Shown: piece after piece, positions 1 to 64,000 of the stretch
How positions within the stretch are numbered: the first letter of the stretch is position 1
Layout: every line of letters starts with the position of its first letter
Notes under the pieces: generated by a model
The model's input: the letters and a program-made list of their open reading frames with translations, nothing else
Databases searched by the model: none
What the model was told of the DNA's origin: nothing
Made by a program: the position numbers and the translations under genes
Source: Microglena sp. YARC
Taxonomy: Eukaryota > Chlorophyta > Chlorophyceae > Chlamydomonadales > Chlamydomonadaceae
NCBI GenBank assembly: GCA_022414725.1
Contig: CM039463.1
Coordinates: forward strand, 57,451,909 to 57,515,908
Reading direction: 5' to 3'
Length of the DNA stretch: 64,000 nucleotides

Positions 1-1
1 G

Positions 2-83
2 GTGCTGAGCAGAAGGTGAGTTGCTACCCTAAACCCTACACCGTGCTGAGCAGAAGGTGAATTGCTACCCTAAACCCTACACC
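2..83 (+). repeat. Two 41-bp copies of an exon end plus donor
   Basis: Two tandem copies start at 2 and 43. Each has GTGCTGAGCAGAAG followed by GTGA, then a stretch with CCCTAAACCCTA. The first copy reads AG|GTGAGT, a good donor. This fits copies of a preceding exon's 3' end, as seen elsewhere in the window. Plant-type telomere units are scattered from here to about 215. Confidence 0.5.
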
Positions 84-240
84 GTGCATTCAACTCTCGT
101 TTTGTCTCTATAAACACAACAACAGTTGTTCAGTCTCTTCAGTCATAACTGGTGCGGGTGTAATCCCTAAACCCTAAACCCAGAGGCTGGTGTAAACCCT
201 AAACCCCACAAAACTAATCACTAAACCCTGATCATGACAG

Positions 241-378
241 GTGAACCCTGAGGCTGGTGTGCCCACCAAGGGCACGGCGTGGGAGAAGGTGACAGGGCTG
301 GTGAACTTCGCCGTTACCGGAGTCACCAAGGACCGCACTCGATTGAAGGAGGTGCTCACAAGCTGCAAAACCAAGTGA
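241..378 (+). CDS. Probable clathrin light chain, C-terminal exon
   Basis: The exon follows an AG at 239-240 and is open in phase 0 for 45 codons to TGA at 376-378. The peptide holds TAWEKVTGLVNF, then KDRTRLKEVLTSCK, and ends CKTK. An acidic/aromatic W-E-x-V segment followed by a D-x-x-R-x-(K/R)-x-V-L tail is the usual C-terminal signature of clathrin light chains. That region binds the clathrin trimerisation domain on the cytosolic face of coated vesicles. Upstream exons with the coiled coil lie outside the window or are the GAEQK remnants at 2-57. The TGAGT at the end could also be read as a donor; I prefer a stop because two downstream copies also close in this frame. The family assignment rests on one exon. 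Confidence 0.55.
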   Translation: MNPEAGVPTKGTAWEKVTGLVNFAVTGVTKDRTRLKEVLTSCKTK

Positions 379-406
379 GTAGAGGGAGGGTTGTGCGTGT
401 GGAGGG

Positions 407-451
<45 letters not shown>

Positions 452-458
452 AGGGGGG

Positions 459-583
459 ACCCCCACGAAGAGCAGTGCATGGGGAAAGGTGACATGGCTG
501 GTCTACTTCGCTGCCACCGAGTCTCCAAGGGCCGCAGTCGATTTAAGGAGATGCTCGCAAGCTGCAATACTGATTGCGTTTAG
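459..583 (+). pseudogene. Broken copy of the clathrin light chain last exon
   Basis: This segment repeats the exon at 241-378 (PTKSSAWGKVTWLVYFAAT), then loses frame near 520 and continues as SRFKEMLASC in another frame, closing with TAG at 581-583. The shift and substitutions make it a decayed tandem copy rather than an alternative last exon. Confidence 0.55.
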
Positions 584-695
584 GGTAGGGGGGGAGGGGG
601 TGGTGGTGGTGGGAGTGTGTGGAGGGTGGGGTGTGTGTGGAGGGGAGGGGGGTGGTGTGTGGGGGGGGGGGGGGATGGGGGGGGGAGGGGGGGAT

Positions 696-731
696 CGATT
701 GAAGGAGGTGCTCACAAGCTGCAAAGACTGA
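696..731 (+). pseudogene. Third, short copy of the same exon end
   Basis: It encodes RLKEVLTSCKD and then TGA, matching only the last dozen residues of the exon at 241-378. It follows a G-rich tract, as the copy at 459 does. Confidence 0.5.
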
Positions 732-912
732 TTGAGTTTAGGGGGTGGGGTGGTAGTGTGTGTGTGTGTGTGTGGATGGTGGGGTGTGCGTGGGGGGGAG
801 GGTGGTGTGTCTGACTGAGTGACTGACTGAGCGGAGTTAGTACCTGATGCAAACAGACTGGCCCCCTCGGCCTGATGTCTCGTAATAAGGCGTATCATTT
901 GTTTAATATATA

Positions 913-1159
913 ACTGATGCTGCAACACTGACACCATCATTACTCCTTCCTCCTTCTCCCCTCTGTAGCAATGTGGTGGTTGCCAACTAGGTGGCCATGC
1001 CATGGCAGTGTGGGGCTGTTTTGGGATCAAAACTGGGAAGAATGCACTGCTTGCCAACTCTCACTTGCCTACTGATGCTGCAACACTGACACCATCATTA
1101 CTCCTTCCCCCTCCCCCCTCTGTAGCAATGTGGTGGTTGCCAACTAGGTGGCCATGCCT
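913..1159 (+). repeat. Direct repeat of 88 bp, period 158
   Basis: The block beginning ACTGATGCTGCAACACTGAC occurs at 913-1000 and again at 1071-1159. It ends in a pyrimidine stretch with CTGTAG, acceptor-like, followed by CAATGTGGTGGTTGCC. It may be a copied acceptor with exon start, but no coding frame is clear. Confidence 0.7.
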
Positions 1160-1265
1160 TGGAAACGTGGAGCTGTTCTAGACGGGGGGTCGCTGATCAG
1201 CCGCTAACATCCGCCAGTATAGTGATGCCCTCAGCACTAATGGCAACACCTTTCATCAGGAGATG

Positions 1266-3607
1266 AACACAGTACAGTACATTGTTAGACGAAGGCCGGG
1301 AGGACACACAGTACAGTACATTGTTAGACGAAGGCCGGGAGGACACACAGTACAGTACATTGTTAGACGAAGGCCGGGAGGACACACAGTACAGTACATT
1401 GTTAGACGAAGGCCGGGAGGACACACATTGCCGAACCGGGAGGACACACAGTACAGTACATTGTTAGACGAAGGCCGGGAGGACACACAGTACAGTACAT
1501 TGTTAGACGAAGGCCGGGAGGACACACAGTACAGTACATTGTTAGACGAAGGCCGGGAGGGACACACAGTACAGTACATTGTTAGACGAAAGGCCGGGAG
1601 GACACACAGTACAGTACATTGTTAGACGAAGCCGGGAGGACACACAGTACAGTACATTGTTAGACGAAGGCCGGGAGGACACACACAGTACAGTAATTGT
1701 TAGACGAAGGCCGGGAGGACACACAGTACAGTACATTGTTAGACGAAGGCCGGGAGGACACACAGTACAGTACATTGTTAGACGAAGGCCGGGAGGACAC
1801 ACAGTACAGTACATTGTTAGACGAAGGCCGGGAGGACACACAGTACAGTACATTGTTAGACGAAGGCCGGGAGGACACACAGTACAGTACATTGTTAGAC
1901 GAAGGCCGGGAGGACACACAGTAACAGTACATTGTTAGACGAAGGCCGGGAGGACACACCAGTACAGTACATTGTTAGACGAAGGCCGGGAGGACACACA
2001 GTACAGTACATTGTAGACGAAGGCCGAAGGAGGACACACAGTACAGTACATTGTTAGACGAAGGCCGGGAGGACACACAGTACAGTACATTGTTAGACGA
2101 AGCCGGGAGGACACACAATACAGTACAAGTACAGTTACATACAGTACATTGTTAGAACGAAAGGCCGGGAGGACACACAGTACACAAGACGAAGGCCGGG
2201 AGAGTACAGTACATTGTTAGACGAAGGCCGGGAGGACACACAGTACTGTACATTGTTAGACGAAGGCCGGGAGGACACACAGTACAGTACAGTTACATTG
2301 TTAGACGATGGCCGGGAGGACACACAGTACAGTACAATTGTTAGACGAAGGCCGGGATACAGTACATTGTTAGACGAAGGCCGGGAGGACACACACAGTA
2401 CAGTACATTGTTAGACGAAGGCCGGGAGGACACACAGTACAGTACATTGTTAGACGAAGGCCGGAGGGACACACAGTACAGTACATTGTTAGAACGAAGG
2501 CCGGGAGGACACACAGTACAGTACATTGTTAGACGAAGGCCGGGAGGACACACAGTACAGTACATTGTTAGACGAAGGCCGGGAGGACACACAGTACAGT
2601 ACATTGTTAGACGAAGGCCCGGGAGGACACACAGTACAGTACATTGTTAGACGTAAGGCCGGGAGGACACACAGTACAGTACATTGTTAGACGATGGCCG
2701 GGAGGACACACAGTACAGTTACATTGTTAGAACGAAGGCCGGGAGGACACACAGTACAGTACATTGTTAGACGAAGGCCGGGAGGACACACAGTACAGTA
2801 CATTGTTAGACGAAGGCCGGGAGGACACACAGTACAAGTACATTGTTAGACGAAGGCCGGGAGGACACACAGTACAGTACATTGTTAGACGAAGCCGGGA
2901 GGACACACAGTACAGTACATTGTTAGACGAAGGCCGGGAGGACACACAGTACAGTACATTGTTAGACGAAGGCCGGGAGGACACACAGTACACGTACATT
3001 GTTAGACGAAGGCTGGGAGGACACACAGTAACAAGTACATTGTTAGACGAAGGCGGGAGGGACACACAGTACAGTACATTGTTAGTACGAAGGCCGGGAG
3101 GCGAGACACACATAGTACATGTACATTGTTAGGAAGCCGTGACACACAGTACAGTACATTGTTAGACGAGAGGCCGGGAGGACACCACAGTACAGTACAT
3201 TGTTAGACGAAGGCCGGGAGGACACACAGTACAGTACATTGTTAGATAACGATAGGCCGGGAGGACACACAGTACAGTACATTGTTAGAACGAAGGCCGG
3301 GAGGACACCAGTACAGTACAACATTGTTAGAATGACGAAAGGTACATGTTAGTACAGTACACGATGGTTGTTAGACGAACCGGGAGGACAACAGTACAGT
3401 ACATTGTTAGACGAAGGCCGGACGGACACACACAGTTTTGTTAGACGAAGGCCGGGAGGACACACAGTACAGTACATTGTTAGACGAAGGCCGGGAGGAC
3501 ACACAGTACAGTACATTGTTAGACGAAGGCCGGGAGGACACACAGTACAGTACATTGTTAGACGAAGGCCGGGAGGACACACAGTACAGTACATTGTTAG
3601 ACGATAT
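1266..3607 (+). repeat. 39-bp minisatellite, about 58 copies
   Basis: The unit contains GTACATTGTTAGACGAAGG followed by CCGGGAGGACACACA. Because 39 is divisible by three, intact runs stay open in several frames on both strands; the resulting open frames are not genes. Copies are nearly perfect at 1266-1560, 1700-1920 and 3440-3600. Between 2000 and 3430 many carry 1-3 base indels and truncations. Confidence 0.95.
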
Positions 3608-3919
3608 ACATTGTTTGAGCCGAGGTTTGTCGAATACAGCCACAACGTGGTCAGAGCACAGCATCTTCCATCGGTCAAGAAGGCCGATTTCCAGATCGAG
3701 GCTACTCAAGTACGAAATAAAATAATCCGTTCCATTTTGTGGCGGTGCACTTGCACCAGTTTTCACTGCGTAACTATAACCTATATAACTATAACCTCGT
3801 GCTGTCTCGAGATACGATAGTATGTTCGAATAAACAATGTTGGTGAAATGTCAACTATTAACAACTGTTTGCCGTTGATCCTACCGCATCACATTCGGTG
3901 CTGGCATATGGTACTTCTG
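3608..3919. other. Unique spacer
   Basis: No exon, repeat or RNA gene could be supported between the minisatellite and the small retroposon at 3930. Confidence 0.4.
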
Positions 3920-4025
3920 TCCCTCGATCAGCTAGCTCCGGCTTACGCTGTGGTGTCCTTCACATCACGTCCTGTGGGTAAATGTATAACACGGATGAAA
4001 CAATTTCAATTTCAATCCCTCGATC
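3920..4025 (+). mobile_element. Short (ATTTCA)n-tailed retroposon with target duplication
   Basis: The 86-bp insert at 3930-4015 ends in CAATTTCAATTTCAA. It is flanked by the direct repeat TCCCTCGATC (3920-3929 and 4016-4025). The same body recurs at 25360-25461 and, inverted, at 29485-29560. The variable hexanucleotide tail and the 10-13 bp target duplications indicate target-primed retroposition of a SINE or LINE 3' end. Confidence 0.8.
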
Positions 4026-5064
4026 CTAGTTGGTTTGGTATGGTGTGTCGGCGGCGCCAGATATAATGGTCCCTTCACCCAAAAAGGGAATAGTCATCTC
4101 TGCACACTAAGGCTAGAGGATATTTCAGATCTGGGCGCTCCATAAATGGGCTCAAGTTATATAACGGCGAATTTTTTGTTTTCAAATTCAAACCAGATTC
4201 AACTCTTCAAGTGTGACTCAAAAGGAGTTATTCTGGGTCTAGGCATCAACAATATCATGCGCTTGGACATATGTATACCGGTATAGATACGGAACCAGTA
4301 TATTTGGACAGTATAACCCGTACATTATTTTACATGCAGGCAGTGAACATATTTAATTGCAGACCACATTTACTTGCAGACAGTTGAAGACCATTTCTGT
4401 TCGCAGAGAGCGAGCAGTCTTCAGGCTGCTAACATGCTTTTTTTTGCTGCTAATAGGCGAAGAAATGAAGGAGAATGGAGGGTCCAAAGCAGGGTCTAGC
4501 GGGTGCACAATACCCGATTGACCAGTACCCGGCAATACAGTACACAATACAGTCTAGTATAGTACATTACAGTTCTGCAATACAGTACAGTGTAGTTGTA
4601 CAGTACTCGTTTAAGGTTTCAAAGTAACAGCCTGCAAAAGCGGTGTAATGCGAGCAAAAGGGTAGAGTCAGAATTACGATCAATTGTACAGTTTTCACCA
4701 TTCTCAGGATACGGAGGGGTCTCAATAGAGATCGCGAGGTTACATCACGCAGGTAGACTCGAAGGAGCGATAAAACACCGAGAGCAGACTAGGACGGAGA
4801 TGGTTAACCATGTGGGAAAACCCTGACCATTTACCGTAACATCTCTACTCACACGGCTGGACAGCGGGAGACACACGAATCATGCCACTTGTCTTGCGCC
4901 GACAATGGCCTGTCCATGACAACGTAATGTAAGATGGCGACGGCTAGGCGACAGGCGTTGCTGGCAGAGGGTTTGCCCACCATCGCTCCGTTGGTAATAC
5001 GAAAGCGCCGGGTTTGCCAGATCGTACCGACCAAGTTTGAGCAGTATACCAGCGGAGTCAACAC
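4026..5064. other. Unique spacer, no supported gene
   Basis: Only short open frames without domain features occur here. CAATACAGTACAG-like short repeats lie at 4520-4600. Confidence 0.4.
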
Positions 5065-5157
5065 TGTTGACGCTTTATTCTTTCGCCTTTTACTAAAGAA
5101 TACCGAGCGTTGACTCCGGAAAGCCGCATCAATTATTTTTGGGTCCCTAACGGGAAC
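5065..5157 (-). repeat. Dispersed 93-bp block, inverted relative to 26734
   Basis: On the minus strand this reads GTTCCCGTTAGGGACCC and continues through GGAGTCAACGCTCGGTATTC to GCGTCAACA. The plus-strand block at 26734-26826 is nearly identical. Both translate to VRDPKI and RSQRSVFFSKRRKNKAST in the same relative frame. It may be a fragment of a mobile element; no protein family is recognised. Confidence 0.7.
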
Positions 5158-6595
5158 CTCTCCATCCAATCAACACTCTGACTTGCACCAATAGAATGAC
5201 TTCCAACCCAGTTAACAGAGAACTTTATTTGCCGGAACCTATTTATGGCAAGCCCCTTGGGCCTGGGAGACTGTTCTGGACTGAAACTTGCACGTACATG
5301 CACCATACTTCACACCCATGCCACTGCCTCCTTCCAGTCCACTGCCGCGTGCAGAAGACACATGGAACAGGCACAAAAACCTCCTCCAGGGGATCAATAC
5401 CCCCCCCCCCCCCCCCTATTTGGTGGTTGGCCCCAGTGAAAGCAAACGGGCTGGCCCCCCTCAACCTCACGCCTCGTAATAAGGCGCACTATGTATTTAT
5501 TTATGCATGCGCAGTACTGACTACCAAAGACATCAATTATATCAAGCAGAAAGTACCTTATATGTACTTCCCTGTTGATCACATAGCCCAAATCAATAAA
5601 TAGTACCGATACGCCTTATTTCAAAAACCTAAGTCTTGTAGTATACCGGCTAAACACCACCTGGTTCTCAGAATCCAATACGTATCACAGTATCTGCATA
5701 CTTTCCAGTTAAGTATTCTTGCCCCCGCCTTCATATAATTGGACAGTGGGATTCATCTGTCCAAGTTGCAAGGAGTAGTGCCGAGTGGTTTGGCATGCCC
5801 CGCCAACTGAATCTACTTGCCATTGCCAGGGTGGGTACTTACCATAGGAATTTACCCTCATTTCTTGCTGAATTCTCGGTGGGCGTTTTTTTTCCAGGCA
5901 GAAGGCGGAGAAAGTCGTACTTACTAATGAACAGGTGAGTGCGATTATAAGACATTTCAATATTTCACTTTCTGGCGATTTTGCCGAGGACTTGTTTTTA
6001 TTATTACTGCGCTTGTGACATTATTATAGGAGGGGGCAACCTCTGTATTAAAGAGTGACGTTACCCCTATCACAGTGTTTTGGAAACCTAACCTGGGGCA
6101 AATGAGCAATCTGGGCGGGGAACCCTAGGGAACCCTGGTTCTGGGTGTCGACGCGACGTAAGAGTCGAGTCGACGTTTCTGCGAACATGCCACGCTGTCT
6201 TCTGGTACACGCATCGAGTGGTCTGCGAACATGCCATGCCGACCACTCGATCGCGATGGTTTCTTCCTTCCCCCATTTCCCTGCATGGTCAACCCGGATT
6301 CCATTCCTTTGTGCTTCCTTTCTGTTCTTTTCGTTTTGTTACGCCAAGCCAGCTCCTGGCATCTTCCTTCCTCCCTCTCTGCCTCCAGTACCCCTCGACG
6401 TTCCTAGGTGCAAGTACCCTACAGCAATAGCTTGCAATCTCTTGCACTCTTGCTCTAGCAATCCTACAATTTCATTTCCTGCACCTCTTAAACCATCTGT
6501 CCCTGCCTTGACGACATTGAGACAAACCTATCTGCCCCAAGGATTAATCAGCAGCCCAAACCTAGAAGGACCAAGCCAAAAGGCCCACACATACT
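5158..6595. other. Spacer with one dispersed-repeat fragment
   Basis: A reverse-orientation copy of the element with core GCCTCGTAATAAGGC lies at about 5450-5490, next to a C-run at 5400. A long open frame from 6145 to 6906 has no recognisable domain and runs into the AAGCAGC repeat, so it is not called as a gene. Confidence 0.4.
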
Positions 6596-6830
6596 TCAAG
6601 CAGGCAGCCAACAGTACTTGCAAGCAGCAAGGAAGAGAGCAGCACTTACAAGCAGCAAGCAATCAAGCAACAATCAAGCATCAAACAGCATTTGTAAACA
6701 GCACTTGCCCAAGCAGCAAGCAAGCAGCAAGCAAGCAGCAAGCAAGCAAGCAACACTCACAAGCAGCAAGCAGCACTTACAAGCAGCAAGAAGCACTCGA
6801 AAGCTGCAAGAAAGCATTCAAGCTGCTCCA
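6596..6830 (+). repeat. AAGCAGC-rich low-complexity tract
   Basis: Imperfect AAGCAGC and AAGCAAGC units. They translate to Gln/Lys/Ala/Ser-rich peptide in several frames. Confidence 0.85.
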
Positions 6831-6910
6831 CCTGGCGCATTGTTTCTTCCCTGTCACACACCATGCTCACCAGGCTAGTTTCCCATGCCCTCGCTGTTGG
6901 GGGTAGGGAC

Positions 6911-7085
6911 TCTTCTAGACAGCTACAGTATGTGTGCTTCAACACCATGCGCAATGTGAGTCACTCTTTTTCTTCCCAGCTACTAGCAGCAGCTTCTAGG
7001 CAGCTTCCATATGCGTGCTTCGACACCATGCCCAATGTGACTCACCGTTTCTCTTCCCAGCTACTAGCAGCAGCTTCTAAGGAGC
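6911..7085 (+). repeat. 80-bp tandem duplication with splice-like junctions
   Basis: Two copies (6934 and 7014 as anchors) carry GTGCTTCRACACCATG, then a GTGAGT/GTGACT, then TTTCTTCCCAGCTACTAGCAG. The second half includes the dispersed core GCAGCTTCTAGGCAGC. Confidence 0.7.
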
Positions 7086-7179
7086 TCCCTGAGCCATCCC
7101 CTGGGCTAAGCCTCAAAATTTCAGCAGCGCTATAAACCTTACTACGACAGCGTGAGGGTGCGCTAGGTTTCTTTAGGAT

Positions 7180-7235
7180 AGGTTGATGGGCCAGCCAGGG
7201 GAGCTGCCTAGAAGCTGCTGCTCGTATCCGTAAAA
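7180..7235 (+). repeat. Dispersed repeat with core GAGCTGCCTAGAAGCTGC
   Basis: The same core occurs at 29098, 34660, 50735 and inverted at 50620. It is partly self-complementary (GCAGCTTCTAGGCAGC). Confidence 0.65.
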
Positions 7236-7355
7236 CAGTGATGTGAGTCACTCAATACCTGAAAACATTTGAAAACTCTGAGCAGTTCACGGTGAGCAGT
7301 GCAACGTGATTCCAATAAAATGCGAGCTGTTGCTGCGGCAGTCCTGCCGATACCA

Positions 7356-7400
7356 GCAAACAGTAATGATAACGCCTGGCCAGGCGAGATATTAAGGGAG
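7356..7400 (-). mobile_element. Fragment of the tRNA-SINE 3' end
   Basis: TAATGATAACGCCTGG and AAGGGAGCCC match, in reverse, the tail of the SINE copies at 21012, 49390 and 54905. The tRNA-like head is missing. Confidence 0.6.
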
Positions 7401-7485
7401 CCCTGTCTTCGGAGGTAGAGAACGAAGTAGAGAACGTTTCCAAGAGCTCTACCATTGACTGTCAGTCGTAACCACCATACATATA

Positions 7486-8275
7486 CATGCACCTACACCT
7501 ACACCTACACCTACACCCACACCTGCACCTGCACCTACACCACCTACACCTACACCTACACCTACACCTACACCTACACCTACACCTACACCTACACCTT
7601 CACCTACACCTACACCTACACCTACACCTACACCTACATCTACACCTACACCTACATCTACACCTACACCTACACCTACACCTACACCTGCACCTACACC
7701 TACACCTGCACCTGCACCTACACCTACACCTACACCTACACCTGCACCTGCACCTGCACCTACACCTACACCTACACCTACACCTACACCTACACCTACA
7801 CCTGCACCTACACCTACACCTACACCTACACCTACACCTACACCTACACCTGCACCTACACCTGCACCTACACCTACACCTTCACCTACACCTACACCTA
7901 CACCTACACCTACACCTACACCTGCACCTACACCTACACCTACACCTACACCTACACCTGCACCTACACCTACACCTACACCTACACCTACACCTGCACC
8001 TACACCTACACCTACACCTACACCTACACCTACACCTACACCTGCACCTACACCTACACCTACACCTACACCTACACCTACACCTACACCTACACCTGCA
8101 CCTACACCTGCACCTACACCTACACCTGCACCTACACCTACACCTACACCTACACCTACACCTGCACCTACACCTACACCTACACCTGCACCTACACCTA
8201 CACCTACACCTACACCTACACCTGCACCTACACCTGCACCTACACTTACACCTTCACCTACACCTACACCTTCAA
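7486..8275 (+). repeat. Hexanucleotide (ACACCT)n array
   Basis: About 790 bp of CCTACA units with interspersed CCTGCA and CCTTCA variants. The open frames here (Tyr-Thr and His-Leu dipeptide repeats) are artefacts of the repeat. Confidence 0.97.
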
Positions 8276-8311
8276 TTCACGCCACTTGAACTTGCACTCT
8301 TCTTCTTTCAG

Positions 8312-8407
8312 GTCAGAGGTGTTTGCTCCTCTCCCAGTGGTGAAGATTTGGATATGGACAAAGATGCCAAGTTGAAGGATGTGCTTCGTCGTTGTCATGT
8401 GGCCCAG
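8312..8407 (+). CDS. Gene B, exon ending HVAQ
   Basis: The exon follows TTCTTCTTTCAG and runs in phase 0 for 32 codons to CCCAG|GTGAGG. The peptide includes GEDLDMDKDAKLKDVLRRCH. The family is not recognised. The call is supported by a pyrimidine-rich acceptor, a good donor, and five downstream copies of its 3' end. Its phase fits the next supported exon at 10724. Upstream exons, if any, were not found. Confidence 0.5.
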
Positions 8408-8710
8408 GTGAGGAGAATGCTGATGTGGACAAGGCTGCCCAGTTTAATGATGTGCTTTGTGGTAATCATGTGGCCCTGGTGAGGAAAGTGCTGATGTGGA
8501 CAAAGATGCTCAGTTCAAAGATGTGCTTCGTGGTTGTCATGTGGCCCAGGTGAGGAGAATGCTGATGTGGACAAAGGCTCCCTGTTGAAAGATGTGTTTC
8601 GTGGTTGTCATGTGGCCCAGGTGAGGAAAGTGCTAATGTGGGCAAAGCTGCCCAGTTCAAAGATGTGCTTTGTGGTTGTCATGTGGCCCAGATGAGGAGA
8701 AAGCTGATGA
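8408..8710 (+). repeat. 71-bp array of gene B exon-end/donor copies
   Basis: GTGAGG/ATGAGG marks recur at 8408, 8479, 8550, 8621 and 8692, exactly 71 bp apart. Each unit repeats the last part of the exon at 8312 (GACAAAGATGCTCAGTTCAA to GGCCCAG) followed by the donor. Units alternate between GTGAGGAGAAT and GTGAGGAAAGT types, giving a 142-bp higher-order period. The 71-bp period shifts frame each time. Confidence 0.85.
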
Positions 8711-9129
8711 ATAGTATGAGTAGCCTGGCAGGCCTTACATGCCACAAAACATATTACATGCCAGCCTGGCCACATGCCATAAACATATTACATGCCCACA
8801 TGGTCACACGCAAGCCTGACAACACGCCTCAAACATATATTACATGCCTCGTTTTCCACTTTTTAAATGGTTTTGAGGCCTACGACCAAATCGGAGACAA
8901 GTCATAGTGTGCGCCTCCCCACATACTTTTTGAACACCCCCCGACACGCCACACACAAAATACAAAATGTTTCTCAGCCTTACTTGTTGGTGTCAGTTAG
9001 CGTTCTCAAACCAAGTACCCCTCTTGATACTGCTGGCTGCAGCTACGGGCGCACATTTCTATGCCATAAAAGATACCACAAATGCACACACAGTATACAA
9101 ACCTATTTTTTGTGTGGTATCTTTTACCA
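8711..9129. other. Intron spacer with a 13-bp inverted repeat
   Basis: AAAAGATACCACA at 9068-9080 is mirrored by TGTGGTATCTTTT at 9113-9125 (loop 32 nt). Short imperfect repeats with ACATATTACATGCC lie at 8745-8850. Confidence 0.5.
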
Positions 9130-9590
9130 AGCACCCCTAACTGTGCTATATGTTGCAGCTAGCTGTGCAGGTTGCAGCTATCCCACCTAACCAAGCACCC
9201 CTAACTGTGCAGGTTGCAGCTATCCCACCTAACCAAGCACCCCTAACTGTGCAGGTTGCAGCTATCCCACCTAACCAAGCACCCCTAACTGTGCTATATG
9301 TTGCAGCTAGCTGTGCAGGTTGCAGCTATCCCACCTAACCAAGCACCCCTAACTGTGCAGGTTGCAGCTATCCCACCTAACCAAGCACCCCTAACTGTGC
9401 TATATGTTGCAGCTAGCTGTGCAGGTTGCAGCTATCCCACCTAACCAAGCACCCCTAACTGTGCAGGTTGCAGCTATCCCACCTAACCAAGCACCCCTAA
9501 CTGTGCAGGTTGCAGCTATCCCACCTAACCAAGCACCCCTAACTGTGCAGGTTGCAGCTATCCCACCTAACCAAGCACCCAACCCTCCCC
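9130..9590 (+). repeat. 42-bp array with acceptor-like CAG|GTTGCAGC
   Basis: The unit contains GTGCAGGTTGCAGCTATCCC then ACCTAACCAAGCACCCCTAACT. Some units carry an extra GCTATATGTTGCAGCTAGCT. The CAG|GTTGCAGCT motif equals the acceptor and first bases of the exon at 10724. Confidence 0.85.
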
Positions 9591-10380
9591 CCCCAAACCC
9601 ATCAAACTCACCTAACCAAGCACCCCTCTCTGTGATACAGGTTGCAGCTGTCTGTGTAGCTTGCAGCTAGCTGTGCAGGTTGCAGATATCCCACCTAACC
9701 AAGCCCCCCTCTCTGTGATACAGGTTGCAGCTGTCTGTGTAGCTTGCAGCTAGCTGTGCAGGTTGCAGCTATCCCACCTAACCAAGCCCCCCTCTCTGTG
9801 ATACAGGTTGCAGCTGTCTGTGTAGCTTGCAGCTAGCTGTGCAGGTTGCAGATATCCCACCTAACCAAGCCCCCCTCTCTGTGATACAGGTTGCAGCTGT
9901 CTGTGTAGCTTGCAGCTAGCTGTGCAGGTTGCAGATATCCCACCTAACCAAGCCCCCCTCTCTGTGATACAGGTTGCAGCTGTCTGTGTAGCTTGCTAGC
10001 TGTGCAGGTTGCAGATATCCCACCTAACCAAGCCCCCCTCTCTGTGATACAGGTTGTAGCTGTCTGTGTAGCTTGCAGCTAGCTGTGCAGGTTGCAGATA
10101 TCCCACCTAACCAAGCCCCCCTCTCTGTGATACAGGTTGCAGCTGTCTGTGTAGCTTGCAGCTAGCTGTGCAGGGGGAAGCTATCCCACCTAACCAAGCA
10201 CCCACCCCCCCAAACCGAATACATCAAACCCACCAAACCATGCACTCCTCACTGTGCTACAGGTTGCAGCTACCTGCTATGTATCTATAATCTGTGCAGG
10301 GTGAAGCTATCCCACCTAACCAAGCACCCAGCCCTCCCCCCCCAAACCCATCAAACCCACCAAACCATTCACCCCTCACT
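9591..10380 (+). repeat. About 83-bp array, acceptor-type
   Basis: Seven or so copies of CTCTCTGTGATACAG|GTTGCAGCTG followed by GTAGCTTGCAGCTAGC. GTGATACAG|GTTGCAGCT resembles the functional GTGCTGCAG|GTTGCAGCT before 10724. Two longer degenerate units finish the array at 10180-10380. Confidence 0.85.
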
Positions 10381-10389
10381 GTGCTGCAG

Positions 10390-10500
10390 GTTGCAGCTCT
10401 GGGCTTCTTTGAGGGCCAGCAGCTTACGAGCAGAGCGAGAGGCAGTAAACGTGTGGACATTGAGAACTTCAAGGATGCTAGCTGCTATCTATCTGTTATC
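10390..10500 (+). pseudogene. First partial copy of the gene B exon
   Basis: It follows GTGCTGCAG, reads VAALGFFEGQQLTSRARG and KRVDIENFKDAS, then diverges into intron sequence. It lacks the second half and the donor of the full exon at 10724. Confidence 0.6.
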
Positions 10501-10552
10501 TGTGCAGGTGGCAGCTATTTCACCCAAACCAACACCCCTCACTTTGCTATAG

Positions 10553-10665
10553 GTTGCAGCTATGGGCTTCTTTGAAGGCCAGCAGCTTACGAGCAGAGCA
10601 AGGGGCAGTAAACGTGTGGACATTGAGTACTTCAAGGATGCTAGCTGCTATCTATCTGTTATCTG
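10553..10665 (+). pseudogene. Second partial copy of the gene B exon
   Basis: It follows TTTGCTATAG, reads VAAMGFFEGQQLTSRARG and KRVDIEYFKDAS, then diverges at the same point as the first copy. The two copies and the full exon are spaced 163-171 bp. Confidence 0.6.
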
Positions 10666-10723
10666 TGCAGGAAGCAGGTGTTGGGTTATCTCACCTAACC
10701 CAACACCCCTCACTGTGCTGCAG

Positions 10724-10882
10724 GTTGCAGCTATGGGCTTCTTTGAGGGCCAGCAGCTTACGAGCAGAGCGAGAGGCAGTAAACGTGTGGACATCGAGTA
10801 CTTCAAGGATGCTGAAGCTGACAGGCTGAAGACTGTGGAATCGTTAATGCCAAAGCATCGCTCTAGACCTGCTCTGCTGCAG
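10724..10882 (+). CDS. Gene B, exon VAAMGFFEG to RPALLQ
   Basis: Bounded by GTGCTGCAG and CTGCTGCAG|GTATGT, this 159-bp exon is open in phase 0 for 53 codons. It contains GFFEGQQLTSRARGSKRVD, then FKDAEADRLKTVESLMPKH, and ends RSRPALLQ. It is mixed charge with no membrane segment. I do not recognise the family. It is the only complete copy among three; partial copies precede it, and copies of its last 40 bp plus donor follow for kilobases. That asymmetry marks it as the functional exon. Confidence 0.65.
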
Positions 10883-11778
10883 GTATGTTGCTGTGTTGGT
10901 ATTACATACAGTATTGGGTGTGATTAGAATTAGTGGTTTTTGATGGTGTGATTTTTGATGGTGTGATGTTGAATAAATGAATAAATAATTAATAAAAAAA
11001 TAAAAAAATAAATACATAATGCGATTTAACTTGTTGATGCCAAAAGCATCGCTCTAGACCTGCCCTGCTGCAGGTATGTTGCTGTGTTGGTATTTTAGAC
11101 AAATAAATAAAGAGTATGCCTTATTACCCGGTGTGCGGTTGAGAAGTTGAGTATTTCTGCTAACGATAAACAGGCTCAAGTATGCAAAATTGTTGATGCC
11201 AAAGCAACGCATAAATTATAAATAAATGGATTCATAGTGTGATTTGACTTGTTGATGCCAAAGCATCGATCTAGACCTGCACTGCTACAGGTATGTCGCT
11301 GTGTTGGTATTTTGTTAAGTATTTGGTTTGATTCTGATATGTGGTTTTTGATCGAGGTATTTTTGATGGCGTGATTTGTTGTGCGAGCAGGTATGTTGCT
11401 GTGTTGGTATTTTAGACAAATAGGTAAAGAGTATGCCTTATTACCAGGTGTGGGGTTGAGAAGTTGAGTAGTTGTGCTAAGAATAAACAGGCTCAAGTAT
11501 GATTTTTTTTCCACATCCCCATCCTACCCACCTTTGTATGTACAGTACTGACAGCAAAATTTGCCTAATGCCTTATTACCAGGTGTGGGGTTGAGAAGTT
11601 GAGTACTTGTGCTAAGAATAAACAGGCTCAAGTATGATTTTTTTTGATGCCAAAGCAACGCATACAGTATAGATAAATGGATTCATAGTGTGATTTGACT
11701 TGTTGATGCCAAAGCATTATTACCAGGTGTGGGGTTGAGAAGTTGAGTACTTGTGCTGTCGATAAACAGGCTCAAGTA

Positions 11779-12438
11779 CCGTACTGACAGCAAAATTTAA
11801 CGCTTTATTTCACGGGAGCAACCGTGAAATCGAGGCGTATACTTTATTATGCGACAAAAAAACCGTGAAATCGAGTTTCAGGGCGATATTAGGGTTACAA
11901 TGAGCAATACATGAACACTGTTTGCTCTTGTTTATGAGATGCCTTCGTTGCAGGTCCTAGAACTCAAATTAACTGGGCAGCTAGCTGAGCAATACATGAA
12001 CACTGTGTGCTCTTGTTTATGAGATGCCTTAGTTGCAGGTCCTAGAACTCAAATTAACTGAGCAGGAAATTAAGTGATTAAATGAGTTGATGCAGAGTAC
12101 TACCCTACTTGCAGACCCTATAACCATGTACCCTGATACAACGATACATGGTCTACGGTAACAGTATGAACACTACTACCTATACCTCACTCATGAGTAC
12201 CGGTATACTATGTTGTCACAAGTCTATATTGTGATGTTTAGAACAGGCAACGAATCAGTGTAACATGTTCAAGTTGAAACATTTAAATGAAGTTTATTTA
12301 AATTTGAACCGTGAAATGTGTAACGTCAAATTATATCCCTCTGGAAAACAAACGTGAATTTAAATCGTGAAATTAGAATTAACCCCCTCAAAACGAACGT
12401 GAAATCTTTCGAAGCGTTAATTTTTGCTGTCAGTATGG
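11779..12438. mobile_element. Mariner-like MITE with TA duplication
   Basis: A 660-bp insert flanked by TA (11777-11778 and 12439-12440). Its ends are inverted copies: CCGTACTGACAGCAAAATTT on the left and CCATACTGACAGCAAAAATT read inward from the right, both continuing to ACGCTT and TTTCACG. CGTGAAAT subterminal motifs occur at about 11824, 11863, 12309 and 12393. There is no transposase frame, so it is non-autonomous. An internal 87-bp direct repeat with TACATGAACACTGT lies at 11905-12062. Confidence 0.65.
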
Positions 12439-12444
12439 TATGTT

Positions 12445-13052
12445 TCTTACAGTCCAGGGGGTAGTCAATTAGGCCAGAGAGACTCCCCCTCCCCCCCCCC
12501 CCCCCCCCCCCCCCCCCTCCCCCCTGGCAGACAACAAAGGTACTGTCCCTGCCCCAATGCCTGCTATGGACGAGATCCCTGCTGAAGGTTCTTTCCACAT
12601 CCCATCCTACCCACCTTTGTCTTTTTGTTTATTACAGTCCAGAGGGTAGTCAATTAGGCCAGAGAGACTCCCCCCCCCCCCCCCCTCCCCTCCCAGAGGG
12701 GCAGACAGCTAAGGTACTGTCCCTGTCCCAATGCCTGCCATGGACGAAATCCTTGCTGAAGGTTTGTTTCACATCCCCATCCTACCCACCTTCGTTATTT
12801 TAGTACAGTCCAGGGGGTAGCCAATTAGGATAGATAACCTCCCCCCCCCCCCCCTTCCCCCTTTCCCTCCCCCTGCCACATGTCATTGGTACCGCCCCCT
12901 TTGTTTTTTTAGTACAGTCCAGGCAGTGAGGGAGTAGCCAATTGGGCTAATAATAAAGGGGCTGCGGCAGGTTTGTTTCACATCCCCATCCTACCCACCT
13001 TTGTTTGTTTGTTTGTTTAGTACAGTCCAGGGGGTAGCCAATTAGGCTAGAG

Positions 13053-13086
<34 letters not shown>

Positions 13087-13140
13087 TCCCAGATGGCATC
13101 AGTACGGTCCCGGTCGGTACCGTCCCGGCAGACGACAAAG
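12445..13140 (+). repeat. Array with GTACAGTCCAGGGGGTAG and poly-C
   Basis: About five units begin near 12450, 12632, 12804, 12911 and 13018. Each has TACAGTCCAGG and TAGYCAATTAGG, a C-run of up to 30, then a segment with GGCAGACAACAAAGGTA and TTCACATCCCCATCCTACC. The start is related to the dispersed element at 28214 and 43966. Confidence 0.8.
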
Positions 13141-14221
13141 GTAATTAATTAATTTTTGCTGTCAGTACGGTATGCAGAATTGTTGATGCCAAAGCAACGC
13201 ATAAATTATAAATAAATGAATTCATAGTGTGATTTGACTTGATACCAAAGCATCACCCCAGACCTGCCCTGCTGCAGGTGTGTTGCTGTGTTGGTAATCA
13301 AGTGCTCCTTGTTAGTTGTGCTCACCATAAACAGGCTCAAGTATGTGAAATTGTTGATGCCAAAGCAACGCATACATTATAAATAAATGGATTCATAGTG
13401 TGATTTGACTTGTTGATGCCAAAGCATTGCCCTAGACCTGTCCTGCTGCAGGTGTGTTGCTGTCTTGGTAATCAAGTGCTCCTTGTTAGTTGTGCTCTCG
13501 ATAAACAGGCTCAAGTACGTGAAATTGTTGATGCCAAAGCATCGCTCTATGTCGGCCTTTTAGATAAATACATTAATACATGAATGTATAGTATGCTTTA
13601 TTATGAGGCGCAAGGTTGAGGGGACAGCTCTAGACCTGCCCTGGGGCAAAGCACGGATAGGGGGGGGGGGGGGGTGCTGTCATCTTCCTTAGGCTACTTG
13701 TTAGCTATGCGAACGATAAACAGGCTCAAGTATGTGAATTTTATAATGCCAAAGCATCGCTCTAAGTCGGCCTTTTAGATAAATACATCAATACATGAAT
13801 GTGAAGTATGCCTTATTATGAGGCGCGAGGTTGAGGGGGACAGCTCTTGACCTGCCCTGGGGCCAACCACGGTTTTGGGAGAGGGGGGGGGGGCTGTCAG
13901 CTCCCTTTGGCCTTTAAGTGCTACTTGTTTGTTGTGCTCACCATGAACTGGCTAAAGTATGCAAAATCGTTGATGCCCAAGCATCGCTCTAGACTTGCAC
14001 TGCTGCAGGTATGTTGCTGTGTTGGTATTGTATGCAGTTTTTTGTGTGGTTCTGATGTTTTTGATAGAGGTTTATGATAGAGATATTTTTGATCAACGTA
14101 TTTTTGATGGTATGATTTTGAATAGAGTAATAAATAGTTCATGTGATTTGACTTGTTGATGCCCAAGCATCGCTCTAGACCTGCTCTGCTGCAGGTTTGT
14201 GTTGCTGTGTTGGCCTTTCAG

Positions 14222-14777
14222 GCAAATAAATAAGTGCACAAATAAATAAGTACACAAATAAATAAGTACACAAATAAATAAGTACACAAAATAAATAAGT
14301 ACACAAATAAATAAGTACACAAATAAATAAGTACACAAATAAATAAGTACACAAATAAATAAGTACAAAAATAGATAAGTACACAAATAAATAAGTACAC
14401 AAATAGATAAGTACACAAATAAATAAGTACACAAATAGATAAGTACACAAATAAATAAGTACACAAATAGATAAGTACACAAATAGATAAGTACACAAAT
14501 AAATAAGTACACAAATAAATAAGTACACAAATAAATAAGTACACAAATAGATAAGTACACAAATAAATAAGTACACAAAAATGTATGTACACAAATAAAT
14601 AAGTACACAAATAAATAAGTACACAAATAGATAAGTACACAAATAAATAAGTACACAAATAGATAAGTACACAAATAAATAAGTACACAAATAAATAAGT
14701 ACACAAATAGATAAGTACACAAATAAATACGTACACAAATAAATAAGTACACAAATAAATAAGTACACAAATAAATA
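14222..14777 (+). repeat. 16-bp array AAGTACACAAATAAAT
   Basis: About 35 tandem copies, some with GATA for AATA. Long minus-strand open frames here (Tyr-Leu-Phe/Ile-Cys repeats) are repeat translations. Confidence 0.95.
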
Positions 14778-15320
14778 GTATGCCTCATTATGAGGCGCGA
14801 GGTTGAGGGGGACAGCTCCAGACCTGCTCTGCTGCAGGTGTGTGTCTCCGTGTTGGCCTTTTAGACAAATAAATAAATACGCAAATAAATGGTATGCCTT
14901 AAAATGAGGCGTGAGGTTGAGGGGGACAGCTCTACACCTACTCTGCTGCATGTATGTTGCTGCGTTGGCCTTATATATATACATATATAAATAGTATGCC
15001 TTATTACGAGGCGCGAGGTTGAGGGGGACAGCTCTAGAAGTGCCCCGCTGCACATGTGCCACTGTGTTGCCCTTTTAGACAAACAAATAAATACGTAGTA
15101 TGCCTTGTTACGAGGCGTGAGGTTGATGGGGACAGTTCTAGAAGTGCCCCGCTGCACGTGTGCCACTTTGTTGCCCTTTTAGACAAACAAATATATATGT
15201 GGTATGCCTTGTTACTAGGCGTGAGGTTGAGGGGGACAGCTCTAGAAGTGCCTTGCTGCACGTGTGCCACTTTGTTGGCCTTTTAGATAAATAAATAAAT
15301 ATGTAGTATGTCGTAAGTGT
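14778..15320 (+). repeat. About 105-bp array joining donor copies to the GCCTTATTACGAGGC element
   Basis: Five units anchored near 14781, 14896, 14997, 15101 and 15206. Each carries GCCTTRTTACGAGGCGYGAG, then GTTGAGGGGGACAGCTCTAG, then a degraded copy of the RPALLQ exon end (TGCTGCAYGTGTG). Similar cores occur at 860, 5450, 13605 and 13810. Confidence 0.8.
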
Positions 15321-15340
15321 GTTGCTGTGTTGATATTATA

Positions 15341-17566
15341 TATGACTAACCTGTTTAATCTCATCTGGAAGACCTCTTACCCTAGCCAATGGGCTGCAGC
15401 TGCCTTGGTACCCGTACCCAAATCCAAAGGCAGTGTTTATGACAAGGACAACTATCGAGGTCTTGCGGTGAGCAACTCCATAGGAAAGATCTTCTCCCTT
15501 TGCATGCTACGTAGACTAGATGATTGGTCAGAAGAATTCAACCTCAGAGCCGCTGGCCAATATGGATTTAGAAGTGGTAGGGGTACTGCGGATGCATCAT
15601 TCATTCTTAACCATATTGTAGATAAATATAGAGAGAAGAAAAAACCACTCTTTGTGGCTTTTGTCGATTTCAAGAAGGCTTATGATTGGGTCAACAGAGA
15701 CTTGCTATGGGATTGCTTAGCAAGGCTAGGAGTAAAAGACCCCTATCTTAGTATTCTGAAGTCCATGTATAATCATGTCATTTTCAAAGTTTGCCTACAT
15801 GGGGACATTGGATCCTCCTTTCCATCCCTTGTAGGAGTTAAACAAGGAGACCCCCTATCCCCACTCCTATTCGGTCTGTTCATTGATAGAATTGAATCAT
15901 TCCTCCAATCCAAGCTCCCAAATGTAGGGGCTGAGCTTAGGGGAAAGATTCTGCAATTGTTACTTTATGCTGATGACCTAGCTATAATGGCAGAATCCCC
16001 GGCAGATATGCAAGCGATGCTTGACTGCCTGAGAAATTTCTGCGAGGCTACTAAGATGGTTGTGAATATAAAGAAAACTGAGATTGTCGTTTTCAACAAG
16101 CAATTCTGTGATGAGGCCCGTATGGATCCTGATTACAAATTTGTCTATGATGGAGCACAGCTTTCTACAAAGTTATCTTTTATCTACCTGGGATCCCTCT
16201 TTGTGGATGGTTACTCAAGCAATCGTGCAAAAGCTGCTTTTTCTAGGATGCTCGCTAAGGCCCAAAAGGCTCACCACATGCTCCGTAGGCGATGCCATAC
16301 TATGGAGATATACAATATTGATATTCTCACCCACCTGTTTGATTCTCTTGTACAACCTATCCTGAATTTTGGATGTGAGGTGTGGGCTCCTTCTATTCTG
16401 AACAACACACTTATCTCAAATGACCATGCTTGTGAGAAATGGCATAGAGGTATACTTAAACAAATGTTGGGTGTTTGCCAATCTACTACATCTAATATTA
16501 TCATGGAAGAGCTGGGTAGAACCCCGTTGTGTTTTGCTTGGCTTATACAAGCTTTGCGCTTCTGGAACAAGACCATAGATAAAGAACCTGAGGATCTCAT
16601 TAGAATGGCTCTTGAGGAATCTTTTGATTCCAACACTGGCTGGGTCCATGACTTACGTTGTGCTCTCCACAAGCTAGGATCCAGTAAAAACCTCAACATT
16701 TTGGAGGCTGTCGAGGTATTATGTCTGAAGTCTTTGAGTCATGGAGGTTTAAGTACCCAAGTGACACCAATGCAGTCAGAGACATCCCTGATGAGAGAAG
16801 GGTTGGCTTTAAACGCCTCCGATACCAGAAATGGTTCGCAGCCAACAGCAATGATGAGAATGGCTTGATTCCCTTTACATCTGCCTTACATAAGCAGGAT
16901 CAGATTCGTTCTATAGCACAGTTTAGAATGGGTTCCCATTGGCTGAACACAGAAAGAATGAGGGTGGTGGATAGAGCAAACATCCCTCGTTCAATGAGAC
17001 ACTGTCAAATGTGTGGGTTCCAAAAACCTGAGGATGAAATGCATATGTTTGAGTGCCCTTTTTATAATGATATCCGCCTCCGCTACCAGAAGCTGTTTAC
17101 AGATATTTATAGGCATGTCAATGAGGATACCGACCGTATGGAATGTGGAATTCTGCGATTCCACATTCAGAACCTTTATGAATGGAAATGGCACTAAGAC
17201 TTTCTGGAGCAACCTAGCCGACTATCTTTCTACTTGTAGAAGAGCAAGACAGGAAGCCCTGGACTGCTTAGTGGCACCGTAATTTATTATCCCTTTTTTT
17301 TTTCTTTTCTTCTTGTGACTTCTCATTTGTTAGCTTCTTACCTCCGCCACTGTAAGTGGTTGAGATCTGGGTCCGGCTCTAGGGGATTTAATACCTACGC
17401 CACCAAAATGGTGGTTGGGAGCTTGGTTTGTTTGTCCTCGACACACCCCTGATGTAATGGGGTTTTTTGCTTTGTGGGTGCTTTTTATTTTTGTTTAAAG
17501 CACAGAGTCTCATACACCCTCGCGGTGTCAAGTAGACTTTAACATGTAATGTAATGTAATGTAAAT
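15341..17566 (+). mobile_element. 5'-truncated LINE inserted in a gene B intron
   Basis: The 5' junction breaks a donor-array unit (GTGTTGATATTATA), and the 3' junction resumes the same unit (ATACAGTATTGGGTGTG, compare 17766). The element therefore spans about 15341-17566. It carries RT and zinc-knuckle coding remnants and a 3' region with CTCGCGGTGTCAAGTAGACT. It ends in a short (TGTAA)n tail. Any target duplication is at most about 3 bp. A second copy of the 3' end is at 45719. Confidence 0.85.
15342..17282 (+). pseudogene. LINE reverse transcriptase, frameshifted
   Basis: The RT domain starts within PVPKSKGSVYDKDNYRGLAV. Motif A is FVAFVDFKKAYDWVN, with the catalytic Asp in VDF. Motif B is GVKQGDPLSPLLFG. 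Motif C is YADD within LLLYADDLAIM. A C-terminal zinc knuckle reads CQMCGFQKPEDEMHMFECP (C-x2-C...H-x4-C), typical of non-LTR retrotransposons. The frame is intact from 15342 to about 16710, continues one frame over to about 17190 (ending at 17197 if unshifted), and probably shifts again to give LADYLSTCRRARQEALDC before TAA at 17280. The endonuclease and N-terminus are missing, so this copy is dead. Confidence 0.85.
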
Positions 17567-17920
17567 ACAGTATTGGGTGTGATTCTGGTGATGAGGTTTT
17601 AAAAACGATATTTTTGCTCAACATATTTTTGATGGTGTGATTTTGAATAAATGAGTAAATAATTAATACACAAATAATTAAATAATGTGAGTTGACTTGT
17701 TGATGCCAAAGCATTGCTTTAAACCTGCCCCGTGCCACCGTTGCAGGTATGTCGCTGTGTTGGTATTATATACAGTATTGGGTGTGATTCTGATAATGAG
17801 GTTTTTGATGGAGATATTTTGATGGTTTGATTTTGAATAAATGAATTAATAAATGAATAAATAAGGTGTTTTGACTTGCTGATACCAAAGCATATAACTA
17901 TGCCAAATGCGTTGCCTAGT

Positions 17921-18172
17921 AATCATGTGAGTAAACAGAATATGTTGTGTCGTAATCATATGACTAAACAGAATATGTTGTGTAGTAATCATATGACTAA
18001 ACAGAATATGTTGTGTAGTAATCATATGACTAAACAGAATATGTTGTGTAGTAATCATATGACTAAACAGAATATGTTGTTTGGTAATCATATGACTAAA
18101 CAGAATATGTTGTTTGGTAATCATATGACTAAACAGAATATTAGCCATCAGCTAATCATATGACCAAACATA
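17921..18172 (+). repeat. 33-bp array AATCATATGACTAAACAGAA
   Basis: About 7.5 copies, each continuing TATGTTGTGTAGT. The first copy has CAT|GTGAGT where the others have CATATGACT, so this could be another donor-derived array. No exon is supported. Confidence 0.85.
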
Positions 18173-18277
18173 ATATTTAATTAAACGTTTCCAGTATGAG
18201 GGATTTTATTTAATAATGATTTTATTTACGGGAGGTCGCGACTACTATTAGTTAAATATAAGTAAAATACAGAAGTA

Positions 18278-18440
18278 TGTAACCAATCCAAACCACTTCC
18301 ACTGTGTAGGGTGCTCTGAGACTTGGGGGTATGGCTCTAGGTACTGCTGCTGCTGCTGCTGCTGCAGTCGCCACTAATAGGACTGAAGTACAGAAGTACG
18401 TAACCAATCCATACCACTTGCACTGTGTAGGGAGCTCTGC
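18278..18440 (+). repeat. 120-bp tandem duplication
   Basis: GTAACCAATCCA at 18278 and 18398 starts two copies with CACTGTGTAGGG and TTGGGGGTATGGCTCTAG, the second leading into the GCT tracts. Confidence 0.7.
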
Positions 18441-18489
18441 GACTTGGGGGTATGGCTCTAGGAGTTGCTGCTGCTGTTTCTCCAAATAG

Positions 18490-18509
18490 GATCAACCTAG
18501 CCATGGCAG
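18490..18509 (+). CDS. Gene B candidate 20-nt microexon, copy 1
   Basis: GATCAACCTAGCCATGGCAG sits between TCCAAATAG and GTGAGA. Four near-identical copies share this layout. Alternatively the exon is longer and includes upstream Ala codons from an AG at about 18452 (GVAAAVSPNRINLAMAG). Membership in gene B is inferred from position only. Confidence 0.35.
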
Positions 18510-18654
18510 GTGAGAGCTCACAGATTGACAGTTTGACTGGGGAAAAAGCTGCTGCTGCTGCTTTTGCTTGTGCTGCTGCTGCTGTTGTAGCTGTAGCTTC
18601 TGCTGCTGCTGCTGCTGTAGCTGTTGTTGCTTCTCCTGCTGTTGCCCCAATTAG

Positions 18655-18674
18655 GATCAACCTAACCATGGGAG
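18655..18674 (+). CDS. Candidate 20-nt microexon, copy 2
   Basis: GATCAACCTAACCATGGGAG between CCAATTAG and GTGAGT. Both splice dinucleotides are intact. It could be an alternative to copy 1 or a decoy. Confidence 0.3.
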
Positions 18675-19011
18675 GTGAGTGCTGACAGATTGACAGTTTT
18701 ATAATTTGACAGTTTGACAGATTGACTGGTTTGACAGTTTGACAGTTTGAATGGTAAAAAGCAGCCATGCAACTTGCAAGCAGCCCAGCAAAAGGCAAAA
18801 GTACTTACACATACCAGACACGCAACCAAGCAAAATGCATGTTCAGTTTTTAAAACTGTGCTGGCAGGTGAGTGCTCACAGATTGGCTGGGTAACTGTTT
18901 TCCATTGTTTCCAATGTTGAGTGTGGATACCTATATACTCAACACACTCCCAAGCCTTCAACTTGGGTAGGGGCTAATGGGGCTGCTGCTGCTGCTGTAG
19001 CTGTAGCTGTA

Positions 19012-19052
<41 letters not shown>

Positions 19053-19214
19053 AGCTTCTGCTGCTGCTGCTGCTGCTGTAGCTGTAGCTTCTGCTGCTGT
19101 TGCTGCTGTTGCTTCTGCTGCTTTTGCTTGTGCTTCTTCTGCTGTTTCTGCTGCTGCTGCGGCTGTAGCTTCTGCTGCTGTAGCTGTAGCTTCTGCTGCT
19201 TTTGCCCCAAATAG

Positions 19215-19234
19215 GATCAACATAGGCATGACAG
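19215..19234 (+). CDS. Candidate 20-nt microexon, copy 3
   Basis: GATCAACATAGGCATGACAG between CCAAATAG and GTAAGA. Both splice sites are intact. Confidence 0.3.
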
Positions 19235-19708
19235 GTAAGAGCTCACAGATTAGCTGGGGAACTGTTTTATATTCTTTCCTATGTGGAGTGTGGATACCTA
19301 AAATACTCAACACACACACAAGCCTTCAACTTGGGTAGGGGCTAATGGGGATGCTGCTGTTGCTTCTCCTGCTGCTGTTGCTTCTCCTGCTGCTGTTGCT
19401 TCTCCTGCTGCTGCGACTGCTGCTGCTGCTGCTGCTGTTGCTTCTCCTGCTGCTGTTGCTTCTCCTGCAGCTGTTGCTTCTCCTGCTGCTGTTGCTTCTC
19501 CTGCTGCTGTTGCTTCTCCTGCTGCTGTTGCTTCTCCTGCTGCTGTTGCTTCTCCTGCTGCTGTTGCTTCTCCTGCTGCTGCGACTGCTGCTGCTGCTGC
19601 TGCTGCTGATGTTGCTCTTGCTTGTGCTGCTGCTGCTGTTATAGCTGTAGCTTCTGCTGTTGCTGATGCTGCTGTAGCTGTTGCTTCTGCTGCTGTTGCC
19701 CCAAATAG

Positions 19709-19728
19709 GATCAACATTGGCATGACAG
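19709..19728 (+). pseudogene. Fourth microexon copy without a donor
   Basis: GATCAACATTGGCATGACAG follows CCAAATAG, but the next bases are ATTGAC. The 5' splice site is lost. Confidence 0.4.
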
Positions 19729-19906
19729 ATTGACAGGGGAACTGTTTAATTTTATTTCCTATACGGAGTGTGGATTTCTAAGGTACTCGACACACACTCA
19801 AGCCTTCAACTAGTTGATCGTACCTTGAACATGGACCTGAAATTTGGCCTGAAAATTCTGTCATTTTGGCCTGAGAATCGAGAATTCTGATCATTTCTGA
19901 TAGTTG

Positions 19907-20030
19907 CCCAGGAAGGGCTAAAAAGAAAAGGCTTTGATGAAATGAACCCCAAACAGTCGTTTTACCTGGGGGGGGCTGAGTTCGTGCTGCAGGTACAATT
20001 TGATTGTACAAGTATAAATGATTGGAACCA
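19907..20030 (+). mobile_element. Partial copy of the 28214/43966 dispersed element
   Basis: AGGAAGGGCTAAAAAGAAAA, then ACCCCAAACAGTCGTTTTAC and CTGAGTTCGTGCT match the second half of the element. The end carrying TACAGTCCAGGGG is missing. Confidence 0.6.
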
Positions 20031-20205
20031 CAGTACCACACTGCCTTGCCAGCGGCGGACTAATTAGCCAATGAAGGAGTGGAGTAGGTAGTTAAAGACT
20101 AAGAACTCAACACCCTGGATTTTGTTAACACTCGATTAACATGAAATACCCTGAAATAGCCCGAAATAGCCTGGCATAGCTTGGCATAGCATAAAATAGC
20201 CAGGA

Positions 20206-20416
20206 ATACCACACCAGGGTACTTCCATTGACCAAATTGGCCAGCGCTTAAGCGAACTTGAAAAAATCAAAAGTGCGCTTTGTAGTGCAAAAAGCGCAAA
20301 AATTGCTTGCTTCGCCATAGGGGGTTGCAAAAAACTGCGCGAAACGCGCAGTGGGGCTCAAAAAGGCAGCGCGCCAGCGCGCAAAAGCGCGCGCTTGGAA
20401 GTACCCTATACCACAC
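20206..20416 (-). mobile_element. MITE, AGGGTACTTCCA family, with 9-bp target duplication
   Basis: The insert at 20215-20407 has termini AGGGTACTTCCA and TGGAAGTACCCT and is flanked by ATACCACAC on both sides. The interior is rich in GCGC palindromes (CGAAACGCGCAG, GCGCGCCAGCGCGC). The uninterrupted site is visible in the neighbouring repeat at about 20550 and 20680. Confidence 0.85.
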
Positions 20417-20790
20417 TGCCTAACCTGGATCAATGAAGCTTGGGCAAGTCCCACTAGTGAAAGTTGGATACCCCTGGACTGTAACATAAACATGGCGAGC
20501 AGGCAAATTGCATGAAATAGCATGAAATAGCATGAAATAGCCAGGAATACCATACTGCCTTTCCTGGATTGTTCAAGCTAGGGCAAGTCCGTGTAGAGAA
20601 AGTTGGATACCCCTGGACTGTAACATACACACGGCAAACAGCCAAATTGCATGAAATAGCATGAAATAGCCAGGAATACCACACTGCCTTTCCTGGATTG
20701 TTCAAGCTAGGGCAAGTCCCTGTAGTGAAAGTTGGATACCCCTGGACTGTGACATACACACGGGGAGCAGCCAAATTGTACAACAACACA
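20410..20790 (+). repeat. Array of about 125-140 bp, three copies
   Basis: AGTTGGATACCCCTGGACTG recurs at 20462, 20600 and 20728, with GGGCAAGTCC before it and GCATGAAATAGCATGAAATA after it. It shares the CTGGACTGTAACATA end of the dispersed element seen at 25150. Confidence 0.75.
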
Positions 20791-21011
20791 CAACTGCATG
20801 TGGTTTGCAAGAGCAAGGTGGGTGCTATAGGGGTGGGTGTTGATGTAGGGTGGGCGGGTATATGGGGTGTGTATGTGTGTGTGTGTGTGTGTTTGCTCCG
20901 CTGCCTCTTGCCCACACCCATGAGTAGCACAAAGTCTGTTTCTGGGCAGGTCAGCTGATGTAGAAGCCCTTAAAATACCGAAGAACCTTTGTTCTGCAAA
21001 GCCCGTTTCAG

Positions 21012-21212
21012 TTATACAATTGGTCTAGTGGTACACCAAATCGCTTTAACGACAAAGGGTCGGGGGTTCAATTCCCCTTTCGGTCTCCCTTAGCGTTGCA
21101 GGTCGTTGTTAACCGCGATGGTACCTTGTCCAGTCGAGGTGGTAGACAGTTCTCTGCCCGCGTACGACGGGTTCCCTTAACACCACGCCCCACCAGGCGT
21201 TATCATTACCTT
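21012..21212 (+). mobile_element. tRNA-derived SINE, full-length copy
   Basis: The tRNA-like head has an A box TGGTCTAGTGG (21021-21031) and a B box GGTTCAATTCC (21065-21075). The body contains GTTGCAGGTCGTTGTTAACC and CCCGCGTACGACGGG. The tail is CACGCCCCACCAGGCGTTAT ending CATTACC. Copies with over 80 percent visible identity lie at 49390 and 54905. An internal Pol III promoter is expected. Confidence 0.85.
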
Positions 21213-21345
21213 TTGCAAGAGCAAGAAGTTTGAGTCCCTACCACCTTGAGGGTGACACTTACTGTCTGCCATGGTGACTTTCCACAGCTGCGGCGTACGG
21301 GAGGGTCCCCTGAACACCACGCCCCTCCAGGCGTTATCTTTTTTT
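21213..21345 (+). mobile_element. Second, divergent SINE fragment in tandem
   Basis: AGTTTGAGTCCCTACC resembles a B box. It is followed by a different body and the shared tail with ACCACGCCCCTCCAGGCGTTAT and a T-run. The A box is not found. Confidence 0.55.
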
Positions 21346-21388
21346 TTGTTTGCAAGAGCAAGAAGCCCTAGCAGTATCTCCTGGTCAC

Positions 21389-21583
21389 CAGGGTACTACA
21401 AAGCGCGTGCAGCAGCGCAATTTTGCTCGCGCTTTTTGAGCCCCACTGCACGTTTCACGCAGTTTTTTCAACTCCCTGTGGGCGCAGCGCGCAATTTTTG
21501 CGCTTCTTGCATTTCAAAGCGCTGACCAATTTGACGTGTGTGCACTTTAAGCGCTGACCAATTTGACAAAATGTTGTACCCTG
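21389..21583 (+). mobile_element. MITE, AGGGTACTTCCA family, diverged copy
   Basis: It starts CAGGGTACTACAAAGCGCG and ends TTGTACCCT. The internal GAGCCCCACTGCACG and CCCTGTGGGCGCAGCGCGC match the other copies. CTGGTCAC on the left and CTGGTCTC on the right may be a decayed 8-bp duplication. Confidence 0.7.
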
Positions 21584-21639
21584 CTGGTCTCACTAGCAGC
21601 TCCTCTACACTCGTCCCCAACACCAACTGCATGTGGTTG

Positions 21640-22050
21640 TATGCTGTTATACCTACCTGCATATTTATGTCTGTGCCTTTTTATTGAAGGATTTTCACCA
21701 AGCCCTAGCAGTATTTTCATGAAGCCCTAGCAGTATCTCCTGTTGCCATCATTTGTTTCTTCACAAGCTCCTCTACACTCGTCCTCACACAAGCACAAAC
21801 TGCATGTGGTGGTGTGCAGGAGCCATCCAAGAAGCCTTTGCAGTATCTCCTGTTGCCACAAAATTCTTGTTCTCAATAATGATCAGTTGTATCTGTACTG
21901 CACAACAACACCAACTGCATGTGGTTGTATGCAGAAGCCATCCAAGAAGCCCTAGCAGTATCTCTTGTTGCCATAGAATTGTTGTTCTCAAGAATTGATC
22001 AGTTGTATCTGTTTTGCACAACAACACCAACTGCATGTGGTGGTATGCAG
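21640..22050 (+). repeat. Acceptor-type copies before the exon at 22051
   Basis: ACCAACTGCATGTGGTKGTATGCAG|(G)AGCCATCCAAGAAGCC recurs at about 21785-21845 and 21908-21955, ahead of the functional one at 22025. A shorter form is at 21625. After each copy the sequence passes to CAGTATCTCYTGTTGCCA rather than to exon. Confidence 0.8.
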
Positions 22051-22154
22051 GAGCCATCCAAGAAGCCCTAGCCGAGCACTTCAATGATCAGCTCCGAAAC
22101 CTGCGAGGCAACGAGGAGGATGGCAACGAGGGCTATGAGTATGGAGCTGAGCAA
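22051..22154 (+). CDS. Gene B exon, AIQEALAEHFNDQL
   Basis: After GTATGCAG the 104-nt exon enters in phase 1 (two bases finish a codon), followed by 34 codons ending YGAEQ|GTGAGT. It includes AIQEALAEHFNDQLRNLRGN and an acidic EEDGNEGYEY stretch. No family is recognised. The last exon at 22573 continues in phase 0. Copies of its acceptor lie upstream, and short copies of its donor side (GCTGAGCAAGTGAGTTCATA) lie at 22240 and 22330. Confidence 0.65.
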
Positions 22155-22572
22155 GTGAGTTAACCCCAAACCCTGAAACCCTAGTTTCGAAATAATGTAA
22201 AACAATTGAAGATTGTTTGAAACCATATTTTTAAACAATTGCTGAGCAAGTGAGTTCATAAGAAGAAAACTTGAAGATTGTTAAAAACGATGTTTAAATC
22301 AGTTTGCTGAAAATATATTTTTTATGCTGAAAGGTAGTGAGTTCATAAGAAGAAGATGAAGATGAAGAAATTTCAAAACAATTGTTAGACGTTTATGAAA
22401 GATTTCGAGGAGATGAGAAGAAGAAGAAGAAGAAGAAGAAGAAGAAGAAGAAGAAGAAGAAGAAGAATCTCTTTACACTAATGTGCTACCCCTGGCCTGT
22501 AACATAAATGATTAAAAAGCTTAAACTCCCTTTACACTAATTTGCTACCCCTGGACTGTAACACACAAACAG
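22155..22572 (+). repeat. Last intron of gene B with donor copies and (GAA)n
   Basis: TGAGCAAGTGAGTTCATAAG at about 22243 and a decayed copy at 22330 repeat the exon end plus donor. (GAA)n covers 22417-22466. CTTTACACTAATKTGCTACC is duplicated at 22471 and 22531, before the CAAACAG acceptor. Confidence 0.7.
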
Positions 22573-22770
22573 GTATCCCCAGACATTCCGGAGGAGGTTC
22601 GGAGTGTGTTGAAGAACCTGCGTGATGCTGACAGGGCCCCCGACGGAGCCCCCCTGCCCCCCAGTATCAGCATCTTGCAGAGAGGAGCAGATGTGGGGTT
22701 GGAGGATGCTGTAGGGGCGGTAGTGAAGACGGGAGTTCAGTTTGCTGTCAGCCTAGTGTCCAAGTCCTAA
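22573..22770 (+). CDS. Gene B terminal exon
   Basis: After ACACAAACAG the exon is open in phase 0 for 65 codons to TAA at 22768-22770. It starts VSPDIPEEVRSVLKNLRDAD, then a Pro-rich RAPDGAPLPPS, and ends VGAVVKTGVQFAVSLVSKS, which is amphipathic or weakly hydrophobic. With the previous exon it gives a continuous acidic-to-helical C-terminus. The function is unknown. Downstream are at least three copies of its second half that also stop after LVS or SKS, so this 3' end has been duplicated into the 3' flank. Confidence 0.65.
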   Translation, partial: VSPDIPEEVRSVLKNLRDADRAPDGAPLPPSISILQRGADVGLEDAVGAVVKTGVQFAVSLVSKS

Positions 22771-23990
22771 CTCTAGTGTCCCAGTCTTATGGGCCTGTGT
22801 GATGCCGACATAGGCCCCGGATGTAGCCCCCCTGCCCCCCAGCCATATGGACCAATGTGATGCTGGCAGAAGCCCCAGACGGAGCCCCCTTGCCCCCCAG
22901 TCCAATGGACCAGTGTGATGCTGGCAGAGGTCTTGGACAGAGCCCCCCTGCCCCCTAGCATCCTGCAGAGGCAAACAGATGTGGGGTTGGAGGATGCTGT
23001 AGGGGCGGTAGTAAAGACGGGAGTTCAGCTTGCTGTCAGCCTAGTGTCCAAGTCCTAACTGTAGTATCCCAGTCCTGTGTATATGTTATTCTGACTGAGG
23101 CCCCGGACGGAGCCCCCCTGCTTCCCAGTCATATGTAGGGGTAGGCTATGTTATATAATATAAGTGAATAAATAATATTATATAATATTATATAATATTA
23201 GACTGACAAGCCATCTCACCAGAATTTTGAATTTATTTGAAAAACCAATATTATTGTGACACTACAATAATATTAGTTTTCAAACACTAATATTAGTTGC
23301 CGTTCCCTAGTCATATGGACCTGTGTGATGCTGACAGAGGCCCCGGACGTAGCCCACCTGCCCCCCAATCCTATGGGCCTGTGTGATGCTTGCAGAGGAC
23401 TCGGACAGAGCCCTTGTGTGCCCGTCATATGGACCTGTGCGGGGATGACAGAGATCTTGGACGGAGCCCTCCTGCCCCCCTGCATCAGCATCTTGCAGAG
23501 GGAAGCGGATGTGGGGTTGGAGGATGCTGTGGGGGCGGTAGTAAAGACTGGGGTGCAGTTTGCTGTCGGCCTTGTGTCCTAACTCTAGTCTCTCAGTCTT
23601 ATGAGCCGAAGTGATGCTGACTGAGGTCCTGACGGAGCCCACCTGCCCCCTCGTTCTATGGGCCTAAGTGGTGCTGGTAGAGGGCCCAGACGGAGCCTCC
23701 CTACCCCCCAGTAGTATGGGCCTATGTAATGCTGACAAGGGCCCCGGACGGAGCCCCCCTGCCCCACAGCATCAGCATCCTGCGGATGGGAGCGGATGGG
23801 GGGTTGAAGGATGCTGTTGGTCATGACGGAGCCCCTCTGCCCCCCAGTCCTATGGACCTGTGTGATGCTGGCAGAGGTCTTGGACGAAGCCCCCCTGCCC
23901 CACAGCATCTTGCAGAGGGAAGCGGATGTGGAGTTGGAGGATGCTGTGGGGGCGGAAGTGAAGACTTCGGTTTGCCGATCATGATAATAC
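22771..23990 (+). repeat. Tandem copies of the gene B terminal exon in its 3' flank
   Basis: GATGCTGACAGAGGCCCCGG followed by ACGGAGCCCCCCTGCCCCCCA occurs about ten times. The segment GATGTGGGGTTGGAGGATGC to CAGTTTGCTGTC is repeated at 22965-23060 (ending AAGTCCTAA), 23480-23585 (ending GTGTCCTAA), 23765-23825 and 23900-23970, with increasing damage. An AT-rich patch lies at 23150-23290. Confidence 0.8.
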
Positions 23991-24671
23991 CGCAATCTGT
24001 TATCTTCCGGCTCACAGTAGATTCATATGTGGGACATTCTCGCTAATCATTTGAAGGTGGATTTTATGACAGAAAGGTGTATGGCAGCGACTTTGAAACC
24101 GTTACCATCTCGTTGGCCTTGTGTCAAAGCCATCGGTTGGCCCCTACCTATGCATTGCCACTTGTACGTTTTGGCCGTCCCATAAAACTGTCGTGTCGTG
24201 TTGCGTCCCGGGAAGTGTCGTATTTGTTTTCGAGGTGTCTGAAAAACCAACATTCACCTGTCAAACTACACCCACTATAGCCAAAAACGAGCTCTAAATG
24301 AACCTGAACTTTTGCTGCCTAACTGGCACATGGAACCTAAGTTGGGGTTTAGTAAGGATCTACGCTGTCATTTTCGGCCGTATTGTATAGCACCCTCATG
24401 AAGAATCATGCGCGCGTTCCAGCACCCCTGAACTCCCACCATGCACTCACGGGGGCCGACCACTACGGGGTCTCGGTCACCCTGCTATTTTTAGGAAACG
24501 GCAAAATGATATCTAATGATGCCGGTAGTCTCACTAGGCTAAAGTTTTAATTTAAATACAATATCATATGATGCAAGTTGTATGATATCGTATGATGTCA
24601 TACTCACCTTAGGCCAGGATCATCTGATATGATGATAGCTATTTTTTAAGTAAGGAACCAGTATCTTAATG
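23991..24671. other. Spacer without supported features
   Basis: Only short open frames and a few ATATGATG-like repeats at 24560-24640. Confidence 0.4.
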
Positions 24672-24915
24672 TTGCACCCAGGGATATTTTTTCCCGCTAT
24701 ATATAGCGATCGCTAGTTTTGACCCCGTTTTCGAGAAATTATCGCTATAAAAAAGTTTTTTATTTTTGCTCCAAATGGCCCCAGAAAGCTATAAAAAGCT
24801 ATAAAGGCACTGAAACGCTGTCCCTGGAGGAGGCCTACAGCCATAAAGCTAGAAAAAGGCCACTTTCAGATCTGAAAAAGGCAACTTTCAGATCTGAAAA
24901 AAGAATCACTGGTTA
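24672..24915 (+). mobile_element. Dispersed element, TATATAGCGATCGCTAG family, copy 1
   Basis: It begins near CCCGCTATATATAGCGATCG, continues TTTTGACCCCGTTTTC, AAAAAGCTATAAA and CTGTCCCTGGAGGA, and closes with CCACTTTCAGATCTGAAAAA. Copies are at 49590 and 50805. No coding potential or clear terminal repeats were found. The start is a near-palindrome (CTATATATAG, CGATCG). Confidence 0.7.
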
Positions 24916-24978
24916 CACCACGAGAGCTCCTGGAAGCCTTTGCGATAAGAATCGCACAATTAGATTATCAGATGAGAT

Positions 24979-25165
24979 GATTATTTAATTATATTGTATA
25001 ATTAAATAATCACTGTAGCACGAACTCAGGGTTCCCGTTGGTAAAACGATTGTTTGGGGTTCAGCTCATCCACGCCCTTTCTTTTTAACCCCTTCATATC
25101 ACGGTTGGGCAAGTCCATTGAGCCTATTTGGTCTACCCCTGGACTGTAACATACACATACATACC
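24979..25165 (-). mobile_element. Dispersed element with TACAGTCCAGGGG end and palindromic other end
   Basis: Read on the minus strand it starts at GTTACAGTCCAGGGGTAGAC and passes GGACTTGCCCAACCGTGATA. It ends at CCTGAGTTCGTGCTACAGTG plus a perfect 15-bp inverted repeat (GATTATTTAATTATA at 24979-24993 and its complement at 24997-25011). Related copies are at 28214 and 43966, interrupted at 27515-28095, and partial at 19907. Confidence 0.75.
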
Positions 25166-25171
25166 ATGGCA

Positions 25172-25346
25172 GCTCCTGGTAGCCTTTGCGGGTGCTACTT
25201 GAACATAGCTACTAGCTACTCCTGGTAACCTTTGCGGGTGCTACTTGAACATAGCTACTAGCTACTCCTGGTAGCCTTTGCGGGTGCTACTTGATCATAG
25301 CTACTAGCTACTCCTGGTAGCCTTTGCGGGTGCTACTTGAACTTAG
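25172..25346 (+). repeat. 46-bp array CTCCTGGTAGCCTTTGCGGG
   Basis: Four copies, each continuing TGCTACTTGAACATAGCTAC. An older copy (CTCCTGGAAGCCTTTGCG) lies at 24930, beyond the inserted elements, so those elements landed inside this array. Confidence 0.85.
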
Positions 25347-25474
25347 TTACATAGCTTCACGGTGACTATACCTAGCTCCGGCTTGCGCTATAGTGTCCTT
25401 AACTTCACGTCCTGTGAGTAACTGTATTACACGGATGTAACAATTTCAATTTCAATTTCAATTACATAGCTTCA
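25347..25474 (+). mobile_element. (ATTTCA)n retroposon, copy 2, 13-bp target duplication
   Basis: The element at 25360-25461 ends in (ATTTCA)3 and is flanked by TTACATAGCTTCA on both sides. The body shares GTGTCCTTAACTTCACGTCC and TACACGGATGTAACA with the copies at 3930 and 29485. Confidence 0.9.
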
Positions 25475-25711
25475 GCCAAACATTTGGCTTCTCGCTGTTA
25501 TGTTGGTGCTATAGGGGGCGCTGAGCTTAGGCCCATGGCGCCACTTGTATGTAAGGGCAACGACGCTTTCGGCGAATTTCATCTTCCATACTGCATCATA
25601 GCAAGAGTACTTGGTCTCAACTCTTGTTGCGTCTTCTCTGGCAGCTCCATGCCTAAGGCCAGGCTGAGTGGTGGAGCGAGATCGGAACTCCGGTTGGAGC
25701 CAGGCTGGTGA
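25475..25711 (+). CDS. Unassigned open segment
   Basis: In the frame that continues GYIASA-like sequence from the target site, this is open from 25475 to TGA at 25709-25711 (KHLASRCYVGAIGGAELRPM onward). Its beginning resembles the segment at 26367 (ASARIFAPRRLDGAKA), suggesting diverged copies of one exon. No domain is recognised, and it may be non-functional. Confidence 0.2.
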   Translation, partial: AKHLASRCYVGAIGGAELRPMAPLVCKGNDAFGEFHLPYCIIARVLGLNSCCVFSGSSMPKARLSGGARSELRLEPGW

Positions 25712-26354
25712 TCTATTCCCAGTATGTGACGTTCACATGGTAAAGTCATCGGACCAAGTTGCAAGCTCTTGTCTAGGTAGCCACGAAGCATACTTGGGGG
25801 ATGCATAGGGTACACGTACATGTAGGGGGGGAGGTCTGGCTGGGCCTCATGGGCACCATGAGCACTCCCTACATATGCAAGCCTTAATGGGGGTGTCTAG
25901 GCAGTGCCATGTGGCATACATCTGCAAGTGCATGGCACATGGTGCACACCTAGCAGCTCTACCTCCTATGGATGTGTACTCCATATATTCCCAAAACATG
26001 CCACATGGGCACCCAAACATAGCTTGCACCTTGGTCCGTTCACTTGCATGTTTTAAAGTTTCACCCTTGGATATTGTGTGTGTAATGTGAATAGCCTATT
26101 TACATCAAATGTGAGGCATGGGAATACAAGGAGCACCTAGCAAAAGGATGGCCATGCATCATTAAATTACTTGTAAAAAGACCCAACTGCAACCCATACA
26201 CAATGTGATGAATCCATCTTCACATGAGATATCCAAACTAAACATACATGGGCTTGAACTTTGGGGGCCCTACTACAAGCGGCTTGTTGTGCCCCCCCTA
26301 AGCAACACCCAAATGCTCAAGCGTAACACCCCCAAGGACTTACTTGAACTTTAA
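25712..26354. other. Spacer
   Basis: At 26290-26345, CAACACCCAAATGCTCAAGC followed by CCAAGGACTTACTTGAAC is a copy of part of the open segment at 26440-26485. Nothing else is supported. Confidence 0.4.
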
Positions 26355-26621
26355 TTTGGTTACATAGCTTCTGCCAGAATCTTTGCTCCTCGCCGTCTTG
26401 ATGGTGCTAAAGCGGCTTCTTTTGCCACCCAAAACAACACCCAAAAGCTCAAGCGTAGCACCACCAAGGAATTACTTGAACGTGAACTTGGTTACATAGC
26501 TTCAGCCACTCTGTATATAAGCCTGGTGGAGGAATTTATCTGGATGGGTGTGATCACTAAATCGTGCAGGCGTGGCATGACGAATGAAGAAAGGTTACAA
26601 GGGGCTCATCGATGCGTCTGA
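26355..26621 (+). CDS. Unassigned coding-like segment ending GAHRCV
   Basis: Open from after TAA at 26352 to TGA at 26619-26621. The peptide contains IFAPRRLDGAKAASFATQ, then KRSTTKELLERELGYIASAT, LYISLVEEFIWMGVITKSC and TNEERLQGAHRCV. Composition is protein-like rather than repeat-like. GYIASA occurs twice because an internal segment of about 125 bp is duplicated. It is probably an exon, or a fragment of one, of an unidentified gene; the boundaries are not fixed. A CAG at 26378 is a possible acceptor. Confidence 0.3.
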   Translation, partial: FGYIASARIFAPRRLDGAKAASFATQNNTQKLKRSTTKELLERELGYIASATLYISLVEEFIWMGVITKSCRRGMTNEERLQGAHRCV

Positions 26622-26733
26622 CTCTTCGGCGTTGCGCCTGCGATGGAGGAAGCAGCGTTCTGGACAATCCTGGCGGGGTAATGGGATGCTTACGTTTATT
26701 TTACAAGGTTTAACGCGTTTGATTTGTTGGATG

Positions 26734-26826
26734 GTTCCCGTGAGGGACCCAAAAATAGAGAGTGCGGCTTTGCGGAGTCAACGCTCGGTATTCTTTAGTA
26801 AAAGGCGAAAGAATAAAGCGTCAACA
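26734..26826 (+). repeat. Dispersed 93-bp block
   Basis: Plus-strand copy of the block at 5065-5157. It shares CGGAGTCAACGCTCGGTATT and CTTTAGTAAAAGGCGAAAGA and stops at GCGTCAACA in both places. Confidence 0.7.
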
Positions 26827-27225
26827 TGCTTAATCAGTAAATATAAAAACAAGATTGGTTCCAAACCCATTCCAAAAACTAAATTGCGGTATGAAGCAGC
26901 TCGGGGTATCCAGGGGTACCCCATGCTTAGTCAGTAAGATCTCAAATGCAAGATTGGTTCCAAAACCAAAACCAAAACCAAAACCATTTCAAGCACTAAA
27001 TTGCGGTATGTAGCAGCTCGCATCCAGGGAAACCCCATGCTTAATCAGTAAATCTTTAAAACATGATTGGTTCCAAACCCATTTCAAACACTAAATTGCG
27101 GTATGTAGCAGATCGTATGCAGGTAGACCCCATGCTTAATCAGTAAGATCTCAAAAGCAAGATTGGTTCCAAACCCATTTCAAACACTCAATTGCGGTTT
27201 GTAGCAGCTTGTATTCATGGAGACC
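26827..27225 (+). repeat. About 105-bp array, four copies
   Basis: CATGCTTAATCAGTAARATC then GATTGGTTCCAAACCCATTTC and ACTAAATTGCGGTATGTAGC recur near 26826, 26928, 27040 and 27130. Short CCAAAA expansions occur at 26960. Confidence 0.85.
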
Positions 27226-27299
27226 CGCAGCTTTGCTGTCTTGGCCACTTGGGGCGAGAATGAATGACCACAAGCACATGGCGCCACGCAAGCCTGCGC

Positions 27300-27430
27300 G
27301 AGCATGAATCGTCCCTTCAGCCTATTACGTATCATTATTCCATTACGTTACATTATGTTGATGTGTTCCATTAAGTTCCATTATATAACATTAAGATGCA
27401 TTACGTTGCATTATGTTACATTACGTTATT
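27300..27430. repeat. Degenerate ATTACGTTACATT pentamer tract
   Basis: Imperfect (ATTAC/ATTAT)n, the complement of the TGTAA pentamer at the LINE 3' end. It could be an old LINE tail in minus orientation, but no LINE body is next to it. Confidence 0.4.
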
Positions 27431-27597
27431 GTCATAGACAGGCTAAAGAATACATTGCACCACAAAAGCCTGCGTGGGCACAAAGATTCCCTTCATCCCA
27501 GCTTCATCCTATTGGTAAAATTAAATTATCACTGTAGCACTAACTCAGGCCCCCCGTAGGTAAAATTATTGTTGTGGGGGAAAACACATAATCAGTG

Positions 27598-27792
27598 CAG
27601 GGTAATTCAAAGCGCGCGCTTTTGAGCTTTTGAGCGCTGAATTTTTGATCCCCTCTGCTCTTTAAGCGCAGTTTTTTGCAACCCCTTGCGGGCGCTGCAA
27701 GCAATTTTTTGCGCTTTTTGCACTACAAAGCGCAGTTTTTTTGTTTTCAAGTGCGCTAAAGCGCTGGCCAATCTTGCCATTTGAAGTACCCT
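27598..27792 (+). mobile_element. MITE, AGGGTACTTCCA family, nested copy A
   Basis: It starts CAGGGTAATTCAAAGCGCGC and ends CATTTGAAGTACCCT. Flanking AATCAGTG and AATCACTC may be a decayed target duplication. The interior has TTTAAGCGCAGTTTTTTGCA and TTTTTGCGCTTTTTGCACTA. Confidence 0.8.
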
Positions 27793-27849
27793 GAATCACT
27801 CCCCGTTTTATCCCCTCCTGATATCATCGTTGGGCAGGTCCATCCCTTC

Positions 27850-28043
27850 CAGGGTACTTCCAAGCTCGCTCTTTTGTGCGCTGGCGCGCTGCCTTTTTGA
27901 GCCCCACTGTGCGTTTCGCTTAGTTTTTTGTAACCCCCTGTGGGCGCAGCAAGCGATTTTTGCGCTTTTTGCTCTACAAAGCGCAGTTTTTTTGTTTTCA
28001 AGTGCACTAAAGCGCTGGCCAATTCGGTCAATGGAAGTACCCT
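27850..28043 (+). mobile_element. MITE, AGGGTACTTCCA family, nested copy B
   Basis: Termini AGGGTACTTCCA and TGGAAGTACCCT are intact. It has GAGCCCCACTGTGCGTTTCG and TGTGGGCGCAGCAAGCGA inside. TCCCTT lies on both sides. Confidence 0.85.
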
Positions 28044-28213
28044 GGTCCCTTTATCCTATTTGGCTACGAATGGATAACATACCCCTGGGCTTAATACATA
28101 CCAAGCCATTGGGCCAGCCCAAGTCTCTCCTGCAACTTTGGGGCCCATCCTCCTGGCTGTGATCGAGGATACAACTGACTACAGTAATTGTAAGTAGTGT
28201 AATCGTGTCTGCC

Positions 28214-28340
28214 TGTATGTATGTATGTTACAGTCCAGGGGTAGGCCAAATAGGCTAAAGGGACTTGCCCAACCGTATAGGAAGGGCTTAAAAAGAAAAA
28301 GCACTGATGAACTGAGCCCCAAACAATCGTCTGTGCGAAG
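28214..28340 (+). mobile_element. TACAGTCCAGGGG element, plus-strand copy
   Basis: GTATGTATGTATGTTACAGT, then CCAAATAGGCTAAAGGGACT, TGCCCAACCGTATAGGAAGG and GAACTGAGCCCCAAACAATC. It is almost identical to 43966 over about 120 bp. The AT-rich palindromic end is missing here. Confidence 0.8.
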
Positions 28341-28639
28341 ACGAACCAATCAGCCTAGTTATCCTACTGATTCTGGTACTTCGAAGGAACATTCATGTTT
28401 TTTAATTAACTTGAGAAACGTGAAATGTGTAACATGATTTTAAATCAGATGTCACGTGAAATCATGTATGTAATGACATTTTTAAAGATTAAATCTTTCG
28501 GAGTGTGATTTTTAAAAATGCCTCGGAATACATTGAATGTCCATTTAGCCTATTTAACTATATATTTAACTACTTGCCCCTGGAGCTCGTTGAAATGATG
28601 AAGGTAGGGGGATTTTAAATCCTACGGGCGCGCTTTAGT

Positions 28640-29000
28640 GTTCGGGCTGCTCCCTGACCCAGCTTCTGGGCTGCTCCCTGAGGTAGCTTCTGGGCTGCTC
28701 TCTGAGGCAGCTTCTGGGCTGCTCTCTGATGCAACTTCTGGGCTGCTCCCTGAGGGAGCTTCTGGGCTGCTCTCTGAGGCAGCTTCTGGGCTGCTCCCTG
28801 AGGCAGCTTCTGGGCTGCTCCCGAGGGAGCTTCTGGGCTGCTCTCTGAGGCAGCTTCTGGGCTGCTCCCGAGGGAGCTTCTGGGCTGCTCTCTGAGGCAG
28901 CTTCTGGGCTGCTCCCTGAGGGAGCTTCTGGGCTGCTCTCTGAGGCAGCTTCTGGGCTGCTCTCTGAGGCAGCTTCTGAGCTGCTCCCTGAGGCTGCCAC
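28640..29000. repeat. 24-bp array CTGCTCTCTGAGGCAGCTTC
   Basis: About 15 copies, with variants CTCCCTGAGG and CTCCCGAGGG. Because 24 is divisible by three, all frames stay open, giving Leu-Arg-Glu-Gln-Pro-Arg-Ser-Cys type repeats that are not genes. Confidence 0.9.
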
Positions 29001-29082
29001 TAGGCTCCACCATTAGTTTAGCAGTTACAGACAGCTGGTTATGTCAGCTTCAAGATGCATTAGGTTGAGTCAGGTTCGGTCG

Positions 29083-29140
29083 AATAGCCGGTCAGGGGAG
29101 CTGCCTAGAAGCTGCTCCTTGTAGCTGAAAAGAAAAAGCT
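29083..29140 (+). repeat. Dispersed GAGCTGCCTAGAAGCTGC repeat
   Basis: GCCGGTCAGGGGAGCTGCCT, then AGAAGCTGCTCCTTGTAGCT and GAAAAGAAAAAGCTG. It matches 50570-50655 inverted and 50735. Confidence 0.65.
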
Positions 29141-29189
29141 GTTCATGCTTCCCTTTATATGTCTGTCTGTATGTTGCGGTCCAGGGTTA

Positions 29190-29395
29190 AGTAATGATAA
29201 CGCCTGGTGGGGCGTGGTCTTAATGGAGCCCCGTCTTACGGTGGTTAGGAACGGGCTGCTGCTTTACCTGGACAAAGCTACAAGCTGGCGGTTGACAGCG
29301 ACCGCGAACACTAAAGCGTACCCATGGGGATTCGAACCCAGCTCCTCCGTTCAAGGAGCTGACCCGCTGGAGGTAGCTCACAAGTATCTTCACTT
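29190..29395 (-). mobile_element. tRNA-derived SINE, second subfamily
   Basis: On the minus strand: a B box GGGTTCGAATCCCC (29326-29340), a body with TGTCCAGGTAAAGCAGC, and the shared tail ACCACGCCCCACCAGGCGTT. The head differs from the TGGTCTAGTGG subfamily, so a different tRNA-like head is joined to the same tail. It interrupts a GTATGTTGCGGTCCAGGG remnant of the TACAGTCCAGGGG element. Confidence 0.75.
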
Positions 29396-29472
29396 CTCAC
29401 CTCGAGCCCTTGCCAGGTTCCCAAATTTCAGACCTGCTGCCTTGTATGAGGTAGAGAACTTCCCTCCATGCT

Positions 29473-29572
29473 GTCGCCCGGTAAATTGAAATTGAAATTG
29501 AAATTGTTACATCCGTGTAATACCGTTACTCACAGGACGTGAAGTTAAGGACACCATAGCGTCGCCCGGTAA
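29473..29572 (-). mobile_element. (ATTTCA)n retroposon, copy 3, 12-bp target duplication
   Basis: The insert at 29485-29560, flanked by GTCGCCCGGTAA twice, is in minus orientation, so its tail appears as (ATTGAA)n at the left. The interrupted host sequence (GAGAACTTCCCTCCATGCTG to CAGGCGCAGTAGCGG) has a second copy near 57960-58130. Confidence 0.9.
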
Positions 29573-29684
29573 TCCATGCTCAGGCGCAGTAGCGGTCTGA
29601 GAAACCAAAACCCATCATAGTAGCCATTCTCCAGTATGTACGGTCCATGCGGATGGGAGGGTTCCTCCAACCTCATGCCCTGTG

Positions 29685-29875
29685 CAGGGTACTTCCATTG
29701 ACCAAATTGACCAGCGCTTTAGCGCACTTGAAAAACAAACCTGCGCTTTGTAGTGCAAAAAGCGCAAAAAATTCTTGCTGCGCCCACTGGGGGTTGCAAA
29801 AAACTGCGCAAAACGCGCAGTGGGGCTCAAAAAGACAGCGCGTCAGCACGCAAAAGCGCGCGCTCGGAAGTACCC
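29685..29875 (-). mobile_element. MITE, AGGGTACTTCCA family
   Basis: It starts CAGGGTACTTCCATTGACC and ends CGGAAGTACCC. ATGCCCTGTG and ATGCCCCGTG on either side are a one-mismatch target duplication. It sits just 3' of the hydratase stop codon. Confidence 0.85.
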
Positions 29876-29897
29876 ATGCCCCGTGGGATTACTATTC

Positions 29898-30038
29898 TCA
29901 CTTCTCCCCCCTCATGATTGCTAGGGCTAATCCATCAACAAGCACCCTTCCATCTTGATCAGCGCACTGAGTACTGAAGGCCAGTCTGCTCCCACTCTTC
30001 TTTGTAACCGTTACAGTGGCAGTTACTGTCTGCCCTAC
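29898..30038 (-). CDS. Hydratase exon 3
   Basis: After CACTGTGGCAG it enters in phase 0 and encodes VGQTVTATVTVTKK, then FSTQCADQDGRVLVDGLALA and IMRGEK with TGA at 29900-29898. It forms the last strands of the hot-dog sheet. Confidence 0.9.
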   Translation of the reverse strand, partial: VGQTVTATVTVTKKSGSRLAFSTQCADQDGRVLVDGLALAIMRGEK

Positions 30039-31544
30039 CTGCCACAGTGAGAAGGAGGTACACGATGAGGTACACCAATCAACTGTGGTATGATGATGAA
30101 GTAAACAGTGAGGTACACCAATAAACTGTGGTATGATGATGAGGTGCACAATGAGGTACACCAATCAACTGTGGTATGATGATGAAGTACACAATGAGGT
30201 ACACCAATAAACTGTGGTATGATGATGAAGTAAACAATGAGGTTCACCAATAAACTGTGGTATGATGATGAAGTACACAATGAGGTACACACATCAACTG
30301 TGGTATGATGATGAAGTACACAATGATGTACACAAATCAACTGTGGTATGATGATGAGGTGCAGAATAAGGTACACCAATCAACTGTGGTATGATGATGA
30401 GGTACATAATGATGTACACAAATCAACTGTGGTATGATAGTAACAGCAAGAATGCCTTTTCTCGTTTTTCTTGCCTATCACAGTGGCAATGAGATACACA
30501 GATCAAATGCGACGACAAATCACTTCTCCTTGTTTTGCCTAACAGCCACAGTCGCAAGGAGGGACACAAATCAAGCATCGCATGATGACAACACAATGAA
30601 TTATTTGTATCGTTCGTCCTGCCCGCCTTTGTGGCGTGGAGGGACACATAACAACTGTCGCATGATGAAAAAGAGTTTATTTCTGTTGTATGTTTGTATA
30701 TTGCTGTTTTGATTGTTTGTATGACTTGTATCGTTTGTCCTGCCCACCTTTGTGGCGTGGAGTGACACATAACAACTATCGCATGATGAAACCGTAGTTG
30801 TTTTGGTTTTTATGTTTTTATAATGCCGTTTTAATAAGTTGTATGATTTGTATCGTTTCTCTGATTTTATACAACTTTTTTGGCATCGCTTTTATGATTT
30901 GTATCGTTTTCCTGACTGCCACAGTGGCAAGGAGGTAAACAGATCAAATACGACGCCACATCACTTCTCCTTCTCTTTATTACCATTCACAGTCGCAAGG
31001 CGGGACACAAATCAAGCATTGCATCATGACAACACAATGAATTATTTGAATCGTTTGTCCTGCCCGCCTTTGTGGCGTGGAGGGACACATAACAACTATC
31101 GCATGATGAAAAGTAGTTTATTTCTGTTTGTATGTTTGTATATTGCTGTTTTGATTGTTTGTATGACTTGTATTGTTTGTCCTGCCCACCTTTGTGGCGT
31201 GGAGGGACACATAACAACTATCGCATGATGGAAAAGAGTTTATTTCTGTTGTATGTTTGTATATTGCTGTTTTGATTGTTTGTATGATTTATATCGTTTT
31301 TCTGACTTTATTATACCTTTTTTTACCATTTTTATGATTTGTATAGTTATTCCTGCCTGCCATAGTGGCGAGGAGGGACACGCATCAACGGTGGTATAAG
31401 GTATATATATACCTGGCGTCAAAATACTCCCCCCCCCCCCCCCCCCCCCCCCAAAAAAAGGCACCTACCAGTGCCTGCCATAGTGGCGGGGAGGGACACA
31501 CATCAACTGTAGTGTAAGGTATCTATATACCTGGCAACAAAATA

Positions 31545-31588
<44 letters not shown>

Positions 31589-34500
31589 ACACACACACAC
31601 CACACAAAAACCAGGCACCTACCAGTGCCTCCCATAGTGGCCAGGAAGGACACACATCAACAGTGGTGTAAAGTATATATATATATATAAATACCTGGCA
31701 TCAAAATAGCCCCCCACCCCCACCCCCACCCACCCACCCACCCACACAAAAAAACCAGGCACCTACCAGTGCCTCCCATAGTGGCCAGGAAGGACACACA
31801 CCAACAGTGGTGTAAAGTATATATATATATATACCTGGCATCAAAATAGCCCCCCCCCCCCCCCCCCCCAAAAAAATCAGGCACCTACCAGTGCCTCCCA
31901 TAGTGGCGGGGAGGGACACACATCAACGGTGGTATAAGGTATCTATAAACCTGGCATCAAAATACCCCCCCCCCCCCCCCCCCTCCCTAAAAAAGAAAAC
32001 CAGGCACCTACCAGTGCCTCCCATAGTGGCGGGGAGGGAGACACATCAACTGTGGTATGAGGTATCGATAAAACTGGCATCAATATACTGCCCCCCCCCC
32101 CCCCCCCAAAAAGGCACCCACCAGTGCTGGAGATTTGAATCTTATAGATTGTGAAGCATGTACAGCCCCAAACAAAATACTGCCTCTGCACCCCCCAAAA
32201 CAACCGAGATACCTACCAGTGCTGGATATTTGAACCACCCACCGCCAACCACCACCTCCACCAACCACCTACCAGTGCTGGATATTTGAACCACCAACCA
32301 CCAACCACCTGAACAACCAACCACCTACCAGTGCTGGCGATTTGAACCATCAACCACCACCGCCACCAACCACCTACCAGTGCTGGAGATTTAAACCACC
32401 AACCACCACCGCCACCAACCACCAACCACCTACCAGTGCTGGAGATTTGAACCACCAACCACCAACCCCCTGAACCACCTTTGCCACCAACCACCACCTA
32501 CCAGCGCTGGCGATTTGAAGCTTATGGATTGGGAAGCATATACAGCGCCAGGGAAGTTGGAGCCTATGATGGCTGGGAACAAGGAGGCCATGAGGATGCC
32601 TGGGAGGATGGGAGCAGAGAAGCCTGCACCAGACAGAAGGAAGATTGCACATGTCAGTCACAGGTTTCTTGGATGCCTGGCAGGATGGTAGCTGAGAAGC
32701 CTGCACCAGAGAGAGGGAAGAGTGCACGTGTCAGTCACGGGTTTCTTGGATGCCTGGCAGGATGGGGGCAGAGACGCCTGCACCAGACAGAAGGAAGATT
32801 GCACATGTCAGTCACGGGTTTCTTGGATGCCTGGCAGGATGGAAGCAGAGAAGCCTGCACCGGACAGAAGGAGAATTGCATGGGTCTGTCACGGCTTTCT
32901 TGGATGCCTGGCAGGATGGGAGCAGAGAAGCCTGCACCAGACAGAAGGAAGATTGCACATGTCAGTCACGGGTTTCTTGGATGCCTGGCAGGATGGGAGC
33001 AGAGAAGCCTGCACCGGACAGAAGGAGAATTGCATGGGTCTGTCACGGGTTTCTTGGATGCCTGACATGATGGCAGCTGAGAAGCCTGCAACCGACAGAA
33101 GGAGGATTGCATGGGTCTGTCACGGCATTGAATGAACTATAGATAGACATGCTTCAGGTGAGTCGTAGGCAAGGTATGCAACATATGACATATGATGATA
33201 CGAGTCGTATACACTGTATGCTCCCATTACATGAACTATAGATAGACATGAGTCAGGTGAGTTGTAGGTAAGGTGATACTAGTCGTATACACTGTATGCT
33301 CCCATTACATGAACTATAGATAGACATGAGTCAGGTGAGTTGTAGGTAAGGTGATACTAGTCGTATACACTGTATGCTCCCATTACATGAACTATAGATA
33401 GACATGAGTCAGGTGAGTTGTAGGTAAGGTGATACTAGTCGTATACACTGTATGCTCCCATTACATGAACTATAGATAGACATGAGTCAGGTGAGTTGTA
33501 GGTAAGGTGATACTAGTCGTATACACTGTATGCTCCCATTACATGAACTATAGATAGACATGAGTCAGGTGAGTTGTAGGTAAGGTGATACTAGTCGTAT
33601 ACACTGTATGCTAACATTGAATGAACTATAGATAGACATGAGTCAGGTGAGTTGTAGGGAAGGTATGCAACGTATCACATATGATTCATATACATTGAAC
33701 ATAAGCCTGCATTATACAAGAAGATTGTACGGGTCTGTCACAGGTTTCTTGGATGCCTGGCTGGATGAAAGCAGAGAAGCCTGCACCTGATAGAAGGAAG
33801 ATTGCACACGCCTATCAGGGGATTCTTGATCTGTGTATAGATAGAATATGAGTCAGGTGAGTTGAAGGCAAGGTATGCAACATTGTTTTTGGCGGAGCCC
33901 CCTCTTCAAGGGTTCGGAAGCCCCCATGTTTACCGGTTTGTCCATCCGACCGAAAAATTGAAGCCTGACACATCAGCCAACGGCCGCGTAACTAACTCGC
34001 TTCGGTCAGCGCCATCGTTGCCACCTTCGTTGTGTTGCCAACACACTCCGCCAATTTTCCGCGTCGCTTGCGACGCTGCATAGAACTTGTCTTAGCTGTA
34101 AAAGGAATTTTACCCCAGGAGGTGGGTCTCTCGACACAAACCAGCGACACCGAGGATTCAGTTTGAATGGCGTTGCCACTGCTGCAAAATAGTAGGCGCA
34201 CTTCGGGTCAGTGGGAGATACCGACCCTCGGCCAAACGAACATATCACATATGAGTCATATACATTGAACATAAGCAAGCACCAGACACGAGTAAGATTG
34301 CACAAGCCTATCAGGGGATTCTTGAGTTTGGGGCTTAGGGTATAAGGTTGAAGACTGTACGAGTCCAGCTAGGGATTATTGGGTCTGAGGTTTGAGGTTT
34401 GGGGTTTGGAGTTTGGAGTTTGGGGTTTGGGGTTTATGGTTTAAGATTGCACGTGTCGATCTCGAGATACTTGGTGTTCGGGGAGGCAGTTTACATACAT

Positions 34501-34871
34501 ATTTTTTCTTTACATTTGTCTTCCTTTTTTTCTTTCCATATATATATTTTTGGCTTGCAACCCAGCCAATTCTAATGCCACCTAGGGCACCTTGAAACTG
34601 CCACAATCAGCTGTCCAGGACTGCTGACATATTTGGGTGTAGTACACATGCTGGCTCAGGGAGCTGCCTAGAAGCTGCCAAGGAAAGCCCAAAAGAAAAT
34701 TCATTGTAAAGATTGTATTTTCTATCTAGGGATCCTTGGGTTTGGGATTTAGGGTGTAGGGCTCAGATTGCACAAGTTTATCTAGGGATTGGACTTGGCA
34801 TACATGATTTTGGGGGTAAATGGGATAGAATCAGATTGGAGTTGTTTTTTTGTCCGTCTGTCCGTCTGTCC

Positions 34872-34919
<48 letters not shown>

Positions 34920-34954
34920 GTCAGTCTGTCTGTCTGTCTGTCTGTCTGTCTGCC

Positions 34955-35003
<49 letters not shown>

Positions 35004-35812
35004 GCTTATTTGTTGTTTGTAGTTTGTTTGTATAGCTGCTCTGTGGGAGCTCAAAGCTCAACACATCAGACCGTAGGCACTCCAGAAGACTAAACAAGCT
35101 TACCATATTGCACCTATCCCTGGTACACGCCAGGACCGGAATGTGTGTGCTATCTTGTGCTAGACTGTTGTTAACTAATAAAATATAACCAGATATTGGA
35201 TCATGCATACCATCGATATCTACTGGAGGAGCTGCAATGAATGCAAATAAAACTACATTACGTGCACAATGCATTTGTCAATTTGTTTGTGAATTGCCAG
35301 AATGGGTGTGCTATCATCAGAATCACCTGCAGCCTGCGCCTGTTCAGCATCTATGTGTAAAGGGTTGGCATCTCATTTGTTTGCGAATTGCCAGAATGGG
35401 TGTGCTATCATCAGAATCACCTGCAGCCTGCGCCTGTTCAGCATCTATGTGTAAAGGGTTGGCATCTCATTTGTTTGCGAATTGCCAGAATGGGTGTGCT
35501 ATTATCAGAATCACCTGCAGCCTGCGCCTGTTCAGCATCTCTGTGTAAGGTATTGGCATCTCCAGTGATAAACAGGAAGGCATGTACTTCTGCCGAGCTG
35601 TACTGCTTGTCCACTGAGAAGCTGCTCCCCACAGATATGATCGGTGCCCCATCAGTCGAGAAGGGAACATATCCTCGGATGGTAAGATTCTGCTCCCTGG
35701 ACACAGCTCCCTCTGCATGGTGATCCCCCCCCCCCATTGGAATGGCTGTAGACAGCTGCTTGACAAGCTTTGGACGAAATGTCTTGCTTATAGCACATGC
35801 TGCAGATATCAT
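29898..35812 (-). CDS. MaoC-like (R)-specific enoyl-CoA hydratase / mitochondrial 3-hydroxyacyl dehydratase (three exons)
   Basis: Joined exons 35812-35515, 32623-32502 and 30038-29898 give 186 residues. Residues 1-26 (MISAACAISKTFRPKLVKQL onward) are basic and Ser/Ala-rich without acids, like a mitochondrial presequence. The hot-dog domain follows: VGSSFSVDKQYSSAEVHAF, then the catalytic hydratase-2 motif FITGDANTLHRDAE with Asp85 and His90 (the usual Pro after Asn is Thr), then GFSAPILPGILMASLFPAII, FPGAVYASQSISFKSPAL and VGQTVTATVTV. Known members hydrate trans-2-enoyl-CoA or dehydrate (R)-3-hydroxyacyl thioesters; the animal and yeast mitochondrial forms act in type II fatty acid synthesis. 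The exon phases agree (1, then 0), and TAA lies three codons upstream of the ATG. The introns are 2891 and 2463 bp of junction-derived arrays. Confidence 0.9.
30039..30440 (-). repeat. Intron 2: 43-bp acceptor-type array
   Basis: Plus-strand unit GGTACACCAATCAACTGTGG then TATGATGATGAAGTACACAAT, nine copies. On the sense strand each reads GTACCTCATTGTGTACTTCA then CATCATACCACAG, matching the true acceptor region GTACCTCATCGTGTACCTCC then CACTGTGGCAG. Confidence 0.85.
30441..31355 (-). repeat. Intron 2: higher-order array with acceptor copies
   Basis: Plus-strand GCCACAGTCGCAAGGMGGGA, GCCTTTGTGGCGTGGAGGGA and AACAACTATCGCATGATG recur in blocks of about 110-500 bp. Decayed copies of the CACTGTGGCAG acceptor appear near 30475, 30543 and 30917. 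Confidence 0.8.
31356..32110 (-). repeat. Intron 2: about 120-150-bp acceptor-type array with poly-C
   Basis: Six units hold CCTACCAGTGCCTSCCATAG then TGGCGGGGAGGGACACACAT, (AT)n with ACCTGGCATCAAAATA, and a plus-strand C-run (G on the sense strand). Sense CACTATGGCAGGCA or CACTATGGGAGGCA is the copied acceptor. CA dinucleotides lie at 31575-31605. Confidence 0.85.
32111..32501 (-). repeat. Intron 2: donor-type copies of hydratase exon 2 end
   Basis: At 32125-32190 the sense strand repeats GCTGTACATGCTTCACAATC and AAATCTCCAGCACTG|GTGGGT, a diverged copy of the last 50 bp of exon 2 (HASQSIRFKSPAL). Six shorter copies at 32215-32500 carry TTCAAATCTCCAGCACTG|GTAGGTGG. Confidence 0.88.
32502..32623 (-). 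CDS. Hydratase exon 2
   Basis: After CTGGTGCAG the exon enters in phase 1, encodes FSAPILPGILMASLFPAIIG and SNFPGAVYASQSISFKSPAL, and ends CCAGCGCTG|GTAGGT. These are the G-x-x-x-A-S-L-F and F-P-G-x-V-Y-x-S-Q segments conserved in MaoC-type hydratases. Confidence 0.9.
32624..33130 (-). repeat. Intron 1: 77-bp acceptor-type array of hydratase exon 2
   Basis: About six units. On the sense strand each reads CTTCTGTCYGGTGCAG|GCTTCTCTGCTCCCATCCTG then CCAGGCATCC, that is, the true acceptor plus the first 30 exon bases, before returning to intron (AAGAAACCCGTGACAGAC). Decayed copies reappear at 33700-33830 and 34265-34320. Confidence 0.9.
33131..33700 (-). repeat. Intron 1: 78-bp array
   Basis: About seven units with ATGAACTATAGATAGACATG, then AGTCAGGTGAGTTGTAGGTA and CTAGTCGTATACACTGTATG. 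On the plus strand it contains a donor-like CAG|GTGAGT, but that is antisense to this gene, so no junction origin is claimed. Confidence 0.85.
33882..34238. mobile_element. Insertion of about 357 bp with AAC flanks
   Basis: It interrupts an array unit that is uninterrupted at 33660-33710 (GGTATGCAAC then ATCACATATG). AAC flanks both sides. The ends ATTGTTTTTGGCGGAG and, inverted, CGTTTGGCCGAGG are weakly similar. The minus strand carries GACAAGTTCTATGCAGCGTC, related to the reading frame at 37084-37299. Confidence 0.5.
34380..34440 (+). repeat. GGGTTTG-type degenerate tract
   Basis: Imperfect GGTTTGGGGTTT units, telomere-like in flavour but not TTTAGGG. Confidence 0.5.
34590..34700 (+). repeat. 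Dispersed GAGCTGCCTAGAAGCTGC repeat, longer copy
   Basis: CTGCCACAATCAGCTGTCC, then GGGTGTAGTACACATGCTGG and CTCAGGGAGCTGCCTAGAAG match 50690-50765 throughout. Confidence 0.65.
34850..35006 (+). repeat. (TCTG)n microsatellite
   Basis: About 150 bp of GTCT units with a few CCGT, ATCT and CAGT variants. Confidence 0.95.
35270..35514 (-). repeat. Intron 1: 94-bp donor-type array of hydratase exon 1
   Basis: On the sense strand GATGCTGAACAGGCGCAGGC TGCAG|GTGATTCTGATGATAGC recurs at 94-bp spacing (three copies counting the functional one), each continuing ACACCCATTCTGGCAATTCG. The copies repeat the last 30 bases of exon 1 plus donor. Confidence 0.9.
35515..35812 (-). CDS. Hydratase exon 1
   Basis: It runs from ATG at 35812 to GCTGCAG|GTGATT and holds 99 codons plus one base. 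It encodes the putative transit peptide, the first strands and central helix of the hot-dog fold, and the catalytic GDANTLH. The donor GTGATT is weaker than GTGAGT, yet the exon-2 join restores DAEQAQAAGFSAPI, which is typical of the family. Reading on past the donor runs into array sequence. A G-run in the coding strand (PMGGG, 35727-35735) is a likely site of sequencing length error. Confidence 0.88.
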
Positions 35813-36607
35813 TGCCCTGTTTTAGGCTTGTCTCGGGCTCGTAGCCTTGTTTCAGGCACTTGAAGAAAAAGATAGGGGGGAAAGGAGATGCCAGGGGGTT
35901 CTGTGGGACAGAGCAGTGAGATGTGGTGTAGGCAGATTGAGGTAGCCTTTGGCGTCCGCCTAACAGCTTTTCTGGCCCCCAAAAGCAAAGAAAAGAAGAG
36001 CAATACGCCAATTCGGCGTGTTTAAGGAAGCTGTCCAAAGGGGGTCCTCGGACAACCCCAAGATTCTCCAACGAAGCACCCCGAAGATACCAAGGTACGT
36101 AATTTAGCACTCGTGCTACACGTGCTTGACTCAGATCCTGATGGTGGGAGGATTGTCCCGGTCTGTTCCGGCGCGGTAGTACAGATGCATGGAGAGCGCT
36201 GCTGTACAAGAGGTGACCCCAGATTCGCTTTGTAATAAGAAGTCAGGGCAGCAGACATATGTGCCTCCTAAACCACTTCTTTCCGCCCCCCCTTAGCCTT
36301 CTCTCCCCTGTCGAGGCTCGCTGAAAATTTCCCTGCTCCCAACTGCCCCCCCGTATCCAGACAGCCCAAGGACACAGCGGAGCAGAGGTGTCTACACAAC
36401 GATCACCAAGTTGTTGCTTTCTCGCTTGCAAGGTGGGTATGCAACTTCACGGTAGCTTGACGCGGGGCGCGTGGATTGAGAAAGCGCGCAACAAGGCTTG
36501 AAATCGTTTCACCAGCAAGCGATCGTCGCACCTGGGAGCTCGTTTTGCGTGTTGTCTTTTTGCATTTGGCTGGGCAGGAAACAATCTCCTCGCAGACCCG
36601 AATCCTT
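35813..36607. other. Upstream flank of the hydratase gene
   Basis: An open minus-strand frame (36209 to 35652) overlaps the start of the hydratase in another frame. It has no domain and is judged a chance frame or 5' leader. No TATA or other promoter motif is claimed. Confidence 0.35.
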
Positions 36608-36670
36608 ATGTCGGCATTTCGACGAAAATCGCTACCTAGCACTCAAATCATAGGTTACCAGATACTCCCA
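36608..36670 (+). CDS. Possible first exon MSAFRRKSLP
   Basis: ATG at 36608 opens MSAFRRKSLPSTQIIGYQIL and ends CCCAG|GTGAGTG, a strong donor, followed by (GT)n and poly-G. The upstream frame is also open. No downstream exon in a compatible phase was found, and the next plausible acceptor (TTTTACAG at 36867) hits TAG in that phase. Confidence 0.2.
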
Positions 36671-36677
36671 GGTGAGT

Positions 36678-36708
<31 letters not shown>

Positions 36709-37083
36709 GGGGGGGGGGGCAAAAAAAAGGGAAAGACCACATCACAAAAAAGTGTGAAGGCACCCTTGTGCAGACCCCCCCCCCCCCCCCGGCTCCGGAA
36801 CCCACTATACAGCCACTAACTTAGCCACCATCAAGTGTTATGGTGTCTAATTATGCTAATTTTACAGGGTTTTCGCTTTAGCCCCCTCTGGACCTCCCAG
36901 GGTCCCGGGGCCGAAGCCCTAAGTTCCCCCTGTGTCTCTCTCCGCCGTCTACCTGTCCGTCTCTCCATCTATCCATCTGTCCGACAGATGTTCAGGCGTT
37001 TGAACGATTCCAACCACCTCCGCACCCACAATTTTTGCTCATAGTTGGAGTGCGCATGACAAGAGTTATCAGCATGGCAGCGG
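36671..37083. repeat. GT, poly-G and poly-C tracts with spacer
   Basis: (GT)n at 36676-36691, a G-run to 36719 and a C-run at 36776-36790. The remainder to 37083 has no supported feature. Confidence 0.6.
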
Positions 37084-37299
37084 TCAAGATCCTTCGCAAA
37101 AGTTGTTCAGTGCTTGTAGCTCTATTCGGCTACGAGTAGCTATTTTCTCCACTACTTCCGAAACTCCCTGCAAGTGACTGCTAAAGCGATTTTCCGTGTC
37201 CCTTGCGACACACTCGTAGAACTTGTCAAAGGCCAACGCGTTGAGGTTGGTCTCGAGACCATTGGGAATGTTTGAAACGTAGAAAATCATCCTCATCAA
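37084..37299 (-). CDS. Hypothetical 71-residue frame, probably an element remnant
   Basis: The frame reads NIPNGLETNLNALAFDKFYE, CVARDTENRFSSHLQGVSEV and VEKIATRSRIELQALNNFCE. DNA around GACAAGTTCTAYG and the CGCAAG-GACACGGAAAA stretch is also present within the insertion at 33882-34238 and, on the plus strand, near 38900-38930. Three related pieces in 5 kb point to a mobile or multicopy sequence. No family is recognised. Confidence 0.3.
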   Translation of the reverse strand: MMRMIFYVSNIPNGLETNLNALAFDKFYECVARDTENRFSSHLQGVSEVVEKIATRSRIELQALNNFCEGS

Positions 37300-37669
37300 T
37301 GCTACATTGTTCGGTGGGGCTTGGGGGTCAGAGCCCCTTGGCCCCTAATGTGCCCACCTTCAATACCACCTACAAATGCTTTGATGCGCTGCTGAATCTC
37401 GACTTCTGTTTGACTGCTGCCAAGCACGCAAGAGAATTCTGATGGCGCTCTAAGTTTCAGTGGTCGCAGCAAAAATATTTTTTACCGCACTTTTCACAGG
37501 TTGTACCCTTTGATTGTGGGTCCATCGAATAACATCAAATAGCACTAGACACCAGAAAGAAAACAGACGCACAGTGACGGGGAGAGAAAAAGTAGAAGCA
37601 GTGAACTACCATGAGGTCTTGCTCTGTACGTCGTTGTACACGTGTTGGTTAGGGCGTTGTGTGTGTGTG

Positions 37670-37729
<60 letters not shown>

Positions 37730-38700
37730 ATCTGGCTTAATTTGCCTAGACTGGTTTTTGTATGCTTAGATATTTAGATTATTTTCTTGGCTATAACTGT
37801 GCCTTTTAATCTTTCAATTACAAATGAATGTATTTCAATCTTTTGAGATGGAATGAGTTTTTTTGTTACGGAGGGACCCCACCACCACCACCCCTTCACT
37901 AGATCTTAGTTAGATGGCTTACAGTACTTTCTCAATAATAGGGTTGACTAGATGACTTATTCCTAATGCTATTTTTGGTGTTTTTGATTACTGTGTGGCT
38001 AGACCGCAATTAAATTGTGTATCACCGTTTTACAGAGAGAGAGATTGAGTTAGTGATAACCTGGACCCCCCCCCCACCCGCCCCTCTCTGCCCTGGGCAT
38101 ATTATGTGGTGGATCTCTCCCCCAATAACATATATGGACTGATATTTAATTGAGGAACACCCTAGTTCCACTCCCATGTCATTCTGAGGGCTAGAAAAAT
38201 GTGCCTCAAAAATACCTAATTTTTTGAAAATTCCAGATTTTGCCCTTGACCCCCTCCCCCACCCCACCCCTCTTGCGGCCCCAAACTTTGGAGGACCATT
38301 ACTTTTTTTTCTGGGCCAAATTAAGAAAAAAAACCGGATTATTCATCCTCTCTATGATATCTACTAAGTTGGATGATGGGGTCAATTTGGTTCCAGTTGC
38401 CCCCCCCTTGGATACTCCGTCTTATATACCGCTAACCAAAATAATCCCGCATCTCGCCCAAATCAACCCGAATCGACCCGAATCAACCCTGATCCCAGAT
38501 CTACAAACCCAAGGAAGATGTAGAGGCGTTGTCACGAGGTTTTTCAGCCAACTCCGGGCTGCCCATCTTCTTCCAAATGTTAGTCCCCCCACTTGAAAAT
38601 TCAGGGAGCACTCTACGAGATGAGGGTTCGTAGGAGATCGTCTCGTATAGTCGGGTTTGAATCAATGCGTGGGATGACCCTGATGAAGACAATGTCATAG
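37300..38700. repeat. Spacer with (AG)n at 37671-37728
   Basis: CATTGTTCGGTGGGGCTTGG at 37306 resembles the left end of the 33882 insertion. (AG)n of about 57 bp follows. No gene is supported in the rest. Confidence 0.5.
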
Positions 38701-39180
38701 TAATTTCACGTGTGCCTACCCATCCCAGCACCGCAATGTACCCAAATTGCTATACAGAGCGACCGCAGGACTTTATTTCCTAGGTAAAGGCGCAGAATAA
38801 TTCGGAAGGAGGAACATAATTCACGATTTGGATTTGGAAACAGAATTCTCGATTCAGAAGAAGAATCAGAAGAATCAGACAAATCCAAAGCGCGTGTCGC
38901 AACTCGCAAGCGACACGGAAAAACGATTTAGAATTCACAGGCAGGTGAGGGCAGGGGACGATAAAGTAAGAAACTTCATTTGCTGACTGCGAGAAAGGGC
39001 AAGGAGCAGGTCCCTGGGGAGGAGGGAGGCTGGGATTTTCGAAAGTAGCTACTGGAACTCAACTTTTGCGAAGGCTCTTGACTGCTGCGATGCTAATTTA
39101 CTCTAGTCATGCACACTCAAAGTATTAGCCACGTGTTTGGGTGCGGAGGTGGTCGGAATCGTTCAATCAGCCCCTGGAGG

Positions 39181-39250
<70 letters not shown>

Positions 39251-39470
39251 CAGAGAGGCAGAGAGAGGCAGACAGAGAGACACGAGTGGAAATGAAGCCC
39301 CTGGGACCATGGGGGTTCCAGAGGGGGCTACAGCAAAAAGTGTTGCCAGGTCTGTTGTCAATTGTGGAATTGATCCAGAAGTGGCTGATTAGCCAGCCAG
39401 GGGAGCACTCAATGCAAAAGTGGGCGTCCAGTTTACACTGTACATGTGTTTACATTTTCCTTGTCACTGA
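38701..39470. repeat. Spacer with (GA)n at 39186-39250
   Basis: About 65 bp of GA followed by degenerate GGCAGAGA. AATCAGAAGAATCAGACAAA lies at 38865. No gene is supported. Confidence 0.6.
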
Positions 39471-39651
39471 TGTATTCATTCTCCGGTGTGCTCTTTGCTG
39501 CAGGCCCACCATGGGGGGGGGGGGGGAGGTGGGTGGTAACAACTTTTTTCCCAACCTCATTTTCCCCCTCCCTTGGATTGAAACTTCCACAATTCCAACT
39601 TCCATCTGAATCGGACACCGTTTTGAACATGCGATCAAAAATCTGTCTCCA

Positions 39652-39684
<33 letters not shown>

Positions 39685-39730
39685 TGCACTGATGTATTCA
39701 TTCTCCGTTGTGCTCTTTGTTGCAGGCACG
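39470..39730 (+). repeat. Duplicated acceptor-like block
   Basis: TGATGTATTCATTCTCCGKT GTGCTCTTTGYTGCAG occurs at 39468-39503 and 39691-39726, each time ending in a CAG that would serve as an acceptor. Poly-G (39511) and poly-C (39653) tracts separate them. Confidence 0.7.
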
Positions 39731-39751
39731 CCACGGCTTCTTCTGTCACAC

Positions 39752-40040
39752 CACCTGAGGTGGCGTTTTCAGCGAACCAGCAAAGCACCAGAGGGCTGAT
39801 CCAAACTCCCTTTGTGTACAGCGCTGAGGTGGCGTTCTCAGTGGACCAGCAAAAGCACCTGAGGGCTGATCCAAACTCCCTTTGTGTACAGCGCTGAGGT
39901 GGCGTTCTCAGTGGACCAGCAAAAGCACCAGACTGCTGATCCAAACTCCCTTTGTGTACAGCGCTGAGGTGGCGTTCTCAGTGGACCAGCAAAATCACCA
40001 GACTGCTGATCCAAACTCCCTATGTGTACAGCGCTCGTTA
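39752..40040 (+). repeat. 70-bp array
   Basis: Four copies of GCTGAGGTGGCGTTCTCAGT then GGACCAGCAAAAGCACCAGA and CTCCCTTTGTGTACAGC, anchored at 39821, 39891 and 39961. GTGTACAGC|GCTGAGG may be a copied acceptor. Confidence 0.85.
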
Positions 40041-40084
40041 CTGTGAACGATTTGATATGATTTTTACCTGGTTCTTCAATCAAG

Positions 40085-40285
40085 TCTTGGCTGTTCAACG
40101 TCTTCTAAGCCAAGCCAAGTATTGGCTGTTCAACGTCTTTCAAGCCAAGCCAAGTATCACCCCAAGGTGGTGGCCAAGTATTGGCTGTTCAGCGTCTTCC
40201 AAGCCAAGCCAAGTCGTGGCTGCTCATCAGCGTCTTCCAAGCCAAGCCAAGTCTTGGCTGCTCAGTGTCTTCCAAGCCCCACCTG
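40085..40285 (+). repeat. About 40-bp degenerate repeat with GCCAAGCCAAGT
   Basis: TTGGCTGTTCAACGTCTTYC followed by AAGCCAAGCCAAGT recurs five times with substitutions. Confidence 0.8.
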
Positions 40286-40432
40286 GTTCTTCTATCAGCG
40301 CACATCTCTGGTTCTTTTGGAGAGCCCTCAGACTGGTCCCTCTAACTTGGGGTTGGATCTGTAATAACACTGCGTACTGTGAACCAACATATCCTCCAAC
40401 ATATCCTTCCACTCTTCTCTCACAGTCTCACT

Positions 40433-43400
40433 ATGGACTGCAAGGTGAGGAAGAAGTACAGCTATTTCGCACACCTCCGCGAATGCTTCTTCAGCTTCGC
40501 TGATAATGCTAAGGAGGAGCACTTAGTTAGGCTTGCGATCGAACAGAGGAAATTCGTGATTTTGCTCCTCGGTGGCGCGTTATGTGCTGCTAGCGCCCAT
40601 AAAATCTTGGGATCCGAGGACACGAGGCAAAATCTGTTCGGTTCCTTTCTGCTAGACCCGACTACTCCTGGGCCCATTGCCTTCCTCCTGGTTGCATTGC
40701 TCATGGGTCGCTGGCGATGGGTGGAGCCCACAGTATTTGTTGCCATAGTGTTGAGGATGGTCTCCCTCGTGATGTGGATGGTGTGCGATCCAGCATCTAT
40801 TCCAGCTGTGGTGCAGAGGTGGTTGGGACCATTTAGCAGTATGCACTCATTCATCATCTGTAGCTTCATGGTGTCCGCTGGTAACTTTTTGTTCACCGCT
40901 CGCCTCAAGTTTGCATTGTTAAATGCTGTTCTGAATGGGGTAGCGGCTCCAGGCATTGCTCACCGCAGCCCTGCAGATCTGTCTCCGTGGCCTCTTGTGG
41001 TGGCCGTGGTGGCGACGGTACTGCTGCGATTGCACCTTGAACTCAAGGGTCGCTCTAAATTCCTGGAACTCTACTACCCCACCAATGAGTCCACGGAAGC
41101 TGGCATAGCTGCAGGTACGAAAGGTGCTACCGATGCAGCAGCTCGTCAAGATGTGGCAGCTAGTGGGTTTACAGAGCAGGCTAAGGCTGATCAGCAGGCT
41201 GATGTACCACTGCAGCAAGCTGATGTACCCCTGCAGCAGGCTGATGTACTGCAGCAGGCTGATGTACCCCTGCAGCAGGCTGACGTACCCCTGCAGCAGG
41301 CTGATGTACCACTGCAGCAGGCTGATCTACCGCTGCAGCAGGCTGAGGCTACAGACTCCACCACTGAGTCCGCCACTGAGCCCTCCACCACTGAGGCCAC
41401 CACTGAGGCCACCACTGAGCCCTCCACCACTGAGCCCTCCACCACTGAGTCCGCCCCTGAGTCCATCGCCCCTGAGTCCACCACTGACACCGTTGCCCCC
41501 TCTGAGGTCCCTAGCCAGCACTTCACCACAGCTGCCCCTTTTGAGGAGCCGAGGGATGAGCTCAGCGATAAAGAGTTGCAGGACTTGATAAACATTTACA
41601 ACCGCCGTAGTTGGGAAACAGAAGCACTGCCCACATACACTACTGTTTACCTGAGAATCCCTGGTTCTGATCCTGATGAATTGGCTCCTGATTTCAAGAC
41701 CAATCTGAAGCGTGCGTTTGAAGCTGCAAACATTGGATACAAGGTACATGATATTACTATTCAGCGCGGTAGCCTGCTGGTTGGGGTGCGCATTGGCTCT
41801 CCGAAAGTCGCTGGTGCTCGCAGTACAAGTAAATCAAGTGTGCAGATGCTCAAAGATGTCAACATCAGCTCATGGCTGACCTGGCTTGGTCTGCCTGCAG
41901 ATATGGGCATATCTGTGGAGGTCAACATCCCTAGTGAGCGCCGGACAAGCTTGCTGGATGGTTTTCCCTTGGCTGTGACTGTCCGCAAGTCTGAGAAGGG
42001 TGATGCTATTGTGTCCTTCCCCCTGCGGTGCACTGAGCTTCCCGAGGGTGTGGCCATCAAGGCAAGCCTTAGGGACCACATCTTGGTATGCGATGTAATC
42101 CGGGCAAGGGTTGAGGATGTGCCCTTAGGGAGCCCTACAGATGATCAGGGCCGCATTACACTCCAAGTTAAGCTTCCCAGTGACGCCCTGTGTGTGTCGT
42201 CTTGCTGGTTACTGACCATCAATGTGCAAGATCTAGGCGACCATATCATAGTTGGTGACAGAAGTGTGGTCTTGCTAGACGAAGCGTTGGCGGTGATGGA
42301 GTCAGAGCTGTGCTCAATGCGCCTCCTTCGCCCCAAGGACATGCCCCATGTCCTAAAAACTCATAATGTTGAGCAGCCTTTCGGTGCGGAAGTTGTGTAC
42401 GCGTTGGGATGCTGGCTGCAGATCATGTATGCCGAACATCAGCATGCCGAACATCAGCTTCAAGATGGTGGGCACGAGGAGCCGCAGCTTGAGGAACCTG
42501 TCATTTCGCAGCAACTGGCAGACATGTGGAGAGTGGGCAACCGCCTTCTGATGCTTTTGGTTGGCACTGGATGTAAGGACGCCGCTAAACACACCATGGA
42601 CCTGCTTCTCAACTCCTCATCCCTGCGAGCATGTGTCCCTGGGAGCGCACAGAGTGAAGGCTTGGATGCTACTCCCTCGTTTCATGACTACATCAGTGGG
42701 GCCGAGAACAGGGTAGGAAGCACCATCATGCACTTGGCTGTCTTGACTGGCAGCTGTGCCATGGTGGATGAGATGATGCGCTTGTCAGATGTCTACAAGC
42801 TCCCTTGCCAATGGGATGTGAAGGACACACATGGGATGACACCGTTACACCTCGCATCGCTGGTGAATGATGGCAATATGGCAACGTTTCTGTTGCGCAA
42901 GAAGGTCTCTGCGATTTCCCATGCTTGGCTATGTGGAGGAGGAGCGCCTGGGGGGTCGCCTGAGCAGTTCAGCAGACGAACGGCCAAGATGGAGGCTGCC
43001 GCTGGCGGTGGAAGGAGTCTGCAGGGATGGTCAAAGACCAGCCTTAGATCTCCTCCTCACCAGAGGCATCCCCGCCTGACGGGCCTGGCCACTTCTGGAT
43101 CTGCCTCCATCGCAACCCCAGCCATCCGTCCAACCCCTGCTTCTAATACACAAGACTGCAGGGATGAGCACCAACACCAGCCCCATACTGCCCCCCCGCC
43201 CCCACGGACCGCTAGTGAGGACACCTCTTTGTCACCTGGTCAGCTCATGGTGGCAGGTGGACCCAAGCCCAGCCCCCTTATGGAACACCTGGGGCCAGGC
43301 ATCCCGTCCCTTCGCAGTGCTTGTCACGAGACGCCCTGCGTGGTCAACAGAAGCAAGCATAGCTTAGTGGTCCTCATGTTTGGACGCTTCCTCCCACAAC

Positions 43401-43543
43401 TTGCTTTCATGGCACTAGTATTTCTATGGACTTCTAGGATGTCTCGTTGGGTGTTTGCTATCCCTTTCGTGTGTGACCTGCTGGTCTTGCTAAGTCTTGC
43501 TAAGTCCTGCTTAGTCTTGCTAAGTCTTGCTAAGTCTTGCTAA
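40433..43543 (+). CDS. Large membrane protein with ankyrin-like repeats
   Basis: A single open exon of 1036 residues if it starts at MDCKVRKKY (40433), which follows a possible acceptor TTCTCTCACAG; an in-frame ATG at 40379 would add 18. Hydrophobic segments near 41-56, 80-92, 100-118, 140-156, 163-175 and 187-199 suggest five or six membrane helices. A linker at about 250-310 repeats QQADVPL, followed by a Ser/Thr/Glu/Pro-rich stretch. A soluble region follows with YTTVYLRIPGSDPDELAPDF and VEVNIPSERRTSLLDGFPLA. Near 790-850 are ankyrin-type motifs GSTIMHLAVLTGSCAMVDEM and HGMTPLHLASLVNDGNMATF. The C-terminus is basic/Pro-rich and then hydrophobic (FLPQLAFMALVFLWTSRMS). It ends in a 10-bp DNA repeat that supplies the stop. 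A splice at RKK|GTCTCT is possible. The function is unknown. Confidence 0.75.
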   Translation: MDCKVRKKYSYFAHLRECFFSFADNAKEEHLVRLAIEQRKFVILLLGGALCAASAHKILGSEDTRQNLFGSFLLDPTTPGPIAFLLVALLMGRWRWVEPTVFVAIVLRMVSLVMWMVCDPASIPAVVQRWLGPFSSMHSFIICSFMVSAGNFLFTARLKFALLNAVLNGVAAPGIAHRSPADLSPWPLVVAVVATVLLRLHLELKGRSKFLELYYPTNESTEAGIAAGTKGATDAAARQDVAASGFTEQAKADQQADVPLQQADVPLQQADVLQQADVPLQQADVPLQQADVPLQQADLPLQQAEATDSTTESATEPSTTEATTEATTEPSTTEPSTTESAPESIAPESTTDTVAPSEVPSQHFTTAAPFEEPRDELSDKELQDLINIYNRRSWETEALPTYTTVYLRIPGSDPDELAPDFKTNLKRAFEAANIGYKVHDITIQRGSLLVGVRIGSPKVAGARSTSKSSVQMLKDVNISSWLTWLGLPADMGISVEVNIPSERRTSLLDGFPLAVTVRKSEKGDAIVSFPLRCTELPEGVAIKASLRDHILVCDVIRARVEDVPLGSPTDDQGRITLQVKLPSDALCVSSCWLLTINVQDLGDHIIVGDRSVVLLDEALAVMESELCSMRLLRPKDMPHVLKTHNVEQPFGAEVVYALGCWLQIMYAEHQHAEHQLQDGGHEEPQLEEPVISQQLADMWRVGNRLLMLLVGTGCKDAAKHTMDLLLNSSSLRACVPGSAQSEGLDATPSFHDYISGAENRVGSTIMHLAVLTGSCAMVDEMMRLSDVYKLPCQWDVKDTHGMTPLHLASLVNDGNMATFLLRKKVSAISHAWLCGGGAPGGSPEQFSRRTAKMEAAAGGGRSLQGWSKTSLRSPPHQRHPRLTGLATSGSASIATPAIRPTPASNTQDCRDEHQHQPHTAPPPPRTASEDTSLSPGQLMVAGGPKPSPLMEHLGPGIPSLRSACHETPCVVNRSKHSLVVLMFGRFLPQLAFMALVFLWTSRMSRWVFAIPFVCDLLVLLSLAKSCLVLLSLAKSC

Positions 43544-43690
43544 GTCTTGCTAAGTCTTGCTGAGTCTTGCTAAGTCTTGCTGAGTCTTGCTCAGTCTTGC
43601 TGAGTCTTGCTAAGTCTTGCTGAATCTTGCTAAGTCTTGCTGAGTCTTGCTAAGTCTTGCTGAGTCTTGCTGAGTCTTGCTGAGTCTTGC
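43485..43690 (+). repeat. 10-bp array TAAGTCTTGC / TGAGTCTTGC
   Basis: About 20 copies. It overlaps the 3' end of the membrane-protein frame, contributing the LAKSC repeats and the TAA at 43541. Confidence 0.95.
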
Positions 43691-43965
43691 TGAGAGTTAT
43701 TATCTTTTCCGTATCTTCGTTTTTTCAATCATATCTGTTATGGTACGCCTTTCATGTCGTACCATACTGACCTTGTACTCAGTCACGCCCGGCCAGGTCT
43801 ACGACTCTGGACCGGCAGCCAGCTAGCGACTGACACCATAAGCCAGGTAGGGCGCTTAGATTGTAGCACCGGCAGGCCCTGAGACCGCCGGCTCCTATCG
43901 CTATTAGTTCTGGCAAGTCCGCTTGCCTTTATCTCAATACCAATCGTTGTACCACCTGTGTATGT
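43691..43965. other. Spacer
   Basis: GC-rich sequence at 43780-43920 with no recognised repeat or gene. Confidence 0.4.
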
Positions 43966-44130
43966 ATGTATGTTACAGTCCAGGGGTAGGCCAAATAGGC
44001 TAAAGGGACTTGCCCAACCGTACAGGAAGGGCTTAAAAAGAACAAGCACTGATGAACTGAGCCCCATACAATCGGTTAACCGACGGGGGCCCTGAGTTCG
44101 TGCTACAGTGATAATTTAATTCTACAATAG
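43966..44130 (+). mobile_element. TACAGTCCAGGGG element, plus-strand copy
   Basis: GTATGTATGTTACAGTCCAG through GGACTTGCCCAACCGTACAG, CACTGATGAACTGAGCCCC and CCCTGAGTTCGTGCTACAGT, then GATAATTTAAT. It retains both the CCAGGGG end and the AT-rich end, so it is the most complete copy. Confidence 0.8.
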
Positions 44131-45114
44131 TATTAAATCATCATCTCAGCTGGGATGATAATTTAATTGTGCGATTATTATCGCATTTTTTATAAATTTA
44201 ATTAAGTATTTCCATCCTTCAAAGGAAACAGGATTCATGACCAGCTTCATACTGGAGTTTTTGTCCACCAAGTCAGATTCAATGTTCATTTTCTCAAAAA
44301 ATATTTTTTGCCCCCAGTTTATACGTAATGGGGCAAGGTTTTTGACACACCCGGAGTTGCGGTCGAAAATACGGAGGGAAGCGGTCAAAACGACAACGAG
44401 GTCGGGTCCCAGTATTAAAAAAGCAACCACATCTACGCTACGCGGTAAAGACTCACAGCGAGGCCAAGCCAATCTCCACATACGGGGATACCCCCATCAT
44501 TTTTGACATTCCGTCAACTCCGAAACCACCTACCTGCAACCTGAGGCTCACTTGTCTGCGCGACACCAACATTCTCAAACCTCCCCTCTACTTCTACCCT
44601 TTCAACTGTCCAAGCTCGAGCCAAGCAATTCGCGTTGTCTTAAAACATCGCCGTAGTTGCTGTAACGCGCATCTCGGAAAAAATCGACTCAAGAAAACAG
44701 GATGTCCTGTCTTTCCCTCAGTTTTCATTTTCCCCCTGTCTTTCTCAATGTCTTCGTCCTGCCATTTTGACGGTCTGCGAAGGAGGGCTCTCGGTTGCGT
44801 TCCGCATTCAAATATTCGATTCTCGAGCTCATGAGTTCCATCCCTTCCGATCTAGTCCCTCCGTCGACTGCAATCCCGAGCTGCTTCTGCACCCGCGCTC
44901 GATCCCAACCCATTGCAACCTACCGCTCTTCGTGGCCCTGCTCTCTCATTGGTTAGTGGCCATTGAAACGCTTTCTCCATGAATCCTTTTTGCCCTCTCG
45001 CCAGCCCAGGTCGGACTCCCACATTTCCGACGCACAGACCTGATCAGCACCTACATTTAGGTGAATCCTCCCCCCTCCTCCCCCCCCCAAACCAATCCCC
45101 CCTTGAGTCACTGG
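44131..45114. other. Spacer, no supported gene
   Basis: AT-rich GATAATTTAATT repeats lie at 44107-44175. Moderate open frames on both strands at 44146-44506 have no recognisable domain. Confidence 0.4.
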
Positions 45115-45340
45115 GGGCCTAGTAAAGAAACCTAAGTCTGATCTATCCTCAGCGTATAACGGACATTCTAATATGAAATGCATTTATCTTCGACTACTCT
45201 TCTACCGGCAACCACCATATCGCAGTGCCTGCAAATTCTACTAGAATGAGAGGTACTCCTTTCTGACTCGACATTAAAGTTGTGGGCTCGAAGACGTAGT
45301 CTTGCTATGCATTTGATATCATCCCTGTTGTCGAATAAGT
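45115..45340 (-). pseudogene. LINE C-terminal zinc-knuckle remnant, second lineage
   Basis: On the minus strand: DIKCIARLRLRAHNFNVESE, then RICRHCDMVVAGRRVVEDK, a one-base shift, then MHFILECPLYAEDRSDLGFF. The C-x2-C...H-x4-C pattern and the flanking I-A-x-(F/L)-R and ECP-(L/F)-Y follow the same layout as the LINE at 16870-17100, but the residues differ widely, so it belongs to another family. Confidence 0.65.
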
Positions 45341-45411
45341 GTGTCGCTACCTACATGTGTAACAACTGTGTCGCTACCTACCTGTGTAACAACTGTGTCG
45401 CCACCTACCGT
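45340..45411 (+). repeat. 27-bp array, three copies
   Basis: GTGTCGCTACCTACATGTGT followed by AACAACT. It abuts the LINE remnant. Confidence 0.85.
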
Positions 45412-45567
45412 GCCTCTGCCCCATCGTCTACGAGAAGCAAGAGAATCAAACATATATTTTCTTATCGAATTCTTAATTATTGTTGCTTCTAGTCTTCCAT
45501 TTTTTAGCGTGTGCGGCACAGTCAGGGCTGAGATGTGGCCGAAATAACTGCAAATGAGAAGGAACGT

Positions 45568-45655
45568 GTTACATAAATTGTATACAAAATAAAACGTGTT
45601 ACATAAATTGTATACAAAATAAAACGTGTTACATAAATTGTATACAAAATAAAAA
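45568..45655 (+). repeat. 30-bp array, three copies
   Basis: GTGTTACATAAATTGTATAC followed by AAAATAAAAC. Confidence 0.9.
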
Positions 45656-45718
45656 AATCGTCCAACTCTTTCTCGCTATTGGGGATGTCTCTTCAGCCTA
45701 TTGGGCTTGCACATGATC

Positions 45719-46015
45719 TTTGTCCTCGACACCCCCCTGATGTAATGGTTTTTTTTGCTTTGTGGGTGCTTTTTCTTTTTGTTTAAAGCACAGAGTCTCA
45801 TACACCCTCGCGGTGTCAAGTAGACTGGAACATGTAATGCAATGTAATGTAATGTGATGTAATGTGATGTAATGTTATGGAATACAATGTAATGTAATGG
45901 AATGTAATGGAATGGAATGGAATGGAATGGAATGGAATGGAATGGAATGGAATGGAATAGAATGGAATGGAATGGAATGGAATGGAATGGAATGGAATGG
46001 AATGGAATGGAATGA
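45719..46015 (+). mobile_element. 5'-truncated LINE 3' end with expanded (AATGG)n tail
   Basis: TTTGTCCTCGACACCCCCCT through AAAGCACAGAGTCTCATACA and CTCGCGGTGTCAAGTAGACT is nearly identical to 17425-17545. The tail starts as (TGTAA)n and becomes about 120 bp of (GGAAT)n. ATGATC occurs at the left edge (45711) and after the tail (46012), a possible short target duplication. Confidence 0.85.
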
Positions 46016-47025
46016 TCACAAGGGGATGTGCTTTCAAGCAACTGCCTACTAAGCTTTTTCAATGCTTTTTCTTTTCAGCCCTTCTTCGGGGCCTCTGGGC
46101 AGCCTAGGTTTCTAGGTAAGTTTCTCGGGCAGAACGAGGATGGTGCCTGCTATCCCTCAAATCCGAGTGGGCCATGAAAACGTTTTCCCAACTGTGCGTG
46201 TGTGTAGGGAAGCTGCAGGATCAAGCTCAAACCCTATGAGTGGTCCATTCATGCCAAACACGAGCCAGCACCCCCCTAGCTAGATGGCTATACTGATTGT
46301 TGTGTTGCATGTTGTTGGCACATTAATCGTGCGGTACCCACAAGAGAGATTGTCACTTGGTAACATGGCTTCAGGAACCTCGTCGTATATCCTAGGTAGC
46401 AAGACTTATGAGGTTGAATTTAAATTGGTACATTATTTCCACTTGGTACTTCATTAGATGTTCCCAGCAAGCGAATTGTTGCATTATTCCCTAATTGGAC
46501 TTGGCTACAGCCCTCTAGCAAGCAACTTGCTGTCACACGCGATCACGTGTAACACCACATATCACTTAGACAAACACACTGCCAGCTCTGGCCAAGCCAT
46601 TACACACGCACCAAGCCGTGACATTGAATGTGTTTTATTAGTGACGACTTGGTCGTGTAAGATTGTAACAGAGGTTCTCAAATCTGAACGCTGTAACTGA
46701 GTTTCCCAAATCTGCACTGTTTCCACTATCCAGTCTCCCCACTTCCAGCTCCCTGTAGGTCCCTGCTGCAGACACCTCCTTGCTCCCAGCTCCCAGCTCC
46801 CTCCACGTCGCAGCACCCTGCAGGTCCTGCAGGTCCTTCAAAAAAACAAAAGCGCACAAATTAAAAAACTGGTGCGCGCACAGTTTTTCAAAGGCAAGTG
46901 CGTTTTTTTGTCAGCTTGCAGTGTCTACGGCATCGGCGCTGTAAAATAATTGTCTTCAGTTCAAAAACATTACAGCTTTCAGATTTGAAACCAAACAGTA
47001 TTACTCCTATACCTAGGTTGCGATG
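46016..47025. other. Spacer, no supported gene
   Basis: No exon with convincing boundaries. A CAGCTCCC-type short repeat lies at 46760-46800. Confidence 0.4.
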
Positions 47026-47098
47026 AAAAGCAAAATCGAAAGCAAAATCGGATCAAAAATTGTCTCATTGACCAGATTTTGCTTTCGATTTTGCTTTT
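47026..47098. repeat. Perfect 24-bp inverted repeat, 25-nt loop
   Basis: The left arm (47026-47049) starts AAAAGCAAAATCG and the right arm (47075-47098) is its exact complement. Each arm also contains two GCAAAATCG-like units. Confidence 0.9.
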
Positions 47099-48107
47099 GG
47101 CCCGCATGTGGTCCGCTTTGGATCCCCCACCAAAATCGGACCAAAATCGGACCAAAAGCAAAAGCTCAATCGACCCAAACCAAAGGCAGTGTGGCTTACC
47201 CCTAATGTCGTTGATTGTCGGTGGCGCTAAATGGTTGCAAATAGTAGGGTGCCCTGCCCTGGTTAGTTCGGCCCGGGGGCTTGCGTCAGGTAACTGCCGT
47301 ACTGCGGCAGCCCCCAAGCCCCCACCTGTTCGCATCGTTGCAGCCAGCCTAGTAATAAGTATTGCTGTGCTTTGAAGCGCGTGGGGGCGCGGTGGAAACA
47401 GCGCAAGAACAGGGACGTACGAATGGGCTCGCGTCCGCATCAGGAGCACCGAAGCAAACCGCATGCACGTGCCCTCGCGGAACCAGCGCTAGGGGACCAG
47501 TGTAGTAGAAACAGCTTTGTCGTTGATCGAGTCAACGGACTGCATTCATCGATAACTCCGCTTTGCCCCCCCGCACCCCACCCACCCACCCACCCACCAC
47601 CCATGGCATGGGCGCACCCACCCAGACCGTAGCAATATGTCGTAGTCAATTGTCAATTGTGACTAAGGGAAATAAGCGCATCACCACAGTGCCCGAAGTA
47701 TATGCAACCGAAGTTGAGCCCTAGCCAGATCAGTCGGTTTCGCGTAGCCAGGTTTCGTATAACCAACAAACCCAACAGCATCATATACCATGGCTGCAGC
47801 TCCTCCTGGACATTCGATTGATAATCGGAAGTGCTGCGCCAAAAGGGAACTGATCTCTATTCCTGCTCTCCACTGTCTTCCAGGACCGCTTCCCTGATCG
47901 CTTATCGGCAGCTCGCGATAGCCTTCCTGTGCGCTGGGTTCTGAGGAGTATCACGCTGCGAAGCTCTTCGAAACGCTGCAGATTGCTTATTAGCAACTCG
48001 GCCTTGCAAGGCATATCTTCAGATTAAAGATTCTAACTTGGCGAGGGTAGTTACTCGCCCGTTGGATAGATACTCTTGGATTTCACCAAACAAGATCAGC
48101 CTTGGAA
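47099..48107. other. Spacer upstream of gene C
   Basis: CCAAAATCGGACCAAAAGCA short repeats at 47130-47165. Otherwise there are open frames without recognised domains. Upstream exons of gene C could lie here but could not be fixed. Confidence 0.35.
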
Positions 48108-48209
48108 ATGGTATCGAATGCCGTGTCTGGGCAAGGTGGAATGCTGGGAGCCCTCCAGACCGCTGGTGAAGTCTTCAAGCAGAGCACTGCAGTCGCTGAC
48201 AAGCTGACG
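48108..48209 (+). CDS. Gene C, first supported exon
   Basis: ATG at 48108 in a GGAAATGG context opens 34 codons (MVSNAVSGQGGMLGALQTAG, then EVFKQSTAVADKLT) to ACG|GTATGC, ending in phase 0. The peptide looks like an amphipathic helix. The family is not recognised. The start is the first ATG in this frame here, but an AG just upstream (48098) leaves open that it is an internal exon. Confidence 0.55.
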
Positions 48210-48634
48210 GTATGCGCGCGGGTCTCGATGGGCCCTTACTTCCTATTTAGCTTGTGGGCTGAGGGGTTGGCGCAATGCGATGTTGCGGTATGAGTTTTTT
48301 TCTTCGAGATCGCCTGTCACGCACTGCATGCTGACCAAGCCTGGAGAAAACTGTCAGCAACAGCCAGCCTCCCTTGATCCGACATAGCCCAATGGCCAGA
48401 TGTGCATGTTCAATTCACCATCTGTTCTGTTTGCTGTGTCGATCATGATTCATGCTTGACGCATCTGAGTCTCTGAGTCTAAATGCCTTATCCAACAGTG
48501 CGGTGGAGATATAGGAGAAGCATGACCCTGGTCATGTGTCAGAAAACAATCTGAGTGTTTTCATTTGTCAATATCTCATACTCCTGGCTTTTTTGTAAAT
48601 TTAAAAGCCTGCATTTTCTGATGCTCCCCTACAG

Positions 48635-48700
48635 GCTCTTGCCGCTGGGACAGGCCTCATGACCACAACATTGGACAAGAGCATTTATGATGCAAACAAG
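48635..48700 (+). CDS. Gene C, second exon
   Basis: After CTCCCCTACAG it encodes ALAAGTGLMTTTLDKSIYDA NK and ends AACAAG|GTGAGG. It is 66 nt, phase 0 in and out, and continues the previous exon smoothly. Confidence 0.6.
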
Positions 48701-48783
48701 GTGAGGTGATGGTGTGACATACCATGATAAGGTATGATGAATCATGGCACCTGAATCATGAATGATGATCTGCCATGCATCAT

Positions 48784-49072
48784 GAATAATACTAATACTA
48801 ATACTAATACTAATACTAATACTAATACTAAGACTAAGACTAAGACTAAGACTAAGACTAAGACTAAGACTAAGACTAAGACTAAGACTAAGACTAAGAC
48901 GAAGACGAAGACTAAGACTAAGACTAAGACTAAGACTAAGACTAAGACTAAGACTAAGACTAAGACTAAGACTAAGACTAAGACTAACTCTAACTCTAAC
49001 TCTAACTCTAACTCTAACACCAACACCAACACCAACACCAACACCAACACCAACACCTACACCTACACCTAC
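48784..49072 (+). repeat. Hexanucleotide (ACTAAG)n with flanking variants
   Basis: (ACTAAT)n, then (ACTAAG)n, (ACTCTA)n, (ACCAAC)n and (ACCTAC)n in sequence, about 290 bp. It lies just after the gene C donor. Confidence 0.95.
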
Positions 49073-49387
49073 AACAATCAATTATGAATCATGATATGTC
49101 ATGATATCTGAATCATGAATCATTATATGTTATCATGAATTGTGAATTAGGATATGCCATGATATCTGAACCTTTCATTAATCATGATATATGTTGTCAT
49201 GAATCATGGTATCTGAACCATGAATCATGATATGTTATGTATCTGAATTATGAATCATGATATGTCATGATACATCATGCTATCCAAATCTTGCATCATG
49301 ACATTTTATTAATCATGATGTATGATGTCATGAATCATGATACACGATTCAGTGATAGTCATGCATCTAAGCATCTGTAATATATTT
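49073..49387. repeat. ATCATGATATGTCATGA-rich tract
   Basis: Imperfect self-complementary repeats of GAATCATGATATGTCATG cover this part of the intron. Confidence 0.75.
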
Positions 49388-49389
49388 CC

Positions 49390-49577
49390 ATGCCTCTCGA
49401 CTAAATCACTTTACGAATGAAGAGTCGGGGGTTCGACTCCCCCTTCGGTCGCTCTTGGCATTGCAGGTCGTCGTCAACCGCAATGATAGCTTGCCCAGTT
49501 GAGGTAGGAGGCCGCTCCCCACCCGCGTACGACGGGCTCCCTCAACACTACGCCCCACCAGGCGTTATCATTATCCA
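49390..49577 (+). mobile_element. tRNA-derived SINE, head partly lost
   Basis: B box GGTTCGACTCC (49430-49440) and a body and tail as in the copy at 54905 (TTGCAGGTCGTCGTCAACCG, CCCGCGTACGACGGGCTCCC, CCCCACCAGGCGTTATCATT). The A box is not visible. Confidence 0.8.
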
Positions 49578-49589
49578 TGCCTCTTCTGC

Positions 49590-49940
49590 AGGAATTTTTA
49601 TTTCCGCTATATATATATATATATCGATCGCTAGTTTTAACCCCGTTTCAGCGAAATTATCGCTGTAAAAAAAGAAAACAAAATATTTTTGTGTAGCCCT
49701 AATTGGCCCCAAAAAGCTACAAAAAGCTTTAAAAAGCTATAGAAAGCTTGCCTTAGTATACTATAGAAAGCTTGCCTTAAAAAGCTATAGAAAGCTTCAA
49801 AAAACAAAAAGTTTCAAACGCTGCCTCTAGAGGAGCCCTTCGTACACAAAAAACGCCTCTAGAGGAGCCCTTCATACACAAATCATAAAGCTAGAAGAAA
49901 CCCACTTTCAGATTTGAAAAACAATCACTGCTCTTCTGCA
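49590..49940 (+). mobile_element. TATATAGCGATCGCTAG family, copy 2
   Basis: Starts near CCGCTATATATATATATATA then TCGATCGCTAGTTTTAACCC. It has an internal tandem expansion of AAAAAGCTATAGAAAGCTTG and closes at CCCACTTTCAGATTTGAAAA. It abuts the SINE at 49577. Confidence 0.7.
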
Positions 49941-50428
49941 ACCCTTCTGCAATTAAACTTGTTGAACCTGTAGCATACTATACATGACAATACCTGTTGC
50001 TTGTCCTAAGCTCTAATACCCTGATATCGTGCTCGCCTTTGGTCAACATCGTATGATATGGCGGTCCCTAATTATAAAGCAGTGCTTCGGTCGATGCCAC
50101 GGCCATCCTACTGTTTCCTCAGGAGGAGCAGCACTGCCTCACCGTGTCGAACCACCACCACCCACCACCACCCACCACTCCCACCCAGGTCAAGACACTC
50201 CTGTTCCTCAGGAGCAGCATTGTGTTGATCACCATCTATGTATGCATGTATACATGAAAGTCCCTGTTGCTTGTCCCAAAATCTTGTTGTGTGCCATCTA
50301 CTACCTTATACTTTTACTAGACAGCGCCCCCCTGCACATTTCCACATGTGCTCATTGCACATTTTCACATTGAACATATTCACCATCTAAATGCCCCTAG
50401 GCTGAGATTATGCCATGTGTTATTGCAG

Positions 50429-50513
50429 GACCCAATGTTCCGCCATCCAGCTATTGCTGACATGTTTGCGGCCCATTGCATTGCTGAGGACACTGAGCGT
50501 GTGCTGCAGCCAG
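50429..50513 (+). CDS. Gene C, third exon
   Basis: After GTTATTGCAG it encodes DPMFRHPAIADMFAAHCIAE DTERVLQP plus one base, ending CCAG|GTGAGC. It enters in phase 0 and leaves in phase 1, which matches the phase-1 entry of the exon at 53973. Confidence 0.65.
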
Positions 50514-50569
50514 GTGAGCTGGGATGCCCCCCCCACCCCACCCCCACCCCACCCCACCCCCACTTTTCA

Positions 50570-50790
50570 TTTTTCCATTTTTGTCATTTTCAGAGCTTTT
50601 CTTTTCCACTACGAGCAGCAGCTTCCAGGCAGCTCCCCTGTCTGGCTATTCAGCCAAAGGTACCGTAAGCTAGAGCAACTTAAAGCTGACACAATCAATT
50701 GCACACAACTGCTGTCATATTTTGGCGTAGCACAGTCGCTGGCTCAGGGAGCTGCCTAGAAGCTGCCCAGAAAAGCTGAAAAGAAAAGAC
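50570..50790. mobile_element. Inverted pair of GAGCTGCCTAGAAGCTGC repeats
   Basis: GCAGCTTCCAGGCAGCTCCC at 50620-50640 faces GGGAGCTGCCTAGAAGCTGC at 50738-50758 about 100 bp away. Flanks are TTTCTTTTCC on the left and GAAAAGAAAAG on the right. The interior (AAAGCTGACACAATCAATTG) recurs at 34600. Terminal inverted repeats suggest a small MITE. Confidence 0.55.
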
Positions 50791-50804
50791 GCGCCGTGGA
50801 ACAT

Positions 50805-50995
50805 TTTTTCTTCCCCAATATATATAGCGATCGCTACTTTTGACCCCGTTTTTGTCCAAATTGCCGCTAGACAAAAAAGTTTTGGTCCTAAATTACCCTG
50901 AATGGCCCTGGCAAGCTATAAAACGCTGTCCCTGCAGGACTACTAAAACCATACAGCTAGAAATAAACCACTTTCAGATTTGAAAAGAAAAGATG
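50805..50995 (+). mobile_element. TATATAGCGATCGCTAG family, copy 3
   Basis: CCAATATATATAGCGATCGC then TACTTTTGACCCCGTTTTTG, AAACGCTGTCCCTGCAGGAC and CCACTTTCAGATTTGAAAAG. Confidence 0.7.
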
Positions 50996-51002
50996 TGCCG
51001 TG

Positions 51003-51490
51003 AAGTAGGGAAGCGTGGTAGCTGACGGACCTTGTGAACACACTGTAACACACTGCTCTGAAAATTTGAATTTGAATTTGAATTTAAAAAGAAAAGAAAA
51101 TACAGGAATGAGGCAGGGAAGCGTGGTAGCTGACGGACCTTGTGAACACACTGCAACACACTGCTCTGAGAATTTGAATTTGAATTTGAATTTGAAAAGA
51201 AAAGAAAAGACAGGAATGAGGCAGGGAAGTGTGGTAGCTGATGAACCTTGTGAACACACTGCAACACACTGCTCTGAGAATTTGAATTTGAATTTGAATT
51301 TGAGAAGAAAAGAAAAGACAGGAATGAGGCAGGGAAGTGTGGTAGCTGACGGACCTTGTGAACACACTGCAACACACTGCTCTGAGAATTTGAATTTGAA
51401 TTTGAAAAGAAAAGAAAAGACAGGAATGAGGCAGGGAAGCGTGGTAGCTGACGGACCTTGTGAACACACTGCAACACACTGCTCTGAAAA
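51003..51490 (+). repeat. About 108-bp array with (GAATTT)n
   Basis: Five copies of GGTAGCTGACGGACCTTGTG then AACACACTGCAACACACTGC, followed by two to four GAATTT units and GAAAAGAAAAGACAGGAATG. Confidence 0.9.
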
Positions 51491-51529
51491 TTTTGTGTGT
51501 TTGAGTGTGTCTTTGTGCGTTAGTGTGTG

Positions 51530-52184
51530 TGTGGCAGGGTACTTCTTTTGACGATTTGACGATTTACTGTTATTTTCTTCTTCTTCTGATCTCCACACAA
51601 CTCCAACCAAGGGCCTCAAACCGCCGTATTTTCCTGCCTTATGCAGCGCTCTTGTCCATGAGCTCGTCCCATTGGAATCAGTGCTACTAGTCACCATGTT
51701 TCAGAATTGTCAACCACCCAGACCTCATTCAAATCCAAATAATTAAATTACCCTAAATACCCTAGCTTTCTTTGTTATATTCGCCTGCCTTACCGCGAGG
51801 TACTTCTTTCGACGTTTTGACGATTTACTGTTATTTTTTTCTCCTTCTCATCCACACACAACTCCTATCACAAGGGCCTCCAACCGTTGTATTTTGCTGT
51901 CTTGTGAAGGGCCCGTGTCCGTGAGTCATACCCATTGGAATCAGTGATATAATTCACCAGGTTACAGAATTGTAAGTCACTCAGACCTCATTCAATCATA
52001 AAAAAAAAAAATCCCATCAACAAAAAAAAAATCTTGCTGGTCATGCAGGGCTTGCGTCCATGAGCCCATCCCTCAGAATCAGCGCTACTAGTCAAGTTAC
52101 AGAATTGTATCTCACTCAGACCCCATTCAAAGCCTAATAATTAAATAACCCTAAATATCACGGCTGGTCATGCAGGGCTCATGT
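51530..52184 (+). repeat. About 240-bp units preceding the 29-bp array
   Basis: GGGTACTTCTTTYGACG, CTTRTGCAGCGCTCTTGTCC-like and ATTGGAATCAGTGCTACTAG segments recur near 51540, 51800 and 52045. Each has an acceptor-like GTCATGCAGGGCT or a relative, related to the real acceptor at 53972. Confidence 0.7.
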
Positions 52185-53163
52185 CCATGATTTCTACCCA
52201 TCAGAATCTGTGCTACTAGTCACCAGGTTACAGAATCTGTGCTACTAGTCACCAGGTTACAGAATCTGTGCTACTAGTCACCAGGTTACAGAATCTGTGC
52301 TACTAGTAACCAGGTTACAGAATCTGTGCTACTAGTAACCAGGTTACAGAATCTGTGCTACTAGTCACCAGGTTACAGAATCTGTGCTACTAGTAACCAG
52401 GTTACAGAATCTGTGCTACTAGTCACCAGGTTACAAAAATCTGTGCTACTAGTAACCAGGTTACAGAATCTGTGCTACTAGTCACCAGGTTACAGAATCT
52501 GTGCTACTAGTAACCAGGTTACAGAATCTGTGCTACTAGTCACCAGGTTACAGAATCTGTGCTACAAGTAACCAGGTTACAGAATCTGTGCTACTAGTCA
52601 CCAGGTTACAGAATCTGTGCTACTAGTCACCAGGTTACAGAATCTGTGCTACTAGTCACCAGGTTACAGAATCTGTGCTACTAGTAACCAGGTTACAGAA
52701 TCTGTGCTACTAGTCACCAGGTTACAGAATCTGTGCTACTAGTCACCAGGTTACAGAATCTGTGCTACTAGTCACCAGGTTACAGAATCTGTGCTACTAC
52801 TCACCAGGTTACAGAATCTGTGCTACTAGTAACCAGGTTACAGAATCTGTGCTACTAGTCACCAGGTTACAGAATCTGTGCTACTAGTAACCAGGTTACA
52901 GAATCTGTGCTACTAGTAACCAGGTTACAGAATCTGTGCTACTAGTCACCAGGTTACAGAATCTGTGCTACTAGTCACCAGGTTACAGAATCTGTGCTAC
53001 TAGTCACCAGGTTACAGAATCTGTGCTACTAGTCACCAGGTTACAGAATCTGTGCTACTAGTCACCAGGTTACAGAATCTGTGCTACTAGTCACCAGGTT
53101 ACTGAATCTGTGCTACTAGTCACCAGGTTACAGAATCTGTGCTACTAGTCACCAGGTTACAGA
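52185..53163 (+). repeat. 29-bp array CAGAATCTGTGCTACTAGTC
   Basis: About 34 copies, each completed by ACCAGGTTA. Two variants alternate irregularly: TAGTCACC and TAGTAACC. The unit is one segment of the surrounding larger repeat. Confidence 0.95.
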
Positions 53164-53972
53164 CTTGTAACTCACCCAGACCTCATTTATGCTAAATATC
53201 CCTGAATATTATAGCTGGCCATACAGGGCTGGTCTACATAGGTTCTACCCAAGTGAAATCTGTGCTACTAGTCACCAGGTTACAGAATTGTTACTCACTC
53301 AGACCCCATTCAAAGCCACCTAATTAAATGACCCTAAATATTCTGGCTGGTCAAGTTACAGAATTAAATCCGGCTCAGATCCCATTCAAAATATAAATAA
53401 GAAATAGAATACATCCGAAATATACAACCCTACATATTTTGGCTGGTCATGCAGGGCTGGTGTCCATGAGCTCATCCCTCTTCTTCTTCTCAGATCTATA
53501 CAACTTCTATTGGCATCCGTGCTACTGATCAGGTTACAGAAGTATGTCTGATCTCATTCAAAATAAAAACAAGAATACAAATAAATAATCCTAAATATTC
53601 TGGCTCGTCACGCAGGGCTGGCGTCCATGAGCTCCTCCCTCGGACTGATGGGCCGCATGATGAGCTCGCTGGTTGACACTCATTCAAAATAAAAATAAAA
53701 TACATAATTATAAATCGTATGGCTGGTCACGCAGGGCTGGTGTCCATGAGCTCCTCCCTCGGACTGATGGGCCGCATGATGAGCTCGCTGGTTGACACTC
53801 ATTCAAAATAAAAATAAAATACATAATTATAAATCGTATGGCTGGTCACGCAGGGCTGGTGTCCATGAGCTCCTCCCTCGGACTGATGGGCCGCATGATG
53901 AGCTCGCTGGTTGACACTCATTCAAAATAAAAATAAAACACATAATTATAAATCGTCTGGCTGGTCACGCAG
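53164..53972 (+). repeat. Acceptor-type copies of gene C exon 4, about 117-bp array at its end
   Basis: GTCACGCAG|GGCTGGTGTCCATGAGCTCC then TCCCTCGGACTGATGGGCCG recurs at 53610, 53728 and 53845. Each breaks off after GAGCTCGCTGGTTGA into ATAAATCG-type intron. Earlier copies (53215, 53450) keep only GCAGGGCTGGTGTCC. Confidence 0.9.
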
Positions 53973-54196
53973 GGCTGGTGTCCATGAGCTCCTCCCTCAG
54001 ACTTATGGGCCGCATGATGAGCTCGCTGGTTGAGAACCAAAGTAGCACCACGTTCCAGAAGCTGGCTGAATCTTTCAACGACGGTGCTGCGCTGGCCACT
54101 GCCCTCACTGGCCCTGCCTCCGATGCTTACTTTCTCACGATCCTCGAGACCATCGTGTCCTCTGTCAGGAAGATGGGCGCTGGTGACATCATTGTG
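53973..54196 (+). CDS. Gene C, fourth exon
   Basis: After GTCACGCAG it enters in phase 1 (PGLVSMSSSLRLMGRMMSSL across the join). It continues VENQSSTTFQKLAESFNDGA, ALATALTGPASDAYFLTILE and TIVSSVRKMGAGDIIV, and ends GTG|GTACGT. This is 224 nt and leaves in phase 0. It reads as a helical soluble domain; no family is recognised. Copies of its start lie upstream and copies of its end lie downstream, so it is the only full version. Confidence 0.7.
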
Positions 54197-54880
54197 GTAC
54201 GTTGGCATGAGACAATCTTTTTCTTGTGGTACGTTTCATTGAGAAATCGCGTCCTCTGTCAAAACAATGGGCGCTGGTGATATCGACGTGGTACGTTTTC
54301 TCGATACAACCGTGTCCTCTGACAGGAAGATGGGCGCTGGTGACATCACTGTGGTACGTTGGCATGAGACAATCGTTTTCTTGTGGTACGTTTGCTTAAG
54401 ACAATCCTGTCATTGTGGTACGTTTTCTCAAGACAACCATGTCCTTCGTCAGGATGATGGGCGCTGGTGACATCATTGTGGTACGTTGGCATGAGACAAT
54501 CGTTTTCTTGTGGTACGTTTGCTTAAGACAACCGTGTCCTCTGTCAGGATGATGGGCGCTGGTGACTTCATTGTGGTACGTTGGCATGAGACAATCGTTT
54601 TCTTGTGGTACGTTGGCTTGAGACAATAGTTTTATTGTGGTACGTTGGCTTAAGACAATCCTGTCATTGTGGTACGTAGGGCCGTTGGCTTGAGACAATC
54701 CTTTTCTTGTGGTACGTTTCATTGAGAAATCGCGTCCTCTGTCAAGAAGATGGGCAATGGTGATATCGACGTAGTACGTTTTTTCGGTACGACCGTGTCC
54801 TCTATCAAGAAGTTGGGAGCTGGTGATATCATTGTGGTACGTTCACTGCAAATTTAAAGTGTCTTCGGCACTCTTTTCCA
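54197..54880 (+). repeat. Donor-type copies of gene C exon 4
   Basis: GTGTCCTCTGTCAGGAAGAT then GGGCGCTGGTGACATCATTG TG|GTACGTT recurs about six times (54250, 54315, 54440, 54535, 54730, 54790). Extra copies of TTGTGGTACGTTKGCTTRAG lie between them. Confidence 0.9.
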
Positions 54881-54904
54881 CACCAGCCTCTTACAGTGAT
54901 TTGC

Positions 54905-55098
54905 AATGGTCTAGTGGTAGACCAGATCGCTTAAGAATGAAGAGTCGGGGGTTCGACACCCCCTTCGGTCGCTCTTGGCGTTGCAGGTCGTCGTCAACCG
55001 CGATGGTAGCTTGTCCAGGTGAGGTAGGAGATCGCTCCCCACCCGCGTACGACGGGCTCCCTTAACACCACGCCCCACCAGGCGTTATCATTACCTTT
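54905..55098 (+). mobile_element. tRNA-derived SINE, full-length copy
   Basis: A box TGGTCTAGTGG (54907-54917), B box GGTTCGACACC (54950-54960), body GTTGCAGGTCGTCGTCAACC, tail ACCACGCCCCACCAGGCGTT then ATCATTACC and a T-run. Confidence 0.85.
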
Positions 55099-55107
55099 TT
55101 TCCACAC

Positions 55108-55660
55108 CCTTGCAGTACCCCTCTCACCTGAATTTAAAGGGCCTTCGGCACTTTTTTCCACACCCTTGCAGTACCCCTCTCACCTGAATTTAGAGGGTCT
55201 TGGGCACTCTTTTCCACACCCTTGCAGTACCCCTCTCACCCAAATTTATAGAGTCTTGGGCACCCTTTTCCGCACCCTTGCGGTACCCCTCTCACCCGTA
55301 TTTAGAGAGTCTTGGGCACCCTTTTCCGCACCCTTGCGGTACCCCTCTCACCCGTATTTAGAGAGTCTTGGGCACCCTTTTCCGCACCCTTGCGGTACCC
55401 CTCTCACCCGTATTTAGAGAGTCTCCGGCACCCTTTTTCGCACCCTTGCAGTTCTCCTCTCACCCGTATTTAGACGGTCTTAGGCACCCTTTTTTGCACC
55501 CATGCAGCGACCTTCCCCCATAGAAGGCAACCGTATGAGCCAAAGACCATTGTGCTGAAGAAGCAATGACCCCCCAAGTTTGCATTGCAGTAGCCACTGC
55601 AAATTTAGAGAGTCTCCGGAACCCTTTTCTGCACCCATGGAGTACCCCTCCCACCCAAAA
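55108..55660 (+). repeat. 56-bp array
   Basis: About nine copies of GCACCCTTGCGGTACCCCTC then TCACCCGTATTTAGAGAGTC and TTGGGCACCC. They are diverged at both ends. Confidence 0.9.
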
Positions 55661-55829
55661 TGCACCCTTCCAAGTCTTGTAAAAAAATGCCTAAGGCACC
55701 CAAAATTAGCAGTGGTTTTCTGTTCTGCACAGCTGTTGGTGTCATTGTGGTATTTTATCGTTTTCAAAAAAAGGTGAAATCCGAGGAGGGGGACAGAAAG
55801 ACTGATTTTGGACCGCATCATCAAAACGC

Positions 55830-55953
55830 CCCCTCCTTAACCCCCCCCTACCCCCCCCCCCCCTCTCAGACATACACACACACACACAAGCACAAACTCA
55901 GATCCCAATACACATGTGATACTGCTTGCTCTAGGTCCCAGCTGGTTGGACAA

Positions 55954-56000
<47 letters not shown>

Positions 56001-56340
56001 ACAAACTCAGATCCCAATGCACATGCGATACTGCTTGCTCTAGGTCCCAGCTGGTTGGACAAGGCCCTTCCCTGAGAAGTAGAACGGAGTGGTCCCCCCC
56101 CCCCTCCCCTCAGACATCCAACCCAGCATGCCATGCTTGTCCTGCTACACAAGACACGCACACACACACACACATACGCACAAACTCATATCCCAATGCA
56201 CATGCCATACTGCGTGCTCTAGGTTCCAGCTGGTTGGACAAGGCCCCCCCCTGAGAAGAAGAACGGAGTGGTTCCCCCCCCTCCTCTCGGACATCCCACC
56301 CAGCATGCCATGCTTGTACTGCTACACAAGACTGGCAGCT
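55830..56340 (+). repeat. About 125-190-bp array with poly-C and (CA)n
   Basis: Three units of CAAACTCAGATCCCAATGCA then TACTGCTTGCTCTAGGTCCC and AGCTGGTTGGACAAGGCCC. C-runs and CA repeats lie between them. Confidence 0.85.
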
Positions 56341-56350
56341 GCACCTACAG

Positions 56351-56390
56351 CATTGGTGTGGTCAACACTGGAGAGGGTGTGGATTACCAT
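56351..56390 (+). CDS. Candidate mini-exon copy with both splice sites (1)
   Basis: Flanked by CACCTACAG and GTGAGT, 40 nt. In one frame it gives IGVVNTGEGVDYH. Only three of seven copies have an AG acceptor; the others have GTAAACG at that place. Confidence 0.4.
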
Positions 56391-56792
56391 GTGAGTGCTG
56401 GTGGTCGTTTTTGACCCAATTGTTTCCCGTTTGTTCTTCGTTTTAAACGTTTTTCGAATTCTCTGGCTGTCATCTGTAAACGCATTGGTGTGGTCAACAC
56501 TGGAGAAGGTGTGGAGTACCATGTGAGTGCTGGTGGTCGTTTTTGACCCAATTGTTGCCCGTTTGTTCTTCGTTTTATACGTTTTTTCGAATTCTCTGGC
56601 TGTCTGCTGTAAACGCATTGGTGTGGTCAACACTGGAGAAGGTGTGGAGTGCCATGTAAGTGCTGGTGGTCGTTGTACCCAAAGTTTTTTCCACTTGTTT
56701 TTCGCCTTTTTTAACGCTTCTGGTGGTCGTCCCCCCTCCTTTTTGTTTTCCTTCTTTCCTTTTTCGAATGCTCTGACTATCTGCACCTACAG

Positions 56793-56832
56793 CATTGGTG
56801 TGGTCAACAATGGGGAGGGTGTGGAGTACCAT
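56793..56832 (+). CDS. Candidate mini-exon copy with both splice sites (2)
   Basis: Flanked by CACCTACAG and GTACGT, 40 nt, IGVVNNGEGVEYH. Confidence 0.35.
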
Positions 56833-56969
56833 GTACGTGCTGGTGGTCGTTGTACCCAAAGTTTTTTCCATTTGTTTTTCGCCTTTTTTAACGTTTCTGG
56901 TGGTCGTCCCCCCCCCATTTTGTTTTCCTTTTTTCCTTTTTCGAATTCTCTGACTATCTGCACCTACAG

Positions 56970-57009
56970 CATTGGTGTGGTCAACACTGGGGAGGGTGTG
57001 GAGTACCAT
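56970..57009 (+). CDS. Candidate mini-exon copy with both splice sites (3)
   Basis: Flanked by CACCTACAG and GTAAGT, 40 nt, IGVVNTGEGVEYH. Three copies together would be 120 nt and keep frame between the phase-0 end of 54196 and the phase-0 start of 59349, with no stop in the joined reading. Confidence 0.35.
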
Positions 57010-57574
57010 GTAAGTGTTGGTGGTCGTTTTTTACCCAAAGTGGTTCCGTTTGTTTTTTGTTTTAAACGTTTTTTCGAATCCTCTGGCTGTCATCTGTAAA
57101 CACGTTGGTGTGGTCAACACTGGAGAAGGTGTGGAGTACCATGTAAGTGCTGGTGGTCGTTGTACCCAAAGTTTTATCCATTTGTTTTTCGCCTTTTTTA
57201 AACGTTTCTGGTCATTGTTTCCCCCCCATTTTGTTTACATTTTTTCCTTTTTTTTGAATTCTCTGACTGTCTGTGGTAAACGCATTGGTGTGGTCAACAC
57301 TGGGGAAGGTGTGTAGTACCATGTAAGTGCTGGTGGTCGTTAGAAAAAGAAAAAAAACGTTTTTTTGTCTTCCGTCTTATCATTTTTCGATTCTCGTGCT
57401 GTCTGCTGTAAAAGCCCGCATGCAATTTCAAGAAGATACAACCCTTTCACTTTTCCTTGAAAGTTACATTTCACTGTTAACTATAATAAAGTCCGCTATT
57501 TTTGTAGGGTTGGTATGGTTAGTAAGTATGCCCCCTTTTAATTTTGGTAACCTGACTTTATTAAAGTGATGTTT

Positions 57575-57865
57575 GTGTACTTTAGGGAGTACACAGGTTG
57601 ATTTTTGTACTTTAGGTAGTACACAGATTGATTTTTGTACTTTAGGTAGTACGCAGATTGATTTTTGTACTTCAGGTAGTACGCAGATTGATTTTTGTAC
57701 TTTAGGTAGTACGCAGATTGATTTTTGTACTTTAGGTAGTACGCAGATTGATTTTTGTACTTTAGGTAGTACGCAGATTGTTTTGTGTACTTTAGGTAGT
57801 ACGCAGGTTGATTTTTGTACTTTAGGTAGTACGCAGATTGATTTTTGTACTTCAGGTAGTATGCA
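57575..57865 (+). repeat. 30-bp array
   Basis: Ten copies of TTTTGTACTTTAGGTAGTAC followed by GCAGATTGAT. Because 30 is divisible by three it stays open in frame. Confidence 0.95.
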
Positions 57866-57949
57866 ACCGTATCACGAGCTCGGGCTTGGTTGGTACACTA
57901 GCACCAGCTTTGACTGACAGGCCGAATCACGATTGCCGACCAGACGCCT

Positions 57950-58140
57950 TGAAAGAGACTGAGAACTTTCCTCCGTGCTGTCATGCGGTAGTCCGCGCTC
58001 AGGTGCAGTAGTGCTGTCACGCGGTAGTGCTGTCACGTGCTCAGGTGCTGTAGTGCTGTCACGCGGTAGTGCTGTCACGCTGTAGTGCTGTCCTGCAGTA
58101 GTCCGCGCTCAGGTGCAGTAGCGGACAGCGAAAGCAAAGC
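57950..58140 (+). repeat. GCTGTCACGCGGTAGT repeats, related to 29455-29610
   Basis: GAGAACTTTCCTCCGTGCTG and GCTCAGGTGCAGTAGCGG match the host sequence of the retroposon insertion at 29485. Here an internal 16-20-bp unit is expanded. Confidence 0.7.
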
Positions 58141-58221
58141 CAACGTTAACTTCCCCAGTGCAAGCGAACCTTCCCGTTTGCTTGCACTGGGGAAAGTTCG
58201 CTTGAACCATCCCCAGCGCAA

Positions 58222-58390
58222 CAGGGTACTTCCATTGACCAAATTGGCCAGCGCTTTAGCGCACTTCGAAAAAAAACTGCGCTGTGTGGTGCAAAAAACG
58301 CAAAAATGCTTGCTGCACCCACAGGGGGTTACAAAAATCTGCGCGAAACGCGCAGTGGCGCCCAAAAAGGCAGCGCACCAGCGCGCGCTT
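58222..58390 (-). mobile_element. MITE, AGGGTACTTCCA family, one end lost
   Basis: It starts CAGGGTACTTCCATTGACC, has GCGCGAAACGCGCAGTGG inside, and stops at CAGCGCGCGCTTG without the GGAAGTACCCT terminus. GAACCATCCCCAG occurs on both sides, so the loss probably came from recombination between flanking repeats. Confidence 0.8.
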
Positions 58391-58555
58391 GAACCATCCC
58401 CAGTGCCAGCTAACGGGGAGGTTCCTTCATCTTCACGCCCCGTTGTAAGGCATAACATTTTTTTCTTATTAGTATGCGGCCAATCAGGTGGAATATTATT
58501 GCACCCTTTAAAAGTTACCCTGCTTGAGGGCAAGGCGTAACATTTTCCATTTTTT

Positions 58556-58595
58556 TAGGGTTTTAGGGTTTAGGGTTTAGGGTTTTTTAGGGTCT
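58556..58595 (+). repeat. Interstitial plant-type telomere tract
   Basis: Three to four imperfect TTTAGGG units. Confidence 0.8.
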
Positions 58596-58729
58596 GATGC
58601 CGCTGCCTCAACTTCACTCCTGGGCAGGGCGTAACAATTTCCATTTTTATTACGCAGCAATTCGGGTGGAATATGATTGCACCCTTTAAGAAAAGTAATG
58701 AGAACACCTGGTGTGGCGTGGTAATTCAC

Positions 58730-59348
58730 CTAAACATAAATTTGCCCGTATGCCCACGTTGCAGCATCTCCAACTGGAGAGATCCGAATAGTTTAAGAGT
58801 ATTTGGTTTTGGTAGATAACTTGATCTTTTCATAGGAAATAAATTCCACCAATAATTGTTAAACTATTAATGGGATATGATTAAATTGTAGACTTTATTA
58901 GCGACAAGCACTGTGTCTGAGCCATGCTGCTTTTGCCCGCAGCCTCATGTTGCAACATCTCCAACTGGATTGAACCAAACAGTTTAAAAGCTTTGATTTT
59001 GGTATACATCTTGCGCTTTTTATAGGAAAGCAAGTCCAATAATTATTTATAAAACACATTCCACCAACAATTCCAGTAATAAACTCCACCTAAAGTTTTG
59101 CCCGCAGCCTCATGTTGCAACATCTCGAAATTCCAAAAATTCCACTAATTTATTCCACCTAAAAATATTTTTGCCCGCAGCCTCACGTTCCTACATCTCC
59201 AACTGGAGTGAACCGAACAGTTTAAAAGTATTTGATTTTGGTACATATCTTGCGCTTTTTATAGGAAAGCAATTCCGATAATTATTTATAAATACATTCC
59301 ACCAGCAATTCCACTAATTTATTCCACCTATAAATATTTTGCCCGCAG
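58730..59348 (+). repeat. Acceptor-type copies of the gene C exon at 59349
   Basis: TTTTGCCCGCAG|CCTCATGTTGCAACATCTCC then AACTGG recurs near 58937, 59098 and 59172, with a decayed form at 58740. Each diverges into AACAGTTTAAAAGTATTTG intron; only the last continues as exon. Confidence 0.88.
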
Positions 59349-59564
59349 CCTCATGTTGCTACATCTCCAACTGGGGAGATCCAAGCTGCACTGGGAGTGG
59401 AGCTGCGTGGAGTTGCCTCAGAGAGAGTAGAGAATAGTCCTTTTTGGTGGGCCCTGCTAAGGCCTCTCCTCTACCCCAATCCCAAATCTGGGCCAGCTAG
59501 CACCTACGAGCAAGTGCTGCCTGCTGCCAACTCTAAATTGTTCTCGGCTAACGTGAACGAGCGG
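59349..59564 (+). CDS. Gene C, last supported exon
   Basis: After TTTTGCCCGCAG it encodes PHVATSPTGEIQAALGVELR, GVASERVENSPFWWALLRPL, LYPNPKSGPASTYEQVLPAA and NSKLFSANVNER in phase 0 for exactly 72 codons, ending GAGCGG|GTAGGT. I do not recognise the family. Acceptor copies lie upstream and donor copies downstream. Belonging to gene C is inferred from strand, order and phase. The gene must continue beyond the window or end in the following repeats. Confidence 0.65.
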
Positions 59565-60050
59565 GTAGGTTGTATAAGTAATAAACATGTATAATTATTA
59601 AGAACCGCCATTTCTGGTGGGCGCTGCCGAGGCCTCTCCTCCACCCCAATCCCAAATCTGGGCCAGCTAGCACCTACCAGCAAGTGCTGCCTGCTGCCAA
59701 CTCTAAACTGTTCTCGGCTAACGTGAATGAGCGGGTAGGTTGTATAAGGAATAAACATGTCTAATTATTAAGAACCGCCATTTCTGGTGGGCGCTGCCGA
59801 GGCCTCTCCTCTACCCCAACCCCAAATCTGGGCCAGCTAGCACCTACAATCAAGTGCTGCCTGCTGCCAACTCTAAACTGTTCTCGGCTAACGTGAACGA
59901 GCGGGAAGGTTGTATAAGAAATATACATATATAATTATTAAGAACCGCCATTTCTGGTGGGCGCTGCCGAGGCCTCTCCTCTACCCCAACCCCAAATCTG
60001 GGCCAGCTAGCACCTACCAGCAAGTGCTGCCTGCTGCCAAACACTGTGCC
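59565..60050 (+). repeat. 170-bp donor-type array of the exon at 59349
   Basis: AGAACCGCCATTTCTGGTGG starts units at 59601, 59771 and 59941. Each repeats about 130 bp of the exon's 3' part (GGCCTCTCCTCTACCCCAA to GTGAAYGAGCGG) plus the donor GTAGGTTGTATAAG or GAAGGTTGTATAAG. The last unit breaks off before the donor. Confidence 0.92.
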
Positions 60051-60240
60051 CCCCCTCCAAAAAAGTGTCCCTACCCCACCCCAACCCACCTCACCTTGAC
60101 CCACCCCACCCCACCCTAAAATAAAACTGTGCCCCCCACTTCCCACTCCACCCCACCCACTTAAACTTAACAGTGCCCCCCCCCCTCCCACCCCCACCCC
60201 ACCCCCAAAAACGGTGTCTTTAGACACCATCATTGATATT
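60051..60240 (+). repeat. CCCCACCC-rich tract
   Basis: Degenerate ACTGTGCCCCCC and CCACCCCACCC units. Confidence 0.8.
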
Positions 60241-60299
60241 TGATATTTGAGCTGAAGAACTGAGCCCTCAAAACTGTTGAGCTACTGAAACCCAGGAAA

Positions 60300-63200
60300 G
60301 AATGAATGAGTGAAACCCATGAAAGAAAGAAAGGAATGAATGAATGAATGAATGAACCCTACGAAAGAAAGGAATGAATGAATGAATGAACCCTACGAAA
60401 GAAAGAAAGGAATGAATGAATGAATGAATGAATGAATGAATGAATGAATGAACCCTACGAAAGAAAGGAATGAATGAATGAATGAATGAACCCTACGAAA
60501 GAAAAAAAGGAATGAATGAATGAATGAATGAATGAATGAATGAATGAATAACCCTACGAAAGAAAGAAAGAATGAATGAATGAATGAATGAATGAACCCT
60601 ACGAAAGAAAGGAATGAATGAATGAATGAATGAATGAATGAATGAATGAACCCTACGAAAGAAGGAAAGGAATGAATGAATGAATGAATGAATGAATGAA
60701 CCCTACGAAAGAAAGAAAGGAATGAATGAATGAATGAATGAATGAATGAATGAATGAATGAATGAACCCTACGAAAGAAAGAAGAATGAATGAATGAATG
60801 AATGAATGAATGAACCCTACGAAAGAAAGGAATGAATGAATGAATGAATGAATGAATGAATGAATGAATGAATGAATGAATGAACCCTACGAAAGAAAGG
60901 AAAGAAAGGAATGAATGAATGAATGAATAAAGAATGAACCCTATGAAAGAAAGAAAGGAATGAATGAATGAATGAATGAATGAATGAATGAATGAATGAA
61001 TGAATGAATGAATACGAAAGAAAGGAATGAATGAATGAATGAATGAATGAATGAATGAATGAACCCTACGAAAGAAAGAAAGGAATGAATGAATGAATGA
61101 ATGAATGAATGAATGAATGAATGAATGAATGAATGAATGAATGAATGAATGAATGAACCCTACGAAAGAAAGAAAGGAATGAATGAATGAATGAATGAAT
61201 GAATGAACCCTACGAAAGAAAGGAATGAATGAATGAATGAATGAATGAATGAATGAATGAACCCTACGAAAGAAAGAAAGGAATGAATGAATGAACCCTA
61301 CGAAAGAAAGGAATGAATGAATGAATGAATGAATGAATGAATGAACCCTACGAAAGAAAGAAAGGAATGAATGAATGAATGAATGAATGAATGAATGAAT
61401 GAATGAATGAACCCTACGAAAGAAAGAAAGGAATGAATGAATGAATGAATGAATGAACCCTACGAAAGAAAGAATGAATGAATGAATGAATGAATGAATG
61501 AACCCTACGAAAGAAAGAAAGGAATGAATGAATGAATGAATGAATGAATGAATGAATGAATGAATGAATGAATGAACCCTACGAAAGAAAGAAAGGAATG
61601 AATGAATGAATGAATAATGAATGAACCCTACGAAAGAAAGAAAGGAATGAATGAATGAATGAATGAATGAATGAATGAATGAATGAATGAATGAATGAAT
61701 GAATGAATGAATGAATGAATGAATGAATGAATGAATGAATGAATGAACCCTACGAAAGAAAGAAAGGAATGAATGAATGAATGAATGAATGAATGAATGA
61801 ATGAATGAATGAATGAATGAATGAATGAACCCTACGAAAGAAAGAAAGGAATGAATGAATGAATGAATGAATGAATGAATGAATGAATGAATGAACCCTA
61901 CGAAAGAAAGAAAGAATGAATGAATGAATGAATGAATGAATGAATGAATGAATGAATGAATGAATGAATGAATGAACCCTACGAAAGAAAGGAATGAATG
62001 AATGAATGAATGAATGAATGAATGAATGAATGAATGAATGAATGAATGAATGAACCCTACGAAAGAAAGAATGAATGAATGAATGAATGAATGAATGAAT
62101 GAATGAATGAATGAATGAATGAATGAATGAATGAATGAACCCTACGAAAGAAAGGAATGAATGAATGAATGAATGAATGAATGAATGAATGAATGAATGA
62201 ATGAATGAATGAACCCTACGAAAGAAAGAAAGGAATGAATGAATGAATGAATGAATGAATGAATGAATGAATGAATGAATGAACCCTACGAAAGAAAGAA
62301 AGGAATGAATGAATGAATGAATGAACCCTACGAAAGAAAGAAAGGAATGAATGAATGAATGAATGAATGAATGAACCCTACGAAAGAAAGGAATGAATGA
62401 ATGAATGAATGAATGAATGAATGAATGAATGAACCCTACGAAAGAAAGAAAGGAATGAATGAATGAATGAATGAATGAATGAATGAATGAATGAATGAAT
62501 GAATGAATGAACCCTACGAAAGAAAGGAATGAATGAATGAATGAATGAATGAACCCTACGAAAGAAAGAAAGGAATGAATGAATGAATGAATGAATGAAT
62601 GAATGAATGAATGAATGAATGAATGAATGAATGAATGAATGAATGAATGAATGAACCCAACGAAAAGAAGAAAGGAATGAATGAATGAATGAATGAACCC
62701 TACGAAAGAAAGAAAGGAATGAATGAATGAATGAATGAATGAATGAATGAATGAATGAACCCTACGAAAGAAAGAAAGGAATGAATGAATGAATGAATGA
62801 ATGAATGAATGAATGAACCCTACGAAAGAAAGAAAGGAATGAATGAATGAATGAATGAATGAATGAATGAATGAATGAACCCTACGAAAGAAAGAAAGGA
62901 ATGAATGAATGAATGAATGAATGAATGAATGAATGAATGAATGAATGAATGAATGAATGAATGAATGAACCCTACGAAAGAAAGGAATGAATGAATGAAT
63001 GAATGAATGAATGAACCCTACGAAAGAAAGGAAGGAATGAATGAATGAATGAATGAATGAATGAATGAATGAATGAATGAATGAATGAATGAATGAATGA
63101 ATGAATGAATGAATGAACCCTACGAAAGAAAGAAATGAATGAATGAATGAATGAACCCTACGAAAGAAAGAAAGGAATGAATGAATGAATGAATGAATGA

Positions 63201-64000
63201 ATGAATGAATGAACCCTACGAAAGAAAGGAATGAATGAATGAATGAATGAATGAATGAATGAATGAATGAATGAATGAATGAATGAATGAATGAACCCTA
63301 CGAAAGAAAGGAATGAATGAATGAATGAATGAATGAATGAATGAATGAATGAATGAATGAATGAATGAATGAACCCTACGAAAGAAAAAAGAATGAATGA
63401 ATGAATGAATGAATGAATGAATGAATGAATGAATGAATGAACCCTACGAAAGAAAGAAGGAATGAATGAATGAATGAATGAATGAATGAATGAATGAATG
63501 AATGAACGAAAGAAAGAATGAATGAATGAATGAATGAATGAATGAATGAATGAATGAACCCTACGAAAGAAAGGAATGAATGAATGAATGAATGAATGAA
63601 TGAATGAATGAATGAATGAATGAATGAATGAATGAATGAATGAATGAATGAATGAATGAACCCTACGAAAGAAAGAAAGGAATGAATGAATGAATGAATG
63701 AATGAATGAATGAATGAATGAATGAATGAATGAATGAATGAATGAATGAATGAATGAACCCTACGAAAGAAAGAAAGGAATGAATGAATGAATGAATGAA
63801 TGAACCCTACGAAAGAAAGAAAGGAATGAATGAATGAATGAATGAATGAATGAATGAATGAATGAATGAATGAATGAATGAATGAATGAATGAATGAATG
63901 AATGAATGAATGAACCCTACGAAAGAAAGGAATGAATGAATGAATGAATGAATGAATGAATGAATGAATGAATGAATGAATGAATGAATGAATGAACCCT
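60300..64000 (+). repeat. (GAAT)n satellite with ACCCTACGAAAGAAAG spacers
   Basis: Runs of 4-25 GAAT units are separated by CCCTACGAAAGAAAGAAAGG or the shorter CCCTACGAAAGAAAGG. About 70 such blocks continue to the window edge. There is no coding content. Confidence 0.97.

Follow-up and report, generated by a model that had tools for sequence, protein, structure and literature searches.

How does an intron come to hold rows of copies of its own splice junctions, always on the intron side? This question is raised by a window of 64,000 nucleotides from the green alga Microglena sp. YARC, in which the following exons and arrays were recognized between positions 8312 and 60050.

8312..8407, + strand: COQ7-like exon, matched to PF03232 when joined to 10724-10882; its last bases are unit 1 of the donor array
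8408..8709, + strand: donor-type array (exon end plus GT), 4 copies, 71 bp period
9126..10723, + strand: acceptor-type array of AG plus exon start; of the 14 copies one lies slightly upstream, near 9036
10724..10882, + strand: COQ7-like exon with arrays on both sides, from PF03232 match, codon composition and junction scan
10883..14951, + strand: 8 widely spaced copies of the exon end, donor type, at 22/30 identity
21640..22050, + strand: acceptor-type array, 2 copies
22051..22154, + strand: COQ7-like exon, codon score 0.57, donor without copies
32118..32504, + strand: acceptor-type array, 5 copies
32505..32663, + strand: exon of unsure frame, called from splice sites and flanking arrays only, with a weak codon score
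32664..33125, + strand: donor-type array, 77 bp period, 5 copies, a sixth at +1080
35281..35514, - strand: donor-type array, 94 bp period, with 2 copies of the end (35515) of a minus-strand exon
53566..53972, + strand: acceptor-type array with a 119 bp period; 3 copies lie here and 4 more upstream, with almost no match elsewhere in the genome
53973..54196, + strand: exon with arrays on both sides, codon score 0.40
54197..54880, + strand: donor-type array, 4 copies
56391..57330, + strand: donor-type array, 6 copies, absent from the first-pass list
58730..59348, + strand: acceptor-type array, 3 copies
59349..59564, + strand: exon with an open frame and a weak codon score, flanked by arrays on either side
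59565..60040, + strand: donor-type array, about 120 bp of exon end per unit, 170 bp period

The exon calls in the window are of uneven quality. When joined, 8312-8407 and 10724-10882 matched COQ7 (PF03232) with an E value of 6e-5 and 23.1 bits, the cut-off being 23.5. Of the exons scored for codon composition, those at 10724, 22051, 22573 and 53973 exceeded the 95% level of random stop-free stretches, and those at 8312, 32505 and 59349 and the one on the minus strand did not; the exon that ends at 56390 was outside this scoring. No homologues of the COQ7-like exons or of the exons at 54-60 kb were found among 5.8 billion proteins, and simple residue patterns did not locate the missing middle COQ7 exon.

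Junction copies were scored as ungapped 30-mers centered on the junction with at least 22 of 30 positions identical, within 5 kb to either side, and the same scan run on the opposite side of every junction served as the control. In the window, intron-side copies were present at 12 of 14 junctions and copies on the other side at none of the 14, although most of these junctions had been picked by the first-pass annotation, so that 12/14 is not an unbiased rate. A 24-mer version of the scan agreed with the 30-mer version. No copies within 5 kb were found by the 30-mer scan for the acceptor at 22573 or for the donor near 22154, the latter having been entered as 22152, 2 bases off. The first-pass annotation had listed 12 arrays, 9 of which were recovered as described: donor arrays at 8408-8710 (4 copies, spaced 71 bp), 10883-14215 (8 copies, 6 within the range and the last at about 14951), 35270-35514 (2 copies of the end of the minus-strand exon at 35515), 54197-54880 (4 copies) and 59565-60050 (2 copies), and acceptor arrays at 9130-10723 (14 copies, of which the first slightly precedes the range), 21640-22050 (2 copies), 53610-53972 (7 copies, 3 within the range and the rest up to 1.9 kb upstream) and 58730-59348 (3 copies). 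Two more obeyed the side rule with their labels swapped: 32111-32501, called a donor array, is of the acceptor type (5 copies, exon start 32505), and 32624-33130, called an acceptor array, is of the donor type (5 copies, exon end 32663). The remaining one, proposed as an acceptor array at 30039-32110, was not confirmed: no copy of the 32505 junction lies there, and by eye only a short CACCTACCAG stretch is shared.

The pattern is not peculiar to the window and recurs in chaperonin genes. CCT and Cpn60 genes were located by homology, and no solution was sought for exon pairs separated by more than 30 missing family positions; 27 introns were solved, of which 3 scoring below 11 (C0, E3 and G0) were excluded, leaving 24 introns in 9 of 11 genes, while 5 neighboring exon pairs (A1, A3, B4, E1 and F3) gave no solution and gene K yielded none. 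Intron-side copies were present at 18 of the 48 CCT/Cpn60 junctions and wrong-side copies at none, so that the window and chaperonin junctions taken together gave 30/62 on the intron side versus 0/62 on the opposite side. The share copied was 33-42% at the junction and fell to 0 by about 105-120 bp into the exon. A search of four families, with exons located by coordinates only and with 73 of 102 HSP70 and 122 of 325 kinesin candidates scored, found partial exon copies at 12 exons, 7 downstream with the exon's end and 5 upstream with the exon's start; the reverse arrangement was seen at no exon among the candidates scored, and 2 were unclear. One of these 12 exons, in CCT gene D, is also within the chaperonin set. 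Counted as pair rows (n = 19), 15 were as expected, 2 unclear and 2 apparently contrary, the last 2 being comparisons of two partial copies of one larger exon that were set aside in the per-exon count. Exons that show the pattern belong to CCT, Cpn60, HSP70, tRNA synthetase and kinesin genes.

The arrays are built like minisatellites, from locally made units, tens to hundreds of bases long, set head to tail, and splice signals and exon sequence are part of what is duplicated in the introns. The junction scan upheld the earlier proposal that local tandem duplications include exon edges and leave decoy sites in rows. The accompanying proposal, that introns lengthen in this way, agrees with the finding that longer introns were more duplicated (Spearman 0.44, p 0.03, n = 24 introns), with the caveat that longer introns also give more room for copies. 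In a sample of 20 stretches of 10 kb, spaced evenly along C2, tandem repeats made up 37%, a share lowered by 11 kb of N in the sample. Because repeats fill so much of this sample, the duplication process is not confined to introns.

Two other origins were weighed against these data. Under one, a dispersed element, introner-like or satellite, would have inserted at exon edges; PMC9860276 reports introners in 5% of the species searched. However, the array units include the adjoining exon's own sequence and vary from intron to intron. No single element recurring across many introns was found in the searches described next, and instead of bringing its own splice sites into exons, each unit consists of one junction and neighboring exon sequence. 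Thirteen window array queries had no matches at 34 other loci, one query matching twice elsewhere in the window, and two window stretches, each an exon with both of its arrays (four arrays), had almost no match elsewhere in 568 Mb in whole-genome DNA searches, which pass over simple repeats and very common words. Apart from itself, the first stretch returned a match of 80% just upstream and another of 47 bases on C3, and the second returned only itself. These searches bear out the earlier statement that the arrays are not one dispersed family, and an element of this kind, to which we give next to no chance, was rejected. It is also highly improbable that the arrays reflect an assembly artefact or wrong exon calls. 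Several window exons do lack homologues and have poor codon scores, but the units inside one array differ among themselves, which stuttered assembly would not produce, and the pattern recurs at exons of the CCT, Cpn60 and other genes named above.

It had also been proposed that duplication starts at exon edges, and here the outcome depended on the measure. Low-complexity positions were excluded from all rates in this comparison. Duplication was seen at 37.5% of present-day edge positions and at 37.7% of intron interior positions (difference, 95% interval -0.22 to 0.21), so that there is no excess per position, whereas per distinct ancestral site junctions were duplicated 1.9 times as often as the interior (1.1-2.9). 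The latter ratio was 1.64 (1.03-2.21) at 22/30 when 17 less certain junctions were added (n = 65), but these 17 alone gave 0.89 (0.00-1.68) at 22/30. For the 65 junctions at 24/30 and 26/30, point values were 1.6-1.8 with intervals of 0.80-2.49 and 0.92-2.80 that include 1. Near-identical and hence recent copies (28/30) showed no clear edge excess, with a ratio of 1.25 (0.34-2.18). In all such comparisons half of the aligned stretch is exon and conserved, so that old junction copies stay recognizable for longer. A simulation of uniform duplication gave a ratio of junctions to ancestral interior below 1, where the data show one above 1, and further uniform simulations likewise left junctions with fewer copies than interior positions; a purely uniform process may therefore not suffice. 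Such an excess would be expected if the junction itself were a duplication hot spot, for example through replication or transcription conflict at a change in composition or through AG/GT microhomology, and two paralogous Cpn60 genes, which have donor arrays of different periods at the same junction, also favor this view. Set against the absence of a per-position excess, the wide intervals for strict and recent copies, the less certain junctions and the longer detectability of old copies, seeding at edges seems rather doubtful to us. A broader version, a splice-junction ratchet in which edges are the preferred seeds in this lineage, introns are progressively rebuilt from their own two junctions and the outermost pair is reliably chosen, is put forward only tentatively; rebuilding would then proceed until almost no other intron remains, as in CCT-alpha intron 3.

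The copies themselves are mostly intact, with GT kept in 42 of 52 decoys and AG in 51 of 58. On one common measure, decoys had GT in 19/29 and AG in 26/31, compared with 922/1367 and 648/1023 at interior sites, and decoy GT/AG is retained at or above the interior-site rate. Purging of decoy sites was rejected on this ground. Acceptor decoys retained AG somewhat above the control (26/31 versus 63%), which pure neutrality does not predict. A mismatch minimum at the junction was not accepted as a sign of constraint on decoys, since the ungapped comparison window is centered there.

Intact decoys might be in use, with AG|GT units acting as dual-specific sites and the array being removed stepwise or giving alternative transcripts. 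AG|GT is found at 30 of the 48 CCT/Cpn60 junctions, and dual-specific sites in tandem repeats are described for human UBC (PMC10809524). However, AG|GT was not enriched with repeats, copies being present at 11/30 AG|GT junctions and 7/18 others (p = 1), and several window array junctions, at 54196, 56390, 59564, 53972 and 59348, lack it on inspection of the sequence. We regard such use as improbable. AGGT as a requirement for array formation was rejected, given that 7 of the 18 array-bearing CCT/Cpn60 junctions are without AG|GT.

The CCT genes bear on which copies are used. The CCT-alpha intron at C5:39355997-39357803 is 96% duplicated, with 6 donor-type copies followed by 2 acceptor-type copies, and offers 7 sites of the donor type, one copy being GC, and 3 of the acceptor type, all much alike in sequence. 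When joined at exon-proximal junctions, CCT-alpha (369 aa) aligned gap-free with chain 3iyg_A, and CCT-delta aligned with 3iyg_D with no gap at its four joins; junction copies were present in 7 of the 8 introns joined. These uninterrupted proteins support use of the exon-proximal copy in both genes, as judged from protein alignment and with joins that were themselves picked partly by family positions. CCT-alpha paralogues each differ by at least one array-bearing intron (D intron 3; F locus index 3212-4894), through either gain or loss. The candidacy of D intron 3 as a newly gained intron was held back; its paralogue is without it, but may have lost it.

Intron growth via tandem duplication over existing junctions is the best reading of these data. 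We think it likely that introns carry local junction copies because tandem duplication, acting genome-wide, crosses exon edges, with splicing predicted to use the exon-adjacent copy. A duplication of intron end, AG and exon start, or of exon end, GT and intron start, would leave the messenger unchanged if the outermost sites were used, and selection would be blind to it for that reason. A deletion over the same edge would destroy the exon and be removed. As such duplications would be invisible to selection and such deletions removed, edges would only gain copies and the intron would lengthen. Whole-exon copies, which on this model selection would remove, were absent from 18 arrays, where only 0.5 were expected, and this count has no power as a test of selection. 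Partial exon copies would probably be ignored at a predicted exon-definition step, because each decoy has only one of the two sites that are paired across the exon. The earlier claim of fixed polarity was right as to side, wrong-side copies being found at none of the 62 junctions, but polarity is not needed as a property of the mechanism: it would follow from tandem duplication over a junction with the exon-proximal copy kept in use, and requires no special machinery.

Tandem duplication is a known route of intron gain, and the growth proposed here would be a new form of it. For intron gain by tandem duplication (Hellsten 2011), PMC4974935 describes how an intron is newly formed, in the classical case out of an AGGT segment in an exon. 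Splice signals are likewise put in a row there and extra sequence is spliced out, whereas in the present genome it is introns already in place that grow, at both of their junctions, repeatedly, in many genes and with no requirement for AGGT. According to PMC10809524, intron length in human UBC and other genes is a multiple of the unit, and UBC units are variably spliced in or out; rows of similar splice sites bound tandem units there as here, but the present units have one exon edge only and show no enrichment of AG|GT. Border-induced selection on intron length, as outlined in PMC9748784, holds that deletions reaching a conserved border are rejected and neutral DNA is retained. The rejection of border deletions and the retention of DNA between exons are shared with our reading; that model, as outlined, treats indels in general, whereas here it is the border itself that is copied. 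In Drosophila intron gain by exon duplication, tandem duplication also turns one copy into intron, but the events presented in PMC2891723 are single ones at new intron positions, unlike the arrays at old junctions found here. Introners (PMC9860276, PMC11453091) change intron content en masse in a similar way but are dispersed related copies, unlike these local and mutually unrelated arrays. Tandem repeats also lengthen the satellite-containing giant introns of Drosophila, according to PMC6508621. Among titles and abstract openings, with subscription journals mostly outside this scope, no report was found of arrays of an intron's own junctions.

Arguments on how introns grow usually draw on their lengths and nothing else. 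In this genome the steps of growth can be read as oriented edge copies, which makes rate, unit size and start points measurable for each gene. If exon-proximal use holds, splicing must disregard rows of intact-looking decoys as introns grow, and how it passes over them becomes a directly testable question. The genome is a natural experiment on splice-site choice, in which the CCT-alpha protein needs the outermost pair among sites that look alike.

Each junction in the window was scored by its 30 centred bases, and copies (at least 22 of 30 identical) were sought on both sides. Intron-side copies were found at 12 of 14 junctions and other-side copies at 0 of 14: downstream of donor junctions the exon end and its GT are repeated, and upstream of acceptor junctions the AG and the exon start are repeated. 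Nine of the 12 arrays listed by the first-pass annotation stand; two (32111-32501 and 32624-33130) had their donor and acceptor labels swapped, and the array at 30039-32110 lies within an intron but does not contain the junction. The junction-copy pattern is real: the window shows it, and so do four gene families located elsewhere in the genome.

When joined, 8312-8407 and 10724-10882 match COQ7 with a score slightly below the family cut-off, and codon composition, with exons of the chaperonin CCT genes as reference, supported four scored window exons and left four undecided. Because this support was uneven, the main test was shifted to genes with certain exons. Within 22573-24000, the terminal COQ7-like exon seemingly lacks the EXXH iron motif. 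Pieces of this exon (..DVGLEDAVGAVVKTGVQ..) reappear downstream in open frames, and thus the 3' end of the gene was copied too. Other features recorded in the window were as follows.

15291-16865: reverse transcriptase open frame (RVT_1, E 4e-31) of a retroelement in the long COQ7-like intron
40346-43540: 1065-codon open frame with a weak ankyrin-repeat match, under family cut-offs
56391-57330: array overlooked by the first-pass annotation, from the junction-copy scan

A family search for chaperonins gave 64 matches, and 14 stretches representing 11 unselected genes were read; 27 introns were solved by frame, family position, and splice-site score, of which 24, from 9 genes, were kept. Intron-side copies occur at 18 of the 48 junctions and wrong-side copies at 0 of 48, with at least one copy in 12 of 24 introns; under a stricter 24-mer count, copies remain at 8 of the 24 donors and 4 of the 24 acceptors. 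The copied share, 33% at donor and 42% at acceptor junctions, fades to zero ∼105-120 bp inside the exon, as expected if repeat units overrun the exon edge. Across the 18 arrays, copies extend 22-106 bp into the exon, and the distance to the nearest copy is 45-519 bp, with 14 arrays at 97-216 bp. Own-junction arrays cover 28.8% of the length of these 24 introns.

A second test used no DNA letters, only the position of partial family matches beside full exons. The rule was obeyed at 12 exons (7 with downstream matches sharing the end, 5 with upstream matches sharing the start), whereas 2 were ambiguous and none contrary, among CCT, HSP70, tRNA synthetase, and kinesin genes, with part of the candidates scored for HSP70 and kinesin. 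The CCT-alpha intron at C5:39355997-39357803 is 96% duplicated and is made up of six donor-type copies, then two of the acceptor type; a CCT-alpha paralogue has no intron at the matching position. The paralogue's own extra intron, absent from the first gene, is 52% duplicated, with five acceptor-type copies and one donor-type copy. These paralogues (L024/L025 and L028) lie on different chromosomes and have at least one intron difference each, both differing introns carrying junction copies. At one shared junction, after ..NKLRGTLK, two plastid-like Cpn60 paralogues (L030 and L031) each carry five copies of the donor type (20/30 identity), with periods of ∼180 and ∼150 bp; GT is kept in all 10 copies. 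The plastid-like character of these two genes makes an algal genome likely.

Two window stretches holding four arrays had practically no match elsewhere in the chromosome-scale 568-Mb genome in a DNA search that leaves out simple repeats and words of very high frequency, which bears out the earlier view that the arrays are not one transposon family. Likewise, 13 array queries against 34 other loci gave no match. The junction arrays arise locally. Tandem repeat makes up 37% of twenty evenly spaced stretches of the window's chromosome; this is therefore a general process, which leaves its mark in introns among other places. Two of these 20 10-kb stretches (L012 and L020) are >93% tandem repeat with a period of at least 20. 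The duplicated share rises with intron length across the 24 introns, although a longer intron also has more room for a copy. For Dunaliella, a published description mentions long introns together with extensive repeats (PMC6941287). A short dispersed GCGCAGTGGGGCTCAAAAA-rich repeat recurs in the window at ∼20300, 29800, and 58280, and its stretch at 20300-20410 also matched one other locus. Stretches resembling tRNA (..GGTCTAGTGGT..GGGGGTTC..) at ∼21015-21090 and 54900-54975, neither called by ARAGORN, are perhaps tRNA-derived short elements.

The first-pass annotation had proposed that introns lengthen by local tandem duplication starting at exon edges. The duplication holds; for the edge start, three measures differ in size. 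Per present-day position, 37.5% of edges and 37.7% of interiors are duplicated. Because long arrays count interiors many times, interior positions were weighted by copy number, and edges were then duplicated 1.9 times as often (1.1-2.9), or 1.64 times (1.03-2.21; 65 junctions) once 17 single-edge junctions were included. In simulations of uniform duplication the ratio was below 1, with and without the weighting. At 24/30 and 26/30 identity the ratios were 1.61 and 1.76, with intervals spanning 1 (65 junctions), and among copies at least 28/30 identical the ratio was 1.25 (0.34-2.18). Older edge copies stay recognisable longer because their exon half is conserved. There may be a mild edge preference.

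If a unit of exon end, GT, and intron start were duplicated, the first copy would remain attached to the exon and the rest would be intronic; for intron end, AG, and exon start, the last copy would be the attached one. An unchanged messenger would require use of the attached copy, and for this reason the polarity would reflect geometry and selection, with no directional mechanism. The joined CCT-alpha aligns without gaps to a solved CCT-alpha chain over 369 residues, and CCT-delta has no gap at any of four joins, which is support rather than independent proof because the joins were partly picked by family position. That the decoy copies are disabled was rejected, since 42 of the 52 donor copies retain GT and 51 of the 58 acceptor copies retain AG. 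On a common measure, GT in donor copies (19/29) equals that at interior sites (922/1367), and AG in acceptor copies (26/31) exceeds that at interior AG sites (648/1023). Splicing must bypass the decoys through position or context; we infer that exon definition may serve, because the repeat unit carries only one of the two sites. No published account found in the literature searches describes introns assembled from multiple copies of the junctions that bound them. The best interpretation of the pattern is that introns grow through tandem duplications that span junctions already present.
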